A stretch of 64,000 nt of DNA from the NCBI RefSeq assembly GCF_022414595.1, contig NZ_JADWYO010000007.1:1-64000 (forward strand). Reading direction: 5' to 3'. The notes below the pieces were generated by a model. It had not been told where the DNA came from, did not search any database, and worked only from the letters and a program-made list of their open reading frames with translations. The position numbers and the translations under genes are program-made. The stretch comes from Streptomyces sp. MUM 203J. GTDB taxonomy: Bacteria > Actinomycetota > Actinomycetes > Streptomycetales > Streptomycetaceae. How positions within the stretch are numbered: position 1 is the first letter of the stretch; each line of letters begins with the position of its first letter. Below, one piece after another: positions 1 to 64,000 of the stretch.

Positions 1-420
1 CCACCGAGCCCACGTCGTCAGTGTGGCCGGTGAGAGTGCGCAGCAGGCGGCCGGAAGAAGCATCCCAGAGCCGGGCCGTACGGTCTTCGCTTGCGGTGGC
101 CAGGGTGCGGCCGTCCGGACTGAACACCACCGAGCCCACGTCGTCAGTGTGGCCGGTGAGAGTGCGCAGCAGGCGGCCGGAAGAAGCATCCCACAGGCGG
201 GCCGTATCGTCGAGGCTGGTGGTGGCCAGGGTGCGGCCCTCCGGACTGAACACCACGGAGCTCACGCTGTCGGTGTGGCCGGTGAGAGTGTGCAACAGGC
301 GGCCGGAAGAAGCGTCCCACAGGCGGGCCGTATCGTCGAGGCTTGCGGTGGCCAGGGTGCGGCCCTCCGGACTGAACACCACCGACCGCACCCGGTCGGT
401 GTGGCCGGTGAGGGTGTGGG
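1..420 (-). repeat. Tandem 126-bp WD40-coding repeats
   Basis: Three full units and part of a fourth start at 1, 127, 253 and 379. Each encodes 42 residues with the WD40 pattern (VVFSPDGRTLAT ... ARLWDASSGRLL ... LTGHTD). Adjacent units are nearly identical in DNA, so they arose by recent duplication or are kept alike by gene conversion. The array continues beyond the left edge. Confidence 0.9.
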
Positions 421-2722
421 GGAGGGGGGTTGCGGCGGCGGTGCGGAGGCTGGAGGTGGCTTCAGCGGTGGGGGAGGTGCGGTAGGCGTAGGCGGCGAGG
501 AGGGCGGCGAGGTCTGGTTCGGTGTCGATGAGGCTGTCGGATGCAGCGGCGAGTTCCCGGGAGATGGCTTGCTGGCGGGCAGTGATGGCGTTCTGGCGGG
601 CGGTAATGGCGTTGTTCCATTGCCAGCTGGCCAGGACGGTGGCGATGAGGGTGAGGGTGAGCAGGCCGACCAGGAGGTAGATGCGCAGGCGGGCGCGGTG
701 GCGGCTTTTGGTGATGTAGCGGTGGATGTGGGCGGGCAGCCCGCGCTGGCGGGCGTATTCGGTGCCTACGGCAAGGTCGCTGCCGTGCAGCAGCCGGCCG
801 GCTTCCCGGTGGCGTTTCCAGCGGGTGTGCTGTTCTTCGGCGCGGTGGAGCCAGCGGTGGAAGTCCTGGTCCTTGGTGACCCAGGCGCGCAGGTCGGGCC
901 AGTCACGGACGAGGGAGTCGTGGATGAGTTCCGCGACCGGCTCGCGGGGTTCCGGGCCTGTGCGGGATGTGTGGGTGATGATGATCCGGTGGCGGGTGAG
1001 GGCGTTCAGGACGGCGTCGACGTCGTTGTGTCGGCGTGAGGTTGGAGGCGTGGTGTGGGGCTGGTCGAAAAGAGCGTGGAGGGTGAACAGGGGGCGTTGG
1101 AGGCGGGCTGCGGGGGTGGCGTGGTCGGGGTGAGCGGGTAGGACCAGGGCAGTCAGGATCTGGCGGGCGATGTCGTGGTGGGGCTTGGGCAGGTCGTCGA
1201 AGACGCGGGTGCACCAGGTGGTCAGGGCGCCGGTGACGGTGCCGATGCGTTCGTAGGCTTGGTGGGTGAGCCGGCCGTCGGTGCGGCGCTGCCACAGTTG
1301 GTGCAGGGTGAGCTGCAGGGCGGGCAGGGAGGTGACCGGCGTGGTGCGGGCCGTGCCGCTGCCTGCTGCGGTGTCCGTGCCGGGCTGGGGGCTGTCGAGC
1401 AGGTCGGCGATGAGGCGGTTGGTCAGGCCTTCTTCGATGTGCAGTCCGGCGTGGGCGGCGGGGTGTTCGATGATGGCGCGCAGGTCGCGTTCGCTGAGCG
1501 TGGCGGGGATGTTCAAGGGTGGGGAGACAGCCTCCAGCAGGGCGGGCGCGCGGGCGGCCAGGGGTGCGTAGAAGTCGTCACGCATGATCAGGATCAGGGT
1601 GACCGGGGCCCGGGAGCCGGCCAGATGGGCCAGTTGGGTTAGTTGCTCGACTGCCGGACCGATGCCGTCACCGTCTGGAGTTTCGGTGGGGGCGAGCAGT
1701 TCTTCGAACTGGTCGATGACCAACAGCACCCGGATGTGCGCTGGTTGTTCGTCCAGCAGGCGCCGGGCAGCGGCCTCGATCCCCTCGGAGACGGCGCCGG
1801 GCAGGCCGTGGCGTTCGGCTGCGGCCAACAGGTCGTGGCCGGGGCGGGGGACAAGCACGGGCAGCCAGCGATCGCTACCAGGCACCGCCGTCCCTTCGGC
1901 CAGCGCGGGCAGGACTCCGGCCTGCAGGAGGGAGGATTTACCCGATCCGGACGGGCCCAGCAGCATCAGCGCCCCGGTGGGCCCGCGCATCGACGCGATG
2001 ACGAGGTCCTGCGCTGTAGCGCGGCCGTGGAAGAAGGCGGCGTGCTCGGTGGTGAGCGGCTCCAGGCCCGGATACGGGCGCAACGCCAGCTCGGCCAGGT
2101 CGGGGCAGAGAGCGCGCAGGACCTTCACGGGAGTCGCATAGGCGGTACTCAGGCCGCGGGAGTGCCGGTCAGCGGCGGTGATAGCGGTCACCATACCGAT
2201 CACCAGGCCGGTGATGTCATCGACGACCGGGGCGCCGCTGAAGCCCTCGGTGAGGTCATTGGCCTCGGTCAACTGCAGCAGACCCCCCGCCCCCGCTCCG
2301 GTGGGGCTGTCCAGGACATGCCCCACCGTCAGATGCCCGAAGTGCCCGCCGGGCCGGGCCTGTCGGGGGAAACCGTAGGAGCTGGCCGGGTGCCCCCGGC
2401 AGCCCTCGGCGCTGCCCAAAGCGAGCACCGGCACACCCGGCGGCAGGCCATCGAGCCGCAGGAACGCCACATCCTCCGCTTCCACCTCTCGCCACGTCCC
2501 GGCCTCCACCACCCCCCACGTCTCCAGGGACTCGGGCTGGCCGAGGAAGGCCAGCGACAGGCGGTCCCCGGGACCGCAGCCGGCCGCGCGCACCACGTGA
2601 GCACAGGTGACCAGCAGATCCTGACCGGCCAGGAAACCCGCCCCGGCGACCACGCCGCGCACAGTGCGGATCTCAGCGACCGACCGGGAAAACCCCCGCC
2701 CCGCCCCATCCAACGGGTTCAC
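1..2722 (-). CDS. Trypsin-like protease / nSTAND NTPase / WD40 protein, C-terminus beyond left edge
   Basis: I read this long leftward frame directly; it has no stop before base 1, so at least 907 residues are present. The start is GTG at 2722, with GAAGG five bases upstream. Order of domains: trypsin fold at about 10-200 (His in CAHVV near residue 42, Asp in DVAFLRL, Ser in GFSGAP near 162); linker beginning PYPGLEPL; STAND-type P-loop NTPase (Walker A GPSGSGKS near 255-262, Walker B VLLVIDQFEE near 330); one membrane helix near 674-694; then WD40 repeats from about 767 to the edge. Such protease-STAND-WD40 proteins are regarded as signal-sensing conflict or immunity proteins: repeats sense, the NTPase switches, the protease acts. 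It follows the trypco1-like gene by 21 bases, so the two are probably one operon. The ligand and target are unknown. Confidence 0.85.
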   Translation of the reverse strand, partial: MNPLDGAGRGFSRSVAEIRTVRGVVAGAGFLAGQDLLVTCAHVVRAAGCGPGDRLSLAFLGQPESLETWGVVEAGTWREVEAEDVAFLRLDGLPPGVPVLALGSAEGCRGHPASSYGFPRQARPGGHFGHLTVGHVLDSPTGAGAGGLLQLTEANDLTEGFSGAPVVDDITGLVIGMVTAITAADRHSRGLSTAYATPVKVLRALCPDLAELALRPYPGLEPLTTEHAAFFHGRATAQDLVIASMRGPTGALMLLGPSGSGKSSLLQAGVLPALAEGTAVPGSDRWLPVLVPRPGHDLLAAAERHGLPGAVSEGIEAAARRLLDEQPAHIRVLLVIDQFEELLAPTETPDGDGIGPAVEQLTQLAHLAGSRAPVTLILIMRDDFYAPLAARAPALLEAVSPPLNIPATLSERDLRAIIEHPAAHAGLHIEEGLTNRLIADLLDSPQPGTDTAAGSGTARTTPVTSLPALQLTLHQLWQRRTDGRLTHQAYERIGTVTGALTTWCTRVFDDLPKPHHDIARQILTALVLPAHPDHATPAARLQRPLFTLHALFDQPHTTPPTSRRHNDVDAVLNALTRHRIIITHTSRTGPEPREPVAELIHDSLVRDWPDLRAWVTKDQDFHRWLHRAEEQHTRWKRHREAGRLLHGSDLAVGTEYARQRGLPAHIHRYITKSRHRARLRIYLLVGLLTLTLIATVLASWQWNNAITARQNAITARQQAISRELAAASDSLIDTEPDLAALLAAYAYRTSPTAEATSSLRTAAATPLPHTLTGHTDRVRSVVFSPEGRTLATASLDDTARLWDASSGRLLHTLTGHTDSVSSVVFSPEGRTLATTSLDDTARLWDASSGRLLRTLTGHTDDVGSVVFSPDGRTLATASEDRTARLWDASSGRLLRTLTGHTDDVGSV

Positions 2723-2743
2723 CGTGCCCTTCGTGGGCTGCTG

Positions 2744-3091
2744 TCAGCGGCCCTCATGGTCTTCGCCGGTGGAGGGGACGGGTGTGGCATGCCAGGTGAC
2801 AGTGACGGTCAGGTGGCAGCCCGTCTCGGTCCTGGCGATCACGGCGCCGGCCTCGGCGGACAGGTCGACACCGAACTCGATGACGACCTCGTCCGGACCC
2901 GCCTGCCGCAACTGCTCCAGCGCCGCCCGTGCCATGCCCGTCACCGGCTGCAGAGCCTGCTGCACCGTGTGCGGCAACTCCTGAACAGCGTCTGCCAGCC
3001 GTCCCACCTTCACCGGCCCGTCCGGCTCCTGCCGTGTCGCCAGCAGGACCGAGCCTCCGTTCTCCAGCGGCAGCCGCGCGAGAACCCCCAC
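2744..3091 (-). CDS. Trypsin-co-occurring domain (trypco1-like, CU044_2847 family) protein
   Basis: A small protein of about 115 residues. The proposed GTG start lies near 3091 with a strong GGGGAGG five bases upstream; the longer open frame further upstream lacks this signal and does not look coding. The core reads ARLPLENGGSVLLAT, then helices, then an FGVDLSAEAGAVIA strand and HLTVTVTW, the pattern I know from the family that accompanies trypsin-STAND proteins in actinomycetes. No catalytic residues are evident. Its stop is 21 bases before the protease-STAND gene, so it is probably co-transcribed and may serve as an adaptor or substrate of that protein. The role is inferred only from this association. 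Confidence 0.7.
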   Translation of the reverse strand: MGVLARLPLENGGSVLLATRQEPDGPVKVGRLADAVQELPHTVQQALQPVTGMARAALEQLRQAGPDEVVIEFGVDLSAEAGAVIARTETGCHLTVTVTWHATPVPSTGEDHEGR

Positions 3092-3373
3092 TCCAACCTC
3101 CCCGTCACTGAAAGCCCCAGATCTTGAACGCAGCGTCCGGAGCATGAGCGAGAGAAACGCTAGCCCACGTGGCGCAATCCAACTGGAAATCGGGTGAATC
3201 AGAGTGAAGCTTTCGTTGGCAGGCGTCCTCGTCTCGGGAGTTGAGGAACATCCGTGCCCGGGCGTCAGCCACGACGCCTCCGGTTCGTCCTGCATCTGCA
3301 GTCGGCTTGTAAGCAACACCTATGATGCGGTGCCGAGATGCCCAGCCACGCACCCGGCACGAAAGAGTCGCTG

Positions 3374-3940
3374 CTACCGCCCTGTCGGTCCTGCTCGGCG
3401 GGCGCCGCGGGCGCGGGCGGCGTCGAGGCCCTCGCTGGTGCCCTGGACGATGAGTTCGCGGATGAACTCCGCGAGGGCGGCGAAGACATGGAAGACGAGC
3501 CGGCCGCCTGGGGTGGCGGTGTCCAGGTTCTCGTCCAGGGAGGTGAAGCCGATGCCGCGCTTGCGCAGTCCTGCCACGATGGCGATGAGGTCCTGGATGG
3601 AGCGGCCGAGGCGGTCGAGGGAGGGCACCACGAGGGTGTCGCCCTCGCGGGCGTAGTCGAGGGCATTCGAGAGTTCTTCGCGCTCGGCGTTCTTGCCGGA
3701 CTTCTTGTCGGACTAGATCCGAGGGCAGACGGCCGCGTTGAGCGCGTAGATCTGGCGGTCCAGCAACTGCCCCTTCGTCGAAACCCTCGCATAGCCGATT
3801 GACTTCCCGTTGGGGATGGAAGGGACGGGGGCCAGCGGGTCATCAACGTCGCGGGGCTGCTGCGCCCGCAGATCGTACTCACAAATCCGGGGTGCCCGAG
3901 TTGTTGAGCACCCCGACTTCCTGACACCGTTTATGAGCAT
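3374..3940 (-). pseudogene. Serine recombinase (resolvase/invertase), broken by an in-frame stop
   Basis: The N-terminal part (IGYARVSTKGQLLDRQIYAL, with the nucleophilic Ser in ARVST) and the following part (SDKKSGKNAEREEL ... LVVPSLDRLGRSIQDLIAIV ... ISSLDENLDT-like region) lie in one reading frame. They are separated only by a TAG at 3713-3715, exactly where relatives have an aromatic residue before SDKKSGK. The catalytic domain is otherwise well kept, but the C-terminal helix-turn-helix is short or absent (ends GARRAGPTGR). The true start is uncertain; the only upstream ATG is at 3940, well before the conserved region. It looks like a recently inactivated transposon or phage resolvase. 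Readthrough or a sequencing error is the alternative. Confidence 0.75.
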
Positions 3941-3977
3941 GATCCCGGCCGGACCGGCTTCCTCCGGACCAATTTTT

Positions 3978-4015
3978 GATCTTGCCCATCTATCGACCGG
4001 TACATGAGCAAGATC
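3978..4015. terminator. Inverted repeat between recombinase relic and TetR gene
   Basis: GATCTTGCCCAT pairs with ATGAGCAAGATC (one mismatch) across a 14-base loop. It lies just beyond the 3' end of the leftward TetR gene and may be its terminator. It could also be the end of a lost mobile element. Confidence 0.4.
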
Positions 4016-4126
4016 GGAAATGGCGTCCCGGGGCCCTTCCGTCAGCGCCCGGCCGGAAGGTCGCCTCAGTGGCAGTGCATGCGGGTCGCGGTGGCGGGAG
4101 GGTGGCGCGTTGCCGCTCCCGCACGG

Positions 4127-4720
4127 CTACCCGCTGCGGGTCTGCCGGTCGATCATGGAGACCAGGGTCGAGACGAGTTCCTCGGCCGTGATGTGCCACT
4201 TGTCCGCGTCCAGGTGCCCGCTGACCTCCATATCAGTGATCCCGTGCACGCTGGTCAACAGCAGCGCTGCGTATCGACTGGTGTGCTGGGCGCCGACCAG
4301 ATCGCCGACGATGGCGAGGAACTCGTCCTGGGCACGGTCGCCCGCCTGCGTCGCCGCGCGGATCGCCGCCGGGTCGCCGGCCGGGGAGGCGAACATCAGC
4401 CGGTACAGGTGCGGCTGACGGCGGCCGATCGTCATCAGCGCGGAAAGTGCGCGGCGCAGCTTGTCGGCCGGGGGCGCCTGCGGATCGGTGCGCACGTCCT
4501 GCGCCTGATCCGCGAGCCGGTCCAGGGCTTCGGCTGCCACGGCGGTCAGCAGGCTGTCCTTGTCGGGGAAGTGCCGGTACGGCGCCCCGCGGGTGACCCC
4601 CGCGCGCGCCCCGACCTCGCGCAACGTCACCGCGCCCGGCCCGCCGCTGTCCAGCAGGTCGGCGGCCGCGTCCAGCAGGGCGCGTCGCGTTGCGGCGGCG
4701 GATTCCACTCGGCTGACCAT
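4127..4720 (-). CDS. TetR-family transcriptional repressor
   Basis: A 197-residue protein starting at ATG 4720. The N-terminal helix-turn-helix is clear: TRRALLDAAADLL followed by TLREVGARAGVTRGAPYRHFPDKDSLL. The C-terminal all-helical ligand domain (HLYRLMFASPAGDPAAIRAATQ ... MEVSGHLDADKW) is like the TetR_C subfamily with long helices. It is transcribed away from the adjacent SDR gene, and the 50-base space between them holds two similar near-palindromes. By the usual logic of such pairs it represses itself and the SDR. The inducing ligand is unknown. Confidence 0.85.
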   Translation of the reverse strand: MVSRVESAAATRRALLDAAADLLDSGGPGAVTLREVGARAGVTRGAPYRHFPDKDSLLTAVAAEALDRLADQAQDVRTDPQAPPADKLRRALSALMTIGRRQPHLYRLMFASPAGDPAAIRAATQAGDRAQDEFLAIVGDLVGAQHTSRYAALLLTSVHGITDMEVSGHLDADKWHITAEELVSTLVSMIDRQTRSG

Positions 4721-4737
4721 GCCGATCACTATACAGT

Positions 4738-4789
4738 TGACACTGTCATCTGAGTGGTCCACCCTTGTTAAGGTGACAACGTCATCTGA
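4738..4789. promoter_or_regulatory. Candidate TetR operators in the TetR/SDR divergent promoter
   Basis: TGACACTGTCA (4738-4748) is a perfect 11-base palindrome. TGACAACGTCA (4774-4784) is a near match 36 bases downstream, and both are followed by TCTGA. The second overlaps the proposed SDR start codon, well placed to block transcription or translation initiation. Assignment to this TetR is inference. Confidence 0.5.
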
Positions 4790-5687
4790 AACTGCGCTGG
4801 AAGACCGCGGCTGCGTCGTCGTGACCGGAGCCTCGACCGGGATCGGCGCGGCGTCCGCCCGCGAGCTGGCCCGCCGGGGATTCCACGTCCTCGCCGGCGT
4901 CCGCCGCGACCAGGATGCCGACGCGCTCCGCGCCCCGGGCATCGAGCCGGTCATCCTCGACATCACCCGGCCCGACCACATCGCCGAGCTGGCCGCCCGC
5001 GTCGGCTCGCAGACAGGTGCGTTGCGGGCGTTGGTGAACAACGCCGCCATCTCCGTCAACGCCCCGGTCGAGGCCCTGCCGCTGGACGAGTGGCGCCGAC
5101 TGTACGAGGTCAACCTGTTCGGCCACGTCGCCGTCACCCAGGCACTGCTGCCCGCCCTGCTGCGCCACCATGGCCGGGTGGTCAACATCAGCTCGGTCGG
5201 CGGGAAGGTCGCCATGGCCACCTTCGGCCCCTACGCGGGCACGAAGTTCGCCCTGGAGGCGGTCAGCGACGCGCTGCGCCGGGAAGTGACGCCGCTGGGC
5301 GTGCGCGTGGTGGTCGTCGAGCCCGGCGGGGTCCGCACCGAGATGGGCGACCGGGGCATCGCCACCACGAGCCGGCTGGCCCAGGCCATGTCACCGGAAC
5401 AGCGGGATCGCTACGGACCGCTGGTCCAGGCGGTCATCGCGCTGACCGCCGCGGGCACCGCGAGCGGAAAGACCGCCGACGATGCCGCCCGGGTGATCGC
5501 CAAGGCCGTGACCGCCAGGAAGCCCCGCACGCGCTACACCGTCGGTCGCGACGCGGCCGTACTCACCCGGCTGTCGCGGGTACTGCCGGACCGGATGCTC
5601 GACCGCATCAGTGCGGCCGCCCTCCGCCCGCACTACCCGAAGACCACCACCCCGCAGGAAACCCACGTTCGAACGAGCAGCTGCTGA
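4773..5687 (+). CDS. Short-chain dehydrogenase/reductase
   Basis: A 304-residue classical SDR. TGASTGIG (about 18-25) is the NAD(P)-binding motif, NNAA the structural motif, and Ser of NISSVGG with Tyr154 and Lys158 of YAGTK the catalytic set. The open frame extends upstream through the TetR gene's antisense strand, so that part is not used. GTG 4773 is chosen because it begins just before the conserved region; there is no clear Shine-Dalgarno, so the mRNA may be nearly leaderless. It is divergent from the TetR gene and probably under its control. The substrate cannot be predicted; the protein probably acts on a small ketone or alcohol in the cytoplasm. Confidence 0.85.
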   Translation: MTTSSETALEDRGCVVVTGASTGIGAASARELARRGFHVLAGVRRDQDADALRAPGIEPVILDITRPDHIAELAARVGSQTGALRALVNNAAISVNAPVEALPLDEWRRLYEVNLFGHVAVTQALLPALLRHHGRVVNISSVGGKVAMATFGPYAGTKFALEAVSDALRREVTPLGVRVVVVEPGGVRTEMGDRGIATTSRLAQAMSPEQRDRYGPLVQAVIALTAAGTASGKTADDAARVIAKAVTARKPRTRYTVGRDAAVLTRLSRVLPDRMLDRISAAALRPHYPKTTTPQETHVRTSSC

Positions 5688-5795
5688 CCACGCGGGCATG
5701 CCGCTGCCCAGGCCCTGATACGGCCCGTACGTTCCAGGCGTCCCGGGTGGGGAGAGAGACGGCCCCGCCCCGGACGCCTGGTCGCCGCACCCACG

Positions 5796-6246
5796 GAGTC
5801 CGTCACTTTCACGGCTGCTACTCCGTCGGCCACGACGCCCTATGGGGCGTCAACCGCAAGAAGAAGAGTGCGGTGAACACCCTGGCCGCACTCAGGTCGA
5901 TCCGCGCGGCCAGGCCGGACGGCGCCCCGATCTACGTCATCCTGGACAACCTCTCCGCCCACAAGGGCGAGCAGATCCGATGCTGGGCCAGGAAGAACCG
6001 CGTCGAACTGTGCTTTACCCCGACCTACGCGTCCTGGGCCAACCCGATCGAGGCCCACTTCGGACCGCTGCGGCAGTTCACCGTCGCCAACTCCCACCAC
6101 CGCAACCACACGGTCCAGACCAGGACCTTGCACGCCTACCTCCGCTGGCGCAATCAGAAGGCCCGCCACCCCGCCATCCTGGCCACCCAGCGTCGCGAGC
6201 GCAGCCGCAGCGAGAAGGGTGTCCGCTGGGGTGGGCGTCCACTGAC
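5796..6246 (+). pseudogene. IS630-family transposase, C-terminal remnant
   Basis: The frame encodes the end of a DDE transposase of the IS630/Tc1 type: IYVILDNLSAHKG (second catalytic Asp), then CFTPTYASWANPIEAHFG (catalytic Glu region) and a basic tail. The N-terminal half with the helix-turn-helix and first Asp is missing, and there is no start codon with a ribosome site. No inverted repeats were recognised. It is a dead fragment. Confidence 0.75.
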
Positions 6247-6278
6247 AGCAGCCCGACCAGCGTGGATGCTTCTGGCAG

Positions 6279-6677
6279 TCATTCAGTCAGCGCTGCCTGG
6301 AGGGCATCGAAGGTCTCGCGTAGTTCGGGAGTGGTAATCGGATCGATCTCCATCTGAAAATGGCACACGTCGTCGTCTCCGTCAGGCGTGAGCCGCACGA
6401 AGAAGGCGAAGCCGTCCCCGACGGGCTCCGCCGTCAAGGCCAGAGGGTTGTTGCGTCCGGAGCTCACCACTTCGGAGAAGCGTCCGCCCGACGGTGCCTG
6501 CAGGCGAGAGAGCATCCGTGCTGCGAAGTCAGCGACCTCTGCGGTGCTGAGGTATGCTGTGAAGTCGGCTGTCAGGCAAGAGCACCAGTCGGCTGTGACC
6601 TGCCAACTGTCCTCATCGGTCCGAGTCACTGCCAGCCACGCGCTATCACTCCCGAGGCGTATCCGCGGCTGTTCCAT
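6279..6677 (-). CDS. Hypothetical protein (possibly DUF6228-like)
   Basis: A 132-residue acidic protein with alternating strands and helices (WLAVTRTDEDSWQVTADW, then AEVADFAARMLSRL, then a strand pair and a terminal helix ELRETFDALQAAL). The layout recalls the small DUF6228-type proteins common in Streptomyces, but the match is weak and I do not assign a function. It has no signal peptide or membrane segment. It lies alone between the IS630 relic and the mannosidase terminator. Confidence 0.55.
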   Translation of the reverse strand: MEQPRIRLGSDSAWLAVTRTDEDSWQVTADWCSCLTADFTAYLSTAEVADFAARMLSRLQAPSGGRFSEVVSSGRNNPLALTAEPVGDGFAFFVRLTPDGDDDVCHFQMEIDPITTPELRETFDALQAALTE

Positions 6678-6846
6678 CAGCTCCTCCTCCGATCCGCACC
6701 TGAGCCCAAGATCTTATGGTGCGGACCTTCCCGCCTGCAGCCCCTGCGGCTCACCACCTCGCACGTCACCGCCCCGGGGAACCTTCCCGGTCAGAGCACT
6801 AGCGACGGCACGGGGCCGCGAAGCGGCCGGCCGGAACACCGGGCGT

Positions 6847-6890
6847 GGACGGTCCGATCGGCGGGAGACCCGCCGTGGAACGGACCGTCC
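6847..6890 (-). terminator. Strong hairpin after the alpha-mannosidase gene
   Basis: GGACGGTCC pairs perfectly with GGACCGTCC, enclosing a second stem GGCGGG/CCGCC. It is placed 13 bases beyond the mannosidase stop and closes the glycan operon. Confidence 0.7.
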
Positions 6891-6902
6891 TGCCGCCACC
6901 GA

Positions 6903-9900
6903 TCAGGAACTACCCGCGCCCCTGCACAGGCGCAGCGTCAGGATCTGGAAGGGCCGGAGTGTCAAATCCACTCGGCCGCCGCCGGTCACCGGGTGCCCTG
7001 ACGCGTCCGGAAGCGGCCTTTCGAGCAGATCCGTCTCGATCGCCTCGGCGAGCGGGAAGCCCGTCGTCAGCGTGCCGGAGGTACGCGCGCCTGCAGCCTC
7101 GTAGATGCGGACCACGACATCGCCGCTGCCGTCCTCGGCAAGCTTGACGGCTTCGACGACGAGTGCGTCGTCGTCGACGGACACCAGTGGTTCGACGGTC
7201 CGGCCCGCACCGGTGACCGTGCGCTCGGGCAGGTTGATCCGATGGCCCTCGCGGACGGCGTCGACGACGCCCGCGCCCGGGGCGAGCCCGAACCGCAGAC
7301 AGTGGCGGCCCTGGTCGGTCTGCGGGTCGGGGTAGCGCGGGGCGCGCAGCAGGGACAGGCGAACGGTCGTGGTCTGGCCCCCGTCCGCGCGCATGTCGCG
7401 CGTGACGTCATGGCCGTACGTGGAGTCGTTGACGAGGGCCACGCCCCAGCCCGGCTCTTCGACCTGAAGCCAGCGGTGGGCGCAGATCTCGAATTTCGCG
7501 GCCTCCCACGAGGTGTTGGTGTGGGTGGAGCGGTAGACGTGCCCGAACTGGGTTTCGGCGGCGGAGCGGTCGGCCTTCACGTCCAGCGGGAAGGCAGCCT
7601 TGAGGAACTGCTCTGTCTCGTGCCAGTCCACCTCGGCGTCGACGTCCAGCACCTTGGAGCCGGCGCGCAGCGTGAAGGTCTGCCGCACGGTGGAGTCGCC
7701 GAAGGAGCGGAAGACGCGGACGGAGACCCGGCCGCCGCCGGACTCGGCGAGGGTGATCTCGTCGACGTCCACCAGGTCGGTGACGTTGTGGCGGTAGAAC
7801 GCGTCGATGTCCCAGGCGTCCCACATGTTGGGGAAGTCGGGGTGGATCTGCAGCAGCCCGCCGGCCTGCCCCGGGGCGATGGCCTCGCGCCGGGAGGCGA
7901 CGTCGTACGCGGAAGTAATGAGTCCGCGGCCGTCGATCTCCACCCGCAGCAGGCCGTTGTCCACGGCGAAGCCCCCACCGGGGCGCGGCGACACGGCCAC
8001 GGCCTGGGCCTGCTCGCGCGCGGCGGCCGGGGCGGCGCCCCCGCCGGGAACGCCGCCGCGGGCGTGCGGCGCCGCGTTGAAGACGACCTCCGTCCCGCCC
8101 TCGCCGGCCAGTGCGCCCTGCGCGCCTGCGATGAGAGCGGTCAGCTCGTCGCAGACACGCGCGTAGGTCTCCCGGGCCTCGCGGTGCACCCAGGCGATGG
8201 AGGAGCCCGGCAGGATGTCGTGGAACTGGTGCAGCAGCACCGTCTTCCAGATCCGCTCCAGGTCCGGCTTGGGGTAGCGGTAGCCGGGGACGCGCACGGC
8301 GGCGGTGGCGGCCCACAGCTCCGCTTCGCGCAGCAGGGACTCGCTGCGCCGGTTGCCCTGCTTGGTCCCCGCCTGCGAGGTGTAGGTGCCGCGATGTAGT
8401 TCGAGATAGAGCTCGCCCTGCCAGACGGGGGCGTCCTCGTACTCGGAGCGGGCCTTGTCGAAGAACGCGTCGGGCCGTTCGATCTCGACGCGCGGCGAGC
8501 CCTCCAGGTCGCGGGTGCGCCTGGCGCGGGCGAGGTGCTCGCGGGTCGGGCCGCCGCCGCCGTCGCCCCAGCCGAACGGCGCCAGCGAACGAGTGCCGCG
8601 GCCCTTCTCCCGGTAGTTGCGGGCGGCGTGGGCCAGCTGCTCCCCGCCGAGGTCGGCGTTGTAGGTGTCGATGGGCGGAAAGTGCGTGAAGACTCGGGTG
8701 CCGTCGATGCCCTCCCACCAGAATGTGTGGTGCGGGAAGTCGTTGACCTGGCTCCAGGAGATCTTCTGGGTGAGGAACCACGTGTTGCCGGCCAGTTTGA
8801 CGATCTGCGGCAAGGCCGCGGTGTAGCCGAAGGAGTCCGGCAGCCACACCTCCTTCGTCTCGATGCCGAACTCGTCCAGGAAGAACTTCTTGCCGTAGAG
8901 GAACTGCCGGGCCATTGCCTCGCCGCCGACCATGTTCGTGTCGGACTCCACCCACATGCCGCCGACCGGGACGAACTGTCCGTCCCCGATCTTCTTCTTC
9001 ACCTTCTCGAAGACCTCGGGCCTGTGCTCCTTGATCCAGGCCAGCTGCTGGGCCTGGGACATGGCGAAGACCAGCTCGGGGTGGTCGTCCATGAGGCTCA
9101 CCATGTTGGAACAGGTGCGCGCCACCTTGCGCACCGTCTCCCGCAGCGGCCACAGCCAGGCGGAGTCGATGTGGGCGTGCCCGACGGCGCTGATGCGGTG
9201 CGCGGAGGCGTGGGCGGGGGCGGCGAGGACGCCGGCCAGCCGCTCCCGGGCGCGGGCGGCGGTGCCGGCGACGGCGGTGAGGTCGAGGGCGTCCAGGGCT
9301 CTCTCGACGGCGCGCAGGATCGCATGCCGTCGCGCGTCGTCCCGGGCGAGTTCGGCCATCAGGGACTGGAGCACTTCCAGGTCCTGGACGAGCTCCCAGA
9401 CCTCGGTTTCGAAGACGGCCAGGTCCATGCGCGCCAGCCGGTACAGCGGACGGTCGCTCGCAGTGGTCCGGTCGCCCTCGCGGGTGGGGCCGTGGTGCAC
9501 GAGGACCGGGTTGGCGGCGGCCTCGACGAACAGCTCGACATCCTCCCCGCCCTCGGCCCGTTCGTTGATCCTGACCCAGTCGTTGTACGGGTTGAGGGCT
9601 TTCACGGCCTCGCCGCTCGCCCGGTAGACCAGGCCCTCGCACTGGAATCCGGGCATCATCCGGTCGAAGCCCAGGTCGAGGACAGCCTCGACGGTGCGGC
9701 CCGCCCAGGCCCCGGGTACCTGACCGGTCACCTTGAACCAGGTGGTGCCCCAGGCAGGGCCCCAGGCGTCTCCGGCCCCGGCCGGCCGGTACGCGGCGGC
9801 GAGGCCTTCGGCGACGGGCGGCGGCTCGCCCGGCGCGTCCCACCGTTGCACGGCGAGAGGGACCGATGCGCTGTAGACGGCGGGCTTGACGCGCTCGCTG

Positions 9901-9947
9901 AGCACCCGGCGCAGCCGGTGTTCGACGATTTCACGGTCGTCGTGCAT
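6903..9947 (-). CDS. GH38 alpha-mannosidase
   Basis: A 1014-residue protein, full length for bacterial GH38 alpha-mannosidases, without a signal peptide and so cytoplasmic. VGHAHIDSAWLWP (about 255) gives zinc-binding His and Asp, LPDSFGY (about 369) contains the catalytic nucleophile Asp, and DILPGSS is the other conserved metal region; the C-terminal half is the family's beta-rich region. The start ATG 9947 has AGGAGC eight bases upstream. It is the last gene of the leftward operon with GH85, GH5 and ABC transporter genes. It would remove alpha-linked mannose from imported oligosaccharide released from N-glycans. Family assignment is firm; the exact linkage is not visible. Confidence 0.93.
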   Translation of the reverse strand: MHDDREIVEHRLRRVLSERVKPAVYSASVPLAVQRWDAPGEPPPVAEGLAAAYRPAGAGDAWGPAWGTTWFKVTGQVPGAWAGRTVEAVLDLGFDRMMPGFQCEGLVYRASGEAVKALNPYNDWVRINERAEGGEDVELFVEAAANPVLVHHGPTREGDRTTASDRPLYRLARMDLAVFETEVWELVQDLEVLQSLMAELARDDARRHAILRAVERALDALDLTAVAGTAARARERLAGVLAAPAHASAHRISAVGHAHIDSAWLWPLRETVRKVARTCSNMVSLMDDHPELVFAMSQAQQLAWIKEHRPEVFEKVKKKIGDGQFVPVGGMWVESDTNMVGGEAMARQFLYGKKFFLDEFGIETKEVWLPDSFGYTAALPQIVKLAGNTWFLTQKISWSQVNDFPHHTFWWEGIDGTRVFTHFPPIDTYNADLGGEQLAHAARNYREKGRGTRSLAPFGWGDGGGGPTREHLARARRTRDLEGSPRVEIERPDAFFDKARSEYEDAPVWQGELYLELHRGTYTSQAGTKQGNRRSESLLREAELWAATAAVRVPGYRYPKPDLERIWKTVLLHQFHDILPGSSIAWVHREARETYARVCDELTALIAGAQGALAGEGGTEVVFNAAPHARGGVPGGGAAPAAAREQAQAVAVSPRPGGGFAVDNGLLRVEIDGRGLITSAYDVASRREAIAPGQAGGLLQIHPDFPNMWDAWDIDAFYRHNVTDLVDVDEITLAESGGGRVSVRVFRSFGDSTVRQTFTLRAGSKVLDVDAEVDWHETEQFLKAAFPLDVKADRSAAETQFGHVYRSTHTNTSWEAAKFEICAHRWLQVEEPGWGVALVNDSTYGHDVTRDMRADGGQTTTVRLSLLRAPRYPDPQTDQGRHCLRFGLAPGAGVVDAVREGHRINLPERTVTGAGRTVEPLVSVDDDALVVEAVKLAEDGSGDVVVRIYEAAGARTSGTLTTGFPLAEAIETDLLERPLPDASGHPVTGGGRVDLTLRPFQILTLRLCRGAGSS

Positions 9948-9998
9948 GAGAGAAGCTCCTAGGCGGTACGCGGGACGGCGGAGGGGGAAGGCTGCGGG

Positions 9999-12101
9999 CT
10001 ACCAGGGCAGGTCTACCGGGGCCGGGGCCGACGCGGAGTAGTGCGCGCCGACGGCACGCACCGTGAGGCGGGTCCTGGCCTCGGACCCGCTGCGGCGGAC
10101 GACCGGAACGTAGAACGCGCCGCCGCTGGTGCCGCCGAGGAAGCGGCGGCCGCCGCCGGGGAGTTCCTGGTGCACCACGTAGTGGCGCGCACCGCCGTCG
10201 CGCCGCCAGGCGAGGCGGACCTCGGCGGCGCCGGGCACGGTGGCACGGGACCCGGTGACGCGCAGTCCGGACGGCGCCGCGGGGGCCACCGGTTCGGTGT
10301 CACGGACGGCCAGCGCGCCCAGGCGCCAGCGGGCCGTGCCGCCGCCGGGCGAGGACAGGCGCACGCCCAGGGCGCGGATCGCGCGGATGCCGTCCAGGAC
10401 TACGGCCGAGGTCGTCCAGCCGTCGGCGGCGGTGACGGCGGCGGCCGGCAGCAGCCGGTACGGAGCGGGCCGCCCGGGACGGGCGGCCTCGGTAACGGCG
10501 ACGGCCACCTCGACGGTGACGGGTGCCGATCCGCCGTCGACGCGGTGGGCGATCTCCACGACGGCGTCGCACGCAGGCGTGAGCCGGGTCTGGTACAGCT
10601 CCAGCGTCACGGGGCAGGTGAGCGAGCCGTCGACCAGGACGCTGCTGCCGCCGTGCCAGGCGTCGGCGAAGTCGAAGCCCGCCTCGGGCCGCTCTCCTGC
10701 GGTGTGCAGCAGCCAGCGGCGGGCGGGCAGCACATCCTGCACGCCGAGATGGTTCCACTCCGTTTCGCCGGTGCGCTCGCCGTCCTCGTACCAGGCCACG
10801 CCGTGACCGGTGTTGAAGGTGGTGGCGAAGGGCAGCGAGGTGACGGTGGAGCTGTCGGCGACGTGCCGGGCGGCGGGCCGCCAGCGGCCGGGGCCCTCCG
10901 GACGGGCCGGATCACTGTGCTGCCCGGCCCAGAACCGGTCGTCGCGCGCATGGAACTGGGCCGGCGTGCGGGTGGCGTGGGGCAGCGAGTGCAGGGTCCA
11001 CTCGGGGCGGTAGTAGCTGTAGGAGGTGACGTGGTCGCGCTCGTCGGGGGCGAAGGCGTCCCAGTCGTAGCTGCCGTTCCAGCCGCCGGGCTCCACGTTC
11101 AGGCCTGCGAACAGCTCGTACGGGGAGCGGCCCAGCCGTCGGGCGTAGGCGGCTGATGAGGCGAGTCTGGCCGCACTCCAGCGGAAGTCCAGGAACATGC
11201 CGTCGGCCTGACGCCGGCCGGCCCGGTGGAAGAAGGCGGCGTTGCGGTCGTTGAGGGCGCCCTGCCACGAGACGTCGCCCTCGATGGTGAAGGCGTCGTA
11301 CCAGGTAATGGCGAGGTCCGGCGCACCCCGGCGCAGTGCAGCCGTGAAGTCGGCGAACAGGCGGCCGAGCTCGGGGTCGCCGCCGGAGGTCTCGCCATTG
11401 AGGAACCAGCCGTCGAAGCCGTGGGCGCGGGCCACCTGGATCAGCTTGTCGGCGATCGGGAAGCGGCCGGAGGCATCCTGCTGCACCAGCTCACGGGTCC
11501 ACTTCAGCAGGCCGCCATAGGCGACGGGCGGCAGGAACACGTTGCCGAGGACACGCACGCCGTGCCGGTGGGCGGCGTCGACGACGGGGGCGTTGGGGGC
11601 GAGGATGACACCTTCGCCGGAAGAGCCGCCCCAGAAGACCAGCTCGTCGATGTAGGCCCAGTTGGTGAGCGCGTAGTAGTCGGCCTGCGCCGAGCCCTGG
11701 GAGGGGTTGGAGGCAGTGCCGGCGAAGGAGACCAGAGCGGTGACGCGGGCCTGGTCCCGGCGGGCGGTGGTGTTGGCCGGCGTGGGGGTGAAGCGCTCCG
11801 CGAGAGGCACGGAGGAGGTGTTGAACGGCAGGTCGGGGTCGTCCTGTGGACGCCAGTCCTTCAGGCTGCGCCAGACCGCGCCGGGGTCGGGGGGCTGGCT
11901 TTCGGGGAAGGTCTCGGGGTACCAGTACGAGGCATACGGCTGGAGGGTCCCGGCGGCGCCGGGACTGCCGGCGCCGCTGGCGGTTCCGGCGGCGAGCCAG
12001 TGCAGGGCGGCGGCCGACGTGCTCGCGGCGACGAGGGCGCGTCGGGTGATTCCGCGCCTCGCGGAGTCAGCCGCGAAGTCACGGGACTGGCGGTCGGTCA
12101 C
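9999..12101 (-). CDS. GH85 endo-beta-N-acetylglucosaminidase, Tat-type signal
   Basis: A 700-residue protein from GTG 12101 (AGGAGA about six bases upstream). It begins with an arginine-rich Tat-like signal (RRGITRRALVAAST then a hydrophobic stretch), so it is probably exported. The catalytic domain starts LQPYASYWYPETFP and contains GFDGWFLNGE, in which Asn235 and Glu237 match the GH85 Asn/Glu catalytic pair. The C-terminal half has beta-sandwich and fibronectin-like parts (APSGLRVTGS ... RLAWRRDGGARHYVVHQ). The enzyme cuts the chitobiose core of N-glycans and frees the oligosaccharide for import by the adjacent ABC system. It lies between GH38 and GH5 genes in one operon. Confidence 0.92.
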   Translation of the reverse strand: MTDRQSRDFAADSARRGITRRALVAASTSAAALHWLAAGTASGAGSPGAAGTLQPYASYWYPETFPESQPPDPGAVWRSLKDWRPQDDPDLPFNTSSVPLAERFTPTPANTTARRDQARVTALVSFAGTASNPSQGSAQADYYALTNWAYIDELVFWGGSSGEGVILAPNAPVVDAAHRHGVRVLGNVFLPPVAYGGLLKWTRELVQQDASGRFPIADKLIQVARAHGFDGWFLNGETSGGDPELGRLFADFTAALRRGAPDLAITWYDAFTIEGDVSWQGALNDRNAAFFHRAGRRQADGMFLDFRWSAARLASSAAYARRLGRSPYELFAGLNVEPGGWNGSYDWDAFAPDERDHVTSYSYYRPEWTLHSLPHATRTPAQFHARDDRFWAGQHSDPARPEGPGRWRPAARHVADSSTVTSLPFATTFNTGHGVAWYEDGERTGETEWNHLGVQDVLPARRWLLHTAGERPEAGFDFADAWHGGSSVLVDGSLTCPVTLELYQTRLTPACDAVVEIAHRVDGGSAPVTVEVAVAVTEAARPGRPAPYRLLPAAAVTAADGWTTSAVVLDGIRAIRALGVRLSSPGGGTARWRLGALAVRDTEPVAPAAPSGLRVTGSRATVPGAAEVRLAWRRDGGARHYVVHQELPGGGRRFLGGTSGGAFYVPVVRRSGSEARTRLTVRAVGAHYSASAPAPVDLPW

Positions 12102-12141
12102 TGCGGTCTCCTGTCTGTGGGGTTGGTGCCGGTGGGCACCG

Positions 12142-13416
12142 TCACCCAACGTCCTGTGGGTGGACGAGTTCGGTGATGCCCCGTGCGGCCAGCTGCCCCG
12201 GGTCACCGGCCCGGTTCGCCAGTACGGCCGTGGCGCGCACCCCTTGAGCGGAAAGTCGCATCCAGGCTTCGAAGTACGCGCCGCCGGGAGCGCAGACCGA
12301 GCGCGTCGGCGCCGTGTCCTCCGCGCCGGCGTCCAGCACGAGAGCGGTGCGGCGGGGGGCCGCGGGGGCCGGCGGTTCACGCCTCAGCCTGGCGGCGAGG
12401 TCCGCGACGACCCGCCCGGCGGGTTTGACCTCGCGGTCGGCGGTGAGCAGCCCGAGGTCGTATTCGAGCTCGGGGAAGTCGGCCAGCGAGCGGGACACGT
12501 CGTGGGAGCACCACCAGGTGATGCCGTACAGGTCCTGGCAAGTCAGTACATTGGCAAGGGTGGCCTCGGTGAACTCGGCGGCGTGCTCGGGAGGGATCAG
12601 CGGCGCCGGGGCGCCGACTTCCTGAAGCCACACCGGGCGGTGCGGGTCTTCGGCCCAGGCCCGGGACAGCTCGACGAGGTACTCGGCCAGGCGCACGGTG
12701 GCGTCGCCGGTGTGGCCGTGGCGCTGCGCGGTGCCGTTGAAGACCCAGGAGTGGACGGTGGTCATGCGGCCGATGCGGGAGGCGTGCGCGGGGGTGAAGG
12801 GGTGGCCGTCCCGGAACCAGACCGCGTCGTACTCGCTGTGGGTGTGGGCCCGGCCGGGTGCGGCCCGCTCACAGACGGCGAGCAGCCGCTCCAACCACCG
12901 GCCGGCTTCCTCGTACGTGCACACGTCGGGGTCCGGGTGGGGTTTGCCGGAGAACTGGTTGACCTCGTTGCCGAGGCTGATGCCGAGGAAGTTCGGCCGG
13001 TCGGCGAGAGAGGCGGCGAGGGCGGCGAGGTAGCGCGCCTCGGCGTCGACGACGTCGGGGTCGATGAACATGTTCCTGCGGTGCCAGCTGTGCAGCCACG
13101 ACGGCACGAAATCGAAGCTGGAAAGATGCCCCTGGAGCGCGTCGACGGCCACGGCGAGTCCGCGCTCGGCCGCAGCGTCCACCAGCCGCCCCAGCTGCTC
13201 GAGGGCGCGGCCGCGGATGAGCGTGCGGTTGGGCTGGAACAGCGGCCAGAGGGCGAAGGCCCTGATGTGGTCGAGGCCGAGGGCGGCCAGTGAGTCGAGA
13301 TCCCGGCGGACGCTGTCCATTCCGGCGTCGTCGAAGTCGAGCCAGTGGTGGAACCAGCCCCGGGTGGGAGTGTAGTTCGCGCCGAGGCGCGGCGCGGACG
13401 GGGAGGGACGGCTCAT
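12142..13416 (-). CDS. GH5-like beta-mannosidase (clan GH-A)
   Basis: A 424-residue TIM-barrel glycosidase without a signal peptide. The acid/base Glu is in LGNEVN (Glu151) and the nucleophile in WLQEVGAP (Glu266), the clan GH-A arrangement. The opening LGANYTPTRGWFHHWLDFD resembles the GH5_18-type beta-mannosidases that act on the Man-beta-1,4-GlcNAc core of N-glycans; this subfamily call is from memory. The gene context (GH85, GH38, sugar ABC transporter) supports it. AGGA precedes the ATG at 13416. Beta-galactosidase or another GH5 activity is possible. Confidence 0.8.
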   Translation of the reverse strand: MSRPSPSAPRLGANYTPTRGWFHHWLDFDDAGMDSVRRDLDSLAALGLDHIRAFALWPLFQPNRTLIRGRALEQLGRLVDAAAERGLAVAVDALQGHLSSFDFVPSWLHSWHRRNMFIDPDVVDAEARYLAALAASLADRPNFLGISLGNEVNQFSGKPHPDPDVCTYEEAGRWLERLLAVCERAAPGRAHTHSEYDAVWFRDGHPFTPAHASRIGRMTTVHSWVFNGTAQRHGHTGDATVRLAEYLVELSRAWAEDPHRPVWLQEVGAPAPLIPPEHAAEFTEATLANVLTCQDLYGITWWCSHDVSRSLADFPELEYDLGLLTADREVKPAGRVVADLAARLRREPPAPAAPRRTALVLDAGAEDTAPTRSVCAPGGAYFEAWMRLSAQGVRATAVLANRAGDPGQLAARGITELVHPQDVG

Positions 13417-13464
13417 GGTCGGTCGCTGCTTCCTGCACGGGGATGTATGGGGTGACGGGAGCTT

Positions 13465-14340
13465 TCAGGTCTTGAGCGCCCCCTCGCCCACACCCCTGAA
13501 GAAGAAGCGCTGAAGGGCGAAGAAGAGCAGCATCATGGGGGCGAGCGCGGCGATCGCGCCTGCGGCGATGAGCCGCTGGTCGTTGACGGTGGTGGCGCCC
13601 GCCAGGGTCTTCAGGCCGAGCTGGAGTGTGTAGTTGTCACTGCTGGAGAGCACGATCAGCGGCCACAGGAAGTCGTCCCAGGCGCCCATGAAGCTGGTGA
13701 TGCAGACGACCGCGAGCGCGCCCTTGGCCGACGGTACGAACACCCGTGTGAAACGCTGCCATTCGTTGGCGCCGTCGAGAACGGCGGCCTCCTCCAGTTC
13801 TCCGGGCACCGCCAGGAACGCCGCCCGCATGATCAGGAGATTGAGCACGGAGACCGCCCCCGGCAGCCAGACGCCGATGAGGGTGTCCACCAGCCCCATC
13901 GAGCGGACCGTGAGGAACATCGAGATCATCACGGCTTCAAAGGGGAACATCAGCGTCGCGACGAGCACCGTGAACACGGCTTTTCGGCCCCTCCAGTCGG
14001 CCCGGGACAGGGCGTAGCCGCCCATGGCTGCGAAGACGCAGTTGGAGACGACGGCCAGCACGGCGACGGTCAGCGTATTGCCCACGTACTGGAACAGCGG
14101 GAAGGACTCGGCGACGCGCGCGTAGTTGCCGAGGGTGGGCCGGCTGGGCAGCACACCGTCGTACACGTTCTCGCCCCGGCCCCGGAGCGAGGTGAGGAAC
14201 TGCCAGACGATCGGGCCCAGCATGACGACCAGCATCAGGCACAGGGCCAGATAGCGCCCGGCGAGCCCGAAGGCGGCCTGCGGCCGGGGCCGCCGCCCCT
14301 CTGAAACGGTGCGACGGCCGGAGGGGGCCGGGGCGGTCAT
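13465..14340 (-). CDS. Carbohydrate ABC transporter permease (MalG-type)
   Basis: A 291-residue membrane protein with about six transmembrane helices. The EAA-loop signature follows GELEEAAVLDGANEWQRF, the site that docks on the ATPase. It ends FFFRGVGEGALKT, as usual for the MalG family. Its start overlaps the stop of the other permease by four bases (ATGA), indicating translational coupling. It forms the channel with its partner; no ATPase gene is in the operon, so a shared MsiK-type ATPase elsewhere is likely. Confidence 0.92.
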   Translation of the reverse strand: MTAPAPSGRRTVSEGRRPRPQAAFGLAGRYLALCLMLVVMLGPIVWQFLTSLRGRGENVYDGVLPSRPTLGNYARVAESFPLFQYVGNTLTVAVLAVVSNCVFAAMGGYALSRADWRGRKAVFTVLVATLMFPFEAVMISMFLTVRSMGLVDTLIGVWLPGAVSVLNLLIMRAAFLAVPGELEEAAVLDGANEWQRFTRVFVPSAKGALAVVCITSFMGAWDDFLWPLIVLSSSDNYTLQLGLKTLAGATTVNDQRLIAAGAIAALAPMMLLFFALQRFFFRGVGEGALKT

Positions 14341-15338
14341 CGCTCGTCTCCCTTCGACAGCCGGTGTCCCAGCAGGCTGAAGACCAGGGTCAGCAGGAAC
14401 AGGAGGATCGACACGGCGGAGGCGTACCCGCTCTCCCCGGCGAAGCCGAGACCCACCTCACGGATCATGAACGGCAGGGTGCGGGCGTCGCCGCCGGGGC
14501 CTCCGCTCTCACCGCCGAGGATGTAGATCTCGGTGAAAACGCGCAGCGCGGAGATCGCCGAGAGGGTGCCCACCAGCAGCATCATCGGCTTGACGGAGGG
14601 GACGGTGATGCTGAAGAAGCGCCGCAGCGCGCCGGCGCCGTCCAGCGCGGCGGCCTCGTACAGCGCGGTCGGCACGTTTCCCAGGGCCGCCAGGTAGAAG
14701 ACCATGTAGTAGCCGAGGCCTTTCCAGACCGTCACCGCCATCGCGGACAGCAGCAACGCCGTGGAGTCGGTGAGGAAGGGCACCGGGTCGGACACGAGCC
14801 TCAGCTTGAGGAAGACCGTGTTGACCAGTCCGTCGCTGCGCAGCGCCCACTGCCAGATCAGGCCGACGACCACCGTGGAGGCGATGACCGGGGTGTAGAA
14901 GGCCGAACGGAAGAACCCGATTCCGGGGATGTTCTTCTGCACGAGCACGGCGAGCGCCAGCGGCAGGAAGACCAGTGCCGGGACCACGACCGCGGTGTAC
15001 AGAACCGAGTTGGCCAGGGCCTTCCAGAAGTCCGGGTCGTCCAGGGCCCGGGTGTAGTTGCCGAGGCCGACGAAGCTGCCGCCGCGCAGGATCTGGGCGT
15101 CGGTGAAGGAGAGGATGACGGTGTTGACGAAGGGCCAGAGGCTGAACAGTGCCACCATCGCCAGGCCGGGCAGCAGGAAGAGGTAGGGGGCCCACCAGCG
15201 CCGGTGCACCAGGCCAGTGGCTGTCTCCATCTCCTTCCGGCGGCGCCGCCGGTCGCGTCTGCTCGCCGGGGCGGCAGAGCCCGTCTCGGGAGGGTCCGCG
15301 AGCTCCGGGCCTGCGGTCTGCATCATCGGGTCCGTCAC
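14337..15338 (-). CDS. Carbohydrate ABC transporter permease (MalF-type)
   Basis: A 333-residue permease with about six helices (WAPYLFLLPGLAMVALFSLWP is the first). The EAA loop is TALYEAAALDGAGALRRF. It overlaps by four bases both the binding-protein gene upstream and the second permease downstream, so the three are tightly coupled. The long charged N-terminus (RRDRRRRRKEMETA) is cytoplasmic. It imports the oligosaccharide bound by the lipoprotein. Confidence 0.92.
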   Translation of the reverse strand: MTDPMMQTAGPELADPPETGSAAPASRRDRRRRRKEMETATGLVHRRWWAPYLFLLPGLAMVALFSLWPFVNTVILSFTDAQILRGGSFVGLGNYTRALDDPDFWKALANSVLYTAVVVPALVFLPLALAVLVQKNIPGIGFFRSAFYTPVIASTVVVGLIWQWALRSDGLVNTVFLKLRLVSDPVPFLTDSTALLLSAMAVTVWKGLGYYMVFYLAALGNVPTALYEAAALDGAGALRRFFSITVPSVKPMMLLVGTLSAISALRVFTEIYILGGESGGPGGDARTLPFMIREVGLGFAGESGYASAVSILLFLLTLVFSLLGHRLSKGDER

Positions 15339-16669
15339 TGGTCCCGCTGCTTGGCGAGGATCTCGTTGGCGTCGCGCAGAGCCTTCTCGATCGCGCTCTG
15401 GGCGGAGATGTCACCCTTGATGGCCTTCTGCATATGGCGCACCACGGCGTCGCCGACCTGACTGGTCCACTGCACCGGGGTGTTGGCGTCCAGCTGCGCC
15501 TCGCGCAGCAGGCCCGCACCGGTGGCGCGGGCCGCGGTCTCGGCGTCGGAACCGTCGCCGGGATCGGTGAAGCGCGGGTCGTCGAGGCCCTCGGCGTTGG
15601 ACGGGTAGACGGTGGCGTGCTGGGAGAACTCCACCTGGTTTGGCCCGTTGGTGACCCACTTGGCGAAGGCGGCTGCGGCGTCCACATGGTCGGTGTCCTT
15701 GCGCACGCCGACCGACTGGGTGTAGATGCCGATGTGGCCGAGTGTGCCGGTGATGGCTTCGGCGACGCCGGTGTCCTCGTAGACCTCCGGGGCGTTCTCC
15801 TTGATGTCCTTCACGAAGCCGGGCGAGCCGGGGCCGAAGACGAGCTTGGCCGCGCCGTAGAGCTGGTTGATGTCGGCGGCCCCGGTCAGTGACTCCCTGG
15901 GCATGGCGCCTTTCGCGTACAGGCTCGTCATGCGCTCGACCCACTCGACCGTCTTGGCGGTGTCGAAGATGAACTCGTCGCCCGCCTCGTCGAGGATGGG
16001 GACGCCCATCTTCTGCCAGTCGCCGGGCAGCCGGCCCGCCGGGTCGGCCATGAAGGCGCTGTACGCGCCGCCGGACCGCTCCGCGATCTGCTCGGCGCAG
16101 TCGAACAGCTCCTCCACGGTCGTCGGGGGCTTCCCCATGTCCAGGCCGGACTTCCTGAACAGGTCCTTGTTGTAGGTCAGGATCTCCGGTGTCACGTACC
16201 AGGGGTAGGCGTAGACCGCGTTCCCCTTGCCCGGGAGCTTGTACTGGTCCCAGGCACCCGGCACGAAGTCCGCCTGCGCCTGGGGGTCGAGCCGAGAGAT
16301 GTCAGCCAGGATGCCGCGGTCGGCGAGCAGCTGGAAGGAGTCGGTGTTGACGTTGACGACGTCCGGCAGCGAGCCGGCCTGGGCGTCCGCGACGAGCTTC
16401 TCGTTGTAGCCCTCGCCGGGCACGTCTTCCCACTTCACGGTGACGTCCGGATGTTCCTTCTCGAAGGAGTCGATGACGCCTTGGATGTAGCCGGTGAAGG
16501 TCGGCTTGAGTTGTAAGGTCCGGAAGGTGATGTCGCCCTCGATGACGCCGGTCTTCCTCGGCAGGTCGTCCCCGGAGCCACCCGGTCCGCTCACCCCGCA
16601 GGCCCCGGTCGTCAGCACGGCGGCTGCCAGAGCCGCGGCGAGGGGGGATCCGGACAGGCGTCTGCGCAT
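15335..16669 (-). CDS. Extracellular sugar-binding lipoprotein of ABC importer
   Basis: A 444-residue family 1 solute-binding protein. ATG 16669 is chosen because it opens a signal peptide (MRRRLSGSPLAAALAAAVL) ending in the lipobox TGAC, with Cys24 as the lipidated residue, and has GAGGAG eight bases upstream; the open frame extends further without these signals. The mature part shows typical motifs (SFEKEHPDVTVKWEDVPGEG, LPDVVNVN). It is the first gene of the six-gene leftward operon and is preceded by a LacI-type palindrome. The ligand is inferred to be an N-glycan-derived oligosaccharide. Confidence 0.92.
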   Translation of the reverse strand: MRRRLSGSPLAAALAAAVLTTGACGVSGPGGSGDDLPRKTGVIEGDITFRTLQLKPTFTGYIQGVIDSFEKEHPDVTVKWEDVPGEGYNEKLVADAQAGSLPDVVNVNTDSFQLLADRGILADISRLDPQAQADFVPGAWDQYKLPGKGNAVYAYPWYVTPEILTYNKDLFRKSGLDMGKPPTTVEELFDCAEQIAERSGGAYSAFMADPAGRLPGDWQKMGVPILDEAGDEFIFDTAKTVEWVERMTSLYAKGAMPRESLTGAADINQLYGAAKLVFGPGSPGFVKDIKENAPEVYEDTGVAEAITGTLGHIGIYTQSVGVRKDTDHVDAAAAFAKWVTNGPNQVEFSQHATVYPSNAEGLDDPRFTDPGDGSDAETAARATGAGLLREAQLDANTPVQWTSQVGDAVVRHMQKAIKGDISAQSAIEKALRDANEILAKQRDQ

Positions 16670-16715
16670 CTTGTCTCTCCTCTTCACGAAGGAAACCCGT
16701 CGCACCTCGAGTCGG

Positions 16716-16735
16716 CGGCGACAACGTTGTCGCCG
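16716..16735. promoter_or_regulatory. LacI-family operator upstream of the glycan operon
   Basis: A perfect 20-base palindrome centred on ACAACGTTGT with GGCG/CGCC arms, 47 bases before the binding-protein start. The central CG in an A/T-rich core is the hallmark of LacI-family operators. No LacI gene lies in the window, so the regulator is elsewhere or was lost. Confidence 0.75.
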
Positions 16736-16762
16736 TCCGGAGGCTCCGTCAACACCGTCGAT

Positions 16763-16789
16763 GTCCCGCACCCGGACCGGGTGCGGGAC
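16763..16789. terminator. Perfect 13-bp hairpin upstream of the glycan operon
   Basis: GTCCCGCACCCGG and CCGGGTGCGGGAC are exact inverted copies around a single A. It is a probable intrinsic terminator that insulates the operon from leftward transcription out of the region now occupied by insertion sequences. It may mark the end of a lost upstream gene. Confidence 0.55.
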
Positions 16790-17052
16790 CGGCACCGGAT
16801 GAGGATCTTCCCGATGGCTCTGGTGCCTTCTTGAGATGCACTGATCCGCTTGAGTCTCCGTCGACTGCAGCTGCGTATCGATTCGATAACATGTATTCGG
16901 CAAGACCGGGCCCGTGCTCATCCCACCAGGGCGTGTACCTGATCGACGTCACACGGTTTGGCCAGCACAGCCAAGACGGTGCCCTGTGTGGTGATCGCTC
17001 GTCGGTCTGGCCAAGGGGCGGGGCACGCCCTGCACCGGCTCCACGCGGCGGC

Positions 17053-17228
17053 CTCATCGACGTATCCCGTGTCGTCCTCGACTCCGCCCATGTGAGGGCG
17101 CAAAGAAGACGGCGGCGATACCGGCCGGGCCCCGTGGACCGGGGCAGGCGGGGCTCCACGATGCACATCCTGTCGCACGTGAACGGACTGCTCTTGGCTG
17201 TCCGCGTCTCTGCCGCGAACGTCCACGA
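17053..17228 (+). pseudogene. IS5-family transposase remnant
   Basis: The frame reads LIDVSRVVLDSAHVRAQ ... PGPVDRGRRGSTMHILS ... VRVSAANVHDSE, matching the middle of IS5-group (IS1647-like) transposases including the first catalytic Asp in LDSAH. Both ends are missing. The right side is cut exactly at the boundary of the IS3 element, which therefore inserted into this already resident element or removed its remainder. Confidence 0.65.
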
Positions 17229-17270
17229 CAGTGAGCTGCCCCGAGTTTCGTAGAGTCCAGTGATCTTGTT

Positions 17271-18155
17271 TCAGGCGGACTGCGGGGTCTGCTCCTGGCT
17301 CCGCCAGAAGGCTTCTTCGTACTCGGCGGGCGGTACGTAGTCGAGTGCCGAGTGGAGGCGTTCTTCGTTGTACCAGGTGATCCACTGGAAGATCGCCCGT
17401 TCGATCTGGTCGACGTCCTTCCAGGGACCCTGCATCTCGATCAGTTCGGCCTTGAAGGTGCCGTTCAGGGCCTCGGCCATCGCGTTGTCGTACGAGTCCG
17501 CGACCGAGCCGACCGATGCGGAGGCGCCGATGTCGGACAGTCGGTCGGTATAGCGAATTGATACGTATTGGGACCCGCGGTCGCTGTGGTGTATGAGGCC
17601 GGAGTCCTTCTTGATCCTCCGTCTCCACAGCGCCATCTCCAGTGCGTCCAGCGGGAGTTCGGTCCGCATGTGGTTCGCGACCTGCCAGCCGACGATCGTC
17701 CGGGAGTACACGTCCGGTACGAACGCCACGTATGCCCAGCCGGACCAGGTGCGGACATAGGTCATGTCCGCCACCCACAGCTGATCCGGGTGCGAGGCGG
17801 TGAAATCGCGGTCGATCAGGTCCGGCGGACGCGGTGCCGACGGTTCCGGAACCGTGGTCCGGCGCCGCCGGCCGCGGATGACGCCCTCCAGACCCAGCTC
17901 GGCCATCAGCCGCTCGACGGTGCAGCGGGCCACCTCGTGCCCCTTGCGCCGAAGTGCGCGGGTGATCCGGCGGGCACCATAGGTGGCCCCGGACTCCGCG
18001 TGAATCTTCTCGATCAGTGGCATCAGCTGCTCGTCGCGGAGCCGGCGGGCCGACTTCGGCCGCTTCTTGCGGGCGAAGTACGTCGACGGCGACAGCTCAA
18101 GAACCCGGCAGACGGGATCGACCCCGAGACCTCTGTCACGCAGGTGGTCGATCAC
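17271..18155 (-). CDS. IS3-family transposase OrfB (DDE integrase)
   Basis: A 294-residue rve-type catalytic domain. HTH_21 region TYGARRITRALRRKGHEVARCTVERLM, then catalytic Asp in WVADMTYV, Asp in HHSDRGSQY and Glu in NAMAEALNGTFKAELI. It appears intact to its stop. It overlaps orfA by four bases in a different frame; the protein is normally made as an OrfAB fusion by minus-one slippage, and a run TTTTTTG on the coding strand near 18194-18200 could serve as the slip site. The GTG at 18155 is the start of the open frame if translated alone. Confidence 0.92.
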   Translation of the reverse strand: MIDHLRDRGLGVDPVCRVLELSPSTYFARKKRPKSARRLRDEQLMPLIEKIHAESGATYGARRITRALRRKGHEVARCTVERLMAELGLEGVIRGRRRRTTVPEPSAPRPPDLIDRDFTASHPDQLWVADMTYVRTWSGWAYVAFVPDVYSRTIVGWQVANHMRTELPLDALEMALWRRRIKKDSGLIHHSDRGSQYVSIRYTDRLSDIGASASVGSVADSYDNAMAEALNGTFKAELIEMQGPWKDVDQIERAIFQWITWYNEERLHSALDYVPPAEYEEAFWRSQEQTPQSA

Positions 18156-18463
18156 CTGCTCGGCCTCGTCCGGGGACGGTCGATCTCCTGGGCAAAAAAC
18201 ACGCTGGCGGCTTTGAGGATCTCGTTCGCCCGCCTCAACTCCGCGACTTCTTTGCGGAGTTGCTTGAGCTCGTCCTGTTCGGCGGTGGTCAGCCGGTCGT
18301 CGCGCTCGCCGCGGTCGGCCTCGGCCTGGCGGACCCAGCCGCGCAGGGCCTCCTTGTGGATGCCCAGATCCTTCGCCACGTGGGCGATCGGGCGGCCGGT
18401 GGTGCGGACCTCACGGATCGCGCGCTCGCGGAGCTCGTCGGGGTATTTACGGGGTGCTGCCAT
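18152..18463 (-). CDS. IS3-family transposase OrfA
   Basis: A 103-residue helix-turn-helix protein from ATG 18463: APRKYPDELRERAIREV, IAHVAKDLGIHKEALRGWVRQAEAD, then a leucine-zipper-like coiled coil ELKQLRKEVAELRRANEILKAASVFF that binds OrfB. The upstream ATG at 18517 lies in the terminal region and lacks family similarity. Confidence 0.9.
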   Translation of the reverse strand: MAAPRKYPDELRERAIREVRTTGRPIAHVAKDLGIHKEALRGWVRQAEADRGERDDRLTTAEQDELKQLRKEVAELRRANEILKAASVFFAQEIDRPRTRPSR

Positions 18464-18538
18464 GGTGCTGGTGGTTCTCCTTCGCCAGGACCGTAACCCT
18501 GGCATCAGGGACTCCACAAATCTCAGTACAGCTCACTG

Positions 18539-18920
18539 CGGTCGCTGCCAGACAGCCTGTCGGGTTCGTGACCTGCAGTGTTGAGAAGCCACTGACGAGC
18601 GGCGCAGGAACAGTCGCGGGTCGCCGGGCCCAGAAGCAGGGTGTGGCCAGCGACCGAAGCGACTCATCCCAGTGGTCGGCGAGGAGCAGCTCCTTGGCGT
18701 AGGCGTCGAGGCTGCCTGAGCCCTGCCAGACGTTGTCCGGGCAGAAGGCGTGATGCTCGGCGGCGACGACGAGAGCGTCGGGCAGTGTGCGGGGCGGGGC
18801 CGCGGCGGACAGCTACTACGAGAACCTCGAAGCTGAAGAGGTCTTCCCATCAGGGACAGCGCCGGATCGCCGCCCTGCCGGCATCGGGCCTCCGGCTGGA
18901 GTAGCTCCGCAGGCACCGAA
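18539..18920. other. Gene-poor stretch with an unidentified decayed coding fragment
   Basis: On the minus strand, 18600-18810 can be read as DALVVAAEHHAFCPDNVWQG ... LDAYAKELLLADHWDES, which looks like a piece of a real protein but has no start, continues into noncoding frames, and is not one I recognise. Nothing else convincing is present. Confidence 0.35.
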
Positions 18921-18966
18921 GCCGAGACGAGAGCCGGGGCCTTGACCTGACGGTCTCGGCCCCGGC
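18921..18966. terminator. Terminator at the left border of the NRPS cluster
   Basis: GCCGAGAC pairs with GTCTCGGC, and the alternative GCCGGGGCC pairs with GGCCCCGGC. It lies about 40 bases beyond the carbamoyltransferase stop, so it ends the leftward biosynthetic operon. Confidence 0.65.
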
Positions 18967-19004
18967 CTCAACTCCCCCACTGGGCAACGGAGTACCTGTC
19001 ACTG

Positions 19005-20807
19005 TCAAAGCAGGGTGTAGACGCTGTCACTCACCCGGCTCCGGCGCGGTGGCCGGGTGCCCTTGAACCACGTCACCCAGGACCGCGGGAGGGCTTCGCG
19101 GTCCAGGACGAAGTCGTCGAGCACCAGGCAGTCGATATCTGACCTCAGGAAGCAGAGCAGGGCGTCGACGGGGGTGTGGACGATCGGCTCTCCCCGGAGG
19201 TTGAACGACGTGTTCAGGAGCAGCGGGCAGCCCGTCCGGTCGGCGAACGTCCGGATGAGGCGGTAGAAGCGCCCGTTCGTTCCCTCGGTGACGGTCTGCA
19301 CACGGGCTGACTTGTCCACGTGGGTGATGGCCGGCAGCGACAGCGGCGACACGACCTCGCAGGTCTCCAGCATGAACGGCGACTCGTGGTCGAGCCGGAA
19401 GTGCTCGTGCGCGTGCTCGGCCAGCACAGCGGGCGCGAACGGCCGGAACGCCTCGCGCATCTTGACCGAGGCGTTGATCCGGTCCCGTGTGTCGTCGCCC
19501 CGTGGGTCGGCCAGGATGGACCGTCCGCCGAGCGAGCGGGGCCCGAACTCCTCCCGGCCGTGGTACCAGCCGATCACCTTGCCCTCGGCCAGTCGCCCCG
19601 CGACGGCATCGAGCAGACCCGCCTCGTCCCCGCGGAAGTCCGCGAAGGACTGGCCGGCGTACGCACCGAGCAGCCGGGCGATACCGTCGGAGTGCGTGCC
19701 GGAGCCGAGGAGCACCGAGGTCAGCCGGTCCTGTCGGGGCCGCTCCCCGGTCAGGCGCTGGTGGGCCACCGCCGCGCACCCGAGGCTGCCGCCCGCGTCA
19801 CCGGCGGCCGGCTGCACGAACACCCTGGCGAAGGGGCCCTCCTCGACGATGCGGCGCACGGCGACGACATTGAGGGCCACGCCTCCGGCCATGCACAGGC
19901 TCTCGCTGCCCGACATGCGGTGGGCCTTGTCGACCATGCGCAGCAGGGTCTCCTCGGTCACGACCTGGATGCTGCGCGCGAGGTCGTGGTGGACCTTCTC
20001 GATCGCCGACTCCGGCACCCGCGGTGCCAGGCCGATCAGGGACGTGAAGCGCTCACCGAGCATGCCGTCCGGGTTGGTGAAGTCGAAGTAGTCCAGGTCG
20101 AGCCGGAACGACCCGTCCTCGGTGACATGGATCAGCCGGCCGATCTCGTCCCGGAACCGCGGTTCGCCGTAGGGGGCGAGCCCCATCACCTTGTACTCGC
20201 CCTCGTTCACCTCGAAACCGAGGTAGCCGGTGACCGCGCTGTAGAGCAGGCCCAGGGAGTGGGGGAACTCGACCTGCTCGGTCAGTTCGAGCGACGCGCC
20301 CCGCCCGACCCCCCAGCTGGTGGTGGCCCATTCGCCGACCGCGTCGACCGTCAGCACGGCGCTGTCGTCGAAGCCGGAGAAGTAGTAGGCGCTCGCGGCG
20401 TGGGAGAGGTGGTGGTCGACGAACTCGACCCGGCCCTCCCAGCCGAGCAGGTCCCGTATCTCCCTCAGCGGCCGGTCGGCGTCCAGGCGGTAGAGGGCGC
20501 TCGCGCTGCGGTCCGGGAAGGCCGGCAGCCCAGTCCACAGCTGGCGGTGGAGCTTCTTCGCCGGGTCCTCGTAATAGGCCACGCAGTCCACGTCGGTGAT
20601 GCGCAGACCGGCTTGGTCCAGGCAGTCGCGCACGGCGTCGAGCGGCAGGTCGGGATCCTGCTTGCGCCGGGTGTAGCGCTCCTCGTGGGAGGCGGCCACG
20701 AGCCGGCCGTCGATCAGCAGCGCCGCCGCCGAGTCGTGGAAGTGGGCCGAGATCCCGAGGACCACGGGTCCGGCGGGTGCCGGAGTATGCGTGTTCTGCA
20801 CGGTCAT
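19005..20807 (-). CDS. O-carbamoyltransferase (NodU/CmcH family)
   Basis: A 600-residue protein; the family uses carbamoyl phosphate and ATP to carbamoylate hydroxyl groups of natural products. The N-terminal domain opens VLGISAHFHDSAAAL and contains EERYTRRKQD and the metal-binding FVDHHLSHAASAYYFSGF (about 128-142). The C-terminal TsaC-like domain shows EEFGPRSLGGRSILADPR and LLNTSFNLRGEPIV. ATG 20807 overlaps the stop of the oxygenase gene by four bases, so the two are coupled. The longer open frame upstream is antisense noise. The oxygenase-carbamoyltransferase order suggests that a newly made hydroxyl, or the serine hydroxyl, is the acceptor; this is inference. Confidence 0.93.
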   Translation of the reverse strand: MTVQNTHTPAPAGPVVLGISAHFHDSAAALLIDGRLVAASHEERYTRRKQDPDLPLDAVRDCLDQAGLRITDVDCVAYYEDPAKKLHRQLWTGLPAFPDRSASALYRLDADRPLREIRDLLGWEGRVEFVDHHLSHAASAYYFSGFDDSAVLTVDAVGEWATTSWGVGRGASLELTEQVEFPHSLGLLYSAVTGYLGFEVNEGEYKVMGLAPYGEPRFRDEIGRLIHVTEDGSFRLDLDYFDFTNPDGMLGERFTSLIGLAPRVPESAIEKVHHDLARSIQVVTEETLLRMVDKAHRMSGSESLCMAGGVALNVVAVRRIVEEGPFARVFVQPAAGDAGGSLGCAAVAHQRLTGERPRQDRLTSVLLGSGTHSDGIARLLGAYAGQSFADFRGDEAGLLDAVAGRLAEGKVIGWYHGREEFGPRSLGGRSILADPRGDDTRDRINASVKMREAFRPFAPAVLAEHAHEHFRLDHESPFMLETCEVVSPLSLPAITHVDKSARVQTVTEGTNGRFYRLIRTFADRTGCPLLLNTSFNLRGEPIVHTPVDALLCFLRSDIDCLVLDDFVLDREALPRSWVTWFKGTRPPRRSRVSDSVYTLL

Positions 20808-21610
20808 CGCGGGTCTCCCTGTCCGGCAGTGTGCGGCTCCGCCATCGCGACCGCGATCTTCCGGTCGCCGGCGAAGGGCTCCCGGCCGTGGCTGGACAGC
20901 ATGTTGTCCACCACGAGGATGTCGTTCTGCTGCCAGTCGAAGCGGACCCGGCAGTCCGCGTAGCGGCTGCGCAGGTGGTCCATCACGTCGTCGGGGATGC
21001 GTCCGCCGTCGCCGTAGTACGCGTTCGTGGGGAGGCCGTCCTCGCCGGTCCCCTCGGGGATCAGCCCGTGCTCCTTGCAGCAGGCCTCCGCCTCGGCCCG
21101 GCTGTCGGTCCCGAACAGCTTGGCCCACGGGACGCCGAAGTCCGGGTGGTAGTTGCGCACCAGACTCCAGCGCCGGCGCGCGAACTCCTCCCGTACGCCA
21201 GGGTCGATCGCCGCGTACAGCCGCCGGGTGTCGGCCAGCGGTGTCGATCCCGGCGTCTGCGGCGCCCGCAGGCAGGAGAAGTGCAGCGTCATCGGCCAGG
21301 CGTCCGGGTAGGAGCACTCGTTGTGGAGGAAGATCTCCTCCTCGGCCGGGTGGTCGGTGGACGTGTACGCACTGCCCTGGACCGAGGTGCGCGGGGAGGA
21401 CGCCTCGGTGCAGGTGAGCGTCTCCCCGGACAGCGCGTTGACGGTCGACTGCGATCCGTCGACACCGTCGATGTCGAAGCCGCGGAAGAGGAGCGCTCCA
21501 TGGGTGCCGAGCGTCGAGCGGAGCTCGTCACGATCGTGCTCGATGGGGTCTACGAGGTCGGTGGTGGAACCTGCTTCCACCACCAGCGGCAGCACTGCCG
21601 GCGCGGGCAT
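20804..21610 (-). CDS. Fe(II)/2-oxoglutarate oxygenase, SyrP/TauD-like, shortened
   Basis: A 268-residue TauD-family enzyme. ATG 21610 is preferred over the ATG 15 bases upstream because AGGAG lies five bases before it. The iron triad is intact: His96 and Glu98 in FLHNECSY, and His241 in MLSSHGREPF; the Arg in GDRKIAVAMAEP should bind 2-oxoglutarate. The sequence pattern (SVQGSAYTSTDHPAEEEIFLHNE) is that of SyrP-like enzymes that hydroxylate carrier-bound aspartate and of the dapdiamide epoxidase DdaC. Compared with my memory of that family it lacks about 45 residues between TDSRAEAEACCKEHG and YYGDG. It probably oxidises an aminoacyl-carrier intermediate. Confidence 0.87.
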   Translation of the reverse strand: MPAPAVLPLVVEAGSTTDLVDPIEHDRDELRSTLGTHGALLFRGFDIDGVDGSQSTVNALSGETLTCTEASSPRTSVQGSAYTSTDHPAEEEIFLHNECSYPDAWPMTLHFSCLRAPQTPGSTPLADTRRLYAAIDPGVREEFARRRWSLVRNYHPDFGVPWAKLFGTDSRAEAEACCKEHGLIPEGTGEDGLPTNAYYGDGGRIPDDVMDHLRSRYADCRVRFDWQQNDILVVDNMLSSHGREPFAGDRKIAVAMAEPHTAGQGDPR

Positions 21611-21689
21611 ACGGTCTCCTGACATAACGGTGTTGCGGGCGGGCAGAGAGGTCAGACGGGCCGGTGCGGGACGTCCGGGGCGGGCGCCG

Positions 21690-23051
21690 TCACCCCGGCG
21701 GGCCCCAGGGCCTGTCCGAGAACCGATCCTCCGGACGGGCCCCGGCCGTCTGGTCCAGGAAGGGCGCGTCCGACGGCGACAGCGGCTGCAGGTCCGTCAC
21801 CCAGGTCGCCCGCGGGTCGAACCGTGCGAAGAACGGCCGCCCGACCACCTCCGGGTCCCTGGCCTGCAGATAGCGCAGTGCGAGCGCGGACTGTCCCGCG
21901 ATCTGCGTCACTCCGTCGACGACCACTTTGCCGCGGGTGGCGGACATCGACGGGCCGCGGACCGTGCGCGCGAGTCCGGTCACGGACGACAGAGCCTCCC
22001 GGTAGATCAGCCAGGCACGGACGAGCGGAACCTCGAAGTACTGGCGCGGACCGGTGTCCCGCTCCACGAACATGTAGTAGGGCACGGCATCGAGGGCGAC
22101 GGCGCGCGTCCACATCTCCCGCCAGATGTCGGCGTCGTCGTTGATCGACCTGACCAGGGGCGCCTGGGTGCGGATCACGGCGCCCGTCGACCGGACTCGT
22201 TCGACGGCGCGCCGCACGGGCTCCGGGTGAAGCTCGCGAGGATGCGTCACATGAGCCATCACCGCGAGGTGCCGACCGCTTTCGCGAACCTCCTCGAACA
22301 GGCGCAGGAGGTCGTCGGCGTCCTCGTCGGCGGTGAACCGGTACGGCCAGTAGGTCAGGGCCTTGGTGCCGATCCGGATGTTCCTGATGTGCTCCATCCC
22401 CGGGGCGAGGAAGGGCTCCAGCGCGCGCCGCAGGCTGTCGGTGCGCATGATCAGCGGGTCGCCTCCGGTCACCAGGATGTCGGTGATCTCGGTGTGGTGC
22501 CGCAGGTAGGCGGCGAGCGCGTCGGCGTCGTCCTTCTCCACGGCCATCTTCAGCTCGGGCACCCCGACGAACTGTGCCCAGCGGAAGCAGTAGGTGCAGT
22601 ACGCGTGGCAGGTCTGGCCCTGACGCGGGAAACAGAGCAGCGTCTCCTGGTACTTGTGCTGCACGCCCGAGAGCCGCTGCCCCTGCCAGACGGGGACGTT
22701 CTGGTCCGTCTGGCCCGCCGGGTGCGCGTTCAGCCCCGCGCGGATCTCCCGCACGGCGGGCGCGAGACGGGCGGGGCCCGCCTCCTCGCGCAGCAGGTCC
22801 GTCACGGTCTTCAGCTCGTCCGCGGCCAGCATGTCGGGCTGCGGAAAGACCAGCCGGAAGACGGGGTCGTCGTGCACGTCGTCCCAGTCGATGAGCTCGT
22901 CGACCACATACTGGTTGGTCCGGAACGGCAGGACCGCGGCCACGGCCCGTATCTGGAGCTTCGTCTCGGAGTCCGCCCCGCACCGGTCCAGCAGCGCGTC
23001 CAGATCGCGTGCCGAGTACGCCCGGAAGCGGGGCGCCGTCACGGCGCTCAT
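21690..23051 (-). CDS. KamA-like radical SAM aminomutase, divergent subfamily
   Basis: A 453-residue radical SAM protein. The cluster motif is C148-x3-C152-x2-C155 in TCHAYCTYCFRWAQF; VTGGDPL is the GGE-like SAM segment; SATRGKVVVDG holds a Lys where lysine 2,3-aminomutase has its PLP lysine. The region after the cluster differs from classical lysine 2,3-aminomutase and EpmB, which carry CxxCxRR, so the substrate may differ. Known relatives move an alpha-amino group to the beta position. Its start overlaps the NRPS stop by four bases, tying it to the cluster: it may supply a beta-amino acid monomer (beta-Glu, beta-Lys or other). Exact chemistry is open. Confidence 0.82.
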   Translation of the reverse strand: MSAVTAPRFRAYSARDLDALLDRCGADSETKLQIRAVAAVLPFRTNQYVVDELIDWDDVHDDPVFRLVFPQPDMLAADELKTVTDLLREEAGPARLAPAVREIRAGLNAHPAGQTDQNVPVWQGQRLSGVQHKYQETLLCFPRQGQTCHAYCTYCFRWAQFVGVPELKMAVEKDDADALAAYLRHHTEITDILVTGGDPLIMRTDSLRRALEPFLAPGMEHIRNIRIGTKALTYWPYRFTADEDADDLLRLFEEVRESGRHLAVMAHVTHPRELHPEPVRRAVERVRSTGAVIRTQAPLVRSINDDADIWREMWTRAVALDAVPYYMFVERDTGPRQYFEVPLVRAWLIYREALSSVTGLARTVRGPSMSATRGKVVVDGVTQIAGQSALALRYLQARDPEVVGRPFFARFDPRATWVTDLQPLSPSDAPFLDQTAGARPEDRFSDRPWGPPG

Positions 23052-26000
23052 CCGCGCCCCTCGTTCTGGCCAGCGGTGCCCGGCGCGACCGCGCGGGCGA
23101 TCTCCCTGGCCGTGACCGCGGCATGGGACCGCTGCACCAGGGTGAAGTGGTCGGCGCCGGGCACGGTCCGGGTCTCAACCGGCGTACCCAGTGCCTCCTC
23201 CCAGCCGAGGGCCGGGGATGTCCCCTCCGGCCGCGTCTGGTCACCGGCGAGCACCAGCGTGAGCCGGGTGTCCCTGAGGCGGGCCCGCCGCATCCGGTAG
23301 TCCACGAGCGCGGTGGCGTTGGTGTCGAACACTGTGAACCTGCGGCGCAGTGACTCCTGCTCCTCGCCGGCCGTCGGCCGGTCACCGCTGAGCAGCGCGG
23401 TGTCGATCCCCTCGCCGGTCATGCGCTCCAGATCGCGAGCGAAGGACTCCACCCGGTCGGCGTCGGGGCCTGCGAAGTGCTCGAATGCCCTCGAGCCCGG
23501 CGCGTAGCTGTCCAGCAGCACCAGGGAGGCGGTGCGCACCCCCTCGAAGGAGAGCTGGCGTGCCATCTCGTAGGCGACGGCGCCTCCCATTGACCAGCCG
23601 GCGAAGTGGTACGGCCCCTCAGGCTGCACCTTGAGCACCTCGTGGAGGTAGGCGGCCGCCATCTCCTGGACCGAGGTGAACACGGTGCCGCCGTCAAGGC
23701 CGGGAGAGCGGACCCCGATCACCGTGAACTCGGCGGGCAGCGCCGACGCCACCTCCCGGAAGCACAGCACGTCGCCGCCGATCGGGTGCACGAGGAACAA
23801 CCGTGCTCCCTTCGGTGAACCCTGCCGTAAAGTCAGCAACAGCTCGCTCGCCTGGTCGTCGGACTCCTCCCGCAACTGGCGTACCGACGCGGCCAGACGG
23901 TCGACGCGCGGCCCCTCCAGGAGCTTGCGCAGCGAAAGCGACAGGCCGGTCTTCTTCCGGATCCGGGTGAGCAGGATGGTGGCGAGCAGTGAGTGCCCGC
24001 CGACCGCGAAGAAGTCATCGGTGACGCCGAAGTCCTCGTGACCGAGGAGCTCGGCCCACATGGACGTGATCAGGGTCTCGGTGTCGTCCCGGGGCGCGAC
24101 ACGCTCCTGCAGGGCCGGGAACGAGGTGCCCCGGAGCGAGGACCGGTCAAGCTTGCCGTTGGGCAGCAGGGCGAACCGGTCGACGAAGAGGAACAATGAG
24201 GGGACGACGGCCAGCGGCAGCCGCTCGCGCGCGTGGCGGCGAAGTTCCTCCGTGGTCAGGGCGGAGCCGGCGGAGCGCACGACGTAGGCGACGAGCGAGC
24301 CGTCCGCCTCCTTGTCCGCCTCCACGTGGACCTGGCGCACCTGCGGATGGGTGGTCAGCTCGGCCGCAACCTCCGCGGGGTGCACCCGGACGCCGCGCAC
24401 CTTGAGCAGGTCGTCGCTGCGCCCCTCGACGTGGATCTCGCCGAAGGCGCCGACCACGGCGAGGTCTCCCGTGTGATAGACGAGGTCGTCCGGGTCTTCC
24501 GACAGCGGGTTGGGACGGAAGTTCGAGGCTGCGCGGGCGTCGTCGAGGTAGCCCAGGGTCCGGTACGGCGTCCGGATGACGATCTCGCCGCGTTCGCCGG
24601 GACCGCGGACGGAGCCGTCCGCGCCCAGGACGACCGCCTGGGCGGCGGGCAGCGGCCGGCCGACGGGCACCGGTCCCGCGTCCTGCTCGGCCGTCACCCG
24701 GTGGAACGTCTTGATCATGGTCGTCTCGGTGGGCCCGTAGAAGTTGACGACTTCCGTGTCCGGGCCCAGCAGCCGCTCACGCAGCTCCTGGACGAGACGG
24801 CCGGTGAGGGGCTCGCCCGCGAGGCAGAGCAGCCGCAGGTCGGTGAGAGGCGTGTTGGCCCGGTCGGTGTCCCGCATCCAGGAAGCCACCACGCTGGGTG
24901 TCGTGTGGACGATGGTGACGCGCTCGCGCGCCAGCCAGTCCACCATCCGCGCCGTGTCGTCCAGGGCGCTCGTCGGCGGCAGGCACAGAGTGGCCCCCTG
25001 GGTGAGCGGCACGAAGACGTCGCGCAGGACTGCGTCGAAGGAGAGCGTGGTCAGCTGTGCCACGCGGTCCCCGGCGTGCACGCCGAACTCCGCCGCCTCC
25101 CAGTCGATGAAGTGGTCGAGGCCGCGGTGCGACCCGACGACCGCCTTGGCCTCGCCGGTCGTGCCGGAAGTGAAGAAGACGTAAGCCGGTTCCATGGGCC
25201 GGGCGGGGACGGGGCCGAGCGCCTCGCCCTCGCTCTTGGCAAGTTCCTCGAAGGAGAGGCGTCGCACGGTGGTGTCGCCCGGCACCTCGGTCGCGGTCGA
25301 CGGCTCGGTGAGCAGAATCTGCCGGATGCCGGCCCTGGCCACCATGGCGGCGCGCCGTGGTTCGGGAAGACCGTCGTCCAGGAGTACGGCGGTGGCGCCG
25401 ACGCCGACCGCGGCGACGAGGGCGGCCACGGTGGCGGGCGACTTGCCGCCCAGCACACCGACGCGCTGCCCCGCCTGAAGCTCCTGCGCGGCGGCCGCCA
25501 CCGCGGCGGCCAGCTGCCGATAGGTCACCTCGCCTTCCGCCCAGGAGACCGCGACGGCGTCCGGGGTGGCGGCGGCCCGGCGCCTGAACCGCTCGGCGAC
25601 GGGGACGAGGTCCCGCGTGGGAAGCGGCTCGGCGAACGGGTGGTCGGCGCGGTGTTCAAAGGCCAGCGGACGCGTCGGCTGCTCGGCGGCGAAGCGGAGC
25701 AGGCGCGTGAACCGCTCGCCGAGCGCGGCCGCGAACTCGGCCTGGACCGTGTCGGCGTCGTACTCGAAGTCCAGGACGGTGCCGGCCTCTCCGGGGCGCA
25801 CCACCACGGTGAGGTCGAACTTGGCCGTCGGCGCCGTGCCGGAGCCGTCACCGGCTTCGGCGACCACGTCGACGGGACGCAGGAGGGCGGCCTCGGGCGG
25901 CAGTTCCCCGCGCGGTGGCATCCGCAGCATCACGGAGAACAGCGGGCTGCGGTCCCCGTCCCGGGCGGCGGCGACGGCCTCAACGACCTGCGCGTAGGAG

Positions 26001-28849
26001 ACGTCCCGGTGCCCCGATGCCTCGACGAGCGTCGACTTGACCCGGCCGAGTGCCTCTTCGAACGTCGGGGTGCCCGCCATGTCGAAGCGATAGGCGTGCG
26101 TCCGGACGAAGAACCCGATGACGTCCTCGAACTCCTCGCGGTCCCGGCCCACGCTGTCGCTGCCGATGACGACCCGGTCCTGCGCCGCCGCCCGGGACAG
26201 GGCGTAGGCCAGGACGGTCATCATCGCCATGTACTCGGTGGCCCCGGACCTCGCGCACAGCTCGGCGAGGCGATCTGTCACCTCGCGGGCGACCGGAACC
26301 CGCAGCACCCGTGCCTGGTGCGGCCGTTCGCCTCGCACGGGACGTCCCCACGGCACGTCCGGGTCGGGGGTGCCGGCGAGCAGGTCGCGCCAGTAGGCCA
26401 GGTCGGCCTCTTCGCGCCCGCCAGTCGTCCGGCGCGCACGCCAGGCCACGTAGTCGCCGAACTGGAGCCGGGAGGTGTCGCCGTCCAGGTGCGTGTGCCG
26501 GTCGGTGCCGGCGAGCACCTCGTCGACCTGCTGCGCGATGAGACTCCACGACACACCGTCACAGCACAGGTGATGGACGGTCAGGCCGACGAGGAGCTCA
26601 TCGTCCCCGACCCGGACCGTCCGGACCCGTACCAGCGGGCCGGCGACCAGGTCGAAGGCGGCGGCCGCCGCGTTCGACAGCGCGGCCAGGCCCGACGGCC
26701 TGTCGGCCACGGCCGAAAGGGCGGTGAAGTCGACGGCGGCCTCGCCCACGGACTGCACGGGGCGCCCGTCGACCTCGCGGAAGCGCAGTCGCAGCGCCTC
26801 GTGACGACGGCACACCGTGAGGAAGGCCGTGCGTACGGCCTCCTCGTCCAGGCCGGTGGGCAGCCGGAACACACCGGCCATGTTGTAGGCGGAGCCGTGG
26901 AGGTCCAGCTGCTGGAGGAACCAGAGGCCCTCCTGCTCGGGCGAGAGCGGCTGGTCGGCCTCGCGCGCGACGGGCACGGGCGCCGGTTCCTCCTCGGCCT
27001 GGGGGCCCTCCCGCAGCGCTCTGTCCACGGCCTGAGCGAGCGTGGCTATCGTCGCCGAGCGGTACAGGGTCGGCAGATTCAGGTCGGCCTCGAACGTCCG
27101 GCGGATCCTGGCAAGGAGCCGGGCCAGCATCAGCGAGTGGCCGCCCAGATCGAAGAAGTCGGCGTGCCGGGAGGTGATCTCCTTCTTGAACGCCTCGGAC
27201 CACAGCTCGGCGACGCGCCGCTCCGTCGCGGTCCACTCGCCCTCGTCCGCCGCCTCCTCCGGCTGCTGCTCCGCCGTGTCGTCGGGGTCGGGGAGCGCGG
27301 ACCGGTCCAGCTTGCCGTGGCCGGTGAGCGGCAGTCGCTCCAGGAGGACCACCCGGGCCGGGACCATCGCATTGGAGCCGGCCGCGGCCACGTGCCGCCG
27401 TACGGCGGAGGCGTCCACGCCCGCGCCCTGGGCCGGCACGACGTAGGCGACGAGCGCGGGGCCGTCGTCCCCGGCGCGGACCACGACGGCCGCGTCCTCG
27501 ACCTCCGGCATGCGGGTGATCACCGCGCCGACCTCAGCCGGGTGGACGCGGACGCCGAGGACCTTGACCTGGTCGTCCACCCGGCCGTGGATCTCCAGGT
27601 CGCCCCGGGGGCCGATGCGGCCCAGGTCGCCGGTCCGCTGCACGAGGTCGGTGGGGTCGTCGGGGTTGAGCGGGTTCACCTGGAAGAGCGGGGCCTCTCC
27701 CACGGCCGGGCGCCAGGTGCCCCGGGTGAGGTGCGGGGTGCGGATCAGCACGTGACCGGGTTCACCGACGCCGCACCGCCGGCCGCGCTTGTTGACCACG
27801 AGCAGTTCGGCGCCGTCGATGCCCTTGCCCACGGGCAGGATGCCCGCAGGGACCTCGCCGTCCGGAACGGGGTACCAGGACTTGAGGATGGTGGCCTCGG
27901 TCGTTCCGTAGAGGTTGACGAACCGCGTGCCCGCGTCGCCGGTCGCATTCCGCCAGCGGTTGACGAGGCTGCCCGCGAGCGGCTCGCCGGAGAGACAGAT
28001 CAGACGCAGTGCCGGGAAGCCCGTACCTGCGGGCTGCTCGGCCAGCAGCGTGGACAGCACGCTCGGCACCGTCTGGAGGACCGTCACCTCGTCCTCGCGC
28101 AGCCAAGCGAGTACCCGTGCCACATCGACGAAGGGCCGGTCGGTCGGCGGGAGGCACACGGTGGCGCCTCCGATGAGCGCCGGGAACAGGTCCTTGAACA
28201 CCGCGTCGAAGGTGAGCGCGGCCATCTGGGCGACGCGGTCGCCCGGGCCGATGGCGAGGGCCTGCTGTTCCCACGCGCAGAAGTGGGCGAGCGCCCCGTG
28301 CCAGCCCAGGACACCGCGGGGCTCGCCGGTGGTGCCGGAGGTGAAGCACACGTACGCGTCCGCGGAGGCGGCCACGACGGGCAGCTGCACGTCCCCCGCC
28401 GTCGGCTGCTCCAGCTCGGCGAGCCGGACCACCGGCGGGGAGCCGGCGCCCGGCTCCCACGTTTCGTCGGTCGTGTCGACGAGCAGCGACGGGCGCGCCC
28501 GTTCCAGCACGTCACGCACCCGGCCCTCCGGCTGGGTGACGTCGATCATCACCAGGATCGCGCCGGCCCGCAGGACACCGAGCATGGCCACGACGGTCTC
28601 CGGCGACCGGCCGCCACGGACCGCCACCACGTCCCCGGGGGTCACCTCCCGCGTCCGCAATGCCCGAGCCGTCGCGGAGAACCGCTCCACGAGCTCCTGG
28701 TACGTGTGGGACCGAGTGCCTCGGACCAGTGCGACGGCGTGCGGGAGCCGGGAGGCCGTGGCCTCCATCAGGGCGGGGACGGTGGTGCTCTCGACCAGGT
28801 GCCGTGACGGCGTCGTCGACGTGGTGGGACGGTCGTCGGCGTACGTCAT
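23048..28849 (-). CDS. NRPS, A-T-C-A-T-TE (1933 aa)
   Basis: Domain order by residue: A (about 15-540; TSGTTGEPRG, NLYGTTEATIL, RTGDLG, GHGKLDR), T (Ser in LGGHSL about 571), C (about 640-1070; intact HHLCCDG about 758), A (about 1080-1590; TSGTTGEAKA, NFYGPTETTMI, HTGDLA, NGKLDR), T (VGGHSL about 1620), TE (GWSMGG about 1751, His in ADHFTLV about 1900). By manual alignment to EntF and GrsA the ten-residue codes are about DAKQCSLILK and DARHCAFMIK. The Lys or Arg at position 239 suggests acidic substrates. The two A domains resemble each other more than the A domain of the partner NRPS. There is one in-frame TTA, at codon 1674. It is the downstream partner of the A-T-C protein and ends in release by hydrolysis or cyclisation. 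Confidence 0.92.
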   Translation of the reverse strand: MTYADDRPTTSTTPSRHLVESTTVPALMEATASRLPHAVALVRGTRSHTYQELVERFSATARALRTREVTPGDVVAVRGGRSPETVVAMLGVLRAGAILVMIDVTQPEGRVRDVLERARPSLLVDTTDETWEPGAGSPPVVRLAELEQPTAGDVQLPVVAASADAYVCFTSGTTGEPRGVLGWHGALAHFCAWEQQALAIGPGDRVAQMAALTFDAVFKDLFPALIGGATVCLPPTDRPFVDVARVLAWLREDEVTVLQTVPSVLSTLLAEQPAGTGFPALRLICLSGEPLAGSLVNRWRNATGDAGTRFVNLYGTTEATILKSWYPVPDGEVPAGILPVGKGIDGAELLVVNKRGRRCGVGEPGHVLIRTPHLTRGTWRPAVGEAPLFQVNPLNPDDPTDLVQRTGDLGRIGPRGDLEIHGRVDDQVKVLGVRVHPAEVGAVITRMPEVEDAAVVVRAGDDGPALVAYVVPAQGAGVDASAVRRHVAAAGSNAMVPARVVLLERLPLTGHGKLDRSALPDPDDTAEQQPEEAADEGEWTATERRVAELWSEAFKKEITSRHADFFDLGGHSLMLARLLARIRRTFEADLNLPTLYRSATIATLAQAVDRALREGPQAEEEPAPVPVAREADQPLSPEQEGLWFLQQLDLHGSAYNMAGVFRLPTGLDEEAVRTAFLTVCRRHEALRLRFREVDGRPVQSVGEAAVDFTALSAVADRPSGLAALSNAAAAAFDLVAGPLVRVRTVRVGDDELLVGLTVHHLCCDGVSWSLIAQQVDEVLAGTDRHTHLDGDTSRLQFGDYVAWRARRTTGGREEADLAYWRDLLAGTPDPDVPWGRPVRGERPHQARVLRVPVAREVTDRLAELCARSGATEYMAMMTVLAYALSRAAAQDRVVIGSDSVGRDREEFEDVIGFFVRTHAYRFDMAGTPTFEEALGRVKSTLVEASGHRDVSYAQVVEAVAAARDGDRSPLFSVMLRMPPRGELPPEAALLRPVDVVAEAGDGSGTAPTAKFDLTVVVRPGEAGTVLDFEYDADTVQAEFAAALGERFTRLLRFAAEQPTRPLAFEHRADHPFAEPLPTRDLVPVAERFRRRAAATPDAVAVSWAEGEVTYRQLAAAVAAAAQELQAGQRVGVLGGKSPATVAALVAAVGVGATAVLLDDGLPEPRRAAMVARAGIRQILLTEPSTATEVPGDTTVRRLSFEELAKSEGEALGPVPARPMEPAYVFFTSGTTGEAKAVVGSHRGLDHFIDWEAAEFGVHAGDRVAQLTTLSFDAVLRDVFVPLTQGATLCLPPTSALDDTARMVDWLARERVTIVHTTPSVVASWMRDTDRANTPLTDLRLLCLAGEPLTGRLVQELRERLLGPDTEVVNFYGPTETTMIKTFHRVTAEQDAGPVPVGRPLPAAQAVVLGADGSVRGPGERGEIVIRTPYRTLGYLDDARAASNFRPNPLSEDPDDLVYHTGDLAVVGAFGEIHVEGRSDDLLKVRGVRVHPAEVAAELTTHPQVRQVHVEADKEADGSLVAYVVRSAGSALTTEELRRHARERLPLAVVPSLFLFVDRFALLPNGKLDRSSLRGTSFPALQERVAPRDDTETLITSMWAELLGHEDFGVTDDFFAVGGHSLLATILLTRIRKKTGLSLSLRKLLEGPRVDRLAASVRQLREESDDQASELLLTLRQGSPKGARLFLVHPIGGDVLCFREVASALPAEFTVIGVRSPGLDGGTVFTSVQEMAAAYLHEVLKVQPEGPYHFAGWSMGGAVAYEMARQLSFEGVRTASLVLLDSYAPGSRAFEHFAGPDADRVESFARDLERMTGEGIDTALLSGDRPTAGEEQESLRRRFTVFDTNATALVDYRMRRARLRDTRLTLVLAGDQTRPEGTSPALGWEEALGTPVETRTVPGADHFTLVQRSHAAVTAREIARAVAPGTAGQNEGRG

Positions 28850-28895
28850 CTCAGTGTGAGTCCAATCGTGTGGTCAGGATTGCCCTGAGGGCCGG

Positions 28896-31800
28896 TCAGA
28901 GGGCTATCTCGTCGACGTAGGCGTCGGGCTTGTCCACCGCGGCCTCGACGAAGGAGGCGAGCTGGCGGGCCATGAGCGCGGCGCGCTCGCTCGAGATACG
29001 GCCCCGGGCGTACACGAGGCGTGCCTCGTAGCCCTCGGTGAGCGGGAAGACCTCGAACTTGAGGTCGTAGTGCGTGTGCCGGGGCGGGAACTGGTGGACC
29101 CGCACGGTGACGCCGTCGGCCTGCCGTTGCCACGCCGGCATGTTCTGGAAGACGAACAGGTTCTGGAAGAGGGGCAGCCGGTCGGTGCCCCGGGCTGCTC
29201 CGACCTCAGCGACGATGCGCTCGATGGGCACCACCGAGTGCCGCTGGCCCGCCACGACGCTGGTCCGGGCGCGGTCCAGCACCTGGGCGACTGTCGCGTC
29301 CTCGTCGATCTCCAGACGCTGCGGGACAGTCGTGACGAAGTGGCCGGCCAGGTCGGCGACCCAGGGCGGCGTCCGGTTCGCCATGGGAGTGCCGACGACC
29401 ACGGTCTCCTGGCCGGAGAGCCGGGCCAGCCATACCGTGTAGCCGGCGAGCAGGGCCATGAACTCGGTGATGCCGTGCTCGCGGCACAGGCGCTTCAACC
29501 GGGCCGGGAAGTCCGGCGACCAGCGCAGCGCGACGCTGTCGGCGGGCACGCTGAGGGAGGGGCCGCGCGGCTCGTCCACCGGCAGGTCGAGCCCGTCCGG
29601 CGCGTTCGCCAGTACGGTGCGCCAGTGCCGCAGCGACTCCTGGACGGCGGCCCGGTGCTCCCGGAGGGTCTCGTGCGTGCGCTGCCACGCCGCGTGGTCG
29701 ACGATCTGCAACCGTGCGTCCTCGGGCCCGCGGTCCGGTTCGGTCAGCAGTCGGATCAGCTCATCGGTCAGCAGCGACCAGGTCCATCCGTCCGCGATGA
29801 TCTGGTGGGTGACCATCACGAGCAGGTGGTCGTTCGGGCCTAAGGTGACTCCGTGGGCCCGCAGCGGTGGTCCGGCGGCGAGGTCGAACGGCTCGTACGC
29901 CGTCTGCGCCACCAGTCGGCGCACGGCCGCGGGATCCGCGGACAGACCGGTCCCGTCCGTCCACTCCAGGGCCGGGAGCTGTGCGCCGACGACGGCCCGC
30001 GGCTCACCGTCCACGGAGCGGAACGTCGTCCGCAGCACCTCGTGCCGCCGTACCAGACCGGCGAAAGCCTCCGACACCCGCTCGGCGCTCACCCCGGTGA
30101 TCCGTAACGCGGTGGGGGCGCTCATCGCGGTGCTTTCGGGCTCCAACTCCTGTAGGAACCAAAGGCGTTCCTGGTAGCGGTTGAGCGGCAGCTCATCACT
30201 GCGCGGTACTCGCGACGGCATCTTCGTCGTGTCCGTGCCTGCGGCGGAGAGCAGAGCGCGCAGCCGGTCGAGGGTCGGTTCCGCGAAGAAGTCGGCCAGG
30301 GCGACGGTGCCGCCGAACTCCTCGGCGACGTCGGCGAGCAGCCGCACGGCGTGCAGCGACGTGCCGCCCGCGTGCAGGAAGTGCGGCTCGGTGGAACCGA
30401 GCACGCCGGCCCACAGGCGTTCCAGTGGGTCGGCGCCGTCGGCGGCCTGCGTGCTCCGGTCGGACCGCTCCTCGATGATCGCGTGCAGTGCCGCCACGTC
30501 GGCCTTGCCGTGCGCGGTCTTCGGCAGGGAGTCCACGGGTGCGAGGCCGGCCGGTATCGAGCCGGCCGGCAGGATGCCCAGCAGGTCATCACGCCATCCG
30601 GACCACGGCACGCCGGGGACCAGGACGGCGACGGCGTTCAAGCGTGCGACGCCGGCCCCGTCGACACGCGTCACCACGACGCACTCCTCCACGTAGGGCA
30701 GCGACTGCAGGGCGGCTTCCACCTCGCCCAGTTCGATACGGACGCCGCCGATCTTCACCTGGCGGTCGTTGCGGCCGTGGTAGAGGTACGCCCCGTCCGG
30801 ACGCCGACTGGCCAGGTCGCCTGTACGGTACATACGGCGGGTCGGGTCGGCCGGGTGGGGCACGAAACGCTCGGCTGTGACCTCGGGCAGGTTGAGGTAG
30901 CCACGAGCGACGCCCACGCCGGCGATGCACAGCTCACCGGCCTCGCCCGCCGGCACCTGGGCGCCGTCCTCGCCGACGACGAGCAGTTCGATGCCGGTGA
31001 TGGGGTGGCCGATGGGGACCGGTGCGGTGGGCGAGGCGTTCTCGGCGCACTGCCAGTGGGTGACGTCGACGGCGGCCTCGGTGGGGCCGTAGAGGTTGTG
31101 GAGTTCGGTGTGGGGCAGCCGCTCGAAGAACCGCCGGGCGAGGTCTGGGCCGAGCGCCTCGCCGCTCACCATGACCGAGCGCAGCCGCGGGCAGTCCCCG
31201 GGCCGCACCTGGCGCAGAAACTCCGTGAGCATGCTCGGTACGAAGTGCGTGACGGTCACCTGGCGCTCAGTCAGGAACTGTGCCAGGTAGCCGGGGTCCC
31301 GGTGCCCGTCGGGCGTGGCGAAGGCCAGTTCCGCTCCGGTCATCAGGGGCCAGATGAACTCCCACACCGAGACGTCGAAGGTGTACGGCGTCTTCTGCGC
31401 GACCACGTCCCCAGGCCCGATGCCGAAGCGGTCCTGCATCCACCGCAGGCGGTTGACGATGGCGGCATGCTCGGTCATCACGCCCTTGGGGCGGCCTGTG
31501 GAGCCAGACGTGTAGATGACGTAGGCGAGGTGGTGCGGCGCGGCGGAGTCGATCGGCGGCGCCTGGCCGGGCGTCCGGTGACTGCGGGGCGTCAGACGCG
31601 GCACTCCGCTGCCGGCGAGTGACCACAGCCGGGACGACTCCTCGGTCACGACGGCTGCAGGCGCGGCGTCCCGCAGCATACCGAGGATCCGCCGGTCCGG
31701 GTCGGTGGTGGACAGCGGCAGCCAGGCCCCGCCCGCCCGCACGACCCCGACGATCGCCACGGCCAGGTCGACCGAGCGCTCCAGCTGGAGCGCCACGATC

Positions 31801-31973
31801 CGATCGGGCCCTACGCCCGCCGCCACGAGTGTCTCGGCCAATGCGGCCGAGCGGGCATCGAGTTCGCGGTACGTCAGGGCCTGCCGGTCGTCAGAGACCG
31901 CACGCGCGTCGGGTGTCCGGCGGAACTGCTCGACCAGCGCCGCACCCAACGACTCCGGAACGGTACGACACAC
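28896..31973 (-). CDS. NRPS, A-T-C, serine-activating loading module
   Basis: A 1025-residue protein from GTG 31973 (GAGGGGG eight bases upstream; the open frame beyond it is noncoding). A domain about 10-510 with YTSGSTGRPKG, FDVSVWEF, NLYGPTEAAVD, RTGDLA; its pocket reads DVWHMSLVDK, a standard serine code. T domain FLHAGGTSL (Ser about 540). The C domain begins LNRYQERLWFLQEL; its active-site motif is HQIIADG (about 722), with Gln in place of the catalytic second His. The absence of an N-terminal C domain marks it as the chain starter, so the line is Ser-A2-A3. Two TTA codons occur (codons 623 and 711). It is transcribed first in the leftward operon. Confidence 0.92.
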   Translation of the reverse strand: MCRTVPESLGAALVEQFRRTPDARAVSDDRQALTYRELDARSAALAETLVAAGVGPDRIVALQLERSVDLAVAIVGVVRAGGAWLPLSTTDPDRRILGMLRDAAPAAVVTEESSRLWSLAGSGVPRLTPRSHRTPGQAPPIDSAAPHHLAYVIYTSGSTGRPKGVMTEHAAIVNRLRWMQDRFGIGPGDVVAQKTPYTFDVSVWEFIWPLMTGAELAFATPDGHRDPGYLAQFLTERQVTVTHFVPSMLTEFLRQVRPGDCPRLRSVMVSGEALGPDLARRFFERLPHTELHNLYGPTEAAVDVTHWQCAENASPTAPVPIGHPITGIELLVVGEDGAQVPAGEAGELCIAGVGVARGYLNLPEVTAERFVPHPADPTRRMYRTGDLASRRPDGAYLYHGRNDRQVKIGGVRIELGEVEAALQSLPYVEECVVVTRVDGAGVARLNAVAVLVPGVPWSGWRDDLLGILPAGSIPAGLAPVDSLPKTAHGKADVAALHAIIEERSDRSTQAADGADPLERLWAGVLGSTEPHFLHAGGTSLHAVRLLADVAEEFGGTVALADFFAEPTLDRLRALLSAAGTDTTKMPSRVPRSDELPLNRYQERLWFLQELEPESTAMSAPTALRITGVSAERVSEAFAGLVRRHEVLRTTFRSVDGEPRAVVGAQLPALEWTDGTGLSADPAAVRRLVAQTAYEPFDLAAGPPLRAHGVTLGPNDHLLVMVTHQIIADGWTWSLLTDELIRLLTEPDRGPEDARLQIVDHAAWQRTHETLREHRAAVQESLRHWRTVLANAPDGLDLPVDEPRGPSLSVPADSVALRWSPDFPARLKRLCREHGITEFMALLAGYTVWLARLSGQETVVVGTPMANRTPPWVADLAGHFVTTVPQRLEIDEDATVAQVLDRARTSVVAGQRHSVVPIERIVAEVGAARGTDRLPLFQNLFVFQNMPAWQRQADGVTVRVHQFPPRHTHYDLKFEVFPLTEGYEARLVYARGRISSERAALMARQLASFVEAAVDKPDAYVDEIAL

Positions 31974-32217
31974 CGTGTTGTCCCCCTCATAAGTACCCTG
32001 TCGGCGGGCCGACCAAGATCGCCCCGGCCATACACGACACGGAACCATGGCACGTCAGAGGCCGTTTAGGTAGATCTATATTTGGTCAATGAATCTTTCC
32101 TTGTGTTGATCAACTGGTGATGTAATCTGCCTCAGTCCCGCCCGGGCGGCAGCCTGCCGCACCAGGGCGGATGTTGACGTAGAGCCGTACCAATCAACTC
32201 TGGGAAGGGTGTTGACG
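31974..32217. promoter_or_regulatory. Divergent promoter region of the NRPS cluster
   Basis: This 244-base space separates the two operons. Its middle (32062-32120) is unusually A/T-rich for this genome and includes the palindrome GTTGATCAAC (32105-32114). On the minus strand TTGACC near 32085 is a possible -35 element, but no convincing -10 at standard spacing was found. It is the only likely place for a regulator to control both operons. No regulator gene lies in the cluster. Confidence 0.55.
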
Positions 32218-34089
32218 GTGTGTGGACTCGCGGGCTTCGTCGGGCCACGACATGATCTCCGGGCGGCGCGCGAGACGCTCGACGCCATGAGCGCGGTCAT
32301 CGGACACCGAGGACCGGACTCCACCGGATTCCATGTCGACGAGACCGTGGCGTTCGCGTTCACACGGCTGGCGATCAACGACCTCGGAGCCGGCGACCAG
32401 CCGATGTACGACGAGAGCCGGCAGATCGTCGCCATGACCACCGGCGAGATCTACAACTACCGCGAACTGCGTGACCTCCTCGTCGACCGGGGTCACACCC
32501 TGCGCACGCGCTGCGACACCGAGGTGATCCCGCACCTCTACGAGGAGTTCGGCCGCGACTTCGTCAGTCGGCTCGACGGGCAGTTCGCGGTCGTGCTCTA
32601 CGACCACCGTGAGCAGCTCTTCATCGGCGCCCGCGACCACTTCGGCGTCACGCCGCTGTTCTACGCACACCAGGGCGGCGAGTTGGTCTTCGGCTCCGAG
32701 ATCAAGGCCGTGCTGGAGCACCCCGCGGTGCCGCGCCGCGTCGACCTCGTCGGCCTGGACCAGGTGTTCACCCTGCCCGGTCTGGTGAGCCCGCGGACGA
32801 TGTTCGAGGGCGTCCACAGCGTGCCGCCCGGCACCGCTGTCGAGTTCCGCCCCGGTGACCGGCCCAAGGCCTGGACGTACTGGGACCTCGCATACCCGCG
32901 CACCGACGCCGACTTCGAACGCCACGACGAGTCGTACTACGTCCGCCGGGTCGAGGACCTGCTGGTCCGTTCGGTCGAGAAGCGTCTGCAGTCCGACGTG
33001 GAGGTCGGCCTCTACCTGAGCGGCGGCCTGGACTCCTCCCTGGTCGGCGCGATCATGCGGCATCTGATGCCGGAGGCCGAGATCCAGTCGTTTGCGGCGG
33101 CCTTCCCCGAGCGGGAGCTCTCCGAGAGTGACTACCAGCGGTGGATGAGCGGTGTCCTCGACACCCGCCACACCGAGCGCTTCGTGCACGGCGAGGAGAT
33201 AACCTCCCGGCTGCGCACAGTCGTACGGCACACCGAGTGCCCGCTGAAGGAGTCGTTCAACTCGGCCGCCCACGCGCTGTCCGAAGCCGTGCACCGCGCC
33301 GGGGTCAAGGTGGTGCTCACCGGACAGGGCGCGGACGAGCTGTTCGGCGGCTACATCGGCTACCGCTTCGACCAGGTCCGGCGCGCACAGGCCGCGGGCG
33401 GCGTCACCGACCTGCGGGAGGCCAGGATTCGCGAAGGCCTCTGGGGGGACGAGAACTTCTTCTACGAACGCAACGACGCCGGATTCAGGGCCACGAAGGC
33501 CCGGCTCTACTCGGCGCCGGTGCGCGAGCGGCAGGACGAGATCGACTGCCTCGGTCACCCTTTGGTCGACCGCGAGCGCCTGACCGGCCTGCACGATCTG
33601 CACCGCCGTTCCTACCTCGACCTCAAACTCCGGCTGGCGGACCATCTGCTCGGCGACCACGGCGACCGCATGGTGTTCGCCAACTCGGTGGAGTCCCGCC
33701 ATCCGTTCCTCGACCGGGAGCTCGTCGAGTTCCTCGCGACCGTGCCGCCCGAGCTGAAGCTGAAGGGTCTTGAGGAGAAGTACCTCCTCAAGCAGGTCGC
33801 CCGGGACTGGATTCCGCGCCGGATCGTGGACCGCGAGAAGTTCGGCTTCACCGCGCCGGGCAGCCCGCACCTGATCCGGCAGGACGACCCCGCCATCGAG
33901 GCCCTGCTGTCCCGCGAACGCATCGAGGCGGACGGCTACTTCGATCCGGACCACGTGGAGCGGCTCGTCCGCGAGTACGGCACGCCCGGGTTCCGCATCA
34001 ACGTTCCCTTCGAGACCGACCTGTTGATGACCGTACTCACCTTCAACCTCCTCCTCGACCTTTACGACCTGCCCGCATACTCCGCCTGA
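32218..34089 (+). CDS. asnB: Glutamine-hydrolysing asparagine synthetase-type amidotransferase
   Basis: A 623-residue protein. GTG 32218 is the right start because it places Cys directly after the initiator (CGLAGFVG), giving the N-terminal nucleophile of class II glutaminases; GAAGGG lies eight bases upstream, and starting nine bases earlier would bury this Cys. The synthetase half has YLSGGLDSSLVG (about 266-277) for ATP-pyrophosphate chemistry, then TGQGADELFGGY and VESRHPFLDRELVEF. It is the first gene of the rightward operon. In this setting it probably converts a carboxylate of a free or peptide-bound Asp/Glu-like residue to an amide rather than serving general asparagine supply. Beta-lactam synthetase is less likely because the glutaminase Cys is kept. 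Confidence 0.9.
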   Translation: MCGLAGFVGPRHDLRAARETLDAMSAVIGHRGPDSTGFHVDETVAFAFTRLAINDLGAGDQPMYDESRQIVAMTTGEIYNYRELRDLLVDRGHTLRTRCDTEVIPHLYEEFGRDFVSRLDGQFAVVLYDHREQLFIGARDHFGVTPLFYAHQGGELVFGSEIKAVLEHPAVPRRVDLVGLDQVFTLPGLVSPRTMFEGVHSVPPGTAVEFRPGDRPKAWTYWDLAYPRTDADFERHDESYYVRRVEDLLVRSVEKRLQSDVEVGLYLSGGLDSSLVGAIMRHLMPEAEIQSFAAAFPERELSESDYQRWMSGVLDTRHTERFVHGEEITSRLRTVVRHTECPLKESFNSAAHALSEAVHRAGVKVVLTGQGADELFGGYIGYRFDQVRRAQAAGGVTDLREARIREGLWGDENFFYERNDAGFRATKARLYSAPVRERQDEIDCLGHPLVDRERLTGLHDLHRRSYLDLKLRLADHLLGDHGDRMVFANSVESRHPFLDRELVEFLATVPPELKLKGLEEKYLLKQVARDWIPRRIVDREKFGFTAPGSPHLIRQDDPAIEALLSRERIEADGYFDPDHVERLVREYGTPGFRINVPFETDLLMTVLTFNLLLDLYDLPAYSA

Positions 34090-34150
34090 CGGCGATTCAG
34101 GCGCGCGTCGGGCAGCCCTGCCCGGACCCACATTGCCAAGGGGACAACGG

Positions 34151-36166
34151 ATGCCGCCGACCGATCCGACTCACAGCATCACCGAGCGACTCAGCCACGC
34201 CCTGTCCGGACCGGAGGGGACCCTCGCCCTGGCCCGGATGCAGGTGCTGGGCCGACCCGTCGAGCGCTCGACGGAGCTGGCCGCGCCCCAACTGTCGCAA
34301 ACCGAAGTGGGCGTGTGGCGCCTGGCGGACGGACAGTTACGCCGGGACACCGAGCGCCGGGACGAATGGCGCTACTGGGCCGACCGGCCGGAGATACCCC
34401 TGCGCCCCGGACACCGCCTTGTCGCCGTGCTCGGGGAGTCCGCGACCCGCGGCTACTTCTTCGACCCGGCGTACTCGCTGGCCGGGCTCGTCGACGCCGC
34501 CCTCGACGGCACCGGCGTGGACGTCCTCGACCTCGCCCGCACCAACTGCTCCCTGGCGGAACTCCTCAAGACGGCCGCCGAAGCCCTCGCCCTCGGGGCC
34601 GACGCACTCGTGGTACACGCCGGGAACAACTGGAACAACATCGACCCGACGCCCGTGGAACGCCACGAACTGGCCCTGCTGCTCGAAGAGGGCGGCTTCC
34701 CGGCGGCCGCGGCGTCCTTCCGGGATCTCGTCACCGAGGTCGCCGCGAGCGCGCTGGACCTGCTGCGCGAACTGGCGGGGAAGGTCCCCGTCGTCCTGGT
34801 CGTCCCGGAGTTCAACCTGGGCGACTGGACGGACGAGCCGATCCTCGACTGCCCCGCCCTGCCCGCCGGACGGATGCGGCGCTGGCTGAGTGCCCGGGAC
34901 GAGGCCGAGCGGGCTCTGCGGGACGGCGACCTCGCCGGCGCCCGCACGGTCGTCGCCGAAATGGCCGGGCTCGACGGCGGCTCCAGTCCTGTCTCCCACC
35001 GCCTGGCGGCACGCTGCGCGGCCTCGCCCGACGAGGCACTCACCGCGCTCCGGGCGGCCAAGGACGCGGTGGTCAGCCCCTTCGCCGTCCACTCCCCGCG
35101 TACCCTGACCTCCGTGCAGGAGGTGATGCGCCACAAGGCCGAGGAGGCCGGGTTCCACCTGGTCGACCAGGCGGCCCTGTTCCGGGAGGGCGACGCCGGC
35201 GCACCCGGCCGCCGGTACTTCCTCGACTACTGCCATCTCACCTTCGACGGCCTGCGCGCCACGGCCCTGGCCGTGGCGGAGGCCCTCGGCAGCGCCCTGG
35301 AGCTGCCCGAGCGGCCGGGCGCCGGCGGCGTTCCGGTCCGGGCCGCGGCCGACCGGCTCGCCCTGGCCCATTTCCTCGCCGCCGTGCACAACGCCCACTA
35401 CGGCCAGCCCGAGGACGTGCTGCGCCACCACCTGACCCGAGCGCTCGATGCCGACGCCTCGGTCGCCGGCCGCTTCGAGGACTACCTCGACTACCAGACG
35501 AGGACCGCCCCGAACTGGATGTGCTCCTCCTACGAGCGCTCCACCCAGGACCCGGCGTTCCGGCGCTACATGGTGGTCGGCGACGGCCGGCTCAACGGCA
35601 AGCTGGCGGACCACGGCCTGCGCGAGGTCATGCTCGACGCACTCGAAAGCAGGGGCGTCCCGGCGCGCCGGCGCTACGAGAACCTGCTTGTCGCCGAACA
35701 CGTCGGCAACACCGACCTGCTGGCCGACGCGAACCTCGCGACCACGTTCAACGAGCGTCGTCAAGCCGGCGTCGGCCCGCGGGTGGCATACCTGCGGGCG
35801 AGCTCCCCCTGCACCCGGTCCACCCTGGTCGTCGACGAACCGGCCCCGCTCGTCATCGAAGCGACCTGGCGGCTGCCGGCCGAAGTACCGGCCGCGTCGG
35901 TGTCGGTCGCCGTGAACGGACACGTGGTGGGCACAGCCGAGGCGGGCACGACGTGGACGACCCGGAGGTTCACCGTGGCCCCGGACATCCTGCGCCGCGG
36001 ACGCAACACCGCCGAGATCCGCTGGCCGGAGGGAGGCGACGGCACCGACACGCTCGTCGCCGGGGCCCCGGCCCGCCTGGAGTGCGGCGAGAACGTGCCG
36101 AGTCACCCGGTCCACGGCCACGTCCACGGCTGGTCCGCGACCCGGGCCGTGCCCGCCGCGGTCTGA
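34151..36166 (+). CDS. Large SGNH/GDSL-like domain protein of the NRPS cluster
   Basis: A 671-residue protein from ATG 34151, with AAGGGG seven bases upstream; a TTG 18 bases earlier is poorer. The SGNH-like domain (about 80-390) has AVLGESATRGYF, in which GES replaces GDS, HAGNNWNN as the Asn block, and DYCHLTFDG as the Asp-His block. The C-terminal part (about 400-671) begins LAHFLAAVHNAHYG and ends in a beta-rich stretch (VEATWRLPAEVP ... SVAVNGHVVGTAE). No signal peptide is seen. Codon 63 is TTA. It may be an acyl or carbamoyl hydrolase, an acyltransferase, or a peptide-bond-forming enzyme. I do not recognise a characterised homologue, and function is not assigned. Confidence 0.75.
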   Translation: MPPTDPTHSITERLSHALSGPEGTLALARMQVLGRPVERSTELAAPQLSQTEVGVWRLADGQLRRDTERRDEWRYWADRPEIPLRPGHRLVAVLGESATRGYFFDPAYSLAGLVDAALDGTGVDVLDLARTNCSLAELLKTAAEALALGADALVVHAGNNWNNIDPTPVERHELALLLEEGGFPAAAASFRDLVTEVAASALDLLRELAGKVPVVLVVPEFNLGDWTDEPILDCPALPAGRMRRWLSARDEAERALRDGDLAGARTVVAEMAGLDGGSSPVSHRLAARCAASPDEALTALRAAKDAVVSPFAVHSPRTLTSVQEVMRHKAEEAGFHLVDQAALFREGDAGAPGRRYFLDYCHLTFDGLRATALAVAEALGSALELPERPGAGGVPVRAAADRLALAHFLAAVHNAHYGQPEDVLRHHLTRALDADASVAGRFEDYLDYQTRTAPNWMCSSYERSTQDPAFRRYMVVGDGRLNGKLADHGLREVMLDALESRGVPARRRYENLLVAEHVGNTDLLADANLATTFNERRQAGVGPRVAYLRASSPCTRSTLVVDEPAPLVIEATWRLPAEVPAASVSVAVNGHVVGTAEAGTTWTTRRFTVAPDILRRGRNTAEIRWPEGGDGTDTLVAGAPARLECGENVPSHPVHGHVHGWSATRAVPAAV

Positions 36167-36205
36167 CCGCCCCCGCCTCTGCGTTCCGACAGACAGGAGA
36201 GTCCC

Positions 36206-37291
36206 TTGCGCTTCAGCGTCATGTTCTTCGCCTCCGGTGAGGCGGCCCCGCGGGAGACCTGCCGGACGGTGCTGGAGACCAGCCGTCTGGCCGACGTACA
36301 CGGCCTGGACGCGGTGTGGACTCCCGAACGGCACTTCGACCAGTTCGGCAGTGTGTTCCCCAACCCCGCGCTCACCAGCGCCGCGCTGGCCACCGCGACC
36401 GAACACATCCAGCTGCGGGCCGGCAGCCTCATCTCTCCGCTGCACCACACGGTGCGCATCGCCGAGGACTGGTCCGTCGTCGACAACTGGTCGTCCGGCC
36501 GTGCGGCAGTCTCCTTCGGCTCCGGCTGGAACGCCAACGACTTCGTGCTGGCCCCCGAGGCCTACGAGTCGCGGCACCAGGTGATGCTGGAGCAGATCGA
36601 CACGGTGCGCGCCCTGTGGCGAGGCGAGGACGTCGAGCTTCCCAACGGCACCGGGCAGCCCTTCGCGGCACGCCTGCACCCCAGGCCCGTCCAGCCGGAA
36701 CTGCCGATCTGGATCACCTCGTCGGGGAACCCGCGGACCTTCCAGGACGCCGGGGTCCGCGGCCTCAACGTGCTGACCCACCTGATCGGCCAGAACCTGG
36801 ACCAGCTCGCCGAGAAAGTGGCCCTCTACCGCAAGGCCCGCGCGGACGCCGGCTTCGATCCGGCCACCGGGACGGTCTCCCTGATGCTGCACACCCACCT
36901 GGACGACGACCCGGAGGCCGCCGAGGCCCGCAGCCGCGCACCGTTCCGCGACTATCTGCGCTCCGCGGTGAAGCTGGAGCTCCGGGCCGCTCAGGGCGGC
37001 GGCACCATCAGCGGCGGGCATGTCCTGCCCGACGACGAGATACCCGAGGACCTCCTCGACGAGTTGCTGGACGCGACCTACGAGCGTTATCTGCAGGGCG
37101 GCTCCCTGATCGGCTCCCCGGACACCTGCCGGGGCATGGCCGACCGGGTGGCGGCGGCGGGTGTCGACGACATCGCATGTCTGCTGGACTTCGGCGTGCC
37201 CAGCGAGCGGATCCCCGCGGTGATCCCGCTGATCGCCGCCCTCGCCGGCGAGAGCGGCTCCGGACGTGAGGTCGTCGAGAGTGCGCACTGA
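36206..37291 (+). CDS. Luciferase-like flavin-dependent monooxygenase (natural-product type)
   Basis: A 361-residue LLM enzyme, full length. The opening MRFSVMFFASGEA, then GLDAVWTPERHFDQFG, ISPLHHTVRIAEDWSVVDN and SFGSGWNANDFVLAPE are the signature of the subfamily often found fused inside NRPS/PKS proteins (MupA/Atu3640 type). Here it stands alone. Family members use reduced flavin to hydroxylate chain intermediates. It follows the SGNH gene by about 40 bases and overlaps the MFS gene, so it belongs to the rightward operon. It is a second oxidative step besides the Fe/2OG enzyme; its substrate is not predictable from sequence. Confidence 0.9.
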   Translation: MRFSVMFFASGEAAPRETCRTVLETSRLADVHGLDAVWTPERHFDQFGSVFPNPALTSAALATATEHIQLRAGSLISPLHHTVRIAEDWSVVDNWSSGRAAVSFGSGWNANDFVLAPEAYESRHQVMLEQIDTVRALWRGEDVELPNGTGQPFAARLHPRPVQPELPIWITSSGNPRTFQDAGVRGLNVLTHLIGQNLDQLAEKVALYRKARADAGFDPATGTVSLMLHTHLDDDPEAAEARSRAPFRDYLRSAVKLELRAAQGGGTISGGHVLPDDEIPEDLLDELLDATYERYLQGGSLIGSPDTCRGMADRVAAAGVDDIACLLDFGVPSERIPAVIPLIAALAGESGSGREVVESAH

Positions 37292-38540
37292 CCTCGCCCT
37301 GTGGGCACGTCTGCGCGATGTGCTGATGCTGCAACGGCGTGAGACCAGACTGCTCCTGGCGAGTGTGACCGCCGACTCCTTCGGCACCGGCATCTTCACG
37401 GCGACTTCGGTCCTGTTCTTCACCACCGTCCGGGGCTTCAGTGTGTCCGCCGTCGGCCTGGCGATCTCCCTGGGAAGCCTCTGCGCGTTCTTCCTCGGCC
37501 CCCGCATCGGCGCCCTCGCGGACCGGGTCGGGCCGCAGAAGAGCCTCATCGTGCTGTTCGGCGTACGCGCCGTGGGCTACGGCCTGTACCTGCTCGCCGA
37601 GCAGTACTGGCTGTTCGTGGTGCTCGCCTGCGTCGTGACCACGGCCGACCGGGCCAGCCCTGCCATCAACCAGGCCCTGATGGGCCGGCTGTTCGAGGCC
37701 AGGGACCGGGCGACGATCCTGGGCACCGTGTTCTCGGCGCGCAACGGGGCGATCGTGCTCGGGTCGCTGGCCGCCACCCTGCCCGTCGTCACCGGCTCCA
37801 GCGCCCTGTACCTGGTGGGGATCGGGGTCAACGCCGCGTCCTTCATCGTCGCCGCGCTCCTCGTGGCCCGGCTGCACGTCCCGAAGGCGGAGCCCGCGGC
37901 CACCGGCCGGGACAAGGAACGCCGCGGCGGACTTTCCCCCTTGCGCGACCGGCGGTACCTGGCCATCACGGTCGTCAACGGCGTGGCCCAGACGCACAAC
38001 ACGATCCTGTCGCTGGTGCTGCCCCTGTGGATCGTCCACGCCACCAGCTCTCCCAAGTGGAGCCTCACCGCGCTGCTCGCGCTCAACGGCGCGCTGGCCA
38101 TGGCGGCTCAGGTACCGGTGAACCGGATGTTCGCCGACTTCTCCGCCGCTCTGCGCGCGTCCGCGCTCGGCGGTGTCGCCATCTGTGCCGCGTGTCTCGC
38201 CTATGCCGGGGCCGGGGCGGTGGGCGACGCCTGGGTGGCGCTCGCGGTCCTCGTGGTCGCCATGCTCGCCCACACAGCCGGGGAGAGCCTCTTCATCGCG
38301 AGTACACCGCTGTCCTTCGAACTCGCCCCGAAGGAGTCGCTCGGACGGTACCTGTCCTTCTACAACCTGGGCCGGGTGGGCCAGGACCTCGTCGGGCCGC
38401 TGCTGATCGTGGGGCCGCTCGTGGACCGGGGCGCCCCCGTGTGGGTGCTGGTCGGCGCGGTCGTGCTGCTAGGCGGCCTCGTGCCGTGGACCCTCCTCAG
38501 GGACGACGCGCTCGCCGTGAACGGGCGGTCGGCACGGTGA
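37266..38540 (+). CDS. MFS exporter of the NRPS cluster
   Basis: A 424-residue membrane protein with about 12 hydrophobic segments and the MFS loop GALADRVGPQKS after the second helix. Two GTG starts are possible: 37266, or 37281, which has GAGG nine bases upstream; both overlap the monooxygenase end. The stop overlaps the racemase start (GTGA). It most likely exports the product and confers self-protection, the only candidate resistance gene in the cluster. Confidence 0.9.
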   Translation: MRSSRVRTDLALWARLRDVLMLQRRETRLLLASVTADSFGTGIFTATSVLFFTTVRGFSVSAVGLAISLGSLCAFFLGPRIGALADRVGPQKSLIVLFGVRAVGYGLYLLAEQYWLFVVLACVVTTADRASPAINQALMGRLFEARDRATILGTVFSARNGAIVLGSLAATLPVVTGSSALYLVGIGVNAASFIVAALLVARLHVPKAEPAATGRDKERRGGLSPLRDRRYLAITVVNGVAQTHNTILSLVLPLWIVHATSSPKWSLTALLALNGALAMAAQVPVNRMFADFSAALRASALGGVAICAACLAYAGAGAVGDAWVALAVLVVAMLAHTAGESLFIASTPLSFELAPKESLGRYLSFYNLGRVGQDLVGPLLIVGPLVDRGAPVWVLVGAVVLLGGLVPWTLLRDDALAVNGRSAR

Positions 38541-39310
38541 GCGCGGTCACCTCCGGGTACCGGACCGCGACGCAGGCACCCGATCCGGCGGCGTCCGGCA
38601 TCGTCGGTGTGCTCGGCGGCATGGGGCCGGCCGCCACGGCGGACTTCTTCGCGAAGCTGGTACGGGAGACGCCCGCCGCCAGTGACCAGGAGCATCTGCG
38701 GACGCTGGTGTGGTCCGACGCCACTGTGCCGGACCGCACCGACGCCATCCTGTGCGCCGGGCCCAGCCCGCTCCCCCGCCTGCTCGAAGGGGTGCGCCTG
38801 CTCCAGTCCGCGGGGGCCGCAATCATCGCCATGCCCTGCAGCACCGCGCATGCCTTCCTCCCGGAGCTGCGGCGGGCCTCGGCGGTCCCCGTCCTCAGCA
38901 TGATTGACGCCAGTGTGCGGCGGCTGCGCGCGGCCGCGCCGTCGGTCTCCCGGGTGGGGCTCCTCGCCACCACCGGCACGCTGGTGACGGGCCTGTACCA
39001 GGAGAGTCTGCGCGAGCAGGGCATGGACGCGGTGGTCCCCCCGCCGCTGCTTCAGCAACGGTCCGTGATGCGGGCCGTGCGGCTGATCAAGGCCGGCGAG
39101 CTGGAGGCCGCCGAGCAGGCACTGGCCCCGGCGGTCAGAACCGTCGCCGGGGCCGGAGCGGGCATGATCGTCGCAGCATGCACGGAACTCCCCCTGGTGC
39201 TCGGTCACCGGGCCGAGAACCTCCCCGTCTTCGACCCCACCACGGCACTGGCGCAGGACGCCGTGGCGCTCGCCAGGCGTCTTCCGCGCCCCGACCACAC
39301 GAAGGAATGA
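38537..39310 (+). CDS. Aspartate/glutamate-type amino acid racemase
   Basis: A 257-residue PLP-independent racemase from GTG 38537, overlapping the MFS stop by four bases. IVGVLGGMGPAATADFFAKLV is the family opening; the two catalytic cysteines are Cys101 in MPCSTAHAF and Cys215 in VAACTELPLVL. Most aspartate racemases have NT rather than ST after the first Cys, so specificity may be shifted. The NRPS proteins contain no epimerisation domain, so this enzyme could supply a free D-amino acid monomer. A general racemase role is possible, but its position inside the operon argues for the pathway. Confidence 0.88.
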   Translation: MSAVTSGYRTATQAPDPAASGIVGVLGGMGPAATADFFAKLVRETPAASDQEHLRTLVWSDATVPDRTDAILCAGPSPLPRLLEGVRLLQSAGAAIIAMPCSTAHAFLPELRRASAVPVLSMIDASVRRLRAAAPSVSRVGLLATTGTLVTGLYQESLREQGMDAVVPPPLLQQRSVMRAVRLIKAGELEAAEQALAPAVRTVAGAGAGMIVAACTELPLVLGHRAENLPVFDPTTALAQDAVALARRLPRPDHTKE

Positions 39311-39312
39311 CC

Positions 39313-40605
39313 ATGAACACGCGTGTCTGTCTCGTCTCGCCCAAACCCCCGATACTCCAGCGGGCCAGGCGGCTGAAGCTGGACGTGGTCTGCGTGTACA
39401 CCCCCGAGGAGTTCCGCAAGCTCCCCGCCGACGCCGTGCACGACGAGATCTGCCTGGTGCTGCGGCACCAGTCCGACCCCCGGGAGCTGGTGGACTCCGT
39501 CCGTGCGCTGCACGACCGTACGCCGTTCTCGGCCGTGGTGACCGTTCAGGAGGAGGGCGTCATCACCACCGCCCTGCTCAACGACGCCCTCGGCCTGAAC
39601 GGTGTCTCTGCCGAGACCGTGGCACTGCTGACCGACAAGTGGCACATGCGCCGGCACACCGCGGAGCTCGGCGTCAGCACCGTGCGGGCGGCCGTCGCGT
39701 CGAGTCTGGAGGACATCAGGGAGTTCGGTGCGGCCCAGGGATACCCGTTGATCGCCAAGCCGCTGGGCGGCTCCGCGAGCATCGGCATCCACAAGATCGA
39801 CAGCCCCGGGGCGGCCGAGTCCGCGTACGCCACGCTGAGTGGGCTCGGCCTGAAGCAGTTCCTGCTGGAGGAGTACCTCGAAGGCCCGGAGATCAGCGTG
39901 GACGCTCTCTCCTTCGACGGCCGTCACGTGCCGATCGCCATCGCGGACAAGATCACCGGAACTGGCTTCGTCGAGTTCGGGCACGCCATTCCCGCCCAGC
40001 TGGCCCCCTCCCTGGAGGAGGAGGTGTGCCGCACGGTGTCCGACTTCCTGGACGCGGTCGGCCTCCGCAGCGGTCTGTCGCACACCGAGCTGAAGCTCAC
40101 ATCGGCCGGGCCCCGGGTGGTCGAGAGCCACAACCGGCGCGGGGGCGACCGGATCAACACCATGACGCACGCCGTCTACGGCATCGACCTGGAGGAGGCC
40201 GGCCTCGCCTGGGCCACGGGTCTGCTCCAGCCGCTCGCCGAGCGTCCCGCGGCAAACGGCGGAGCGGCCGTCGTCTTCTTCGAGGCCGAGCCCGGCCGCC
40301 TGGTCGCCATCGAGGGCGCCGATGAGGCGCGCGCCCACGCCGGTGTCGTCGAGTTTCACCTCAATTTCGAGGTGGGCCAGCTCATCCCACGGGTCCGCTG
40401 GTCGCTGGACCGGGCCGGGTATGTGGTGGTGACGGCCGAGACGGCCCAGGCCGCACAGGAGCTGGCCCAGTCGCTGGCCTCCCAGGTGCGGTTCGTGACC
40501 GAGCCCGACCCGGCGGCCGAGGAGGACGGTGCGCAGGGGCTTCGCCGCCATCGCGACCTCGTGGCAGAACTCAATCAGGTCCCCCACGTCGATGCCCTGA
40601 CGTAA
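39313..40605 (+). CDS. ATP-grasp carboxylate-amine ligase
   Basis: A 430-residue ATP-grasp enzyme of the type that joins amino acids or peptides (BacD/DdaF-like in layout). GYPLIAKPLGGSASIGIHKI is the first grasp loop, LEEYLEGPEISVDALS the second, and HTELKLTSAGPRVVESHNRRGGDRI the metal-binding Glu/Asn region. The second ATG (39313) is chosen because GAAGGA lies six bases ahead; the first (39307) abuts that site. It closes the rightward operon and is followed by a terminator. It could add a residue to an NRPS product or make a building block. Substrates are unknown. Confidence 0.88.
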   Translation: MNTRVCLVSPKPPILQRARRLKLDVVCVYTPEEFRKLPADAVHDEICLVLRHQSDPRELVDSVRALHDRTPFSAVVTVQEEGVITTALLNDALGLNGVSAETVALLTDKWHMRRHTAELGVSTVRAAVASSLEDIREFGAAQGYPLIAKPLGGSASIGIHKIDSPGAAESAYATLSGLGLKQFLLEEYLEGPEISVDALSFDGRHVPIAIADKITGTGFVEFGHAIPAQLAPSLEEEVCRTVSDFLDAVGLRSGLSHTELKLTSAGPRVVESHNRRGGDRINTMTHAVYGIDLEEAGLAWATGLLQPLAERPAANGGAAVVFFEAEPGRLVAIEGADEARAHAGVVEFHLNFEVGQLIPRVRWSLDRAGYVVVTAETAQAAQELAQSLASQVRFVTEPDPAAEEDGAQGLRRHRDLVAELNQVPHVDALT

Positions 40606-40618
40606 CGACACGACGTAC

Positions 40619-40665
40619 GAACTGGGCAGGGCAACACCCTTCTGAGGGGTCGCTCTGCCCAGTTC
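40619..40665 (+). terminator. Terminator at the right border of the NRPS cluster
   Basis: GAACTGGGCAG and CTGCCCAGTTC form a perfect 11-base stem 13 bases after the ATP-grasp stop, around a loop that has its own short stem (ACCC/GGGT). It defines the right end of the operon. Confidence 0.75.
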
Positions 40666-40765
40666 TCCGGTGGCGATGCTCCGCTTGCGTCCCGCGTTCT
40701 TCTTGCCGGCGTCGATGCCATGGCTGGAGGCGGGAACAAACGTCGGCACGGTGAGCGGCCCTGCG

Positions 40766-40999
40766 CGCCAGTTCGCCGCCACTGAGGCCAGGCACGCGAC
40801 GACGGCGCTCGGCGCGCTGCCCGGGGTGCTCCGGGTGAACCGGCCCCAGGTGAACGCGGACTGCACCAAGCCCGTCCGGCTCGCCGCCGCCGCATGCGGC
40901 CTGCACGTCCCTGACACGCTGATCACGAACGACCCGGCCGACGCCGCCCCGTCCGCCGAGCGGTGCGGCAGCCGGATCGTCACCAAGGTGCTGTCGGGT
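40766..40999 (+). pseudogene. Relic of a graspetide-type ATP-grasp maturase (TgmB/SAV_5884-like)
   Basis: RQFAATEARHATTALGAL, then NRPQVNADCTKPVRLAAA, then GLHVPDTLITNDP and IVTKVLSG follow in order the conserved region just before and at the ATP-grasp domain of SAV_5884-type maturases. The N-terminal domain is missing and after 41000 the frame no longer matches the family. No precursor peptide or partner methyltransferase gene is seen nearby. It is a dead fragment unrelated in family detail to the intact ATP-grasp gene upstream. The stretch 41000-41306 holds nothing else I can support. Confidence 0.55.
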
Positions 41000-41306
41000 T
41001 CATCGCCGTCGGCGTCGCCGACGGTTGTCCCGAGCACGCCGAGCTGGTCCGGGCCGGCCCCCTCTACGAAGCGGAAGCCGACCTGACCGGTCCGGTCGCG
41101 GACGGCAAGGCCTCCCTCACCGTGGTCCGTGGCGGCGGCGTTCCTCTCCCGGAATCCGTACCAGCTCTGCTCGTGCCCTGAGGGAGTCTGGCGACTGCCG
41201 CGGTGAAGGACCCACTCGTGCCGCTCAAGGCCCCGGCAGACCTCAGGTACTTGATCGTTGAAGTCGGGGCGAAGACGGCGTTGGCGGGGAGGGCCGGCCA
41301 CAGTGC

Positions 41307-41915
41307 CTACGGGGCCCGCCACACATTTGCGTAGGCCGCGTTCTCGATGGAACGCCGCTGACGTACGGCTTCCAGTTCCATCACCGCGTCGTTGACGGCG
41401 GCAAGCACGGTCGTCACCGCTTCGCCGTGCGAGCCGACATCATCGTGGGGGCGTTCATCAGGGTGGATGCCGATGGCCGCGGCGAGGGCCCTGAGAACGG
41501 GTTCGTCCTCCTGCCAACGACTCTGTGCATGACGCCGGGTGGGCGTGTCAACGAGCTCCATGCGCTCGGCCCCGAGGTTCAGGCGGCCGCGCCGCGCACG
41601 GGTCAGCAGGCCGTCCTCTTCGAACGCGGCCTGGTAGGCCGCGGCGAGGTCACGACCCCTGCGCCACAGCCAGTCCTCGACGCTCTCATACGGCACCTGC
41701 CGCACGAGTGCAGACGCCGCTGCACCCAGCAGCCGGTCGTCCAGGTCCGATCGAGGGCCCGGCACGATGACATCGCCGTCCAAGCTGATGGCCTCGGCAT
41801 GAAGGAGGTCGACCAGTTCCGCGCCCGCGAGGGACAGGGACAGGTCGCCCTGCCCCACGGAGCGCTCCGGCCGGGGTTCCAGGGCAATGGTGAACAGGTC
41901 TTTCGCCGTGGTCAT
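41307..41915 (-). CDS. GPP34 (GOLPH3/Vps74-like) family protein
   Basis: A 202-residue protein from ATG 41915 with GAGGGAG nine bases upstream. Core: DLSLSLAGAELVDLLHAEAI, DDRLLGAAASALV, VEDWLWRRGRDLAAAYQAAFEEDGLL, then RAGRL-like RRGRLNLG. This is the bacterial GPP34 fold, common in several copies in Streptomyces and related to phosphoinositide-binding Golgi proteins. No function is established in bacteria. It stands alone; no link to the NRPS cluster is evident. Confidence 0.85.
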   Translation of the reverse strand: MTTAKDLFTIALEPRPERSVGQGDLSLSLAGAELVDLLHAEAISLDGDVIVPGPRSDLDDRLLGAAASALVRQVPYESVEDWLWRRGRDLAAAYQAAFEEDGLLTRARRGRLNLGAERMELVDTPTRRHAQSRWQEDEPVLRALAAAIGIHPDERPHDDVGSHGEAVTTVLAAVNDAVMELEAVRQRRSIENAAYANVWRAP

Positions 41916-42253
41916 GTACGGCTCCCTCGTCGTCGGCCGCACCCGCGTCCCGTCGCGGGGCGGGGTGATGGTCAAGTATCGCTCATCCGGTCTTTGTCCT
42001 CCTTCCATGGCATGTCCGTGACCGGGTGTTGCCATCCGCCTGCCGGGGGCGGCCCGCGCAGCCCCGGGCGGCCACCGTGTCCGCCCCGCAGGCGCGGTCG
42101 GCGGCACTGTCCGGGTTCGCTCACGGCGACGACCTGGGAGTGGCGGGCACGGATGACGGGGCCTCCCCATGGGCAGAAGCAGCCGGCCTGTACGGCCGTC
42201 TCGCAATGGCACGATGTCCGATGGGAGTTCATTCGTGACGCCATGGGGGGCTT
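41916..42253. other. Intergenic region without a supported gene
   Basis: Divergent space between the GPP34 gene and the first HEAT-repeat gene. Open frames here are short antisense or out-of-bias reads. No clear operator or RNA was found. Confidence 0.5.
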
Positions 42254-43598
42254 GTGGCAGGAATGGTGATCGAAGCGCTGGACGATGTGCCGTGGGAGCA
42301 ACTGGAGGCGGCGACCGAGCACTACCCGGCTGAGGAGATGCCGCGCGTCCTGCGGCGCCTGGCGCTCAAGGGCGGGGCGGCGACCGAGGAGGACCAGTAT
42401 CCCCTGTTCGACTGCTTCGCGTTGGGGACCGGGCGCATCACCTCCGTCGCGACCGCCGCGCTGCCGTTCGTCGTTGCCCTCGCCGGTGATCCGGACATGG
42501 GCGCCCGGGTCACGCTCGTCCAGTTGCTGACAGGGCTGGCGAAGACGGCGGCCGAAGCCGGACCGGGGCTGGTCGACGCCGGGTGGCACGAGGCGTGGCA
42601 GCGGCAGCGCTCCCGGATGCGGGCGCTGCTCGCGGACCCGCGGCCCGAGATCCGCAGAGACGCCCTCCCTCTGGCAGAGGGGGTCGGGGAGCTGCTGGAG
42701 CGGTGGCACGCCGTGGCGCACCCGGCGGTGCGGCTGCCCGCGCTGCTCGCGCTGGGGGAGGCTGCGGACCGTTCCGATGACGCCGGGGTGAAGGACCGGG
42801 TGCGCGCGGTGGTGGCCGAGGTGGTGCGGACGGGTGGTCCCGTGATGCAGGTCGCGGCCGTGTGTGCCTGGGCGGCGTTCGATTCTGTGGCTCCGGTCCG
42901 CGAGCAGGAGCTGCTGGTGGAGATCCTTTCCGACCCGGCTGTGCGTCCGCAGTTCGAGGCGGTCTGGTACGTGCCGGACGTCGACGGTCCCCACACCCGT
43001 GAGGATGTCGTCTCGTGGGCGGCCTACCTGCTCGAAGACGCGCCGCGGACGCGGCTTTCCTTCGTGGTCCGTCTCATCCGTGCGGCGCGCCGGACCGGGG
43101 ACACGCTGCTGTGCCGGGCCGCGCTGGACGAGGGGTGGCGGTTACTGGTGGTCCGGCCGTCGGCGGCCTCCGCGCTGCTGCCGCTCGCGGGCGCGTTGCT
43201 GACCGACCCGGACGACGGCGTACGGTACCGGGCGGCCCACCTGCTCGCGGTGCTGGGGGCGCGTGCGGCTCCGTACGTCGACAGGCTGGCAGAACTCCTC
43301 GACGACGCGGGCGAGACAGGCTGCGGTCGCGCTGTGGTCGATCACAGGAGAGCCGGAGCCGAGTGCGTCCGTTCTGGAGGAATACGTGCGTCCCCTCGCT
43401 GACGGAGGCGATGCCGACTTCTGCCTCGACGCACTGCGGGCCCTCGCCCGGATCGGCACGGTTTCCCCTGGGACGCGGGAGATCCTGAGCGCGGTGCGGG
43501 TATCCGACCGGCGGCTGTCGGCATATCGGGACTACCGGGCGTTCCTGCAGGACGAGGATGCCAGGTCCGCGATCGACGACATCCTCGCTTCACCCTGA
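42254..43598 (+). pseudogene. HEAT-repeat protein with a frameshift near its C-terminus
   Basis: The first 350 residues form repeated helical pairs (HPAVRLPALLALGEAAD, DDGVRYRAAHLLAVLGA) in one frame up to AELLDDAGE near 43315. The natural continuation (ARQAAVALWSITGEPEP ... LADGGDADFCLDALRALARIGTV ... ARSAIDDILASP, end 43598) is in the next frame. A single-base change is enough to restore a full protein of about 448 residues. The unshifted frame ends at 43402 with a noncoding-like tail. A TTA codon occurs at 43142-43144. It may be a true pseudogene or a base-calling error; a similar HEAT protein follows. GTG 42254 or ATG 42263 may be the start. Confidence 0.75.
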
Positions 43599-43682
43599 TG
43601 ACCGCCCCGCCCCCGGGTCGACTCCTGCCTGCGGGAAAACCTGCGACAGGCGACTGCGCCGCCCCGTACGATCACCGGGTAC

Positions 43683-45089
43683 GTGAACGGGCTGGCTGGG
43701 GGGCGCGGCAATGCGCGAGGGTGTCGGGACCAGGTGGATGCGGCGGTGCTGCTCTCGTACGGCGCACCGCTCGTGAGCGTACTGGGTGCCGCCGAGTCCG
43801 GTGATTGGCTCGCGCTGGACACCGGGGTTCGCGATGCGCCCCTGCACCGGTCGGTGTACTTCCCCGAGCGCCGCTGCCTCGCACCGCTTCCCGACGATCT
43901 CGCGCAGGCGGACGAGCCACGCCTCGCGGTCGCACTCTGCCATCGCGACGGCCGGATCCGCGCGGCCGCGCTCCCGTTCGCGGAGCGGTACCCCGGTCTG
44001 CTGCCACTGGTCGTCATCCGCTGTGCCGACTGGGCGGAGCCGGTGCGGCAACGCGCCCGGCAGCTGCTTCGCGACGTGCTGGACGCGGACACGGCTGCCG
44101 GCCTCGCGGCGCTGGTCCTTCGCATGGGCCGTCGTGATCGGGGCGTTTTCGCTGTCGAGCTGCTCACCGAGGTTCTGGGCGCGGCACCACGGGACCGGCT
44201 CGATGTCCTCCTCGCCAGCCCGGACCTGGCCGTGCGGCGCTTCACGTACCGGCTGGGCGTCGAACACGGCCGTCTCGGCCCGGGCGAGCTGGCCGTCGCG
44301 GCGGGACGTGATCCGGACACCGTGGTCCAGGACGTCTGCTCCACAGCGGCGCTGGCAGCCCTGCGGGATGCCGGGCCGTCGGACGAGGTGATCGCACCCC
44401 TGCTGGCCGCGCGCGGGCCGCGGGCCCGTTCGGCCGGGGTCACAGCGCTGAGGCGGGCCGGACAGACCGAGCGGGCAGAGCCGTTTCTCGCTGACCGGTC
44501 CGGCCTGGTGCGCGCGTGCGCCCGGTACGTCGTGCGGCACCACGGTGGCGACCCCGCAGCCTGGTACCGGGAGCGGTGCGTGGTCCCGGGCGGTCCTGTT
44601 TCGGCACCCGGCGCGGTCATCGGCCTGGCCGAGTGCGGGCACCGCCATGATGCCGGGCTCTTGCGGTCGCTTCTCGCCCACCCGGACGGCCGGGTGCGGG
44701 CTCATGCCGTCGCCGGGTTGCGTGTGCTGGACGCGGCGGACGCAGATCTGCTGCTGCCGCTGATCGACGACCCGGTGTCCCGTGTCGTGCGGGAGACGGT
44801 CCACGCCCTGTTGCCTCATGCGAAGGCGCTGCCCGTCGGTCACCTGACGGGGCGTACCGGGCGGCAATGGCCGCGGCACGTCCGCACCGCCGCGTTCCGG
44901 CTGCTCACCGCGCGCCGCGGGGTGGTGGCGCTGCGCGCGGCGGTCGCCGGGCTGGACGATCCGGACGTGAAGCTGCGCACCTGGGCCGAGCAGGGCGTGC
45001 GGTGCTGGAGCCCCGCCGACGACGAGCCGCTCGTCGACACGGAGGTCGATGAACTTCTCGAACGGAGCCGGCACCTCTTCAGCGGCTGA
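43683..45089 (+). CDS. HEAT-repeat protein
   Basis: A 468-residue protein made of helical repeats with the PBS-lyase/HEAT pattern (DGRIRAAALPFAERYPG, EPVRQRARQLLRDVL, HPDGRVRAHAVAGLRVLDAAD, DPVSRVVRETVHALLPHA, DPDVKLRTWAEQGVRCW). No signal peptide or catalytic motif is seen. It follows the frameshifted HEAT gene in the same direction by 84 bases, and the two are probably paralogues. Such proteins act as scaffolds or bind other proteins; the partner is unknown. The start GTG 43683 is not supported by a strong ribosome site. Confidence 0.75.
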   Translation: MNGLAGGRGNARGCRDQVDAAVLLSYGAPLVSVLGAAESGDWLALDTGVRDAPLHRSVYFPERRCLAPLPDDLAQADEPRLAVALCHRDGRIRAAALPFAERYPGLLPLVVIRCADWAEPVRQRARQLLRDVLDADTAAGLAALVLRMGRRDRGVFAVELLTEVLGAAPRDRLDVLLASPDLAVRRFTYRLGVEHGRLGPGELAVAAGRDPDTVVQDVCSTAALAALRDAGPSDEVIAPLLAARGPRARSAGVTALRRAGQTERAEPFLADRSGLVRACARYVVRHHGGDPAAWYRERCVVPGGPVSAPGAVIGLAECGHRHDAGLLRSLLAHPDGRVRAHAVAGLRVLDAADADLLLPLIDDPVSRVVRETVHALLPHAKALPVGHLTGRTGRQWPRHVRTAAFRLLTARRGVVALRAAVAGLDDPDVKLRTWAEQGVRCWSPADDEPLVDTEVDELLERSRHLFSG

Positions 45090-45552
45090 CTCCACGCTGC
45101 GGCTACGCATGCGGCGAGCCGGGCACCCTGCACAGCAGGGCGCTCCGATGACAGATCAGTTCCCTTGCCGGGAGGTTCGTGAGGTGGTGTTCGCCTCTCG
45201 CTGGGGGTGAGGGTGCGGGGCGGGGGTCTGGTTCGGCCGCCCGGCCTACGCCGGATCGTCCCGCTCACAAGGTCGTCATGGGTTCGATGAGGATGCGGGC
45301 GTCCGCCCGCTCTGCACAACGCATCGACTACGTGCTCTTCCGTGGCAGGATCAAAGCCCTGGTGAGCGACCGGGGGGCCGGTCAGCTTGACGGGCTCGGC
45401 CTCGACGCTACGGCGGCGGGGCGGAGGCGGGCGCGGGTGTGACCGCGGCTGACGCGGTGGCATGAAGGTTTCGGCGGACGGCGGTGGGCGGACGCTCCCG
45501 TCGGGGACGTGCTCCCCCGGCTGCCGCCGATACCTCCTCGCTCGACGCCCGT
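45090..45552. other. Intergenic region between convergent HEAT and PaaX genes
   Basis: No gene is supported. A minus-strand read near 45345-45410 (EAEPVKLTGPPVAHQGFDPA) looks protein-like but has no start and is short. No clear terminator hairpin was found. Confidence 0.4.
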
Positions 45553-46515
45553 TCATCCGCCGTGGCCCCCGTCGGGCGATTCGCCCTGGTCGTCGGCGGG
45601 CTTCGCATCCTGTCCGGGTGTATCGGTGAGGGCGTCGTCGTAGAGGCGGAAGAGCTTCAGGTCACTGCGGTCCTGGCGGTGCTCGTTCTCGGCGGCGAGG
45701 GCCTTCCAGCACTGCGCGGTCAGTGCGCGGGCGCGGGTGCCCGGCCAGGGCTGGGGAAGCAGTTCGGGGGGCAGGAGCGGGTCGGGCCGCATGGCGGTGG
45801 TGAAGGCAGCGGCGAGCTCGACCGCGTACGTCAGCCGTTCGTTCGTGGTCGGCCGGGCCGCTCGGGTCAGCCGGTCCAGGCGTGCGGCGGCGAGGGCGGC
45901 GAGCTCTTCGTGGCGCTCCGCGATCGTGTCGAGCGGCCAGAGTCGGGCCGCCAGTCGTGCCGGGTCGTCCTCGTCGCCCAGACGCAGGTCCCGGCTGGTC
46001 AGGCTGGTGAGGAAGGGCATGACACCGAGGTGTCGGGCGTGGGCCTCGACGATCGGGCCGATCGCGTTGGCGGAGACGTAGAGACCGCCCTGGAGTGGTG
46101 CGGCGCCGAGATGGATGAGCGTGTCGCGCAGGGAGTCGCGGGCGTGGCGGGCGGTTTCGGGGATGGCGAAGGCGAACAGGTGCCAGGTCTCGTCCCAGGG
46201 GGCGAGTCCGTGGTCCTGGCGGTAGGCGTGGCGGACGTATTCGGCGTCGGGTGCGATGGCTCCGGTGGGGTCGGCGGTGGCCCGCAGCACGGCCTTGCGG
46301 CCCCGGCCCTGCCGGGTGAAGCGGCCCTCGGCGACGAGGCGTTTGACGCAGAGCCTGACTTGTTGGCCGGTCATGCCCAGGGCGTCGGCCACGGCGTGGA
46401 GTTCGCCGGCGTCGACGGTGCCGTCCTGGCGGAGGAGGGCGAAGACCAGGGTGCGGGTGGCGACCTGGGGTGCGGTGACTCCGGCGAGAGGGGTCGCCGC
46501 CGGGGCCTCGGCCAT
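45553..46515 (-). CDS. PaaX-like transcriptional regulator
   Basis: A 320-residue regulator from ATG 46515 (GAGGAG five bases upstream). The N-terminal winged helix reads TRTLVFALLRQDGTVDAGELHAVADALGMTGQQ, then RLCVKRLVAEGRFTRQGRGRKAVLRAT; the middle domain has WDETWHLFAFAIPE typical of PaaX, and the C-terminal helical domain contains RLYDDALTDTPG. The PaaX family represses aromatic (phenylacetate-type) catabolism in response to CoA thioesters, but no such genes lie nearby. Its start overlaps the stop of the GNAT gene (TGATG), so the two form an operon divergent from an alpha/beta hydrolase. Confidence 0.85.
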   Translation of the reverse strand: MAEAPAATPLAGVTAPQVATRTLVFALLRQDGTVDAGELHAVADALGMTGQQVRLCVKRLVAEGRFTRQGRGRKAVLRATADPTGAIAPDAEYVRHAYRQDHGLAPWDETWHLFAFAIPETARHARDSLRDTLIHLGAAPLQGGLYVSANAIGPIVEAHARHLGVMPFLTSLTSRDLRLGDEDDPARLAARLWPLDTIAERHEELAALAAARLDRLTRAARPTTNERLTYAVELAAAFTTAMRPDPLLPPELLPQPWPGTRARALTAQCWKALAAENEHRQDRSDLKLFRLYDDALTDTPGQDAKPADDQGESPDGGHGG

Positions 46516-47138
46516 CACTGCTCCTCGGGGGCGTCGGCGGGGTGTGTGGAGACGGCGCGGTGCATGGTCGTGACCGCGCCGAAGCCCATCAGGCCTTTGA
46601 GGTACGGGGTTCGCTCCGTGCGTACGGGGAGGAATCCGTGTCGCCGGTACAGGGCGAGGGCACGCGGGTTGACGTCGATCACGTCCAGGCGGACACGGGA
46701 GCAGTCGTGTTCGGCTGCGATGGCGGCGATCTCCGTCAGCAGGAGGCCGCCGATGCCCGTGCCCCTGCAGGTGGGAGCAACGGCGATGCCGTCCATGACC
46801 AGTTCGCCTGGTGCGGGGGCGCGTTCGAACAGGGCCAGGAGGGCGAGGCGTGGCAGGCCGCGGAAGAAGCCGTAGCGGGACAGCACGTCACGCACTCCGC
46901 CTCCGGTCAGGGCGCGCCCCGCCAGCTGGTAACCCGCCACGCCCACGACGCCGCCGTCCGGGGCGAGGGCGACCACGGCACGGTCGTGGTGGAGGTGGCG
47001 GGCCATGAAGGCGCGGCCCTGGTCGGCGGGGCCCAGGGCGGCGCCGAGCTTGCGGCCGAACGCCTCCCAGTACAGCTCGGCGACACGTTCCTCGGCACCG
47101 CGTGGGACGCCGCGCCGGATGACGACCGCTGTGTTCAC
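46515..47138 (-). CDS. GNAT-family N-acetyltransferase
   Basis: A 207-residue GNAT protein from GTG 47138, chosen because AGGAGG lies four bases upstream. Motif A is MDGIAVAPTCRGTGIGGLLLTEIAAIA (the CRGTGIG loop binds acetyl-CoA), followed by NPRALALYRRHGFLPVRTE (motif B). It ends inside the PaaX start. The substrate is unknown. Confidence 0.87.
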   Translation of the reverse strand: MNTAVVIRRGVPRGAEERVAELYWEAFGRKLGAALGPADQGRAFMARHLHHDRAVVALAPDGGVVGVAGYQLAGRALTGGGVRDVLSRYGFFRGLPRLALLALFERAPAPGELVMDGIAVAPTCRGTGIGGLLLTEIAAIAAEHDCSRVRLDVIDVNPRALALYRRHGFLPVRTERTPYLKGLMGFGAVTTMHRAVSTHPADAPEEQ

Positions 47139-47189
47139 AACTCCTCCTCGCACTCGCCGAGCAAGCATAGTACGTTCGTTCTGAATACG

Positions 47190-47206
47190 ATCGTTCATTA
47201 AACGAT
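47190..47206. promoter_or_regulatory. Inverted repeat in the GNAT-PaaX / hydrolase divergent promoter
   Basis: ATCGTT-CATTA-AACGAT is a perfect 6+6 inverted repeat in an A/T-rich stretch (47165-47210) that also contains CGTTCGTTC. It is a candidate operator for the PaaX-like regulator controlling both directions. Confidence 0.45.
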
Positions 47207-47229
47207 AGCTTCTGGAGAGGGGGAGGCCG

Positions 47230-48342
47230 ATGGCCGGGAGAGGGACTGCACCGACACGTCGCCGGAGGGCGGTACGGGCCCTGCTGGCGACACTGGCCGC
47301 ACTGGCGGTCGCGGCGGCCGGCCTGGGTGGGCTGGTGGTGTGGCAGCACAGCTACGACCTGCGGGAGGAAGCCGTGACGGTCCGCCACGGGGGGCACGTC
47401 CTGAAGGGGGTCCTGGCTCTCCCCGCGGATGGGGAGGGTCCGTTCCCGCTCGTGGTCTTCGTCCACGGGGACGGGCCCGTCGACGCCACACACGATTCCT
47501 TCTACCGTCCGATCTGGGAGGCCCTCGCAGAGGCCGGGTACGCGTCGCTGTCGTGGAACAAGCCGGGGGTGGGCGGCGCTCCGGGAGACTGGCTCGACCA
47601 GTCCATGGACGACCGGGCCGACGAGGCCGCCGGCGCCATCGCCTGGGCCCGGACGCGGCCTGAGATCGACGGCCGTCGGATCGGGCTCTGGGGCGCCAGC
47701 CAGGCCGGCTGGGTCCTTCCGAAGATCACCGCCAGGGTGCCCGGGGTACGGTTCGCCATCGCGGTCTCACCCGCCGTCAACTGGCACCGGCAGGGCCGCT
47801 ACAACCTCCTCGCCGAACTCCGCCGCGACGGCGCCTCGGACACGGAGACCGCGGCCGCCCTCCGCCGCCGCGAGAAGGTCCTGGAGCTGCTCGAACGCGA
47901 CGCCTCGCACGAGGAATACGTACGGGCCATGGGTGACGGGCACGGAATGACGGCCGCCCGCTGGCGGTTCGTCGCCAGGAACCACACCGCGGACGCCGGC
48001 GCGGACCTGCCCGCACTGCGCGGCGTGCCTCTCCTGCTGGTGCTCGCCGGAAAGGACGTGAACGTCGACACCGCGGAGACCGAGTCCGTCTACCGGAAGC
48101 TGCTGCCCGGTCCCGCGTTGCGCGTCGCCCACTACCCCGGCGCTTCACACAGCCTGGTCAGGGACGACGTCGAGAGCTCACCGCTGCGTCTCCCCCTGAC
48201 GGCTCTGTTCGCGCCGCGTGGCCTGTTCGCCGAGGGCTTCCTGGCCGATCAGCGCGATTTCCTGGCCTCCCTCGACACGGCATCGACGCCGTCGCGAGAA
48301 GCCGGTGCCGAGCCCTGGCGGGACGGAAACCGTACCCCGTGA
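47230..48342 (+). CDS. Alpha/beta hydrolase with N-terminal membrane anchor
   Basis: A 370-residue hydrolase. Residues about 15-40 (VRALLATLAALAVAAAGLGGLVVW) form a signal anchor after an arginine-rich start. The fold shows VVFVHGDGPVDA (oxyanion loop), GLWGASQAGW (nucleophile Ser in GxSxG), LVLAGKDVNVD (Asp) and GASHSLV (His). Residues and layout fit an esterase/peptidase of the BD-FAE/DLH type. It is divergent from the GNAT-PaaX operon with a shared operator-like site. The substrate is unknown; the active site should face outward. Confidence 0.85.
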   Translation: MAGRGTAPTRRRRAVRALLATLAALAVAAAGLGGLVVWQHSYDLREEAVTVRHGGHVLKGVLALPADGEGPFPLVVFVHGDGPVDATHDSFYRPIWEALAEAGYASLSWNKPGVGGAPGDWLDQSMDDRADEAAGAIAWARTRPEIDGRRIGLWGASQAGWVLPKITARVPGVRFAIAVSPAVNWHRQGRYNLLAELRRDGASDTETAAALRRREKVLELLERDASHEEYVRAMGDGHGMTAARWRFVARNHTADAGADLPALRGVPLLLVLAGKDVNVDTAETESVYRKLLPGPALRVAHYPGASHSLVRDDVESSPLRLPLTALFAPRGLFAEGFLADQRDFLASLDTASTPSREAGAEPWRDGNRTP

Positions 48343-48716
48343 CTCACGAATGAGGCCCGTGGGCTGCGAGAACACCTGGGAGCGGCGGATGCGCACGCCG
48401 CGTGACTTCGCAGAGCTGTTCGGCTCCGCCGACCTCTCCCTGGTGCCGATCCGCGAGCCGGGGCGCCCGTGCGTGGAGGGAGTGCTCACGGAGAAGGCGG
48501 ACGCCCCGGCCAAGGGCCTGCCGCCCGTGCGGCAGCGTTGACGACCACGACGCCGTCCAGGTGGTGCCGCACCCTTCCGGTCCGGGCCTCGTGCCCGTCA
48601 CGGATGAGGTCGAGCACCACCGCGCGTCCGGCGACCGGGCCGAGCACTCCCTGCCCGGGCACACTCAGCTCGTCCAGGGCGTGGACGTAGTGCGCCACCG
48701 CCTGCCGGGCCGGTGA
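48343..48716. other. Region without a supported gene
   Basis: Short frames exist on both strands (plus 48390-48541 TPRDFAELFGSADLSLVPIR; minus 48486-48698 HYVHALDELSVPGQGVLGPV), but none has a start signal or a family I recognise. They may be decayed pieces. Confidence 0.35.
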
Positions 48717-49396
48717 TCACGGGATCGCCGTCAGCACGATCTTGCCCTGACCTGAAGGTGGCCCTGCGCGGCCCGTGTATGTGCGCTGCCCGCCTCGGGC
48801 AGTGGGTAGGTGCTGTCCACCGCGACCTGGAGCCTGCCCTCGCCGAACAGGCGCCCGGTCTCGGCGAGCTGGCGGCCGCTGGAACGCACCTGGATGTTCG
48901 AGACGGTGATGCCCAGACCCGCCGTCACTTCCTGGTCGTACTGGGCGAAGAACACCGGCAGCATGGTGCCGCCACGCTTGAGCACGGTCAGGAAGCGTGA
49001 GCTGTCCGGGCCACCGACGGTGTCGATCACCAGGTCGACGCCGCTGACCACGTCCGCGGCCTGCGTCCTGGTGTAGTCGATGAACTCGTCGGCGCCGAGC
49101 TTGTGCAGGAACTGCTCGTGCCGGCCCGAGGCCACCGCGACGACGTGTGCCCCCTGCCATTTCGCCAGTTGCACCGCGAAGTGGCCCACCCCACCGGCGG
49201 CCCCGTTGACCAGCACGGTCATAACTGGCGTGATCGGCACCGGCCGGTGCACCCGGCCGGTGAAGGGGGACGGCACGTCGTGGCCGAGATCAACCAGGTA
49301 CTGCCAGGCCGTGAGTACGGCCATCGGCGCCCCAGCCGCCTGCACGTGACCGATACCGGCCGGCTTGTGCGCCAGGTCCGAAGCCGGCGCGGCCAC
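48717..49396 (-). pseudogene. Quinone oxidoreductase (zinc-type ADH superfamily), truncated and frameshifted
   Basis: The NADP-binding half is clear (VNGAAGGVGHFAVQLAKWQGAHVVAVAS, LGADEFIDYT, VDLVIDTVGG, STYPLPEA), but the N-terminal catalytic domain of about 100 residues is missing: the frame starts amid AHKPAGIGHVQAAGAPMAVLTAWQ. At the C-terminus, AAQGHLQ should continue to GKIVLTAIP, which is present only in another frame ending at 48717. It is therefore broken at both ends. Confidence 0.75.
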
Positions 49397-49401
49397 ACGG
49401 C

Positions 49402-49770
49402 GTGACGACGGCCTGGAGCAAGAACGGCATCCGGGGATGGATCCAGACGTTCCGCGACGGCGAGGTCCGCGTCTCCTTCGCCGTCTGGATCCGCGATGTC
49501 GACGCGTCGGGCTACTTCGACGACCTGGACGCCGCCTACGAGGAAGGCGAACGGGTGCTGAGCGCCTGCCTCCCTGAGATCGAGGAGTCTCCGCTCGCAG
49601 GGCGCCTCGTCGAAGTCCAGCAGCAGGCGGCGGGCGAGGACGACTTCATCGCGGTGCGGAAGTGGGCGTCGGGCGGCCAGATCCTGACCGCCGGCGTGAT
49701 ACAGCAGGACACCGACCTGCCGGTCATGGTCGTCATCGCCTTGCAGGAGCCCGGGCCCGCTTCCACGTGA
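49402..49770 (+). CDS. Hypothetical protein
   Basis: A 122-residue protein from ATG 49402 with good codon bias. It has strands RGWIQTFRDGEVRVSFAVWI, an acidic helix YFDDLDAAYEEGERVLSACL, and a later strand pair around DDFIAVRKWASGGQIL. No signal, membrane segment or family is recognised. It abuts the truncated oxidoreductase on the opposite strand. Confidence 0.5.
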   Translation: MTTAWSKNGIRGWIQTFRDGEVRVSFAVWIRDVDASGYFDDLDAAYEEGERVLSACLPEIEESPLAGRLVEVQQQAAGEDDFIAVRKWASGGQILTAGVIQQDTDLPVMVVIALQEPGPAST

Positions 49771-50182
49771 GCCGACCCGACGTGCGCCCGCTGCCCCTGA
49801 GCCGGCGCAGGTCACCCGGGACACCAGGCCATCGGCACGGACGGCAGGGGCGGTCTGTGCCGACGGCTGTGGAAGGGGCGGACCGCACTCCGCTCGGGCA
49901 GGCGAGCGGCCCCGCCGGCCCGCCAGGCCCTGTGTGTCAGGCGCTGCCGCGGCAGCGGCCGCCCGGCCAGCCGCTGGACGAGACCGCCGCGCTCGCGCCA
50001 CTGCTCCTGTCGTCGAGAAGCCCTGAGCCGCTCGGGCAGACGCCGCCCGAGCCCTGTCACCACGGCGCACCCGGGCCGATGGCCGAGGGTCCTCAGCCTC
50101 CACACACTGCGACCTCCGGCTCCGGTCGTCCGTGCGGTCGGCATCGGCGTTGCCTTCGCCTTCGCCTCGACGGCGATGGTGT
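49771..50182. other. Region without a supported gene
   Basis: It lies between the hypothetical gene and the 3' end of the sigma factor gene. All open frames have poor codon bias. No RNA or repeat was recognised. Confidence 0.45.
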
Positions 50183-51136
50183 TCAGCTCGATGGCGTAGG
50201 CCGCTCGGTCCACGCGTGGAGCTTGTCGGGGTTCAGGACCATCCACAGGTCCGTGATCCTGTCGTCGTTGTCGACGTCGACGGCGATGACCGCGACCGTC
50301 GCGCCGTCGAGGCGGACGACGAGGCCAAGACGGTCGTTGACATGCTCTTCGACGATGTCCATGCCGGGGTCCTTGCGCATGAGCCCGATCAGCAGGCGGG
50401 CCACCTTCTCCCCGCCGACCACCGTCCGGGTGGCGGCCCGGACCTTGTCACCGCCGTCGGCGTGCGAGCGCGCTTCGGGGTCGAGCAGCTGGACCAGAGC
50501 GTCCAGGTCACCGGTCTCGCACGCGACGCGGAACGCGGAGACGACGTGGCGGTGCCGGTGCGCGTCGTTGGTGAGGGGGCGTGCCTTGGCCAGGCGGCGC
50601 CTCGCGGAGGCGGCGAGCTGGCGGCAGGCGGCGGGGCTGCGTCCGACCGTCTCCGCGACCTCGGCGAAGGGCATGCCGAACACGTCGTGCAGGACGAAGG
50701 CGACGCGCTCGGCCGGTGTCATCGACTCCAGGACGACGAGCATGCCCATGCTCACCGACTCGTCCAGGGTGACCTGGTCGGCGGGGTCGCGGGTGTTCAG
50801 CCGGGTGCCGTCTCCGTCGGTACTGCTCCAGGTGCCGCTGTGGCGGAGCGGTTCGGGCAGCCACTCGCCCGTGTACTGCTCCCGGCGCACGCGGGCCGAG
50901 GCGAGATGGTCCAGACAGATACGGCCGGCGACCTTGGTCAGCCAGGCCAGGGGGGTGGCGATGGCCTGCTGTTCGGCTTCGGACAGGGCGTACCAGCGCG
51001 AGTACGTCTCCTGTACGACGTCTTCGGCATCCTGGAGGGTGCCGAGCATGCGGTAGCTGAGGTTGATCAGTCTGCGGCGCTCCGCGAACAGCGCGGGCAG
51101 CGACAGTTCGGTTTCCGGGCTGTCGGATGTGCTCAT
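50183..51136 (-). CDS. ECF41-type RNA polymerase sigma factor with SnoaL-like C-terminus
   Basis: A 317-residue sigma factor. Sigma region 2 is RRRLINLSYRMLGTLQDAEDVVQETYSRW; region 4 is LDESVSMGMLVVLESMTPAERVAFVLHDVFGMPFAEVAETVGRSPAACRQLA. The linker carries WLPEP and the extra C-terminal NTF2-like domain carries DGGDK, both hallmarks of ECF41, whose C-terminal domain controls activity in place of an anti-sigma factor. ATG 51136 has GAGGA nine bases upstream. It is the third gene of a leftward set with an NmrA-like SDR and a membrane protein, matching the ECF41 rule of linkage to an oxidoreductase/epimerase gene. Confidence 0.92.
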   Translation of the reverse strand: MSTSDSPETELSLPALFAERRRLINLSYRMLGTLQDAEDVVQETYSRWYALSEAEQQAIATPLAWLTKVAGRICLDHLASARVRREQYTGEWLPEPLRHSGTWSSTDGDGTRLNTRDPADQVTLDESVSMGMLVVLESMTPAERVAFVLHDVFGMPFAEVAETVGRSPAACRQLAASARRRLAKARPLTNDAHRHRHVVSAFRVACETGDLDALVQLLDPEARSHADGGDKVRAATRTVVGGEKVARLLIGLMRKDPGMDIVEEHVNDRLGLVVRLDGATVAVIAVDVDNDDRITDLWMVLNPDKLHAWTERPTPSS

Positions 51137-51235
51137 GGTGTGTGTTCCTCTACAGGCACGAAGGGCGGGGCGAGTGCCCTCGAAACGACCGTCCGTCCCG
51201 AGGGCGGCGAGCGAGGGAGGAGGGCGGGTTCCGGG

Positions 51236-51982
51236 TCAGGCGTAGTGCTCGGCCAGCCACTGCTCGAAGGTCTGTACGCCGCGGGGGCCTGGGCCGGTGG
51301 GCAGCAGGGCTCCGCCGCTCATCGCGGCCCCGGCGGAGCCGGGGAGTCTCACCGGCACGAGGAGCCGGTGCTGATGCTTGGCCTTGAGCAGGGTGCGGGC
51401 CATCTCCACGATCTGCTCCTCCCTGGGCCCGGCGAGTTCCGGCGCGTGTCCCCGGGGCTTCTCCTTCACCAGCTCGGCAAGCGAACGTCCCACTTCGCGT
51501 GCGGCGATGGGGCGGGAGTGCATGCGCGGGGCGACGGCGATGGGACCGGAGATCTGGGCGAGGGTCTGCTCGGCGAACTCGTGGAACTGCGTGGCGCGCA
51601 GAATGGTCCACGGAACGGGTCCGTTCCTGACGACTTCTTCCTGCGCGAGCTTGGCACGGTAGTAGCCGAACCCGGCGGCCCTGTCGATTCCCACGATCGA
51701 CAGCGTCAGGTGATGGCTTACGCCTGCCCGCTCCTCTGCGGCCAGGAGGTTGCGGCCCGCCTTCTGGAAGAACTGGGTGGCGGGCTTGGCTGCCGACTTG
51801 GGGGAGTTGGTCACGTCGACCACGGCCTGGGTTCCGGCGAGCGCCTCGTCCAGGCCCATGCCGGTGAGCAGGTCCACGCCGCGCGACGGGGAGAGGACCA
51901 CGGGCTCGTCGCCCGCTGCGGTCAGGGCTTCGACGACGTAGCGGCCCACCAGGCCGGTTCCACCGGCTACTGCGATTCGCAT
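51236..51982 (-). CDS. NmrA/NAD(P)-binding oxidoreductase (ECF41 partner)
   Basis: A 248-residue extended/atypical SDR from ATG 51982 (AGGAG ten bases upstream); an ATG at 52006 overlaps the previous stop and is the alternative. MRIAVAGGTGLVGRYVVEAL is the nucleotide-binding loop; VDVTNSPKS and RAKLAQEEVVRNGPVPWTILRATQFHEF complete the NmrA pattern. ECF41 sigma factors typically control just such a neighbour. The substrate is unknown. Confidence 0.87.
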   Translation of the reverse strand: MRIAVAGGTGLVGRYVVEALTAAGDEPVVLSPSRGVDLLTGMGLDEALAGTQAVVDVTNSPKSAAKPATQFFQKAGRNLLAAEERAGVSHHLTLSIVGIDRAAGFGYYRAKLAQEEVVRNGPVPWTILRATQFHEFAEQTLAQISGPIAVAPRMHSRPIAAREVGRSLAELVKEKPRGHAPELAGPREEQIVEMARTLLKAKHQHRLLVPVRLPGSAGAAMSGGALLPTGPGPRGVQTFEQWLAEHYA

Positions 51983-52002
51983 GGGTGTTGTGCTCCTGGA
52001 AG

Positions 52003-52488
52003 TCATGTCCGGGTCGTGGTCGTGCCGTCGGTGCGGCCAGGTGCCCTGGCCGGCCGGGAGCGGAACTCCGCCGGCCTGGGCGCGTGAGTCAGCGGGACCA
52101 GCAGCGCCGCCGCGATGATCGTCTGCGCCGACAGCAGTACCACGTTCAGGATCTGGTCAATCGTGTCGTACACATGCAGGTGCTGCACGTGATAGACGAG
52201 GTGAAGGATGTTGAAGGTCAGCCATGCCGCACCGGTCGTCTGCACCATCGGGTTGCTGCGCACGTACCGCAGGGCGATCACACTGAGCACAGCCAGCGCC
52301 AGGTACATCGCCCCGGTGTCCTTCGCCAGGTGCTGGTTGTACGGCCCCAGTTGCGGAAGCCAGGAGCGGCCGAACCCGGGAAAGGTCTCGTGCCAGTGCT
52401 GGGGGGCGAAGTAGGCCCAGACACCCACGTAGAGACCGGACACGATGAACAGGCCCAGGGCGACCTGTCTCGTCACTTTCACGTTCAT
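52003..52488 (-). CDS. Four-helix membrane protein (ECF41 cassette)
   Basis: A 161-residue protein from ATG 52488 with four hydrophobic segments: VALGLFIVSGLYVGVWAYF, YLALAVLSVIALRYV, AAWLTFNILHLVYHVQHLHV, and LNVVLLSAQTIIAAALLVPL. The tail is arginine-rich. The His-rich third helix (HLVYHVQHLH) recalls small quinone- or DoxX-like membrane proteins, but I do not assign a family. Its upstream region carries an ECF41-type promoter so close to the ATG that the mRNA would be almost leaderless, which fits the poor ribosome site. It is the first gene of the cassette. Confidence 0.75.
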   Translation of the reverse strand: MNVKVTRQVALGLFIVSGLYVGVWAYFAPQHWHETFPGFGRSWLPQLGPYNQHLAKDTGAMYLALAVLSVIALRYVRSNPMVQTTGAAWLTFNILHLVYHVQHLHVYDTIDQILNVVLLSAQTIIAAALLVPLTHAPRPAEFRSRPARAPGRTDGTTTTRT

Positions 52489-52496
52489 GCCCTTAT

Positions 52497-52523
52497 GACG
52501 AGACAGGGCATCGGAATGTGAGG
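52497..52523 (-). promoter_or_regulatory. ECF41-type promoter
   Basis: Read on the minus strand: CCTCACA, 16 bases, CGTC. The known ECF41 consensus is TGTCACA-n16-CGTC, so five of seven -35 bases, the exact spacing and the whole -10 match. It lies nine bases before the ATG at 52488. The cassette's own sigma factor should use it, giving autoregulation. Confidence 0.7.
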
Positions 52524-52849
52524 TGTCGGCGCACATCTCTTCGTGATCCGCTGGAAGACGCACGCCGGAGGCCGAGCCGAAGGGGCCCTCCCCTGTACCG
52601 GGCCGGGCTTCGTCGCGCGACGTGGCGTACGCGGGTGTCCAGAGGGGCCGGTGGTCCCGCACCCGAGGCGTTCGTCGCTCCTGGTGACAGCAGGAAGAGC
52701 CGGTTGAGGGATGCGTGGGGGCCGCGTGTGCTGCGCTCTGCCCCCGGAGCGCCTCTGTCCGGGTGGCCCCCCGGTGCGGAAGCCGAGACCGATTGTCAGT
52801 GGTGGGTGAGACGGTGGGGACATCGAGAAGGAAGCAAGGGGGAGTTGTC

Positions 52850-53890
52850 ATGTCCGGAAGCCAGAACTACATCAATCACGTTGCTCTTGTGCTGGACGCC
52901 AGTTCGTCCATGTCCCACCTGAGCCGCAAGGTCGTCGAGGTAGCCGACCAGCAGATCGCCTATCTTGCCCGCCGGTCGAGGGAGCTGGACCAGGAGACCC
53001 GGGTCACGGTGTACGTCTTCGCCGACAAGGTGGAGTGCGTCATCTATGACAAGGACGTGCTGCGGATGCCGTCGCTGAAGCAGCTGTACCGGGTCGGCGG
53101 GATGACGGCCCTGCTGGCGGCCGCGCTCAAGTCGCAGCGGGAGCTGGCACAGACCGCTCAGCTGTACGGCGACCACAGCTTCCTGACGTTCGTGCTGACC
53201 GACGGGCAGGAGAACGTCAGTCACCGCTGCCCGGATGTGCCGGCCAGGGACCCGCGTGCGCTGGTCGAGGCCGTGGCCACCATGATCGAGACCCAGCAGG
53301 ACAACTGGACGCTGGCCGTGCTCGTACCGGACCAGATGGGCAAGCGCGAGGCCATGCGGTGCGGTTTCCCCAAGGACAACATCGCCATCTGGGATGCCAC
53401 GAGCACACAGGGCCTGGAGGAGGCCGGGCAGGTCATCCAGGAGGCCACCGAGAAGTTCATGGTGGGCCGCGCCCAGGGCATCCGGGGGTCGCGGGCGGTG
53501 TTCTCCGTGGGTGCGGAGGCAGTCAACAAGGACACCATCGAGGCGGCCGGTCTCACTCCCGTGCAGGAGTCGGAGTACCAGCTGATCCAGGTGACCCGCG
53601 CGGTGGCGATCCGGGACTGGGTCGTCGAGTGCGGGCACACCTACCGGACCGGCTGCGCGTTCTACCAGCTCAGCAAGTCGGAGAAGATCCAGGCACGCAA
53701 GCAGATCGCGGTGCTGGAGAAGAAGACAGACCGGGTGTACACGGGTCCGGAGGCCCGGGCACTGCTCGGCCTCCCGGATGTGGAAGTCCGCGTCAAGCCG
53801 GACCACAACGACGACTTCACGATCTTCGTACAGAGCACCAGCGTGAACCGGAAGCTCGTACCGCACACGCGGCTCCTGCTCATGAACTGA
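52850..53890 (+). CDS. von Willebrand factor A domain protein
   Basis: A 346-residue protein from ATG 52850 with GGGGGAG upstream. The N-terminal vWA domain has the metal-site motif ALVLDASSSM, then VGGMTALLAAAL (Thr of the site) and FVLTDGQENVSH (Asp). The C-terminal part contains RTGCAFYQLSKSEKIQARKQIAVLEKKTDRVYTG and ends in LLLMN; I do not recognise that domain. No signal peptide is seen, so it is cytosolic. It is transcribed away from the ECF41 cassette and is not evidently linked to it. The partner ligand is unknown; single vWA proteins sometimes act with MoxR-type ATPases or in phage-like loci, neither of which is nearby. Confidence 0.8.
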   Translation: MSGSQNYINHVALVLDASSSMSHLSRKVVEVADQQIAYLARRSRELDQETRVTVYVFADKVECVIYDKDVLRMPSLKQLYRVGGMTALLAAALKSQRELAQTAQLYGDHSFLTFVLTDGQENVSHRCPDVPARDPRALVEAVATMIETQQDNWTLAVLVPDQMGKREAMRCGFPKDNIAIWDATSTQGLEEAGQVIQEATEKFMVGRAQGIRGSRAVFSVGAEAVNKDTIEAAGLTPVQESEYQLIQVTRAVAIRDWVVECGHTYRTGCAFYQLSKSEKIQARKQIAVLEKKTDRVYTGPEARALLGLPDVEVRVKPDHNDDFTIFVQSTSVNRKLVPHTRLLLMN

Positions 53891-53895
53891 CGGCG

Positions 53896-53915
53896 GGTCC
53901 GGGACACCGCGGACC
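53896..53915 (+). terminator. Short hairpin after the vWA gene
   Basis: GGTCCG and CGGACC form a six-base stem with an eight-base loop six bases after the vWA stop. It is weak but well placed. Confidence 0.35.
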
Positions 53916-54562
53916 AGACGCTGTTGCCGGAGGTGTGGGCGGGGACGCTCTCGTCCGGTCCTCGCGCAGTGAGCCGGCGCCCACGCGGCGCTGTAGGTCC
54001 GTGAAGCACTCCTCCGCGCGGCTTGGCCGGAGAGTGTGAGCGATGATTCGCCCGGCAGGCCTTGAGGTGCACGCCCTGGGATCGCAGGAGAACAACCGCC
54101 GCTCCCCCGGTTCCGCGCCGAGGTGCTTGCTGTGCCGGTTCGCGTATGCCGGGCCGATGGCGGAGTTACGCAGACAGCTCTGGGTGACGCGGCGTAAGGG
54201 CATCGGCCTCGGGGGCGGTCAGGCGGCCGCCTGCTGCCGGGCCAGGCCGGTGGTGGTGCCAGAAGGGGCACCCGGTCAGAGGTATGCGGCGTGCCGGGTC
54301 CTGGGTGATGGTGGCTCGGCGGAGGCCGGCGGTGTATGCCGTGGAGCCGCGGCCGGCGGTTGAGGCGGACACCGTGCGTGCTAGACCGGGGAGCCGGACC
54401 ACAAGGTCGGCTCGTCCGTCGAGACGGGACAGGGGCCGGTACGGAACCGTTGATGCGGGACCGGGCCCGGCGCCGCGGTCGGCCTGTCGGTCCTTGGACG
54501 ACGCTCCGGCCCCGTGGGGCGGGCTGTCCCCAACGGGCCGAAGCGGTTCCGGGTGCGGGGTC
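53916..54562. other. Gene-poor region between convergent vWA and EamA genes
   Basis: About 650 bases with no frame showing Streptomyces codon bias, no recognised family and no repeats. I see nothing I can support here. Confidence 0.5.
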
Positions 54563-55531
54563 CTAACTGTTCGCGGCCGTGGTCGCGGTGCGGCCCAGGC
54601 GGGTCCGGACCGCTGTGGCGGCGCAGGCGATCACAGCCGTGCCGCCGACGGCGGTGGTCCAGGTGAGCTGTTCGCCCAGCAGCAGGGCGGCCCAGCAGAT
54701 GGTCAGTACGGGCTGGACGAGCTGTGTCTGGCTGACCTGCGCCATGGGGCCGTGCGCGAGTCCGCGGTACCAGGCGAAGAAGCCCAGGAACATGCTCACC
54801 ACACCGAGGTAGGCGAAGGCGGCCCATGCGAGTGGTGTGCCGGTGGGAGGCTGCCGGGAGATCGAGACCACGGCGAGGGTGACCATCAGGGGCGCGGAGA
54901 GCACGAGTGCCCAGGAGATGGTCTGCCAGGCACCGAGTTCGCGGGCCAGGAGACCGCCCTCGGCGTAGCCGATGCCCGCTGCGACGACGGCACCGAGGAG
55001 GAGCAGGTCGGGCCACCGGGGCGTGGTGAGCCCGCCGCTCCGCAGGGTGGTGAACGCGACTGCGGCGAGGGCGCCGAGGGCCGCTGTGGCCCAGAACGGG
55101 GCAGGGGGGCGCTCATGCCCGCGGATGACGGCCGTCACGGCGGTCGCGGCCGGCAGGAGGGCGATCACCACGGCGCTGTGGCCGGCCGAGGCCGTGGTGA
55201 GCGCGAAGGAGGTCAGGACAGGGAAGCCGATGACCACACCGGCGGCGACAACGGCCAGACGTGCCCACTGGGTGCCGCGGGGCAGTCGCTGCCGGGTGAC
55301 CGCCAGGGCGACGGCTGCCAGGAGCGCGGCGATCACCGCCCGGCCCGAGCCGATGAAGAGCGGTGACATAGCGCCCCCTTCGACGGCGACCCGGGTGAAG
55401 GGGACGGTGAACGAGAACGCCATGACCCCCAGCAGGCCCCAACCGAGACCGGAACGGGAGGGAAGGTCCGAGGAAGGAGAGGTGGGTATCGGTTGGCTCT
55501 CAATGTGAGTAGCGCTACTGTCTACTGTCAT
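54563..55531 (-). CDS. EamA/DMT-family transporter
   Basis: A 322-residue membrane protein with ten hydrophobic segments in two EamA repeats (GWGLLGVMAFSFTVPFTRVAVEGG; the second from LLLLGAVVAAGIGYAEGG). The family exports amino acids and metabolites. The only plausible start is ATG 55531, since no ATG, GTG or TTG codon is found between it and the first helix. That codon overlaps the start codon of the divergent MocR gene on the other strand, so both transcripts must be essentially leaderless or start within the other gene. MocR control is expected. Confidence 0.85.
   Translation of the reverse strand: MTVDSSATHIESQPIPTSPSSDLPSRSGLGWGLLGVMAFSFTVPFTRVAVEGGAMSPLFIGSGRAVIAALLAAVALAVTRQRLPRGTQWARLAVVAAGVVIGFPVLTSFALTTASAGHSAVVIALLPAATAVTAVIRGHERPPAPFWATAALGALAAVAFTTLRSGGLTTPRWPDLLLLGAVVAAGIGYAEGGLLARELGAWQTISWALVLSAPLMVTLAVVSISRQPPTGTPLAWAAFAYLGVVSMFLGFFAWYRGLAHGPMAQVSQTQLVQPVLTICWAALLLGEQLTWTTAVGGTAVIACAATAVRTRLGRTATTAANS
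55508..55519. promoter_or_regulatory. Palindrome in the MocR/EamA start region
   Basis: AGTAGCGCTACT is a perfect 12-base palindrome 10 bases before the MocR ATG and inside the EamA N-terminal coding region. A tandem CTACTGT CTACTGT follows (55516-55529). It is a probable MocR binding site. Confidence 0.5.
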
Positions 55532-56945
55532 GAATGACGATAGCAGTTCTCGGATTGCCGCTGCGCTTCGTGAGTGGATCAAGGGGGCTGCGCCGGGGGC
55601 GAGGCTGCCGTCCACACGGGAACTGGTCGCGCGGTACGGAGCGAGCCCGGTCACGGTGCAGAAGGCGCTGCGGACCCTGGCGGCGCAGGGGATGGTGGAG
55701 AGCCGTCCCGGTGTGGGGACGTTCGTCCGTGCGGTGCGGCTGGCCCGTCCGAACGACTTCGGGTGGCAGACCGCGGTCCTGGGCTCGCCGCAGACCCGTC
55801 TGCCGCGGATGTCAGCGGCGTTGCGGACCGTCCCGAACGATGTGATCGCGCTGCACTCGGGGTACCCGGACCGGGAGCTGCTGCCCGAGCGCCTGGTCCG
55901 GGCCGCGTTCACCCGGGCGGCGCGCGGCGGGGGCGCGGTCAGCCGTCCGCCGACCGCGGGGCTGCCGGAGTTGCAGGCGTGGTTCGCGGCCGAACTCGGC
56001 TCGGTGATGCCGGTGGGAGTCGCGCCGCCGATGCCGAGTGACGTGGTCGTCTTTCCGGGCAGTCAGAGCGGGCTCAGCACCGTGTTCCGCTCGGTCGTCG
56101 GTGCGGGCCGCCCACTGGTCGTGGAGTCGCCCACCTACTGGGGGGCGACTCTCGCCGCCGCGCAGGCGGGTGTGCGGGTGGTGCCCGTGCCCAGCGGGGC
56201 GACGGGCCCGGATCCGGAGGAGGTGGCGCGGGCACTGGAGCGGAGCGGGGCGCGGGCGTTCTACGCTCAGCCGAACTTCGCGAACCCGACCGGCGCCCGG
56301 TGGTCTCCCGATGTGGCCGGGCGGGTCCTCGATGCCGTTCACGCCCATGGCGCGTTCCTGATCGAGGACGACTGGGCGCACGACTTCGGTATCGAAGGGG
56401 ATCCGGTTCCGGTCGCCGCACGGGACGACGGCGGGCATGTCATCCATCTGCGGTCGCTGACCAAGAGTGTCTCCTCGGCGGTCCGGATCGCCGGGGTCGT
56501 CGCCCGCGGGCCGGCCCGGGAACGCATTCTCACCGGCGCGCAGGCCGAGTCGATGTATGTGAGCGGCATTCTGCAGGCCGTGGCACTCGATGTGGTGTCG
56601 CAGCCTGCCTGGCGCACACATCTGCGGAGCCTCAGGCAGCAGCTCGCCGCCCGCCGTGACCTGCTCCTGGGCGCGCTCCGGGAGCATGCGCCCACCGCGC
56701 GTCCGGAGTCGGTGCCACAGGGCGGGCTGAACCTCTGGGTGCGGATGCCGGACGGTACCGACCTGACACGGCTCGTTCGTGACTGTGAGTCGGCGGGAGT
56801 CGTCGTCGCCTCCGGTGACGAGTGGTTCCCGGCCGAGCCGACCGGCGCGTACCTTCGGCTGAACTACTCAGGGCCGAGTCCCGGCGCCTTCCCCGAGGGT
56901 GCGCGGGTGATCGGACAGGCGCTCGCCCGGCAGCAGGCGGACTAG
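55530..56945 (+). CDS. MocR-type regulator (GntR helix-turn-helix + aminotransferase-like domain)
   Basis: A 471-residue fusion. Winged helix about 1-70: IAAALREWIKGAAPGARLPSTRELVARYGASPVTVQKALRTLAAQGMVESRPGVGTFV. Fold-type I PLP domain about 100-470: HSGYPDRELLP, PGSQSGLSTVFRSV, PTYWG, NPTGARWSPD, IEDDWAHDF, and SLTKSVSSAVRIA with the PLP-binding Lys. MocR proteins sense PLP or amino acids and control a neighbouring transporter or PLP/GABA gene; here the divergent EamA transporter is the obvious target. It ends tail to tail with the acyltransferase gene, overlapping by four bases. Confidence 0.92.
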   Translation: MNDDSSSRIAAALREWIKGAAPGARLPSTRELVARYGASPVTVQKALRTLAAQGMVESRPGVGTFVRAVRLARPNDFGWQTAVLGSPQTRLPRMSAALRTVPNDVIALHSGYPDRELLPERLVRAAFTRAARGGGAVSRPPTAGLPELQAWFAAELGSVMPVGVAPPMPSDVVVFPGSQSGLSTVFRSVVGAGRPLVVESPTYWGATLAAAQAGVRVVPVPSGATGPDPEEVARALERSGARAFYAQPNFANPTGARWSPDVAGRVLDAVHAHGAFLIEDDWAHDFGIEGDPVPVAARDDGGHVIHLRSLTKSVSSAVRIAGVVARGPARERILTGAQAESMYVSGILQAVALDVVSQPAWRTHLRSLRQQLAARRDLLLGALREHAPTARPESVPQGGLNLWVRMPDGTDLTRLVRDCESAGVVVASGDEWFPAEPTGAYLRLNYSGPSPGAFPEGARVIGQALARQQAD

Positions 56946-57610
56946 CGCGGGGCCGCGTGTGCGAGCGGCTCTTCGAGGTGCCGGGCGGCGGTGTGCCAGG
57001 CGGCGGTGACGGCCGAGTGGGCGTCCGCGGTGCGTGTCGCGCAGTCGCCGGTCAGTTGCCGTGGGGACCCGACATGGACGTGGAGGGCGGGGCGGCGCAG
57101 GGGTGCGGTGGCGAGGCCGGCGAGCTGCTTCGCACGGCTGCCGGAGGTGATGCGGCGGGCACCGGCCTGCCCGAGGGGCACGATCGGGGCACCGGTGTCG
57201 TGGGCGAGCCGCGCCAGTCCGCTGCGGAATGCCTCCGGGGCTGCTTCGGCGGCGTCCCTGCGGCGGGGCAGCCGGCCCTCGCCGTAGATCAGGACGAGTC
57301 GCCCCCGGGCAAGGGCGTCGGCGGCGGTGTCCAGGGCGTCGGCGGCGCGGGCGGCGCCCCGGTGTACGGGGATGTGGTCTCCGCGCGAGAGCATCCGGCC
57401 GAGCAAGGGTACCCGCCACAGGCCCGCGGCGGCCATGACCACCGGCCGCACGCCGAGGCGGTGCAGCGCGGCGAGTACGACGGCGGGGTCGGCCAGTGAC
57501 GTGTGGTTCGCGGCGATGATGCTGCCCGGCGCGAGCGGGGCGTCGGTGTCGGTGGTGACGCTGAGGCGGCCGACGGCCGGGATCAGGGTGGCGGCGGCGC
57601 GGCCGAGCAT
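56942..57610 (-). CDS. 1-acylglycerol-3-phosphate acyltransferase-like (PlsC family)
   Basis: A 222-residue acyltransferase. IIAANHTSLADPAVVLAAL gives the NHx4D catalytic motif; VHRGAARAADALD and LIYGEGRLPRR are the substrate-binding motifs (EGxR type). The N-terminus is moderately hydrophobic, consistent with membrane association. It probably transfers an acyl chain to a lysophospholipid or related alcohol. It is a single gene. Confidence 0.88.
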   Translation of the reverse strand: MLGRAAATLIPAVGRLSVTTDTDAPLAPGSIIAANHTSLADPAVVLAALHRLGVRPVVMAAAGLWRVPLLGRMLSRGDHIPVHRGAARAADALDTAADALARGRLVLIYGEGRLPRRRDAAEAAPEAFRSGLARLAHDTGAPIVPLGQAGARRITSGSRAKQLAGLATAPLRRPALHVHVGSPRQLTGDCATRTADAHSAVTAAWHTAARHLEEPLAHAAPR

Positions 57611-57802
57611 GTGCGGGACCTCCCGAGGGCTGTGTGCTGTCGGCCTTCAGCCTGCGGTGTGCCGGGGGGTCGTGGCCTGAGTACCGGTACTCAATTGCCG
57701 CTTCAGTCCGCTGTCCTGACTGTGGTGAAGGTTCTCCGGTGGTGGCCGTCGGCCGCGGGCGCGACGGGGAGGGGGGTGCCTGCGTCGGCAAGGGGATCCG
57801 GT

Positions 57803-58161
57803 GTGGAAGAAGGGGTGGTCAAGGTCGAGCAGGCCACGGCTCCTCGTTGGCGGGCTTCCGGTGACTGGTTCGACACCTGCAAGTGCGCGATCCCCTGCCC
57901 CTGCGCGTTCGCGCACCCCCCGTCCGAGGGGAATGCAACGGTGCGCTGGTGCGGCACATGCGGGAGGGGCCGTTTCGGGAACGTCCCCCGAGGGGTGCGC
58001 GGGTCCAGGTCCTGAACGCGCCCGGATCCGGGGTGGGGCCGGGACACGTCGCGACGTGGGGCCGTGCGGCCGCGGACCGTGCCGACGCGTTCGGCTTCTC
58101 GTGGGACCGCAGTGGCCGGTCCGGAAGGCGCTTCCCGTTCGAGTGGAGCGGGCCGGGCTGA
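57803..58161 (+). pseudogene. DUF1326-family protein with internal deletion and frameshift
   Basis: WRASGDWFDTCKCAIPCPCAFAHPPSEGN is the cysteine-rich start of DUF1326 proteins. In the next frame, from about 58000, RVQVLNAPGSGVGPGHVATWGRA ... DAFGFSWDRSG ... FPFEWSGPG is the C-terminal end of the same family. About 100 middle residues are gone and the two halves are out of frame. The start GTG 57803 (or 57815) is tentative. It is a dead gene. Confidence 0.75.
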
Positions 58162-58231
58162 GCGACCGGCCGGCTGAGCACGAGCGCCTCTCCCCCGCCG
58201 CCCACCGGGGGCGACCCGACGGGCTTGCGGT

Positions 58232-59023
58232 TCAGCGTGGCGGATGTGGGAACGGGAGCACGGGTCGGAGGCCGGGGCGCTTGGCGGAGCGGCCGTCGCC
58301 GGAGGAGCGGCCCCGGAGACGGCGGGTGAGCCAGGGGCCGAGGAAGGACGCGGCCCAGCGGAGTTCCGCGCGCAGGTTCGCCGGAGGCGGGGCCGTGGGC
58401 AGGGGCCGGGTCCAGGTGTCGTCGGCGCCGGGGAGGCCGAGGGCATGGGCCAGGGCGGCGGCGATGCGCTGGTGACCGAGGGGGCCGGCGTGGAGGCGGT
58501 CGGGGCTCCACAGGCGCGGGTCGGTGACCACCGCGTGGTGACCGGTCTCCGCGACGGTGACGCGATGGCGCCGGGCGGCTTCGCGGATGCGGTGGTTGAG
58601 GGCGGTGACGCGGGGCACGAGAGGGCGGGCCAGGGGAGTGATGCGGGAGAGGTCGGGGAAGGTCAGGGTGGCGACCCGGGCACCACGTGCGGTGAGCGCG
58701 GCGAACATGGCGTCGAGGTGGCTCGCGGTCTCGTCGGCGTCGAACCGGGGGCGGAGCATGTCGTTGACGCCTGCGACCACGGTTGCCAGGTCCGGGCCCA
58801 GGGCGAGGGCGGGCCCGAGTTGCTCGGCGTGGACCTGCGCGGCGAGCCGGCCCCGTACCGCCAGATTGGCGTACTGGACCTGCGGGGTGTGCCGGGCGAG
58901 TTGCTCCGCGAGACGGTCCGCGAAGCCGTGTGGGCCGGTGGAGTCGTCACCGTCCCCGAGGCCTTCGGTCTGGCTGTCGCCCAGGGCGACATAGCGGCGG
59001 TACGGGGTGTCAGGGGCGCGCAT
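58232..59023 (-). CDS. SGNH/GDSL hydrolase
   Basis: A 263-residue esterase-like protein: YVALGDSQTEGLGD (catalytic Ser in GDS), NLAVRG, VVAGVNDML (Asn block), and SPDRLHAGPLGH (Asp and His). No signal peptide. The proline/arginine-rich tail after about 215 is variable. Its start overlaps the PadR gene end by 14 bases, so they form an operon. The substrate is unknown. Confidence 0.88.
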   Translation of the reverse strand: MRAPDTPYRRYVALGDSQTEGLGDGDDSTGPHGFADRLAEQLARHTPQVQYANLAVRGRLAAQVHAEQLGPALALGPDLATVVAGVNDMLRPRFDADETASHLDAMFAALTARGARVATLTFPDLSRITPLARPLVPRVTALNHRIREAARRHRVTVAETGHHAVVTDPRLWSPDRLHAGPLGHQRIAAALAHALGLPGADDTWTRPLPTAPPPANLRAELRWAASFLGPWLTRRLRGRSSGDGRSAKRPGLRPVLPFPHPPR

Positions 59024-59579
59024 GGGACTGCTGCCTCGCCCGGAGGACCGCGATGGTGTGCTCGCACCAGTCGCGGTTGGCCTGTTCGAAGGCGAGGCCG
59101 CGGGTGCACGTCAGGTAGGGCCCGACCCGGTGGCCGTGACGGAGGAACTCCGCTTCCGTGCGGTCGCCTCGCATGGCGTGCAGCAGCTGCCTGAACAGGT
59201 CGGCCTTGGCCTGGGCGAACGCGGCACGTTCGGTGAGGCGGGCGATGAGAGCGCCGGTGTCGACATGGTCGGCGGCCTGGACCTGGACCAGCAGGTCGTC
59301 GCGGATGAAGGAGGGCTTGGCGGAGGTGGCCGTGAACCGCTCCAGTTCGGCCAGGCCGGCGTCGGTGACCTGGAAGAGGCGCTTGTTGGGCCGGGCCTCC
59401 TGGACGACCTCGCGGCCCGCGACCAGGCCGTCCTTCTCCAGTCTGCTCAGCTCGGCGTAGAGCTGCTGGGGCTGGGCGTGCCAGAAGTTCGCCACGCCGA
59501 GGTCGAAGGTCTTGGCCAGCTGGTAGCCGCTGAGTTCGCCGTCGAGCAGCGCGGCAAGCACGGCGTGCCGTAGTGCCAT
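59010..59579 (-). CDS. PadR-family transcriptional regulator
   Basis: A 189-residue regulator. ATG 59579 gives the canonical opening ALRHAVLAALLDGELSGYQLAKTFDLGVANFWHAQPQQLYAELSRLEKDGLV; the upstream open frame is noncoding. The C-terminal half is the Vir_act_alpha_C-type helical dimerisation domain (SFIRDDLLVQVQAADHVDTGALIARL). It is divergent from the SnoaL-like gene, with an inverted repeat between them that is its likely operator. Confidence 0.9.
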   Translation of the reverse strand: MALRHAVLAALLDGELSGYQLAKTFDLGVANFWHAQPQQLYAELSRLEKDGLVAGREVVQEARPNKRLFQVTDAGLAELERFTATSAKPSFIRDDLLVQVQAADHVDTGALIARLTERAAFAQAKADLFRQLLHAMRGDRTEAEFLRHGHRVGPYLTCTRGLAFEQANRDWCEHTIAVLRARQQSHARP

Positions 59580-59685
59580 GGGGTGCGTCCTGTTCGTCTG
59601 TCGGGCCGTGCGGTCCGTCGGGCCTTCCGTCCGCCTGCGCCGGTGTCCGTCGCTCGCCCTCTGTCGTCGGCCGGCTGCTTCATGG

Positions 59686-59719
59686 TACTCATCAAGATGA
59701 CTAATCCTGAAGATGAGTA
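59686..59719. promoter_or_regulatory. Candidate PadR operator
   Basis: TACTCATC and GATGAGTA are exact inverted copies 18 bases apart in an A/T-rich stretch between the PadR and SnoaL-like genes. The inner part (CATCAAGATGACTAATCCTG) has a second short CATC/GATG pair. Confidence 0.55.
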
Positions 59720-59736
59720 ACCCTGAGGGAGATGAC

Positions 59737-60159
59737 ATGACTGCCGCAGACCGGTTCCGTGCCGCCGTGGACAGCCGTGACCTGGCGGGTCTGGAGGACC
59801 TGTTCACCGAGGACGTGCGCTTCTACAGCCCGGTGAAGTTCACGCCCTTCGAGGGCAGGACGGCGGTGCTGGGGCTGTTCGGTGTGCTGCTCCGTACCTT
59901 CGAGGACTTCCGGTACGTCGGGGAGTACACCGGCAGTGCGCAGACCGGCACCGACGGGACGGTCGCACCGTCGGCCGTGCTGCTGTTCCGCGCGACGGCG
60001 GGCGGACGCCGGATCCACGGCATCGATCTGCTGCACTTCGACGAGGACGGGCAGATCAAGGAGTTCACCGTGATGGTGCGCCCGCAGTCCGCCGTTCACG
60101 CGCTCGGGGAGGCGGTGCTCGCCGGGCTGGTCGCGGACGGGCTCGTACCGGAGGCCTGA
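59737..60159 (+). CDS. SnoaL/NTF2-like protein
   Basis: A 140-residue alpha+beta barrel protein from ATG 59737, chosen because GAGGGAG lies just upstream. ADRFRAAVDSRDLAGLEDLFTEDVRFYSPV is the typical opening helix and strand; GIDLLHFDEDGQIKEFTVMVRP the closing strands. SnoaL-like proteins may be polyketide cyclases, isomerases or simple ligand binders; no catalytic residues can be assigned. It is probably repressed by the divergent PadR. Confidence 0.82.
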   Translation: MTAADRFRAAVDSRDLAGLEDLFTEDVRFYSPVKFTPFEGRTAVLGLFGVLLRTFEDFRYVGEYTGSAQTGTDGTVAPSAVLLFRATAGGRRIHGIDLLHFDEDGQIKEFTVMVRPQSAVHALGEAVLAGLVADGLVPEA

Positions 60160-60176
60160 GCCGGTTCCGTACGCTG

Positions 60177-60653
60177 GTGGGCGTGCATATCTCTTTCGTC
60201 TGTACGGGGAACATCTGCCGGTCGCCGTCCGCCGCACTGGTGTTCGCGGAGCGGCTGCGCCGGGCTGGGCTGGCGGACGGGGTGCGGGTGACCAGCGCGG
60301 GAACCGGACCGTGGCATGCCGGGGAGCCCATCGACGAACGGGCCGCCGGGACGCTCGCACGGCACGGGTACCCGGTCGGGCACGTCGCGGCGCAGGTCGG
60401 TGACGTGCATCTGGGAGCCGACCTGCTGCTGGCGATGGACAGGGGGCACGAGAAGGCGTTGCGGCGACTGGCCGACGACCCGTCACGGGTGCGGCTGCTG
60501 CGGTCCTTCGATCCGGACGCGGCCGCCGCCGGCGACCTGGAGGTGCCCGATCCGTACTACGGGGGCCCGGAGGGCTTCGACACGATGCTGGTCATGATCG
60601 AGGCGGCGATGCCCGGGCTGCTGGCCTGGGTGCGTGAACGACTGCCCGCGTGA
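60177..60653 (+). CDS. Low-molecular-weight protein tyrosine phosphatase
   Basis: A 158-residue phosphatase. FVCTGNICRSPSAA holds the Cx5R active site near the N-terminus, and VPDPYYGGPEGFD contains the general acid Asp. GTG 60177 or 60183 is the start. It overlaps the next gene by four bases (GTGA), so it is co-transcribed with the kinase-like gene. It probably dephosphorylates a bacterial protein tyrosine phosphate or a related substrate. Confidence 0.92.
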   Translation: MGVHISFVCTGNICRSPSAALVFAERLRRAGLADGVRVTSAGTGPWHAGEPIDERAAGTLARHGYPVGHVAAQVGDVHLGADLLLAMDRGHEKALRRLADDPSRVRLLRSFDPDAAAAGDLEVPDPYYGGPEGFDTMLVMIEAAMPGLLAWVRERLPA

Positions 60654-61510
60654 CGACGGCCCGGAACGCGGCGGAGCGGTTCACCGGGCGGAGGGCGGCC
60701 GCTGAGCGGCCGTCGTCCGGCGGGGTCACCGAGGTCACCCTGGAGGGCGGACGGACGGTGGTGGTGAAACGCGGCGACGGACCCGGTTCCGTGCGTGCGG
60801 AGGCGGCGGGGCTGCGCTGGCTGGCCGAAGCGGCGGTGGTGCGGGTCCCGGTCGTGTTCGGGAACGACGAGGACTGGCTGGTGACCGAGCGGGTGCCTCA
60901 GGGGCCGCCGGGTCCCGGGGCGGCGGTACGGTTCGGGCGCGAGCTGGCGGCGCTGCACGCGGCCGGAGCGCCCGCTTTCGGCTCGGGTCCGCCCGGCGGG
61001 CCCCGGGAGGCGTACATCGGCCGTGCCCGGATGCGTAACGTACCGGACATCGGTGCCGGTTGGCCCGACTGGTACGCGGAGCACCGCGTGCTGCCCTATC
61101 TGCGGCGAGCGGTGGACGGCGGCGTGCTGACGGGTGCCGAAGGGCGGGCCGTGGAGCGGGCCTGTGAGCGGCTGCCGCAACTGGCCGGGCCCGCCGAGCC
61201 ACCCGCCCGGCTGCACGGCGACCTGTGGAACGGCAATGTGCTGTGGGACGGCGACGGGAGGGTGTGGCTCATCGACCCGGCCGCGCACGGCGGGCACCGG
61301 GAGACGGATCTGGCGATGCTCCGGCTGTTCGGATGCCCGCATCTGGAGCGGGTGCTGGAGGGCTACCAGGAGGTGGCGCCGCTCGCGGAGGGGTGGGAGG
61401 AGCGGGTCGGAGCGCACCAGTTGTTCCCGCTGCTGGTCCATGTGGTGCTGTTCGGCCGCAGCTACGCCGAACGGGCCGTGGCGGCGGCGCGGGGGACGCC
61501 TGCGGGGTGA
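60650..61510 (+). CDS. Fructosamine kinase-like phosphotransferase
   Basis: A 286-residue APH-like kinase from GTG 60650. VVVKRGDG has the ATP-binding Lys; LHGDLWNGNVLW the catalytic loop; LIDPAAHGGHRETDLAMLRLFG the metal-binding Asp segment. This set is typical of the fructosamine/ketosamine-3-kinase family, which repairs glycated proteins. In Streptomyces it commonly follows a LMW phosphatase, as here. Confidence 0.9.
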   Translation: MTTARNAAERFTGRRAAAERPSSGGVTEVTLEGGRTVVVKRGDGPGSVRAEAAGLRWLAEAAVVRVPVVFGNDEDWLVTERVPQGPPGPGAAVRFGRELAALHAAGAPAFGSGPPGGPREAYIGRARMRNVPDIGAGWPDWYAEHRVLPYLRRAVDGGVLTGAEGRAVERACERLPQLAGPAEPPARLHGDLWNGNVLWDGDGRVWLIDPAAHGGHRETDLAMLRLFGCPHLERVLEGYQEVAPLAEGWEERVGAHQLFPLLVHVVLFGRSYAERAVAAARGTPAG

Positions 61511-61565
61511 TCCGCATCGGCTCGGGCCTCGTCCGGGGTGCCCACCGTTTACGTGTCCTTCACCC

Positions 61566-61840
61566 TCACCTCGGTGGCACCGCGTCCTCCGCGCAGACAC
61601 GGCGCGAGTCGCCCGTCACGTGCAGTTCGCCGGTACCCGTGGCGCGGACGTCCAGCAGGCCCTCCCCGCTGGCGGTGGAGGTGCTCGCACCGAGTGTCCT
61701 GGCCATCTGCTGACGGGACGGGCCGAGGTCTTCGCGGAGCGCGCGGCGTTCCTCGGCGGGCGGGAGGGCGATCTCCCGGCGGGCACCGGCGAGGAAGGCG
61801 TCGATCGCTTCGAAGCCCGTCACCACACGGCGGAGGCCGT
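61566..61840 (-). pseudogene. Helix-turn-helix (Tap-like) protein remnant
   Basis: FEAIDAFLAGARREIALPPAEERRALREDLGPSRQQMARTLGAS resembles the N-terminal helix-turn-helix region seen in Streptomyces telomere-associated (Tap-like) and related regulators, followed by TGTGELHVTGDSRRVCAEDAV. The rest of the protein is absent and the frame stops at 61566. No clear start is seen; it abuts the carbonic anhydrase end. Weak assignment. Confidence 0.35.
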
Positions 61841-62658
61841 CAGGCGTGGCGTGAGGGGGGCCTGCGGTGCGCGGCGGGTGCGTGGAGGGTGTGGGGCGGC
61901 AGCCGGTGGACGCGCTGGGAGTGCAGGTCGTAGCGTGCGCCGACAACGGCGAGGCGGCCGGTGGTCACCCGCGCCGCGAGGTCGGGTTCGGCGGCCAGCC
62001 GGGCGCGGACGAGCCGTACGTTGGTGTCGATCGCCGCCGCGACCCGTCGCGGTCCTGTGAGGGTGCGGTCGATCGCCGGGCGGATCTGGTCCGCGATGTA
62101 GGTGATGTGCGCGGGCAGCGGCTCACGTGTCTCGTCCGCGTGGACCGCAGCGGTCACCGCGCCGCAGGTGGCATGACCGAGGACGAGCACCAGGGGGATG
62201 TCGAGTTCCAGCACTCCGTACGCGATGCTGCCGAGGACCGCCTCGTCGAGCACTCCGCCCGCGGAGCGGACCGTCATCAGGTCGCCCAGCCCCTGGTCGA
62301 AGATCAGCTCGGGTGGGACACGGGAGTCGACGCAGCCGAGGACCAGGGCGAAGGGGTGCTGGCCGGAGACTGCCAGGATCCGGTCCGCGGTGGCCTCGTG
62401 GGGGTGGCTCTGGTGGCGGGTCGACCAGCGGTGGTTGCCACGGGTGAGTTCCCGCAGGGCGAGGGTGGGAGTGGCGGGCCGCGCTCGGGTGTTCTCCGGG
62501 GCGTTCGTCCGGGGGGTCGCCGTGGTGGGGGTGGCGGCGAGGGTGAGGCCTGTGGCGAGGGCCGCTCCGCCGGCCAGGGCGGTGCGCAGGGCTGTGCGGC
62601 GGGGGCTGCGGGCGTCGGTCGGGCGGGGGGCGCGGGGGCGGGTCGGGTTCGGGGTCAC
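61840..62658 (-). CDS. Beta-carbonic anhydrase with Tat-type signal
   Basis: A 272-residue protein from GTG 62658. The N-terminus has SPRRTALRTALAGGAALATGLTLAAT, an arginine-pair export signal. The zinc ligands are Cys in VLGCVDSRVPPE, and His and Cys in VLGHATCGAV, with Asp and Arg of the CVDSR dyad present. The enzyme interconverts CO2 and bicarbonate, here probably outside the membrane. The C-terminus is His/Arg-rich and variable. The gene is divergent from the B12-riboswitch gene. Confidence 0.9.
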   Translation of the reverse strand: MTPNPTRPRAPRPTDARSPRRTALRTALAGGAALATGLTLAATPTTATPRTNAPENTRARPATPTLALRELTRGNHRWSTRHQSHPHEATADRILAVSGQHPFALVLGCVDSRVPPELIFDQGLGDLMTVRSAGGVLDEAVLGSIAYGVLELDIPLVLVLGHATCGAVTAAVHADETREPLPAHITYIADQIRPAIDRTLTGPRRVAAAIDTNVRLVRARLAAEPDLAARVTTGRLAVVGARYDLHSQRVHRLPPHTLHAPAAHRRPPSRHA

Positions 62659-62869
62659 GTCGGGGACGGTAGGGGGCGGTGGCGCGGGGGGCCTCGTGCT
62701 TGGGCGCTTGTTTGGGAGCTGATGGGGAGTCGACAGGCGCTCTTTGGGATGTCGTTGGAGTTCGTTTGGGGCTCGGTTGACGGTTGGTCGGGGCCTGGCC
62801 GGGCGGGACGGCCCTGGAGGGTGCGTGACGGCGGTCCCGGCTGGGGCGGGGCGGCGGGGGTCTGGCACA

Positions 62870-62995
62870 CTGCTCGTGATCATGTAGGGCGGCGCGGCCC
62901 AGGAATCCGGTGCGAATCCGGTACGGTCCCGCCACTGTGACCGGCTTCCCCGCGGGTGCGGAGAGCCGGGAGTCAGACACTGACGCGCCGCCTTC
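62870..62995 (+). ncRNA. Cobalamin riboswitch
   Basis: The aptamer core is visible: AGGAATCCGGTGCGAATCCG, then GGTCCCGCCACTGTGA and AGCCGGGAGTCAGACACTG (B12-box type). GGCGGCGCG (62888-62896) closes against CGCGCCGCC (62984-62992). A further short hairpin (GGGG...CCCC near 63009-63025) lies before the gene and may sequester the start region. It should lower expression of the downstream binding lipoprotein when cobalamin is plentiful. Confidence 0.9.
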
Positions 62996-63045
62996 TTCCA
63001 TCCGTCAAGGGGACGAGGATCCCCCGGGAAGGTGCGGTTTCGGCC

Positions 63046-64000
63046 ATGGCCCGTGCGCGCGTCGCTGTTCGTCTGTTGTTGTGTGGTGCCCTGCTGCTTC
63101 CGGTGGCGGGGTGCGGAGAGACCGGCGGTTCCGCCGGGGGGCCGGTGTCGGCCACGGCTGCCGCGGGGTTTCCCTACACCGTCTCCAACTGCGGTGTGAA
63201 GACGGCGTTCCCCGGCCCGCCCGAGCGGGCGGTCACCATGAACCAGCACGCCACGGAGCTGCTGCTGGCGCTCGGCCTGCAGGACAGGATGGCGGGGACG
63301 GCGTACCTGGACGACGCCGTACTGCCCGAGTACCGCAAGGCGTACGACGGTGTGAAGGTGCTGGCGCAGGAGTACCCGTCGAAGGAGGTGCTGCTCGGCG
63401 CCGCGCCGGACTTCGTGTACGGCGGGTACGGGACGGCCTTCGACCAGGGGGCCGGGCGGGACCGGGCCGGGCTGGAGAAGGCCGGGATCCGGACGCGGCT
63501 GAACGTCGAGTACTGCACGGACGGGCCGGTCGGTCTCGATCAGCTCCGGGCGGAGATCGGAGAGGTGGCGCGCACGTTCGGGGTTCGTGAACGGGGCGAG
63601 CGTCTGATCCGGGAGCAGGAGCGGCGGATCGGCGCCGTGAAGGAGCGGGTGGCCGGGCGCGACCGGCCGTCGGTGTTCGTGTACGACTCCGGCGACACCT
63701 CGGCGTTCACCGTCGGCGGTGCGGGGATCGGGCACGAGATCGTGTCGCTGGCCGGGGGCGCGAACGTCTTCGGTGACGTGCGGAAGCCGTTCGGGGACGT
63801 GTCGTGGGAGCAGGTGATCGCGCGGCGGCCCGAGGTGATCGTGATCGTCGACTACGGCGGCACGTCGGTGGAGGCGAAGAAGCGGCGGCTGCTGGAGGAT
63901 CCGGCGCTGGCGGGGGTTCCGGCGGTGCGGGACAGGCGGTTCGCGGTGCTGCCGTTGTCGTCGGCGGTGCTGGGGGTGCGGGTGGCGGGTGCGGTGGAGG
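63046..64000 (+). CDS. ABC transporter substrate-binding lipoprotein (BtuF/FecB type), runs off right edge
   Basis: The open frame starts at ATG 63046 and continues to the end of the window without a stop, at least 318 residues. The signal peptide (RVAVRLLLCGALLLPVAG) ends in a lipobox before Cys. The mature part has the periplasmic-binding pattern of metal-chelate receptors: VTMNQHATELLLALGLQDRMAGTAY, AAPDFVYGGYGTAF, FVYDSGDTSAFTVGGAGIGHEIVSLAGGANVF, SWEQVIARRPEVIVIVDYGG. The cobalamin riboswitch 50 bases upstream indicates cobalamin, cobinamide or cobalt-chelate uptake. Permease and ATPase genes should follow beyond the edge. Confidence 0.93.
   Translation, partial: MARARVAVRLLLCGALLLPVAGCGETGGSAGGPVSATAAAGFPYTVSNCGVKTAFPGPPERAVTMNQHATELLLALGLQDRMAGTAYLDDAVLPEYRKAYDGVKVLAQEYPSKEVLLGAAPDFVYGGYGTAFDQGAGRDRAGLEKAGIRTRLNVEYCTDGPVGLDQLRAEIGEVARTFGVRERGERLIREQERRIGAVKERVAGRDRPSVFVYDSGDTSAFTVGGAGIGHEIVSLAGGANVFGDVRKPFGDVSWEQVIARRPEVIVIVDYGGTSVEAKKRRLLEDPALAGVPAVRDRRFAVLPLSSAVLGVRVAGAVE

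Follow-up and report, generated by a model that had tools for sequence, protein, structure and literature searches.

Gene content and limits of the cluster

The window, by which we mean the entire 64,000-nucleotide stretch of Streptomyces sp. MUM 203J DNA that was analysed, contains eleven genes at 19005-40605 in two divergent operons, five on the minus strand and six on the plus strand (Table 1). This arrangement had been proposed in a sequence-only reading, and we found all eleven genes on the strands it assigned and with approximately the ends it gave. Each gene family it named was also recovered, domain scores are far above chance, and its description of the locus as a nonribosomal peptide synthetase (NRPS) cluster with a serine module, bounded at 18.9-40.7 kb, is supported by the Pfam domains, the serine code and the homology edges described below. 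The racemase additionally matched the aspartate racemase structure 1jfl (171 bits), and the ATP-grasp ligase matched the L-amino acid ligase 3vot. A sigma-70 scan of 31800-41200 gave no match.

Table 1. Features of the eleven-gene block and its edges (window coordinates).
Feature	Position	Strand	Evidence
Hairpin 3′ of CarbT gene, probable terminator, left edge	18929..18969	-	RNA fold -40.1 kcal/mol, z -3.81
NodU/TobZ-type carbamoyltransferase (CarbT), 600 aa	19005..20807	-	PF02543 225 bits, PF16861 223 bits
TauD/SyrP-like oxygenase, shortened to 273 aa and probably non-functional here	20804..21625	-	PF02668 123 bits
Deletion junction (147 bp), one copy of 12-bp repeat CCGTCCTCGCCG	21036..21047		blastn break 21047/21027 vs five genomes
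KamA-like radical SAM enzyme, predicted glutamate 2,3-aminomutase, 453 aa	21690..23051	-	TIGR00238 124 bits, below cut-off
NRPS2, A2-T2-C2-A3-T3-TE, 1933 aa	23048..28849	-	Pfam domains, A-domain codes, intact catalytic motifs
NRPS1, A1(Ser)-T1-C1, 1025 aa, GTG start	28896..31973	-	Pfam domains, A-domain code
Intergenic region between divergent operons, presumed promoters	31974..32217		Gene layout
AsnS, asparagine-synthase-type glutamine amidotransferase	32218..34089	+	TIGR01536 463 bits, cut-off 267
SGNH-type protein, 671 aa	34151..36166	+	Invariant catalytic blocks, modelled fold
LLM, FMN-dependent luciferase-like monooxygenase, MupA/Atu3671 family	36206..37291	+	TIGR04020 442 bits, cut-off 244
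MFS exporter	37266..38540	+	PF07690 85.5 bits
Asp/cysteate-type racemase, start approximate	about 38537..39310	+	PF01177 146 bits; NF052483 251 bits, cut-off 190
ATP-grasp amino acid ligase	39313..40605	+	PF18603 78.5 bits, PF13535 54 bits
Hairpin, probable terminator, right edge	40619..40665	+	RNA fold -36.6 kcal/mol, z -4.27

The same reading held that terminators delimit the cluster. Strong hairpins are indeed present at both ends, and the one at the right edge is stable in 6/6 copies of the block, but a scan for T-run terminators flagged neither. Stronger support for these limits comes from five other Streptomyces genomes, in all of which homology breaks off abruptly at these points: shared DNA identity is confined to the block, with a left limit at 18944-19004 and a right limit at 40660-40667. 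The same 11-gene block occupies six different genomic sites in six Streptomyces strains, and its flanks are unrelated in all six genomes. Since identity stops at the edges and the flanks differ, the cluster is a discrete, apparently transferable Streptomyces cassette. The window contains no tRNA that might have served as an attachment site. Just outside the left edge lie frames reading as an IS3-type transposase pair (17271-18517).

The KamA-like enzyme and its predicted product

The assignment of the radical SAM enzyme to the KamA-like family stands, and we refine it to a predicted glutamate 2,3-aminomutase. The CxxxCxxC motif and the PLP lysine are kept. The two lysine-recognition residues are changed in every family member compared, D293 to Arg and D330 to Ser or Val (Ser in the window protein). 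The enzyme scored 96 bits against TIGR03820 (lysine 2,3-aminomutase; cut-off 525) and 75.6 bits against TIGR04368 (the clostridial kind of glutamate 2,3-aminomutase; curated cut-off 650), thus falling below both.

The family tree and gene neighbourhoods place KamA homologs in 3-aminobutyrate starter sets. The KamA of the related type B clusters falls within the clade of 3-aminobutyrate-set enzymes and is 75% identical to that of a macrolactam-type cluster with a PLP enzyme, an AMP ligase and a polyketide synthase (PKS). For the window enzyme, identity to the macrolactam enzyme L044 is only 53%, against 61-63% for urease-linked homologs of no known function, and in the family tree the protein lies nearer to these and to L034. 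Resemblance to the IdnL4/PlmK kind was judged from the enzymes of 3-aminobutyrate sets. IdnL4 and PlmK have both been assigned as glutamate 2,3-aminomutases (PMC11284099; PMC6631532), and activity of IdnL4 was not observed in vitro (PMC11284099). Because the lysine-site Asp residues are lost, the PLP lysine is kept and the enzyme appears to group with those of macrolactam clusters, it is better read as a predicted glutamate than as a lysine 2,3-aminomutase, and β-glutamate is the likelier special precursor. If this is right, the type of glutamate 2,3-aminomutase that supplies macrolactam starter units would be linked to nonribosomal peptides, with β-glutamate as the precursor.

NRPS modules and candidate substrates

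The two NRPS proteins contain A, T and C domains plus a TE for release, and their core motifs are intact apart from C1. The A1 code, DVWHMSLVD, is a serine code and is conserved. In C1, HQxxxDG (here HQIIADG) replaces HHxxxDG, and the second His is lost in 8/8 type A and A′ clusters, so that formation of a plain Ser-X bond by this domain is not assured. A2 and A3, with the codes DAKQCSLIL and DARHCAFMI, group as sisters among the A domains of the cluster and carry Lys or Arg, not an acidic residue, in the third code position (equivalent to PheA Trp239). The α-amino-binding Asp235 is kept in A1-A3. We considered the A2/A3 code as a diagnostic for β-Glu, but Arg is found at the same position in the codes DVRHFALMA and DVRHLALLA of NRPS genes that have no KamA in the stretch examined, and the code is therefore no proof of β-Glu.

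It is conceivable, although we rate it as doubtful, that A2 and A3 load ordinary acidic α-amino acids (Asp, Glu or racemase-made D-Asp), that the KamA-like enzyme acts late or on another substrate, and that the cluster makes an acidic Ser/Asp-type peptide which might bind metal. The Asp/cysteate-like racemase, the retained Asp235 and the occurrence of similar Arg codes where no KamA lies near the NRPS gene are all consistent with such a product. However, all type A, A′ and B clusters have the KamA gene adjoining NRPS2 or one short gene apart from it, no second KamA copy exists in this genome, and type B clusters lack this racemase. The A2 and A3 codes also differ from those usual for Asp and Glu.

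An unlikely alternative is that the KamA-like enzyme acts as a lysine 2,3-aminomutase and that the cluster makes a β-lysine peptide of the streptothricin or capreomycin kind. Public homologs are annotated as lysine 2,3-aminomutases, the TIGR03820 model does match weakly, and streptothricin clusters also contain carbamoyltransferase and NRPS genes. Yet the TIGR03820 score is far below its cut-off, the KamA homologs sit in 3-aminobutyrate sets, and the third code position of A2 and A3 is basic rather than acidic; streptothricin/viomycin-type use of β-lysine was rejected on the lysine-site residues, both of which are changed, one of them to Arg.

Tailoring enzymes

A SyrP-like oxygenase had been proposed from the sequence and is present, but it is probably non-functional in this strain. 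Its gene has an in-frame deletion of 49 codons. The relatives have two copies of the 12-bp repeat CCGTCCTCGCCG, 147 bp apart, and encode proteins of about 320 aa; the residues missing here include the WFN segment, and the complete jelly-roll domain of the relatives is not found. Changes unique to this copy are 19 nonsynonymous and 4 synonymous (Fisher p 3.9e-5), whereas the frames of the other ten genes are open, with 126 nonsynonymous and 202 synonymous unique changes on this branch, within the range seen in intact relatives. Decay of the whole cluster, such that nothing is made in this strain, would fit the damaged TauD-like gene and the adjoining IS3-type transposase-like frames, but is very improbable given the state of the other ten genes, the intact catalytic motifs and the existence of relatives without any TauD.

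The product of the gene at 34151-36166 had no match in Pfam or NCBIfam. Its GES/GNN/DxxH blocks are invariant in 13 homologs, and its model aligned with the SGNH hydrolase 1yzf (Z 18.1, rmsd 3.0 Å over 185 residues), at a mean pLDDT of only 65. Foldseek with this model returned no match at E ≤ 0.001; the fold call is based on the VIA-align Z and the motifs, which place the predicted protein in the SGNH hydrolase superfamily. A CarbT match was found at 13/13 SGNH loci in the Streptomycetaceae sample, one of them (G143) partial with only 176 CarbT residues. Since a search of the phylum-wide sample found the SGNH family only in the genus, the survey of this pairing is based on the 13 loci of the family sample. 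CarbT and SGNH form a gene pair that recurs in several cluster types.

AsnS keeps Cys2 in 11/11 clusters compared, and a β-lactam synthetase reading was rejected on this ground. The nearest solved protein to LLM is PuwE (6ket, 319 bits), and the type B clusters carry an FMN reductase. MupA, of the same family, acts on ACP-bound thioesters (PMC10952193).

Proposed pathway

We propose that the KamA-like enzyme would convert L-glutamate to β-glutamate, that A1 would load Ser, and that A2 and A3 would load two acidic β-amino acids (β-Glu or its amide), with AsnS amidating a free carboxylate. LLM may hydroxylate a carrier-bound aminoacyl thioester at the α carbon, as MupA does on an ACP, and CarbT would cap a hydroxyl group, either that of Ser or the new α-OH. 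The SGNH protein could assist CarbT as its partner in acyl transfer or hydrolysis. Together, the racemase and the ATP-grasp ligase would provide and join on a D-amino acid that is probably Asp-like. TE would release the chain and the MFS protein export the product. Because the oxygenase is broken here, the product of this strain would be a congener without one hydroxyl group.

We rate as evenly balanced the chance that the locus is a self-contained cassette which has moved horizontally and which directs the synthesis, as proposed, of a short, polar, carbamoylated peptide of the L-serine/β-glutamate type. More tentatively, and with the chances rather against it, the cluster may represent an NRPS pathway family that uses radical-SAM-made β-glutamate as a building block, MupA-type α-hydroxylation on the carrier and carbamoylation by a dedicated CarbT/SGNH pair with further roles in unrelated clusters; CarbT and SGNH would then together form a new tailoring unit of two enzymes, and the HQxxxDG C domain would work by an altered mechanism.

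Related clusters and comparison with known systems

Comparison between strains shows that the eleven genes are conserved together as a unit, and S. achromogenes, S. anandii and other Streptomycetaceae carry more distant variants of it. The clusters of S. achromogenes, S. anandii and NBC_01431 share a core of CarbT, SGNH, AsnS, NRPS1, NRPS2, KamA, MFS and ATP-grasp genes. That of S. achromogenes lacks LLM and TauD, whereas those of S. anandii and NBC_01431 have neither TauD nor the Asp-type racemase and additionally encode a PALP-family enzyme, an FMN reductase, a second ATP-grasp-like protein and a BTAD regulator. With six natural copies at six sites, one decayed gene and variants without the oxygenase or LLM, structures could be assigned by strain comparison. 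A search of the freely accessible literature found no described cluster with this gene set.

Streptothricin, capreomycin and viomycin clusters, also actinobacterial, likewise bring NRPS genes together with carbamoylation and a KamA-superfamily enzyme. Unlike these, the window cluster has a KamA-like enzyme without the lysine-site residues and a modular A-T-C / A-T-C-A-T-TE assembly line that includes a serine module, and none of its eleven genes was recognised as a streptolidine or capreomycidine gene. The MupA and PuwE monooxygenases belong to the same TIGR04020 family as LLM, but the substrate of MupA is a β-keto thioester, and the window cluster has neither a ketosynthase nor such a thioester. 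In the macrolactam 3-aminobutyrate sets (incednine IdnL4, pretilactam PlmK), the KamA family has identical PLP-Lys, ERDTG and RTVRGP motifs. There, β-Glu is decarboxylated to 3-aminobutyrate, which then primes a PKS, whereas the window cluster has two NRPS genes, no PLP decarboxylase and no PKS.

Gene content, boundaries and mobility of the cluster

Gene and domain calls bore out the eleven genes in two divergent operons that the sequence-only reading had described on contig 7 of this 6.45-Mb genome. The same set, with its order kept and proteins mostly 90-97% identical, was found in five further genomes: S. naganishii JCM 4654 (G148), Streptomyces sp. XY006, G013, G110 and G314. DNA identity with all five begins and ends at the cluster edges, so the boundaries proposed earlier were correct to ~60 bp. 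The flanks beyond are unrelated among the six genomes, with a 154-bp match as the sole exception. RNA folding gave strong hairpins at both cluster ends, and the right-edge hairpin folded strongly in 6/6 copies despite differing sequences. Because identity stops at the edges, the flanks are unrelated and hairpins lie at the ends, we read the cluster as a discrete, mobile block transferred as one unit. At the putative IS3-type frames next to it, homology with the other five genomes had already ended.

Coordinates of the cluster, its edges and loci compared with it
Feature	Position	Strand	Content
Cluster	window 19005-40605		eleven genes
Minus-strand operon		-	carbamoyltransferase, TauD/SyrP-like oxygenase, KamA-like radical SAM protein, NRPS A-T-C-A-T-TE, NRPS A-T-C
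Plus-strand operon		+	asparagine-synthase-type amidotransferase, SGNH-type protein, luciferase-like monooxygenase, MFS transporter, Asp/cysteate-type racemase, ATP-grasp ligase
Onset of DNA identity	window 18944-19004		
End of DNA identity	window 40660-40667		
Putative IS3-type transposase pair	window 17271-18517	-	two frames, directly beyond the left edge
NRPS, Streptomyces sp. NBC_01483 plasmid	L109:10453-17914		unannotated; serine module and DVRHFALMA module
KamA, Mycetohabitans rhizoxinica megaplasmids	L042:14977-16356		stand-alone gene
Carbamoyltransferase/SGNH pair	L082:15053-19667		with B12-binding radical SAM enzyme, glycosyltransferase, methyltransferase
SGNH gene of G143	L084:17930-20495 (with L085)		amid apparent housekeeping genes

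Orphan NRPS clusters are common. This one is a real, conserved, mobile NRPS pathway of recognisable kind, undescribed as far as could be searched. Its most useful new points are the reading of KamA as a likely glutamate rather than lysine enzyme, a carbamoyltransferase/SGNH pair that recurs, a condensation domain with HQxxxDG fixed, and an oxygenase probably lost in this strain specifically.

Decay of the oxygenase gene in MUM 203J

The TauD-like gene is intact in the five other copies of the cluster; in MUM 203J an in-frame 147-bp deletion between 12-bp direct repeats has taken out 49 residues, among them the WFN segment, which aligns inside the 1y0z fold. Changes unique to this strain number 19 nonsynonymous to 4 synonymous in this gene; for the ten remaining genes the counts are 126 and 202 (p = 3.9e-5). 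The deletion by itself could be an assembly error, but the excess of amino acid changes could hardly be one. Given both, the oxygenase is probably inactive in MUM 203J and the product probably a deoxy congener.

Assembly line and cluster variants

A core of carbamoyltransferase, SGNH, amidotransferase, both NRPS, KamA, MFS and ATP-grasp genes recurs in more distant clusters. Type A' (S. achromogenes NRRL B-2120 and one CBMA123 cluster) is without the monooxygenase and TauD genes, and a search of the S. achromogenes genome at E <= 1e-60 found no such monooxygenase. Type B (S. anandii and Streptomyces sp. NBC_01431) is without TauD and racemase and adds a serine-dehydratase/racemase-type PLP enzyme, an FMN reductase and a second ATP-grasp-like protein.

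In every variant whose A1 code was read, that code is for serine. A2 and A3 are 40-41% identical to each other and 33-35% to A1; across the variants their codes, DAKQCSLIL and DARHCAFMI, change little. An acidic side chain would be a good fit for the Lys/Arg at the third code position, but comparable Arg codes are also seen in NRPS genes with no KamA nearby. All eight type A/A' clusters have HQxxxDG in the first condensation domain where type B has HHxxxDG, so the second His has been lost as a fixed change specific to that lineage. The plasmid NRPS at L109 is perhaps a distant cousin: its TauD protein is 40% identical to the intact oxygenase, with no KamA or carbamoyltransferase within about 15 kb.

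A carbamoyltransferase/SGNH pair

The SGNH family was found with convincing scores in 12 of 395 family genomes, at 13 loci. All 13 also had a match to the same type of carbamoyltransferase, and we therefore take the two as a putative conserved functional pair. Four paired loci (G359, G310, G528 and G143) have little or nothing else in common with the window cluster. At L082, which gave no NRPS match, the pair appears to sit within a quite different pathway; at G143, where the adjoining carbamoyltransferase match is only 176 residues long, it may be degrading or split. Profile searches gave no family match for the SGNH protein, in which GES, GNN and DxxH blocks are invariant and the predicted model (mean pLDDT 65) has an SGNH core (Z 18.1 to 1yzf over 185 residues).

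KamA and the other tailoring enzymes

Homologs of the KamA-like protein are publicly annotated as lysine 2,3-aminomutase. The residue comparison was repeated with database-fetched sequences only. In alignment with Streptomyces KamA proteins retaining both lysine-binding Asp residues, the PLP-binding Lys falls in register with no gap, and in all members compared the D293 position is Arg and D330 is Ser or Val. D293 and D330 are, in this numbering, the lysine-recognition residues, and both are replaced in glutamate 2,3-aminomutase. The type B enzyme shares 75% identity with KamA proteins encoded beside a PLP aminotransferase-type enzyme and an AMP ligase (in L044 also a PKS) and groups with them. 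This neighbourhood is the 3-aminobutyrate set to which IdnL4 and PlmK belong, both assigned as glutamate 2,3-aminomutases (PMC11284099; PMC6631532). For IdnL4, gene disruption confirmed the role; in vitro activity was not observed (PMC11284099). The window KamA is 53% identical to the L044 reference, 59% to L034, which has PLP and AMP-ligase neighbours, and nearer a urease-linked group, so beta-glutamate is the likely rather than proven product.

In that urease-linked group (L027-L033), seven Streptomyces genomes carry a conserved KamA-family gene beside urease genes and not within any NRPS or PKS; it shares 61-63% identity with the window KamA. UreC is 91-100% identical among them, and a 2,3-aminomutase with an unrecognised role in nitrogen metabolism is possible. 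A KamA that belongs to the window protein's motif family and shares 53% identity with it occurs in Mycetohabitans rhizoxinica, a fungal endosymbiont. No biosynthetic partner is annotated within 15 kb of that gene, but much of the interval is unannotated.

The amidotransferase keeps its catalytic Cys and would thus be expected to catalyse glutamine-dependent amidation of a carboxylate. The racemase resembles aspartate racemase and the ATP-grasp protein L-amino acid ligases. By profile match, the monooxygenase is a MupA/Atu3671 family member. MupA hydroxylates the alpha carbon of an ACP-bound beta-keto thioester and depends on an FMN reductase (PMC10952193). The window cluster has no ketosynthase, and our guess for the substrate is therefore a carrier-bound beta-aminoacyl thioester.

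What the first reader, a model, noticed from the sequence alone, without database searches (positions are those of the whole stretch)
21690..23051. Divergent KamA-family radical SAM enzyme embedded in an NRPS operon
The cluster motif CHAYCTYCFRWAQF lacks the CxRR pattern of lysine 2,3-aminomutase and EpmB, yet a PLP-type Lys and the SAM motifs are kept. The substrate, and even the reaction, may differ from known aminomutases. Coupling to the NRPS stop suggests monomer supply.
Basis: partly seen in the sequence, partly recalled or inferred. Interest (0 to 1): 0.6.

Follow-up and report, generated by a model that had tools for sequence, protein, structure and literature searches.

The report
Probable glutamate aminomutase feeding an NRPS
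A Streptomyces gene cluster that builds a small peptide carries a radical enzyme that databases call a lysine aminomutase, but its active site and its relatives suggest that it instead turns glutamate into the unusual building block beta-glutamate.

Summary
In detail: window 21690-23051, minus strand, encodes a 453-aa KamA-fold radical SAM/PLP protein, translationally coupled (ATGA) to an upstream NRPS gene. It is not a lone oddity. It belongs to a large, many-phyla family (129 rows examined) in which the cluster Cys, the PLP Lys and the substrate-carboxylate Arg of lysine 2,3-aminomutase (KAM) are invariant, but the two Asp that hold lysine's side chain are replaced (D293 by invariant Arg, D330 by Ser/Val). 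Annotated KAM, arginine aminomutase, EpmB and the KAM of a streptothricin-type cluster keep Asp293. Seventeen family members sit beside an IdnL3-like PLP enzyme; one lies in a complete beta-amino-acid macrolactam cluster, where the literature assigns this enzyme (IdnL4, PlmK) as glutamate 2,3-aminomutase. A second, homologous NRPS cluster with an identical adenylation code carries a KamA from that macrolactam clade, not the window's clade. The NRPS pockets carry Lys/Arg at position 239 (1 of 60 in a background set). Best explanation: glutamate 2,3-aminomutase supplying beta-glutamate, kept undecarboxylated, to a Ser-X-X tripeptide synthetase. Weak points: IdnL4 activity has not been seen in vitro; position 368 differs from the macrolactam clade; IdnL4's sequence could not be compared directly; no product is known.

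The parts
21690..23051 (-). KamA-fold radical SAM/PLP protein, predicted glutamate 2,3-aminomutase, 453 aa
22569..22610 (-). [4Fe-4S] motif CHAYCTYCFRWAQF, residues 148-161; R157 = KAM R134
22059..22061 (-). Arg331, equivalent of KAM Asp293 (lysine side-chain contact); Arg in 129 of 129 family rows
21948..21950 (-). Ser368, equivalent of KAM Asp330 (by offset -7 from the PLP Lys); Ser 92, Val 32, other 5 of 129 rows
21927..21929 (-). Lys375, equivalent of KAM PLP lysine K337
23048..23051 (-). ATGA overlap of the NRPS2 stop and the KamA start
23048..28849 (-). NRPS2: A-PCP-C-A-PCP-TE
27290..28789 (-). NRPS2 A1 domain, code DAKQCSLIL (Lys at position 239)
24260..25624 (-). NRPS2 A2 domain, code DARHCAFMI (Arg at position 239)
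28896..32048 (-). NRPS1: A-PCP-C, code DVWHMSLVD (reads as Ser; code table recalled)
20804..21625 (-). TauD/SyrP-like dioxygenase; lacks 49 internal residues that five orthologues have, probably inactive in this strain
19005..20789 (-). O-carbamoyltransferase (Carbam_trans_N/C); start codon uncertain
32209..34089 (+). asparagine synthase-like amidotransferase (divergent arm)
34133..36166 (+). 677-aa protein with no Pfam match; SGNH/GDSL-hydrolase-like motifs by eye only
36206..37291 (+). luciferase-like monooxygenase; 51% to a protein annotated MupA/Atu3671-family in Rhodococcus pDK3
37266..38540 (+). MFS transporter
39178..40605 (+). ATP-grasp ligase with LAL_C2 domain (start uncertain)

Best explanation
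The gene encodes a radical SAM, PLP-dependent 2,3-aminomutase whose substrate is most likely L-glutamate. The [4Fe-4S] cluster cleaves SAM; the 5'-deoxyadenosyl radical takes a beta hydrogen from the PLP aldimine of glutamate, PLP being held by Lys375 in the resting enzyme; the amino group moves from C2 to C3 through the azacyclopropylcarbinyl radical known from lysine 2,3-aminomutase; beta-glutamate is released. R157 holds the alpha-carboxylate as R134 does in KAM; R331, with S368, holds the side-chain carboxylate where KAM uses Asp293/Asp330 for lysine's ammonium. The beta-glutamate is not decarboxylated in this pathway (no IdnL3-like gene in the window) but is loaded by NRPS2 domains whose pockets carry Lys/Arg at position 239, giving a Ser-X-X tripeptide that other cluster enzymes tailor (amidotransferase, monooxygenase, O-carbamoyltransferase; the dioxygenase is probably broken in this strain). 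Shown: sequence, fold, residues, coupling, conservation, gene neighbourhoods. Inferred: substrate, product, loading, order of steps.
For: (a) KAM fold, Z 30.9; Cys, R134 and K337 equivalents in 129 of 129 rows. (b) D293 equivalent is Arg in 129 of 129; annotated KAMs (Ilyobacter, B. velezensis), arginine aminomutases, EpmB and the KAM of a vioC/vioD/carbamoyltransferase cluster in S. globosus keep Asp. (c) An IdnL3-like PLP enzyme (50-70% to the one in NBC_00334, itself included) lies 9-669 nt from a family KamA in 17 actinobacterial loci. NBC_00334 adds type I PKS, two A enzymes (best PDB hits 5jjq, recalled as IdnL1, 619 bits; and 8k4r and 6akd, the latter recalled as IdnL7), ACP, malonyltransferase and peptidase. 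Papers assign this gene pair to L-Glu to beta-Glu to 3-aminobutyrate (passages). (d) The homologous NRPS in NBC_01431 with the same A2 code uses a KamA nested in that clade; holding it together with the window's is rejected, p-AU 8e-8, group chosen after a first tree: same step, supplied twice. (e) 7 of 7 genomes with the A1 type have a family KamA about 4 kb away. (f) Lys/Arg239: window 2 of 3 A domains, NBC_01431 2 of 3, Rhodococcus 1 of 1, Mycetohabitans 1 of 2 complete; 0 of 16 in 11 loci with the decarboxylase-like gene; 1 of 60 background. (g) dN/dS 0.16-0.30.
Against: Position 368 is Ser here but Val in nearly all of the macrolactam-type clade. The window lacks the IdnL3-like partner, so the pathway logic differs. 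Known glutamate 2,3-aminomutase (TIGR04368) scores only 75.6 bits against a cut-off of 650. Three other KamA loci without the partner (L037, L066, L138; 6 domains) have no Lys/Arg239 code. A basic residue 239 in Glu codes is recalled, and the background set holds high-scoring domains, not a random draw. R331 could be structural. PGAP labels family members lysine 2,3-aminomutase.
Confidence: 0.55

Rival explanations
1. It is a 2,3-aminomutase for another non-cationic amino acid (aspartate, glutamine, 2-aminoadipate or similar), supplying that beta-amino acid to the NRPS.
For: All residues for PLP/SAM chemistry and the alpha-carboxylate are kept; S368 here against Val in the macrolactam-type clade could mean a shifted substrate; the A1 codes DAKQCSLIL (window) and DARHCALIL (NBC_01431) differ.
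Against: The KamA of the homologous NBC_01431 cluster nests in the clade paired with the beta-glutamate decarboxylase-like gene, which favours glutamate.
Confidence: 0.2
2. It is a lysine 2,3-aminomutase making beta-lysine, as PGAP names its relatives.
For: PGAP product names; beta-lysine is a common actinobacterial NRPS monomer (recalled); KAM 2a5h is the nearest solved structure.
Against: 96 bits to TIGR03820, cut-off 525; both lysine-binding Asp replaced; the enzyme of a streptothricin-type cluster (S. globosus, beside vioD, with vioC and a carbamoyltransferase) lies outside this family and keeps Asp293; Lys/Arg239 in the A pockets does not suit a cationic residue.
Confidence: 0.12
3. It is KamA-derived but does other radical chemistry (epimerisation, dehydration, amino shift on a carrier-bound substrate) or is catalytically dead.
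For: Expected activity not observed in vitro for IdnL4; large family of unknown general role.
Against: Invariant PLP lysine and carboxylate Arg point to a free amino acid as aldimine; purifying selection; adjacency to NRPS2 in all six cluster copies.
Confidence: 0.1

Closest known systems
IdnL4 (incednine) and PlmK (pretilactam), proposed glutamate 2,3-aminomutases
   Same: By gene neighbourhood the same family: about 450 aa, beside an aminotransferase-fold PLP enzyme and IdnL1/VinM-type adenylation enzymes
   Different: There the product is decarboxylated to 3-aminobutyrate as a polyketide starter; here no decarboxylase partner and an NRPS instead of a PKS. Sequences of IdnL4/PlmK not compared directly
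Lysine 2,3-aminomutase KAM (PDB 2a5h; TIGR03820)
   Same: Fold, CxxxCxxC, R134 and K337 equivalents
   Different: D293 and D330 replaced; 96 bits against cut-off 525; one extra residue after CFR
Glutamate 2,3-aminomutase of clostridia (TIGR04368)
   Same: Predicted reaction; replacement of the D293/D330 pair is also reported there (Lys332/Asn369, recalled)
   Different: Separate lineage: 75.6 bits against cut-off 650
Arginine 2,3-aminomutase, BlsG type (TIGR04468)
   Same: KamA chemistry; a KamA of this type stands in one run with a family KamA in four Pseudomonas loci (only the L130 copy was scored against the model)
   Different: Keeps Asp at 293; 81 bits against cut-off 600 for the window protein

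Membership tests
KamA-fold radical SAM/PLP aminomutases (broad) | CxxxCxxC cluster motif | tested here: met
   C148/C152/C155, 129 of 129 rows
KamA-fold radical SAM/PLP aminomutases (broad) | PLP lysine at the K337 position | tested here: met
   K375, 129 of 129 rows; aligned by panel
KamA-fold radical SAM/PLP aminomutases (broad) | KAM-like three-dimensional fold | tested here: met
   model Z 30.9, rmsd 3.3, 326 residues against 2a5h
NCBIfam TIGR00238 (KamA family) | curated score 199.2 bits | tested here: not met
   123.9 bits; the seven other family members scanned also stay below it
Lysine 2,3-aminomutase (TIGR03820) | curated score and Asp293/Asp330 | tested here: not met
   96.1 of 525.4 bits; R331 and S368
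Glutamate 2,3-aminomutase (TIGR04368 lineage) | curated score 650 bits | tested here: not met
   75.6 bits
Arginine 2,3-aminomutase (TIGR04468) | curated score 600 bits | tested here: not met
   81 bits
EpmB (TIGR03821) | curated score 369.3 bits; efp/epm neighbourhood | tested here: not met
   89.7 bits; NRPS neighbourhood
IdnL4/PlmK-type glutamate 2,3-aminomutase | sequence orthology to IdnL4 or PlmK | tested here: inconclusive
   their sequences were not held; inferred from the NBC_00334 cluster and gene lengths
IdnL4/PlmK-type glutamate 2,3-aminomutase | IdnL3-like PLP enzyme next door | tested here: not met
   17 relatives have it; no match in the window at E 1e-12
IdnL4/PlmK-type glutamate 2,3-aminomutase | converts L-glutamate to beta-glutamate | not testable with these tools
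   needs an anaerobic assay; not observed in vitro even for IdnL4

The most novel reading that the evidence does not exclude
The whole CH-x-YC-x-YCFRW / FVERDTG / RGPxMSxxPGK family, spread over many phyla and mislabelled lysine 2,3-aminomutase, is a second, separate lineage of glutamate 2,3-aminomutases that swapped the substrate-charge readout at one position (Asp293 to Arg). In the window it feeds an NRPS that puts beta-glutamate itself, not a decarboxylated derivative, into a peptide, with Lys/Arg239 adenylation codes as its mark; the enzyme was recruited at least twice for the same synthetase type.
Probability: 0.4. Interest if true: 0.68.

Novelty: new member of a known kind. Interest (0 to 1): 0.5.

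Why it matters
A large family carries a product name (lysine 2,3-aminomutase) that its active site contradicts. The IdnL4 activity question has stayed open; this cluster gives a coupled, conserved relative and downstream adenylation domains with which to test it. If the Lys/Arg239 codes read beta-glutamate, a new adenylation code becomes usable for genome mining.

Tried and rejected
Streptothricin/viomycin-type beta-lysine pathway: first suspected for loci with carbamoyltransferase plus KamA (L063, L071, L074). Rejected for these because the gene after KamA is the IdnL3-like enzyme and an A enzyme there is 58-59% to the IdnL1-like enzyme of NBC_00334, and because the KAM in S. globosus with vioC/vioD is a different branch. 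I saw no PKS in the 20 kb of most of those loci (KS search hit only L059, L128, L173), so I do not call them macrolactam clusters.

Negamycin-like reading of the Rhodococcus locus L035 (hydrazine-type genes): left as a lead. It would need beta-lysine, which its Lys239 A code and R331 do not favour.

S/V at 368 as a simple marker of the decarboxylase-like partner: rejected; L048 has Ser with the partner, L035 and L045 have Val without it.

Residue mapping for D330 rests on the offset from the PLP lysine and one MAFFT panel; HMM and hhalign alignments ended before it.

In panel rows L246 and L249 were minus-strand matches that I translated on the wrong strand; I ignored them. One search covered the wrong strand of the gene. 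Foldseek/VIA lists show only KAM and general radical SAM folds.

Literature: papers were sought (search listings). I read passages only of PMC11284099, PMC6631532, PMC9230918, PMC5785472 and PMC10662134. Ruzicka and Frey 2007 and the IdnL7 paper are not held; what I say of them is recalled. That no NRPS with beta-glutamate is in print was not established; one search listed 25 of 47 papers, by title and abstract start only.

Full report
WHAT IS THERE. The ORF at 21690-23051 lies on the minus strand and encodes 453 aa. It is the third gene of a minus-strand run: NRPS1 (A-PCP-C, 28896-32048), NRPS2 (A-PCP-C-A-PCP-TE, 23048-28849), KamA, a TauD-family dioxygenase (20804-21625) and an O-carbamoyltransferase (19005-20789). 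A divergent arm holds an asparagine synthase-like amidotransferase, a 677-aa protein without Pfam match, a luciferase-like monooxygenase, an MFS transporter and an ATP-grasp ligase. NRPS2 and KamA overlap by ATGA, so translational coupling is likely.

CONSERVATION. In 391 genomes of the order, 67 (window included) have a family member at E 1e-30. Six, window included, have a KamA at 92% identity or more with the same minus-strand neighbours; in four of the five others the divergent amidotransferase arm was also seen, in the fifth (L044) it was not called in the 20 kb fetched. One of these is S. naganishii. KamA is under purifying selection: dN/dS 0.16-0.30 against five orthologues.

THE FAMILY. 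One protein-query scan of 84,980 species genomes gave 80 kept loci of 123 confirmed, at 50-92% identity, from Actinomycetota, Gamma- and Betaproteobacteria, Planctomycetota, Chloroflexi, Acidobacteria, Myxococcales, Bacteroidetes, Gemmatimonadetes, Spirochaetaceae and others by record title. Curated KamA models all score below cut-off, which is why PGAP's name, lysine 2,3-aminomutase, should not be trusted here.

ACTIVE SITE. In KAM, R134 holds the alpha-carboxylate, D293 and D330 the side-chain ammonium, K337 the PLP (roles recalled from the 2a5h literature; numbering checked by counting). In the window these are R157, R331, S368 and K375. R157, R331 and K375 are identical in 129 of 129 rows; position 368 is Ser in 92, Val in 32, other in 5. 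The R331/D293 match is ungapped in two profile alignments. In a panel alignment Asp is kept at 293 by annotated KAMs (Ilyobacter, B. velezensis), two arginine aminomutases, EpmB, one KAM-like protein from Fusobacterium without annotation, an AblA-like protein from Paracoccus, five streptomycete KAM-type proteins, and the enzyme from an S. globosus plasmid that sits beside vioD in a cluster with vioC and a carbamoyltransferase (streptothricin-type is my reading). Besides the query family, only L079 and a Rhizobium protein of unknown function show Arg there. An inverted charge at the side-chain site argues against lysine or arginine and for an acidic side chain.

PARTNER GENES. A class I aminotransferase-fold enzyme, 50-70% identical to the one in NBC_00334, lies 9-669 nt from the family KamA in 17 actinobacterial loci including NBC_00334 itself, on the same strand in 16. 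NBC_00334 shows what this pair belongs to: type I PKSs, proline iminopeptidase-family hydrolase, ACP S-malonyltransferase, stand-alone carrier protein and two AMP-binding enzymes. The best solved relatives of those two are 5jjq (619 bits; recalled as IdnL1) for one, and 8k4r (647 bits) and 6akd (611 bits; recalled as IdnL7) for the other. That is the enzyme set described for macrolactams with beta-amino acid starters (passages of PMC11284099). [quoted passage not shown] In pretilactam, plmJ (419 aa, PLP aminotransferase) and plmK (450 aa, named L-lysine 2,3-aminomutase in the database and glutamate 2,3-aminomutase by the authors) are neighbours. A review states that the same pair occurs in salinilactam, micromonolactam, lobosamide, pretilactam, silvalactam and mirilactam producers. 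So the family most likely contains IdnL4 and PlmK, though I could not align those sequences.

TWO KAMAS FOR ONE NRPS. Streptomyces sp. NBC_01431 carries a smaller cluster: amidotransferase (68% to the window's), ATP-grasp, NRPS1, NRPS2, KamA. Its A2 code is identical to the window's (DARHCAFMI), A1 is DARHCALIL against DAKQCSLIL, and the first domain reads Ser in both. Yet its KamA is 79% identical to L066 and sits, with bootstrap/SH-aLRT 98/96, in a set of five of which three are paired with the decarboxylase-like enzyme, away from the window's KamA. Holding the two together is rejected at p-AU 8e-8 (the group was named after a first tree, so the figure is optimistic). Different branches of the family serving the same synthetase type argue that the branches share a product. 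In 383 genomes the A1-type domain was found in seven, and all seven carry a family KamA on the same contig about 4 kb away (at most four candidates per genome were scored).

ADENYLATION POCKETS. Lys or Arg at position 239 occurs in 2 of 3 window domains, 2 of 3 in NBC_01431, 1 of 1 in the Rhodococcus locus L035 and 1 of 2 complete ones in Mycetohabitans L032, all KamA loci without the decarboxylase-like gene. It occurs in 0 of 16 domains of 11 loci that have that gene, and in 1 of 60 background domains. Three other loci without it (L037, L066, L138; 6 domains) do not show it, so the link is partial. A basic residue there suits a substrate that keeps a free carboxylate, as in Glu codes (recalled).

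MECHANISM. Shown: fold, residues, coupling, conservation, neighbourhoods. Inferred: L-glutamate to beta-glutamate by the KAM-type radical 1,2-amino shift, then loading of beta-glutamate by NRPS2 after serine on NRPS1, release by the thioesterase, and tailoring.

VERDICT. A well-conserved member of a known but biochemically unproven kind in a setting (NRPS, no decarboxylase) that I did not find described in the papers searched. Not a new reaction; probably a new use. The substrate is the open point.

Noticed in passing
window 20804-21625 (-): The TauD-like dioxygenase lacks 49 internal residues present in five orthologues; the gap is bounded by a GEDG repeat, and dN/dS against orthologues is 0.49-1.39 (0.23-0.33 in the three comparisons among the others). 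It looks broken in this strain while KamA and NRPS are conserved.
   Followed up: yes
window 17271-18517 (-): Two overlapping ORFs that look like an IS3-type transposase pair (by eye) just beyond the carbamoyltransferase end of the cluster.
   Followed up: no
L130 (Pseudomonas sp. Leaf48) 978-11287, also L136, L143, L157: Operon-like run with ATP-grasp, amidotransferase, an arginine 2,3-aminomutase (629 bits, cut-off 600, scored for L130), TauD, MATE, Asp/Arg hydroxylase, aminotransferase and then a family KamA: two different aminomutases side by side.
   Followed up: partly
L035 (Rhodococcus sp. DK176 pDK3) 7023-21991: Family KamA among genes for N-hydroxylase, cupin, tRNA-ligase-like enzyme, MupA-type monooxygenase, saccharopine dehydrogenase-like enzyme and ATP-grasp ligases, resembling hydrazine-forming sets.
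   Followed up: no
L084, L085, L089, L098 and related actinobacterial loci: Conserved neighbourhood of family KamA with a short-chain dehydrogenase and an asparagine synthase-like gene, and in L084 an arginyl-tRNA synthetase-like and a PlsX-like gene; role unknown.
   Followed up: no
L037 (S. cellulosae NBC 01701 plasmid) 1-13338: Family KamA after an NRPS, a type III PKS and enoyl-CoA hydratase-like genes, a set like that for dihydroxyphenylglycine.
   Followed up: no
L077, L078: Streptomyces homologues (41-44%) that keep a CxxxCxxC spacing but have lost the FVERDTG motif and the PLP lysine; possibly repurposed or decaying copies.
   Followed up: no
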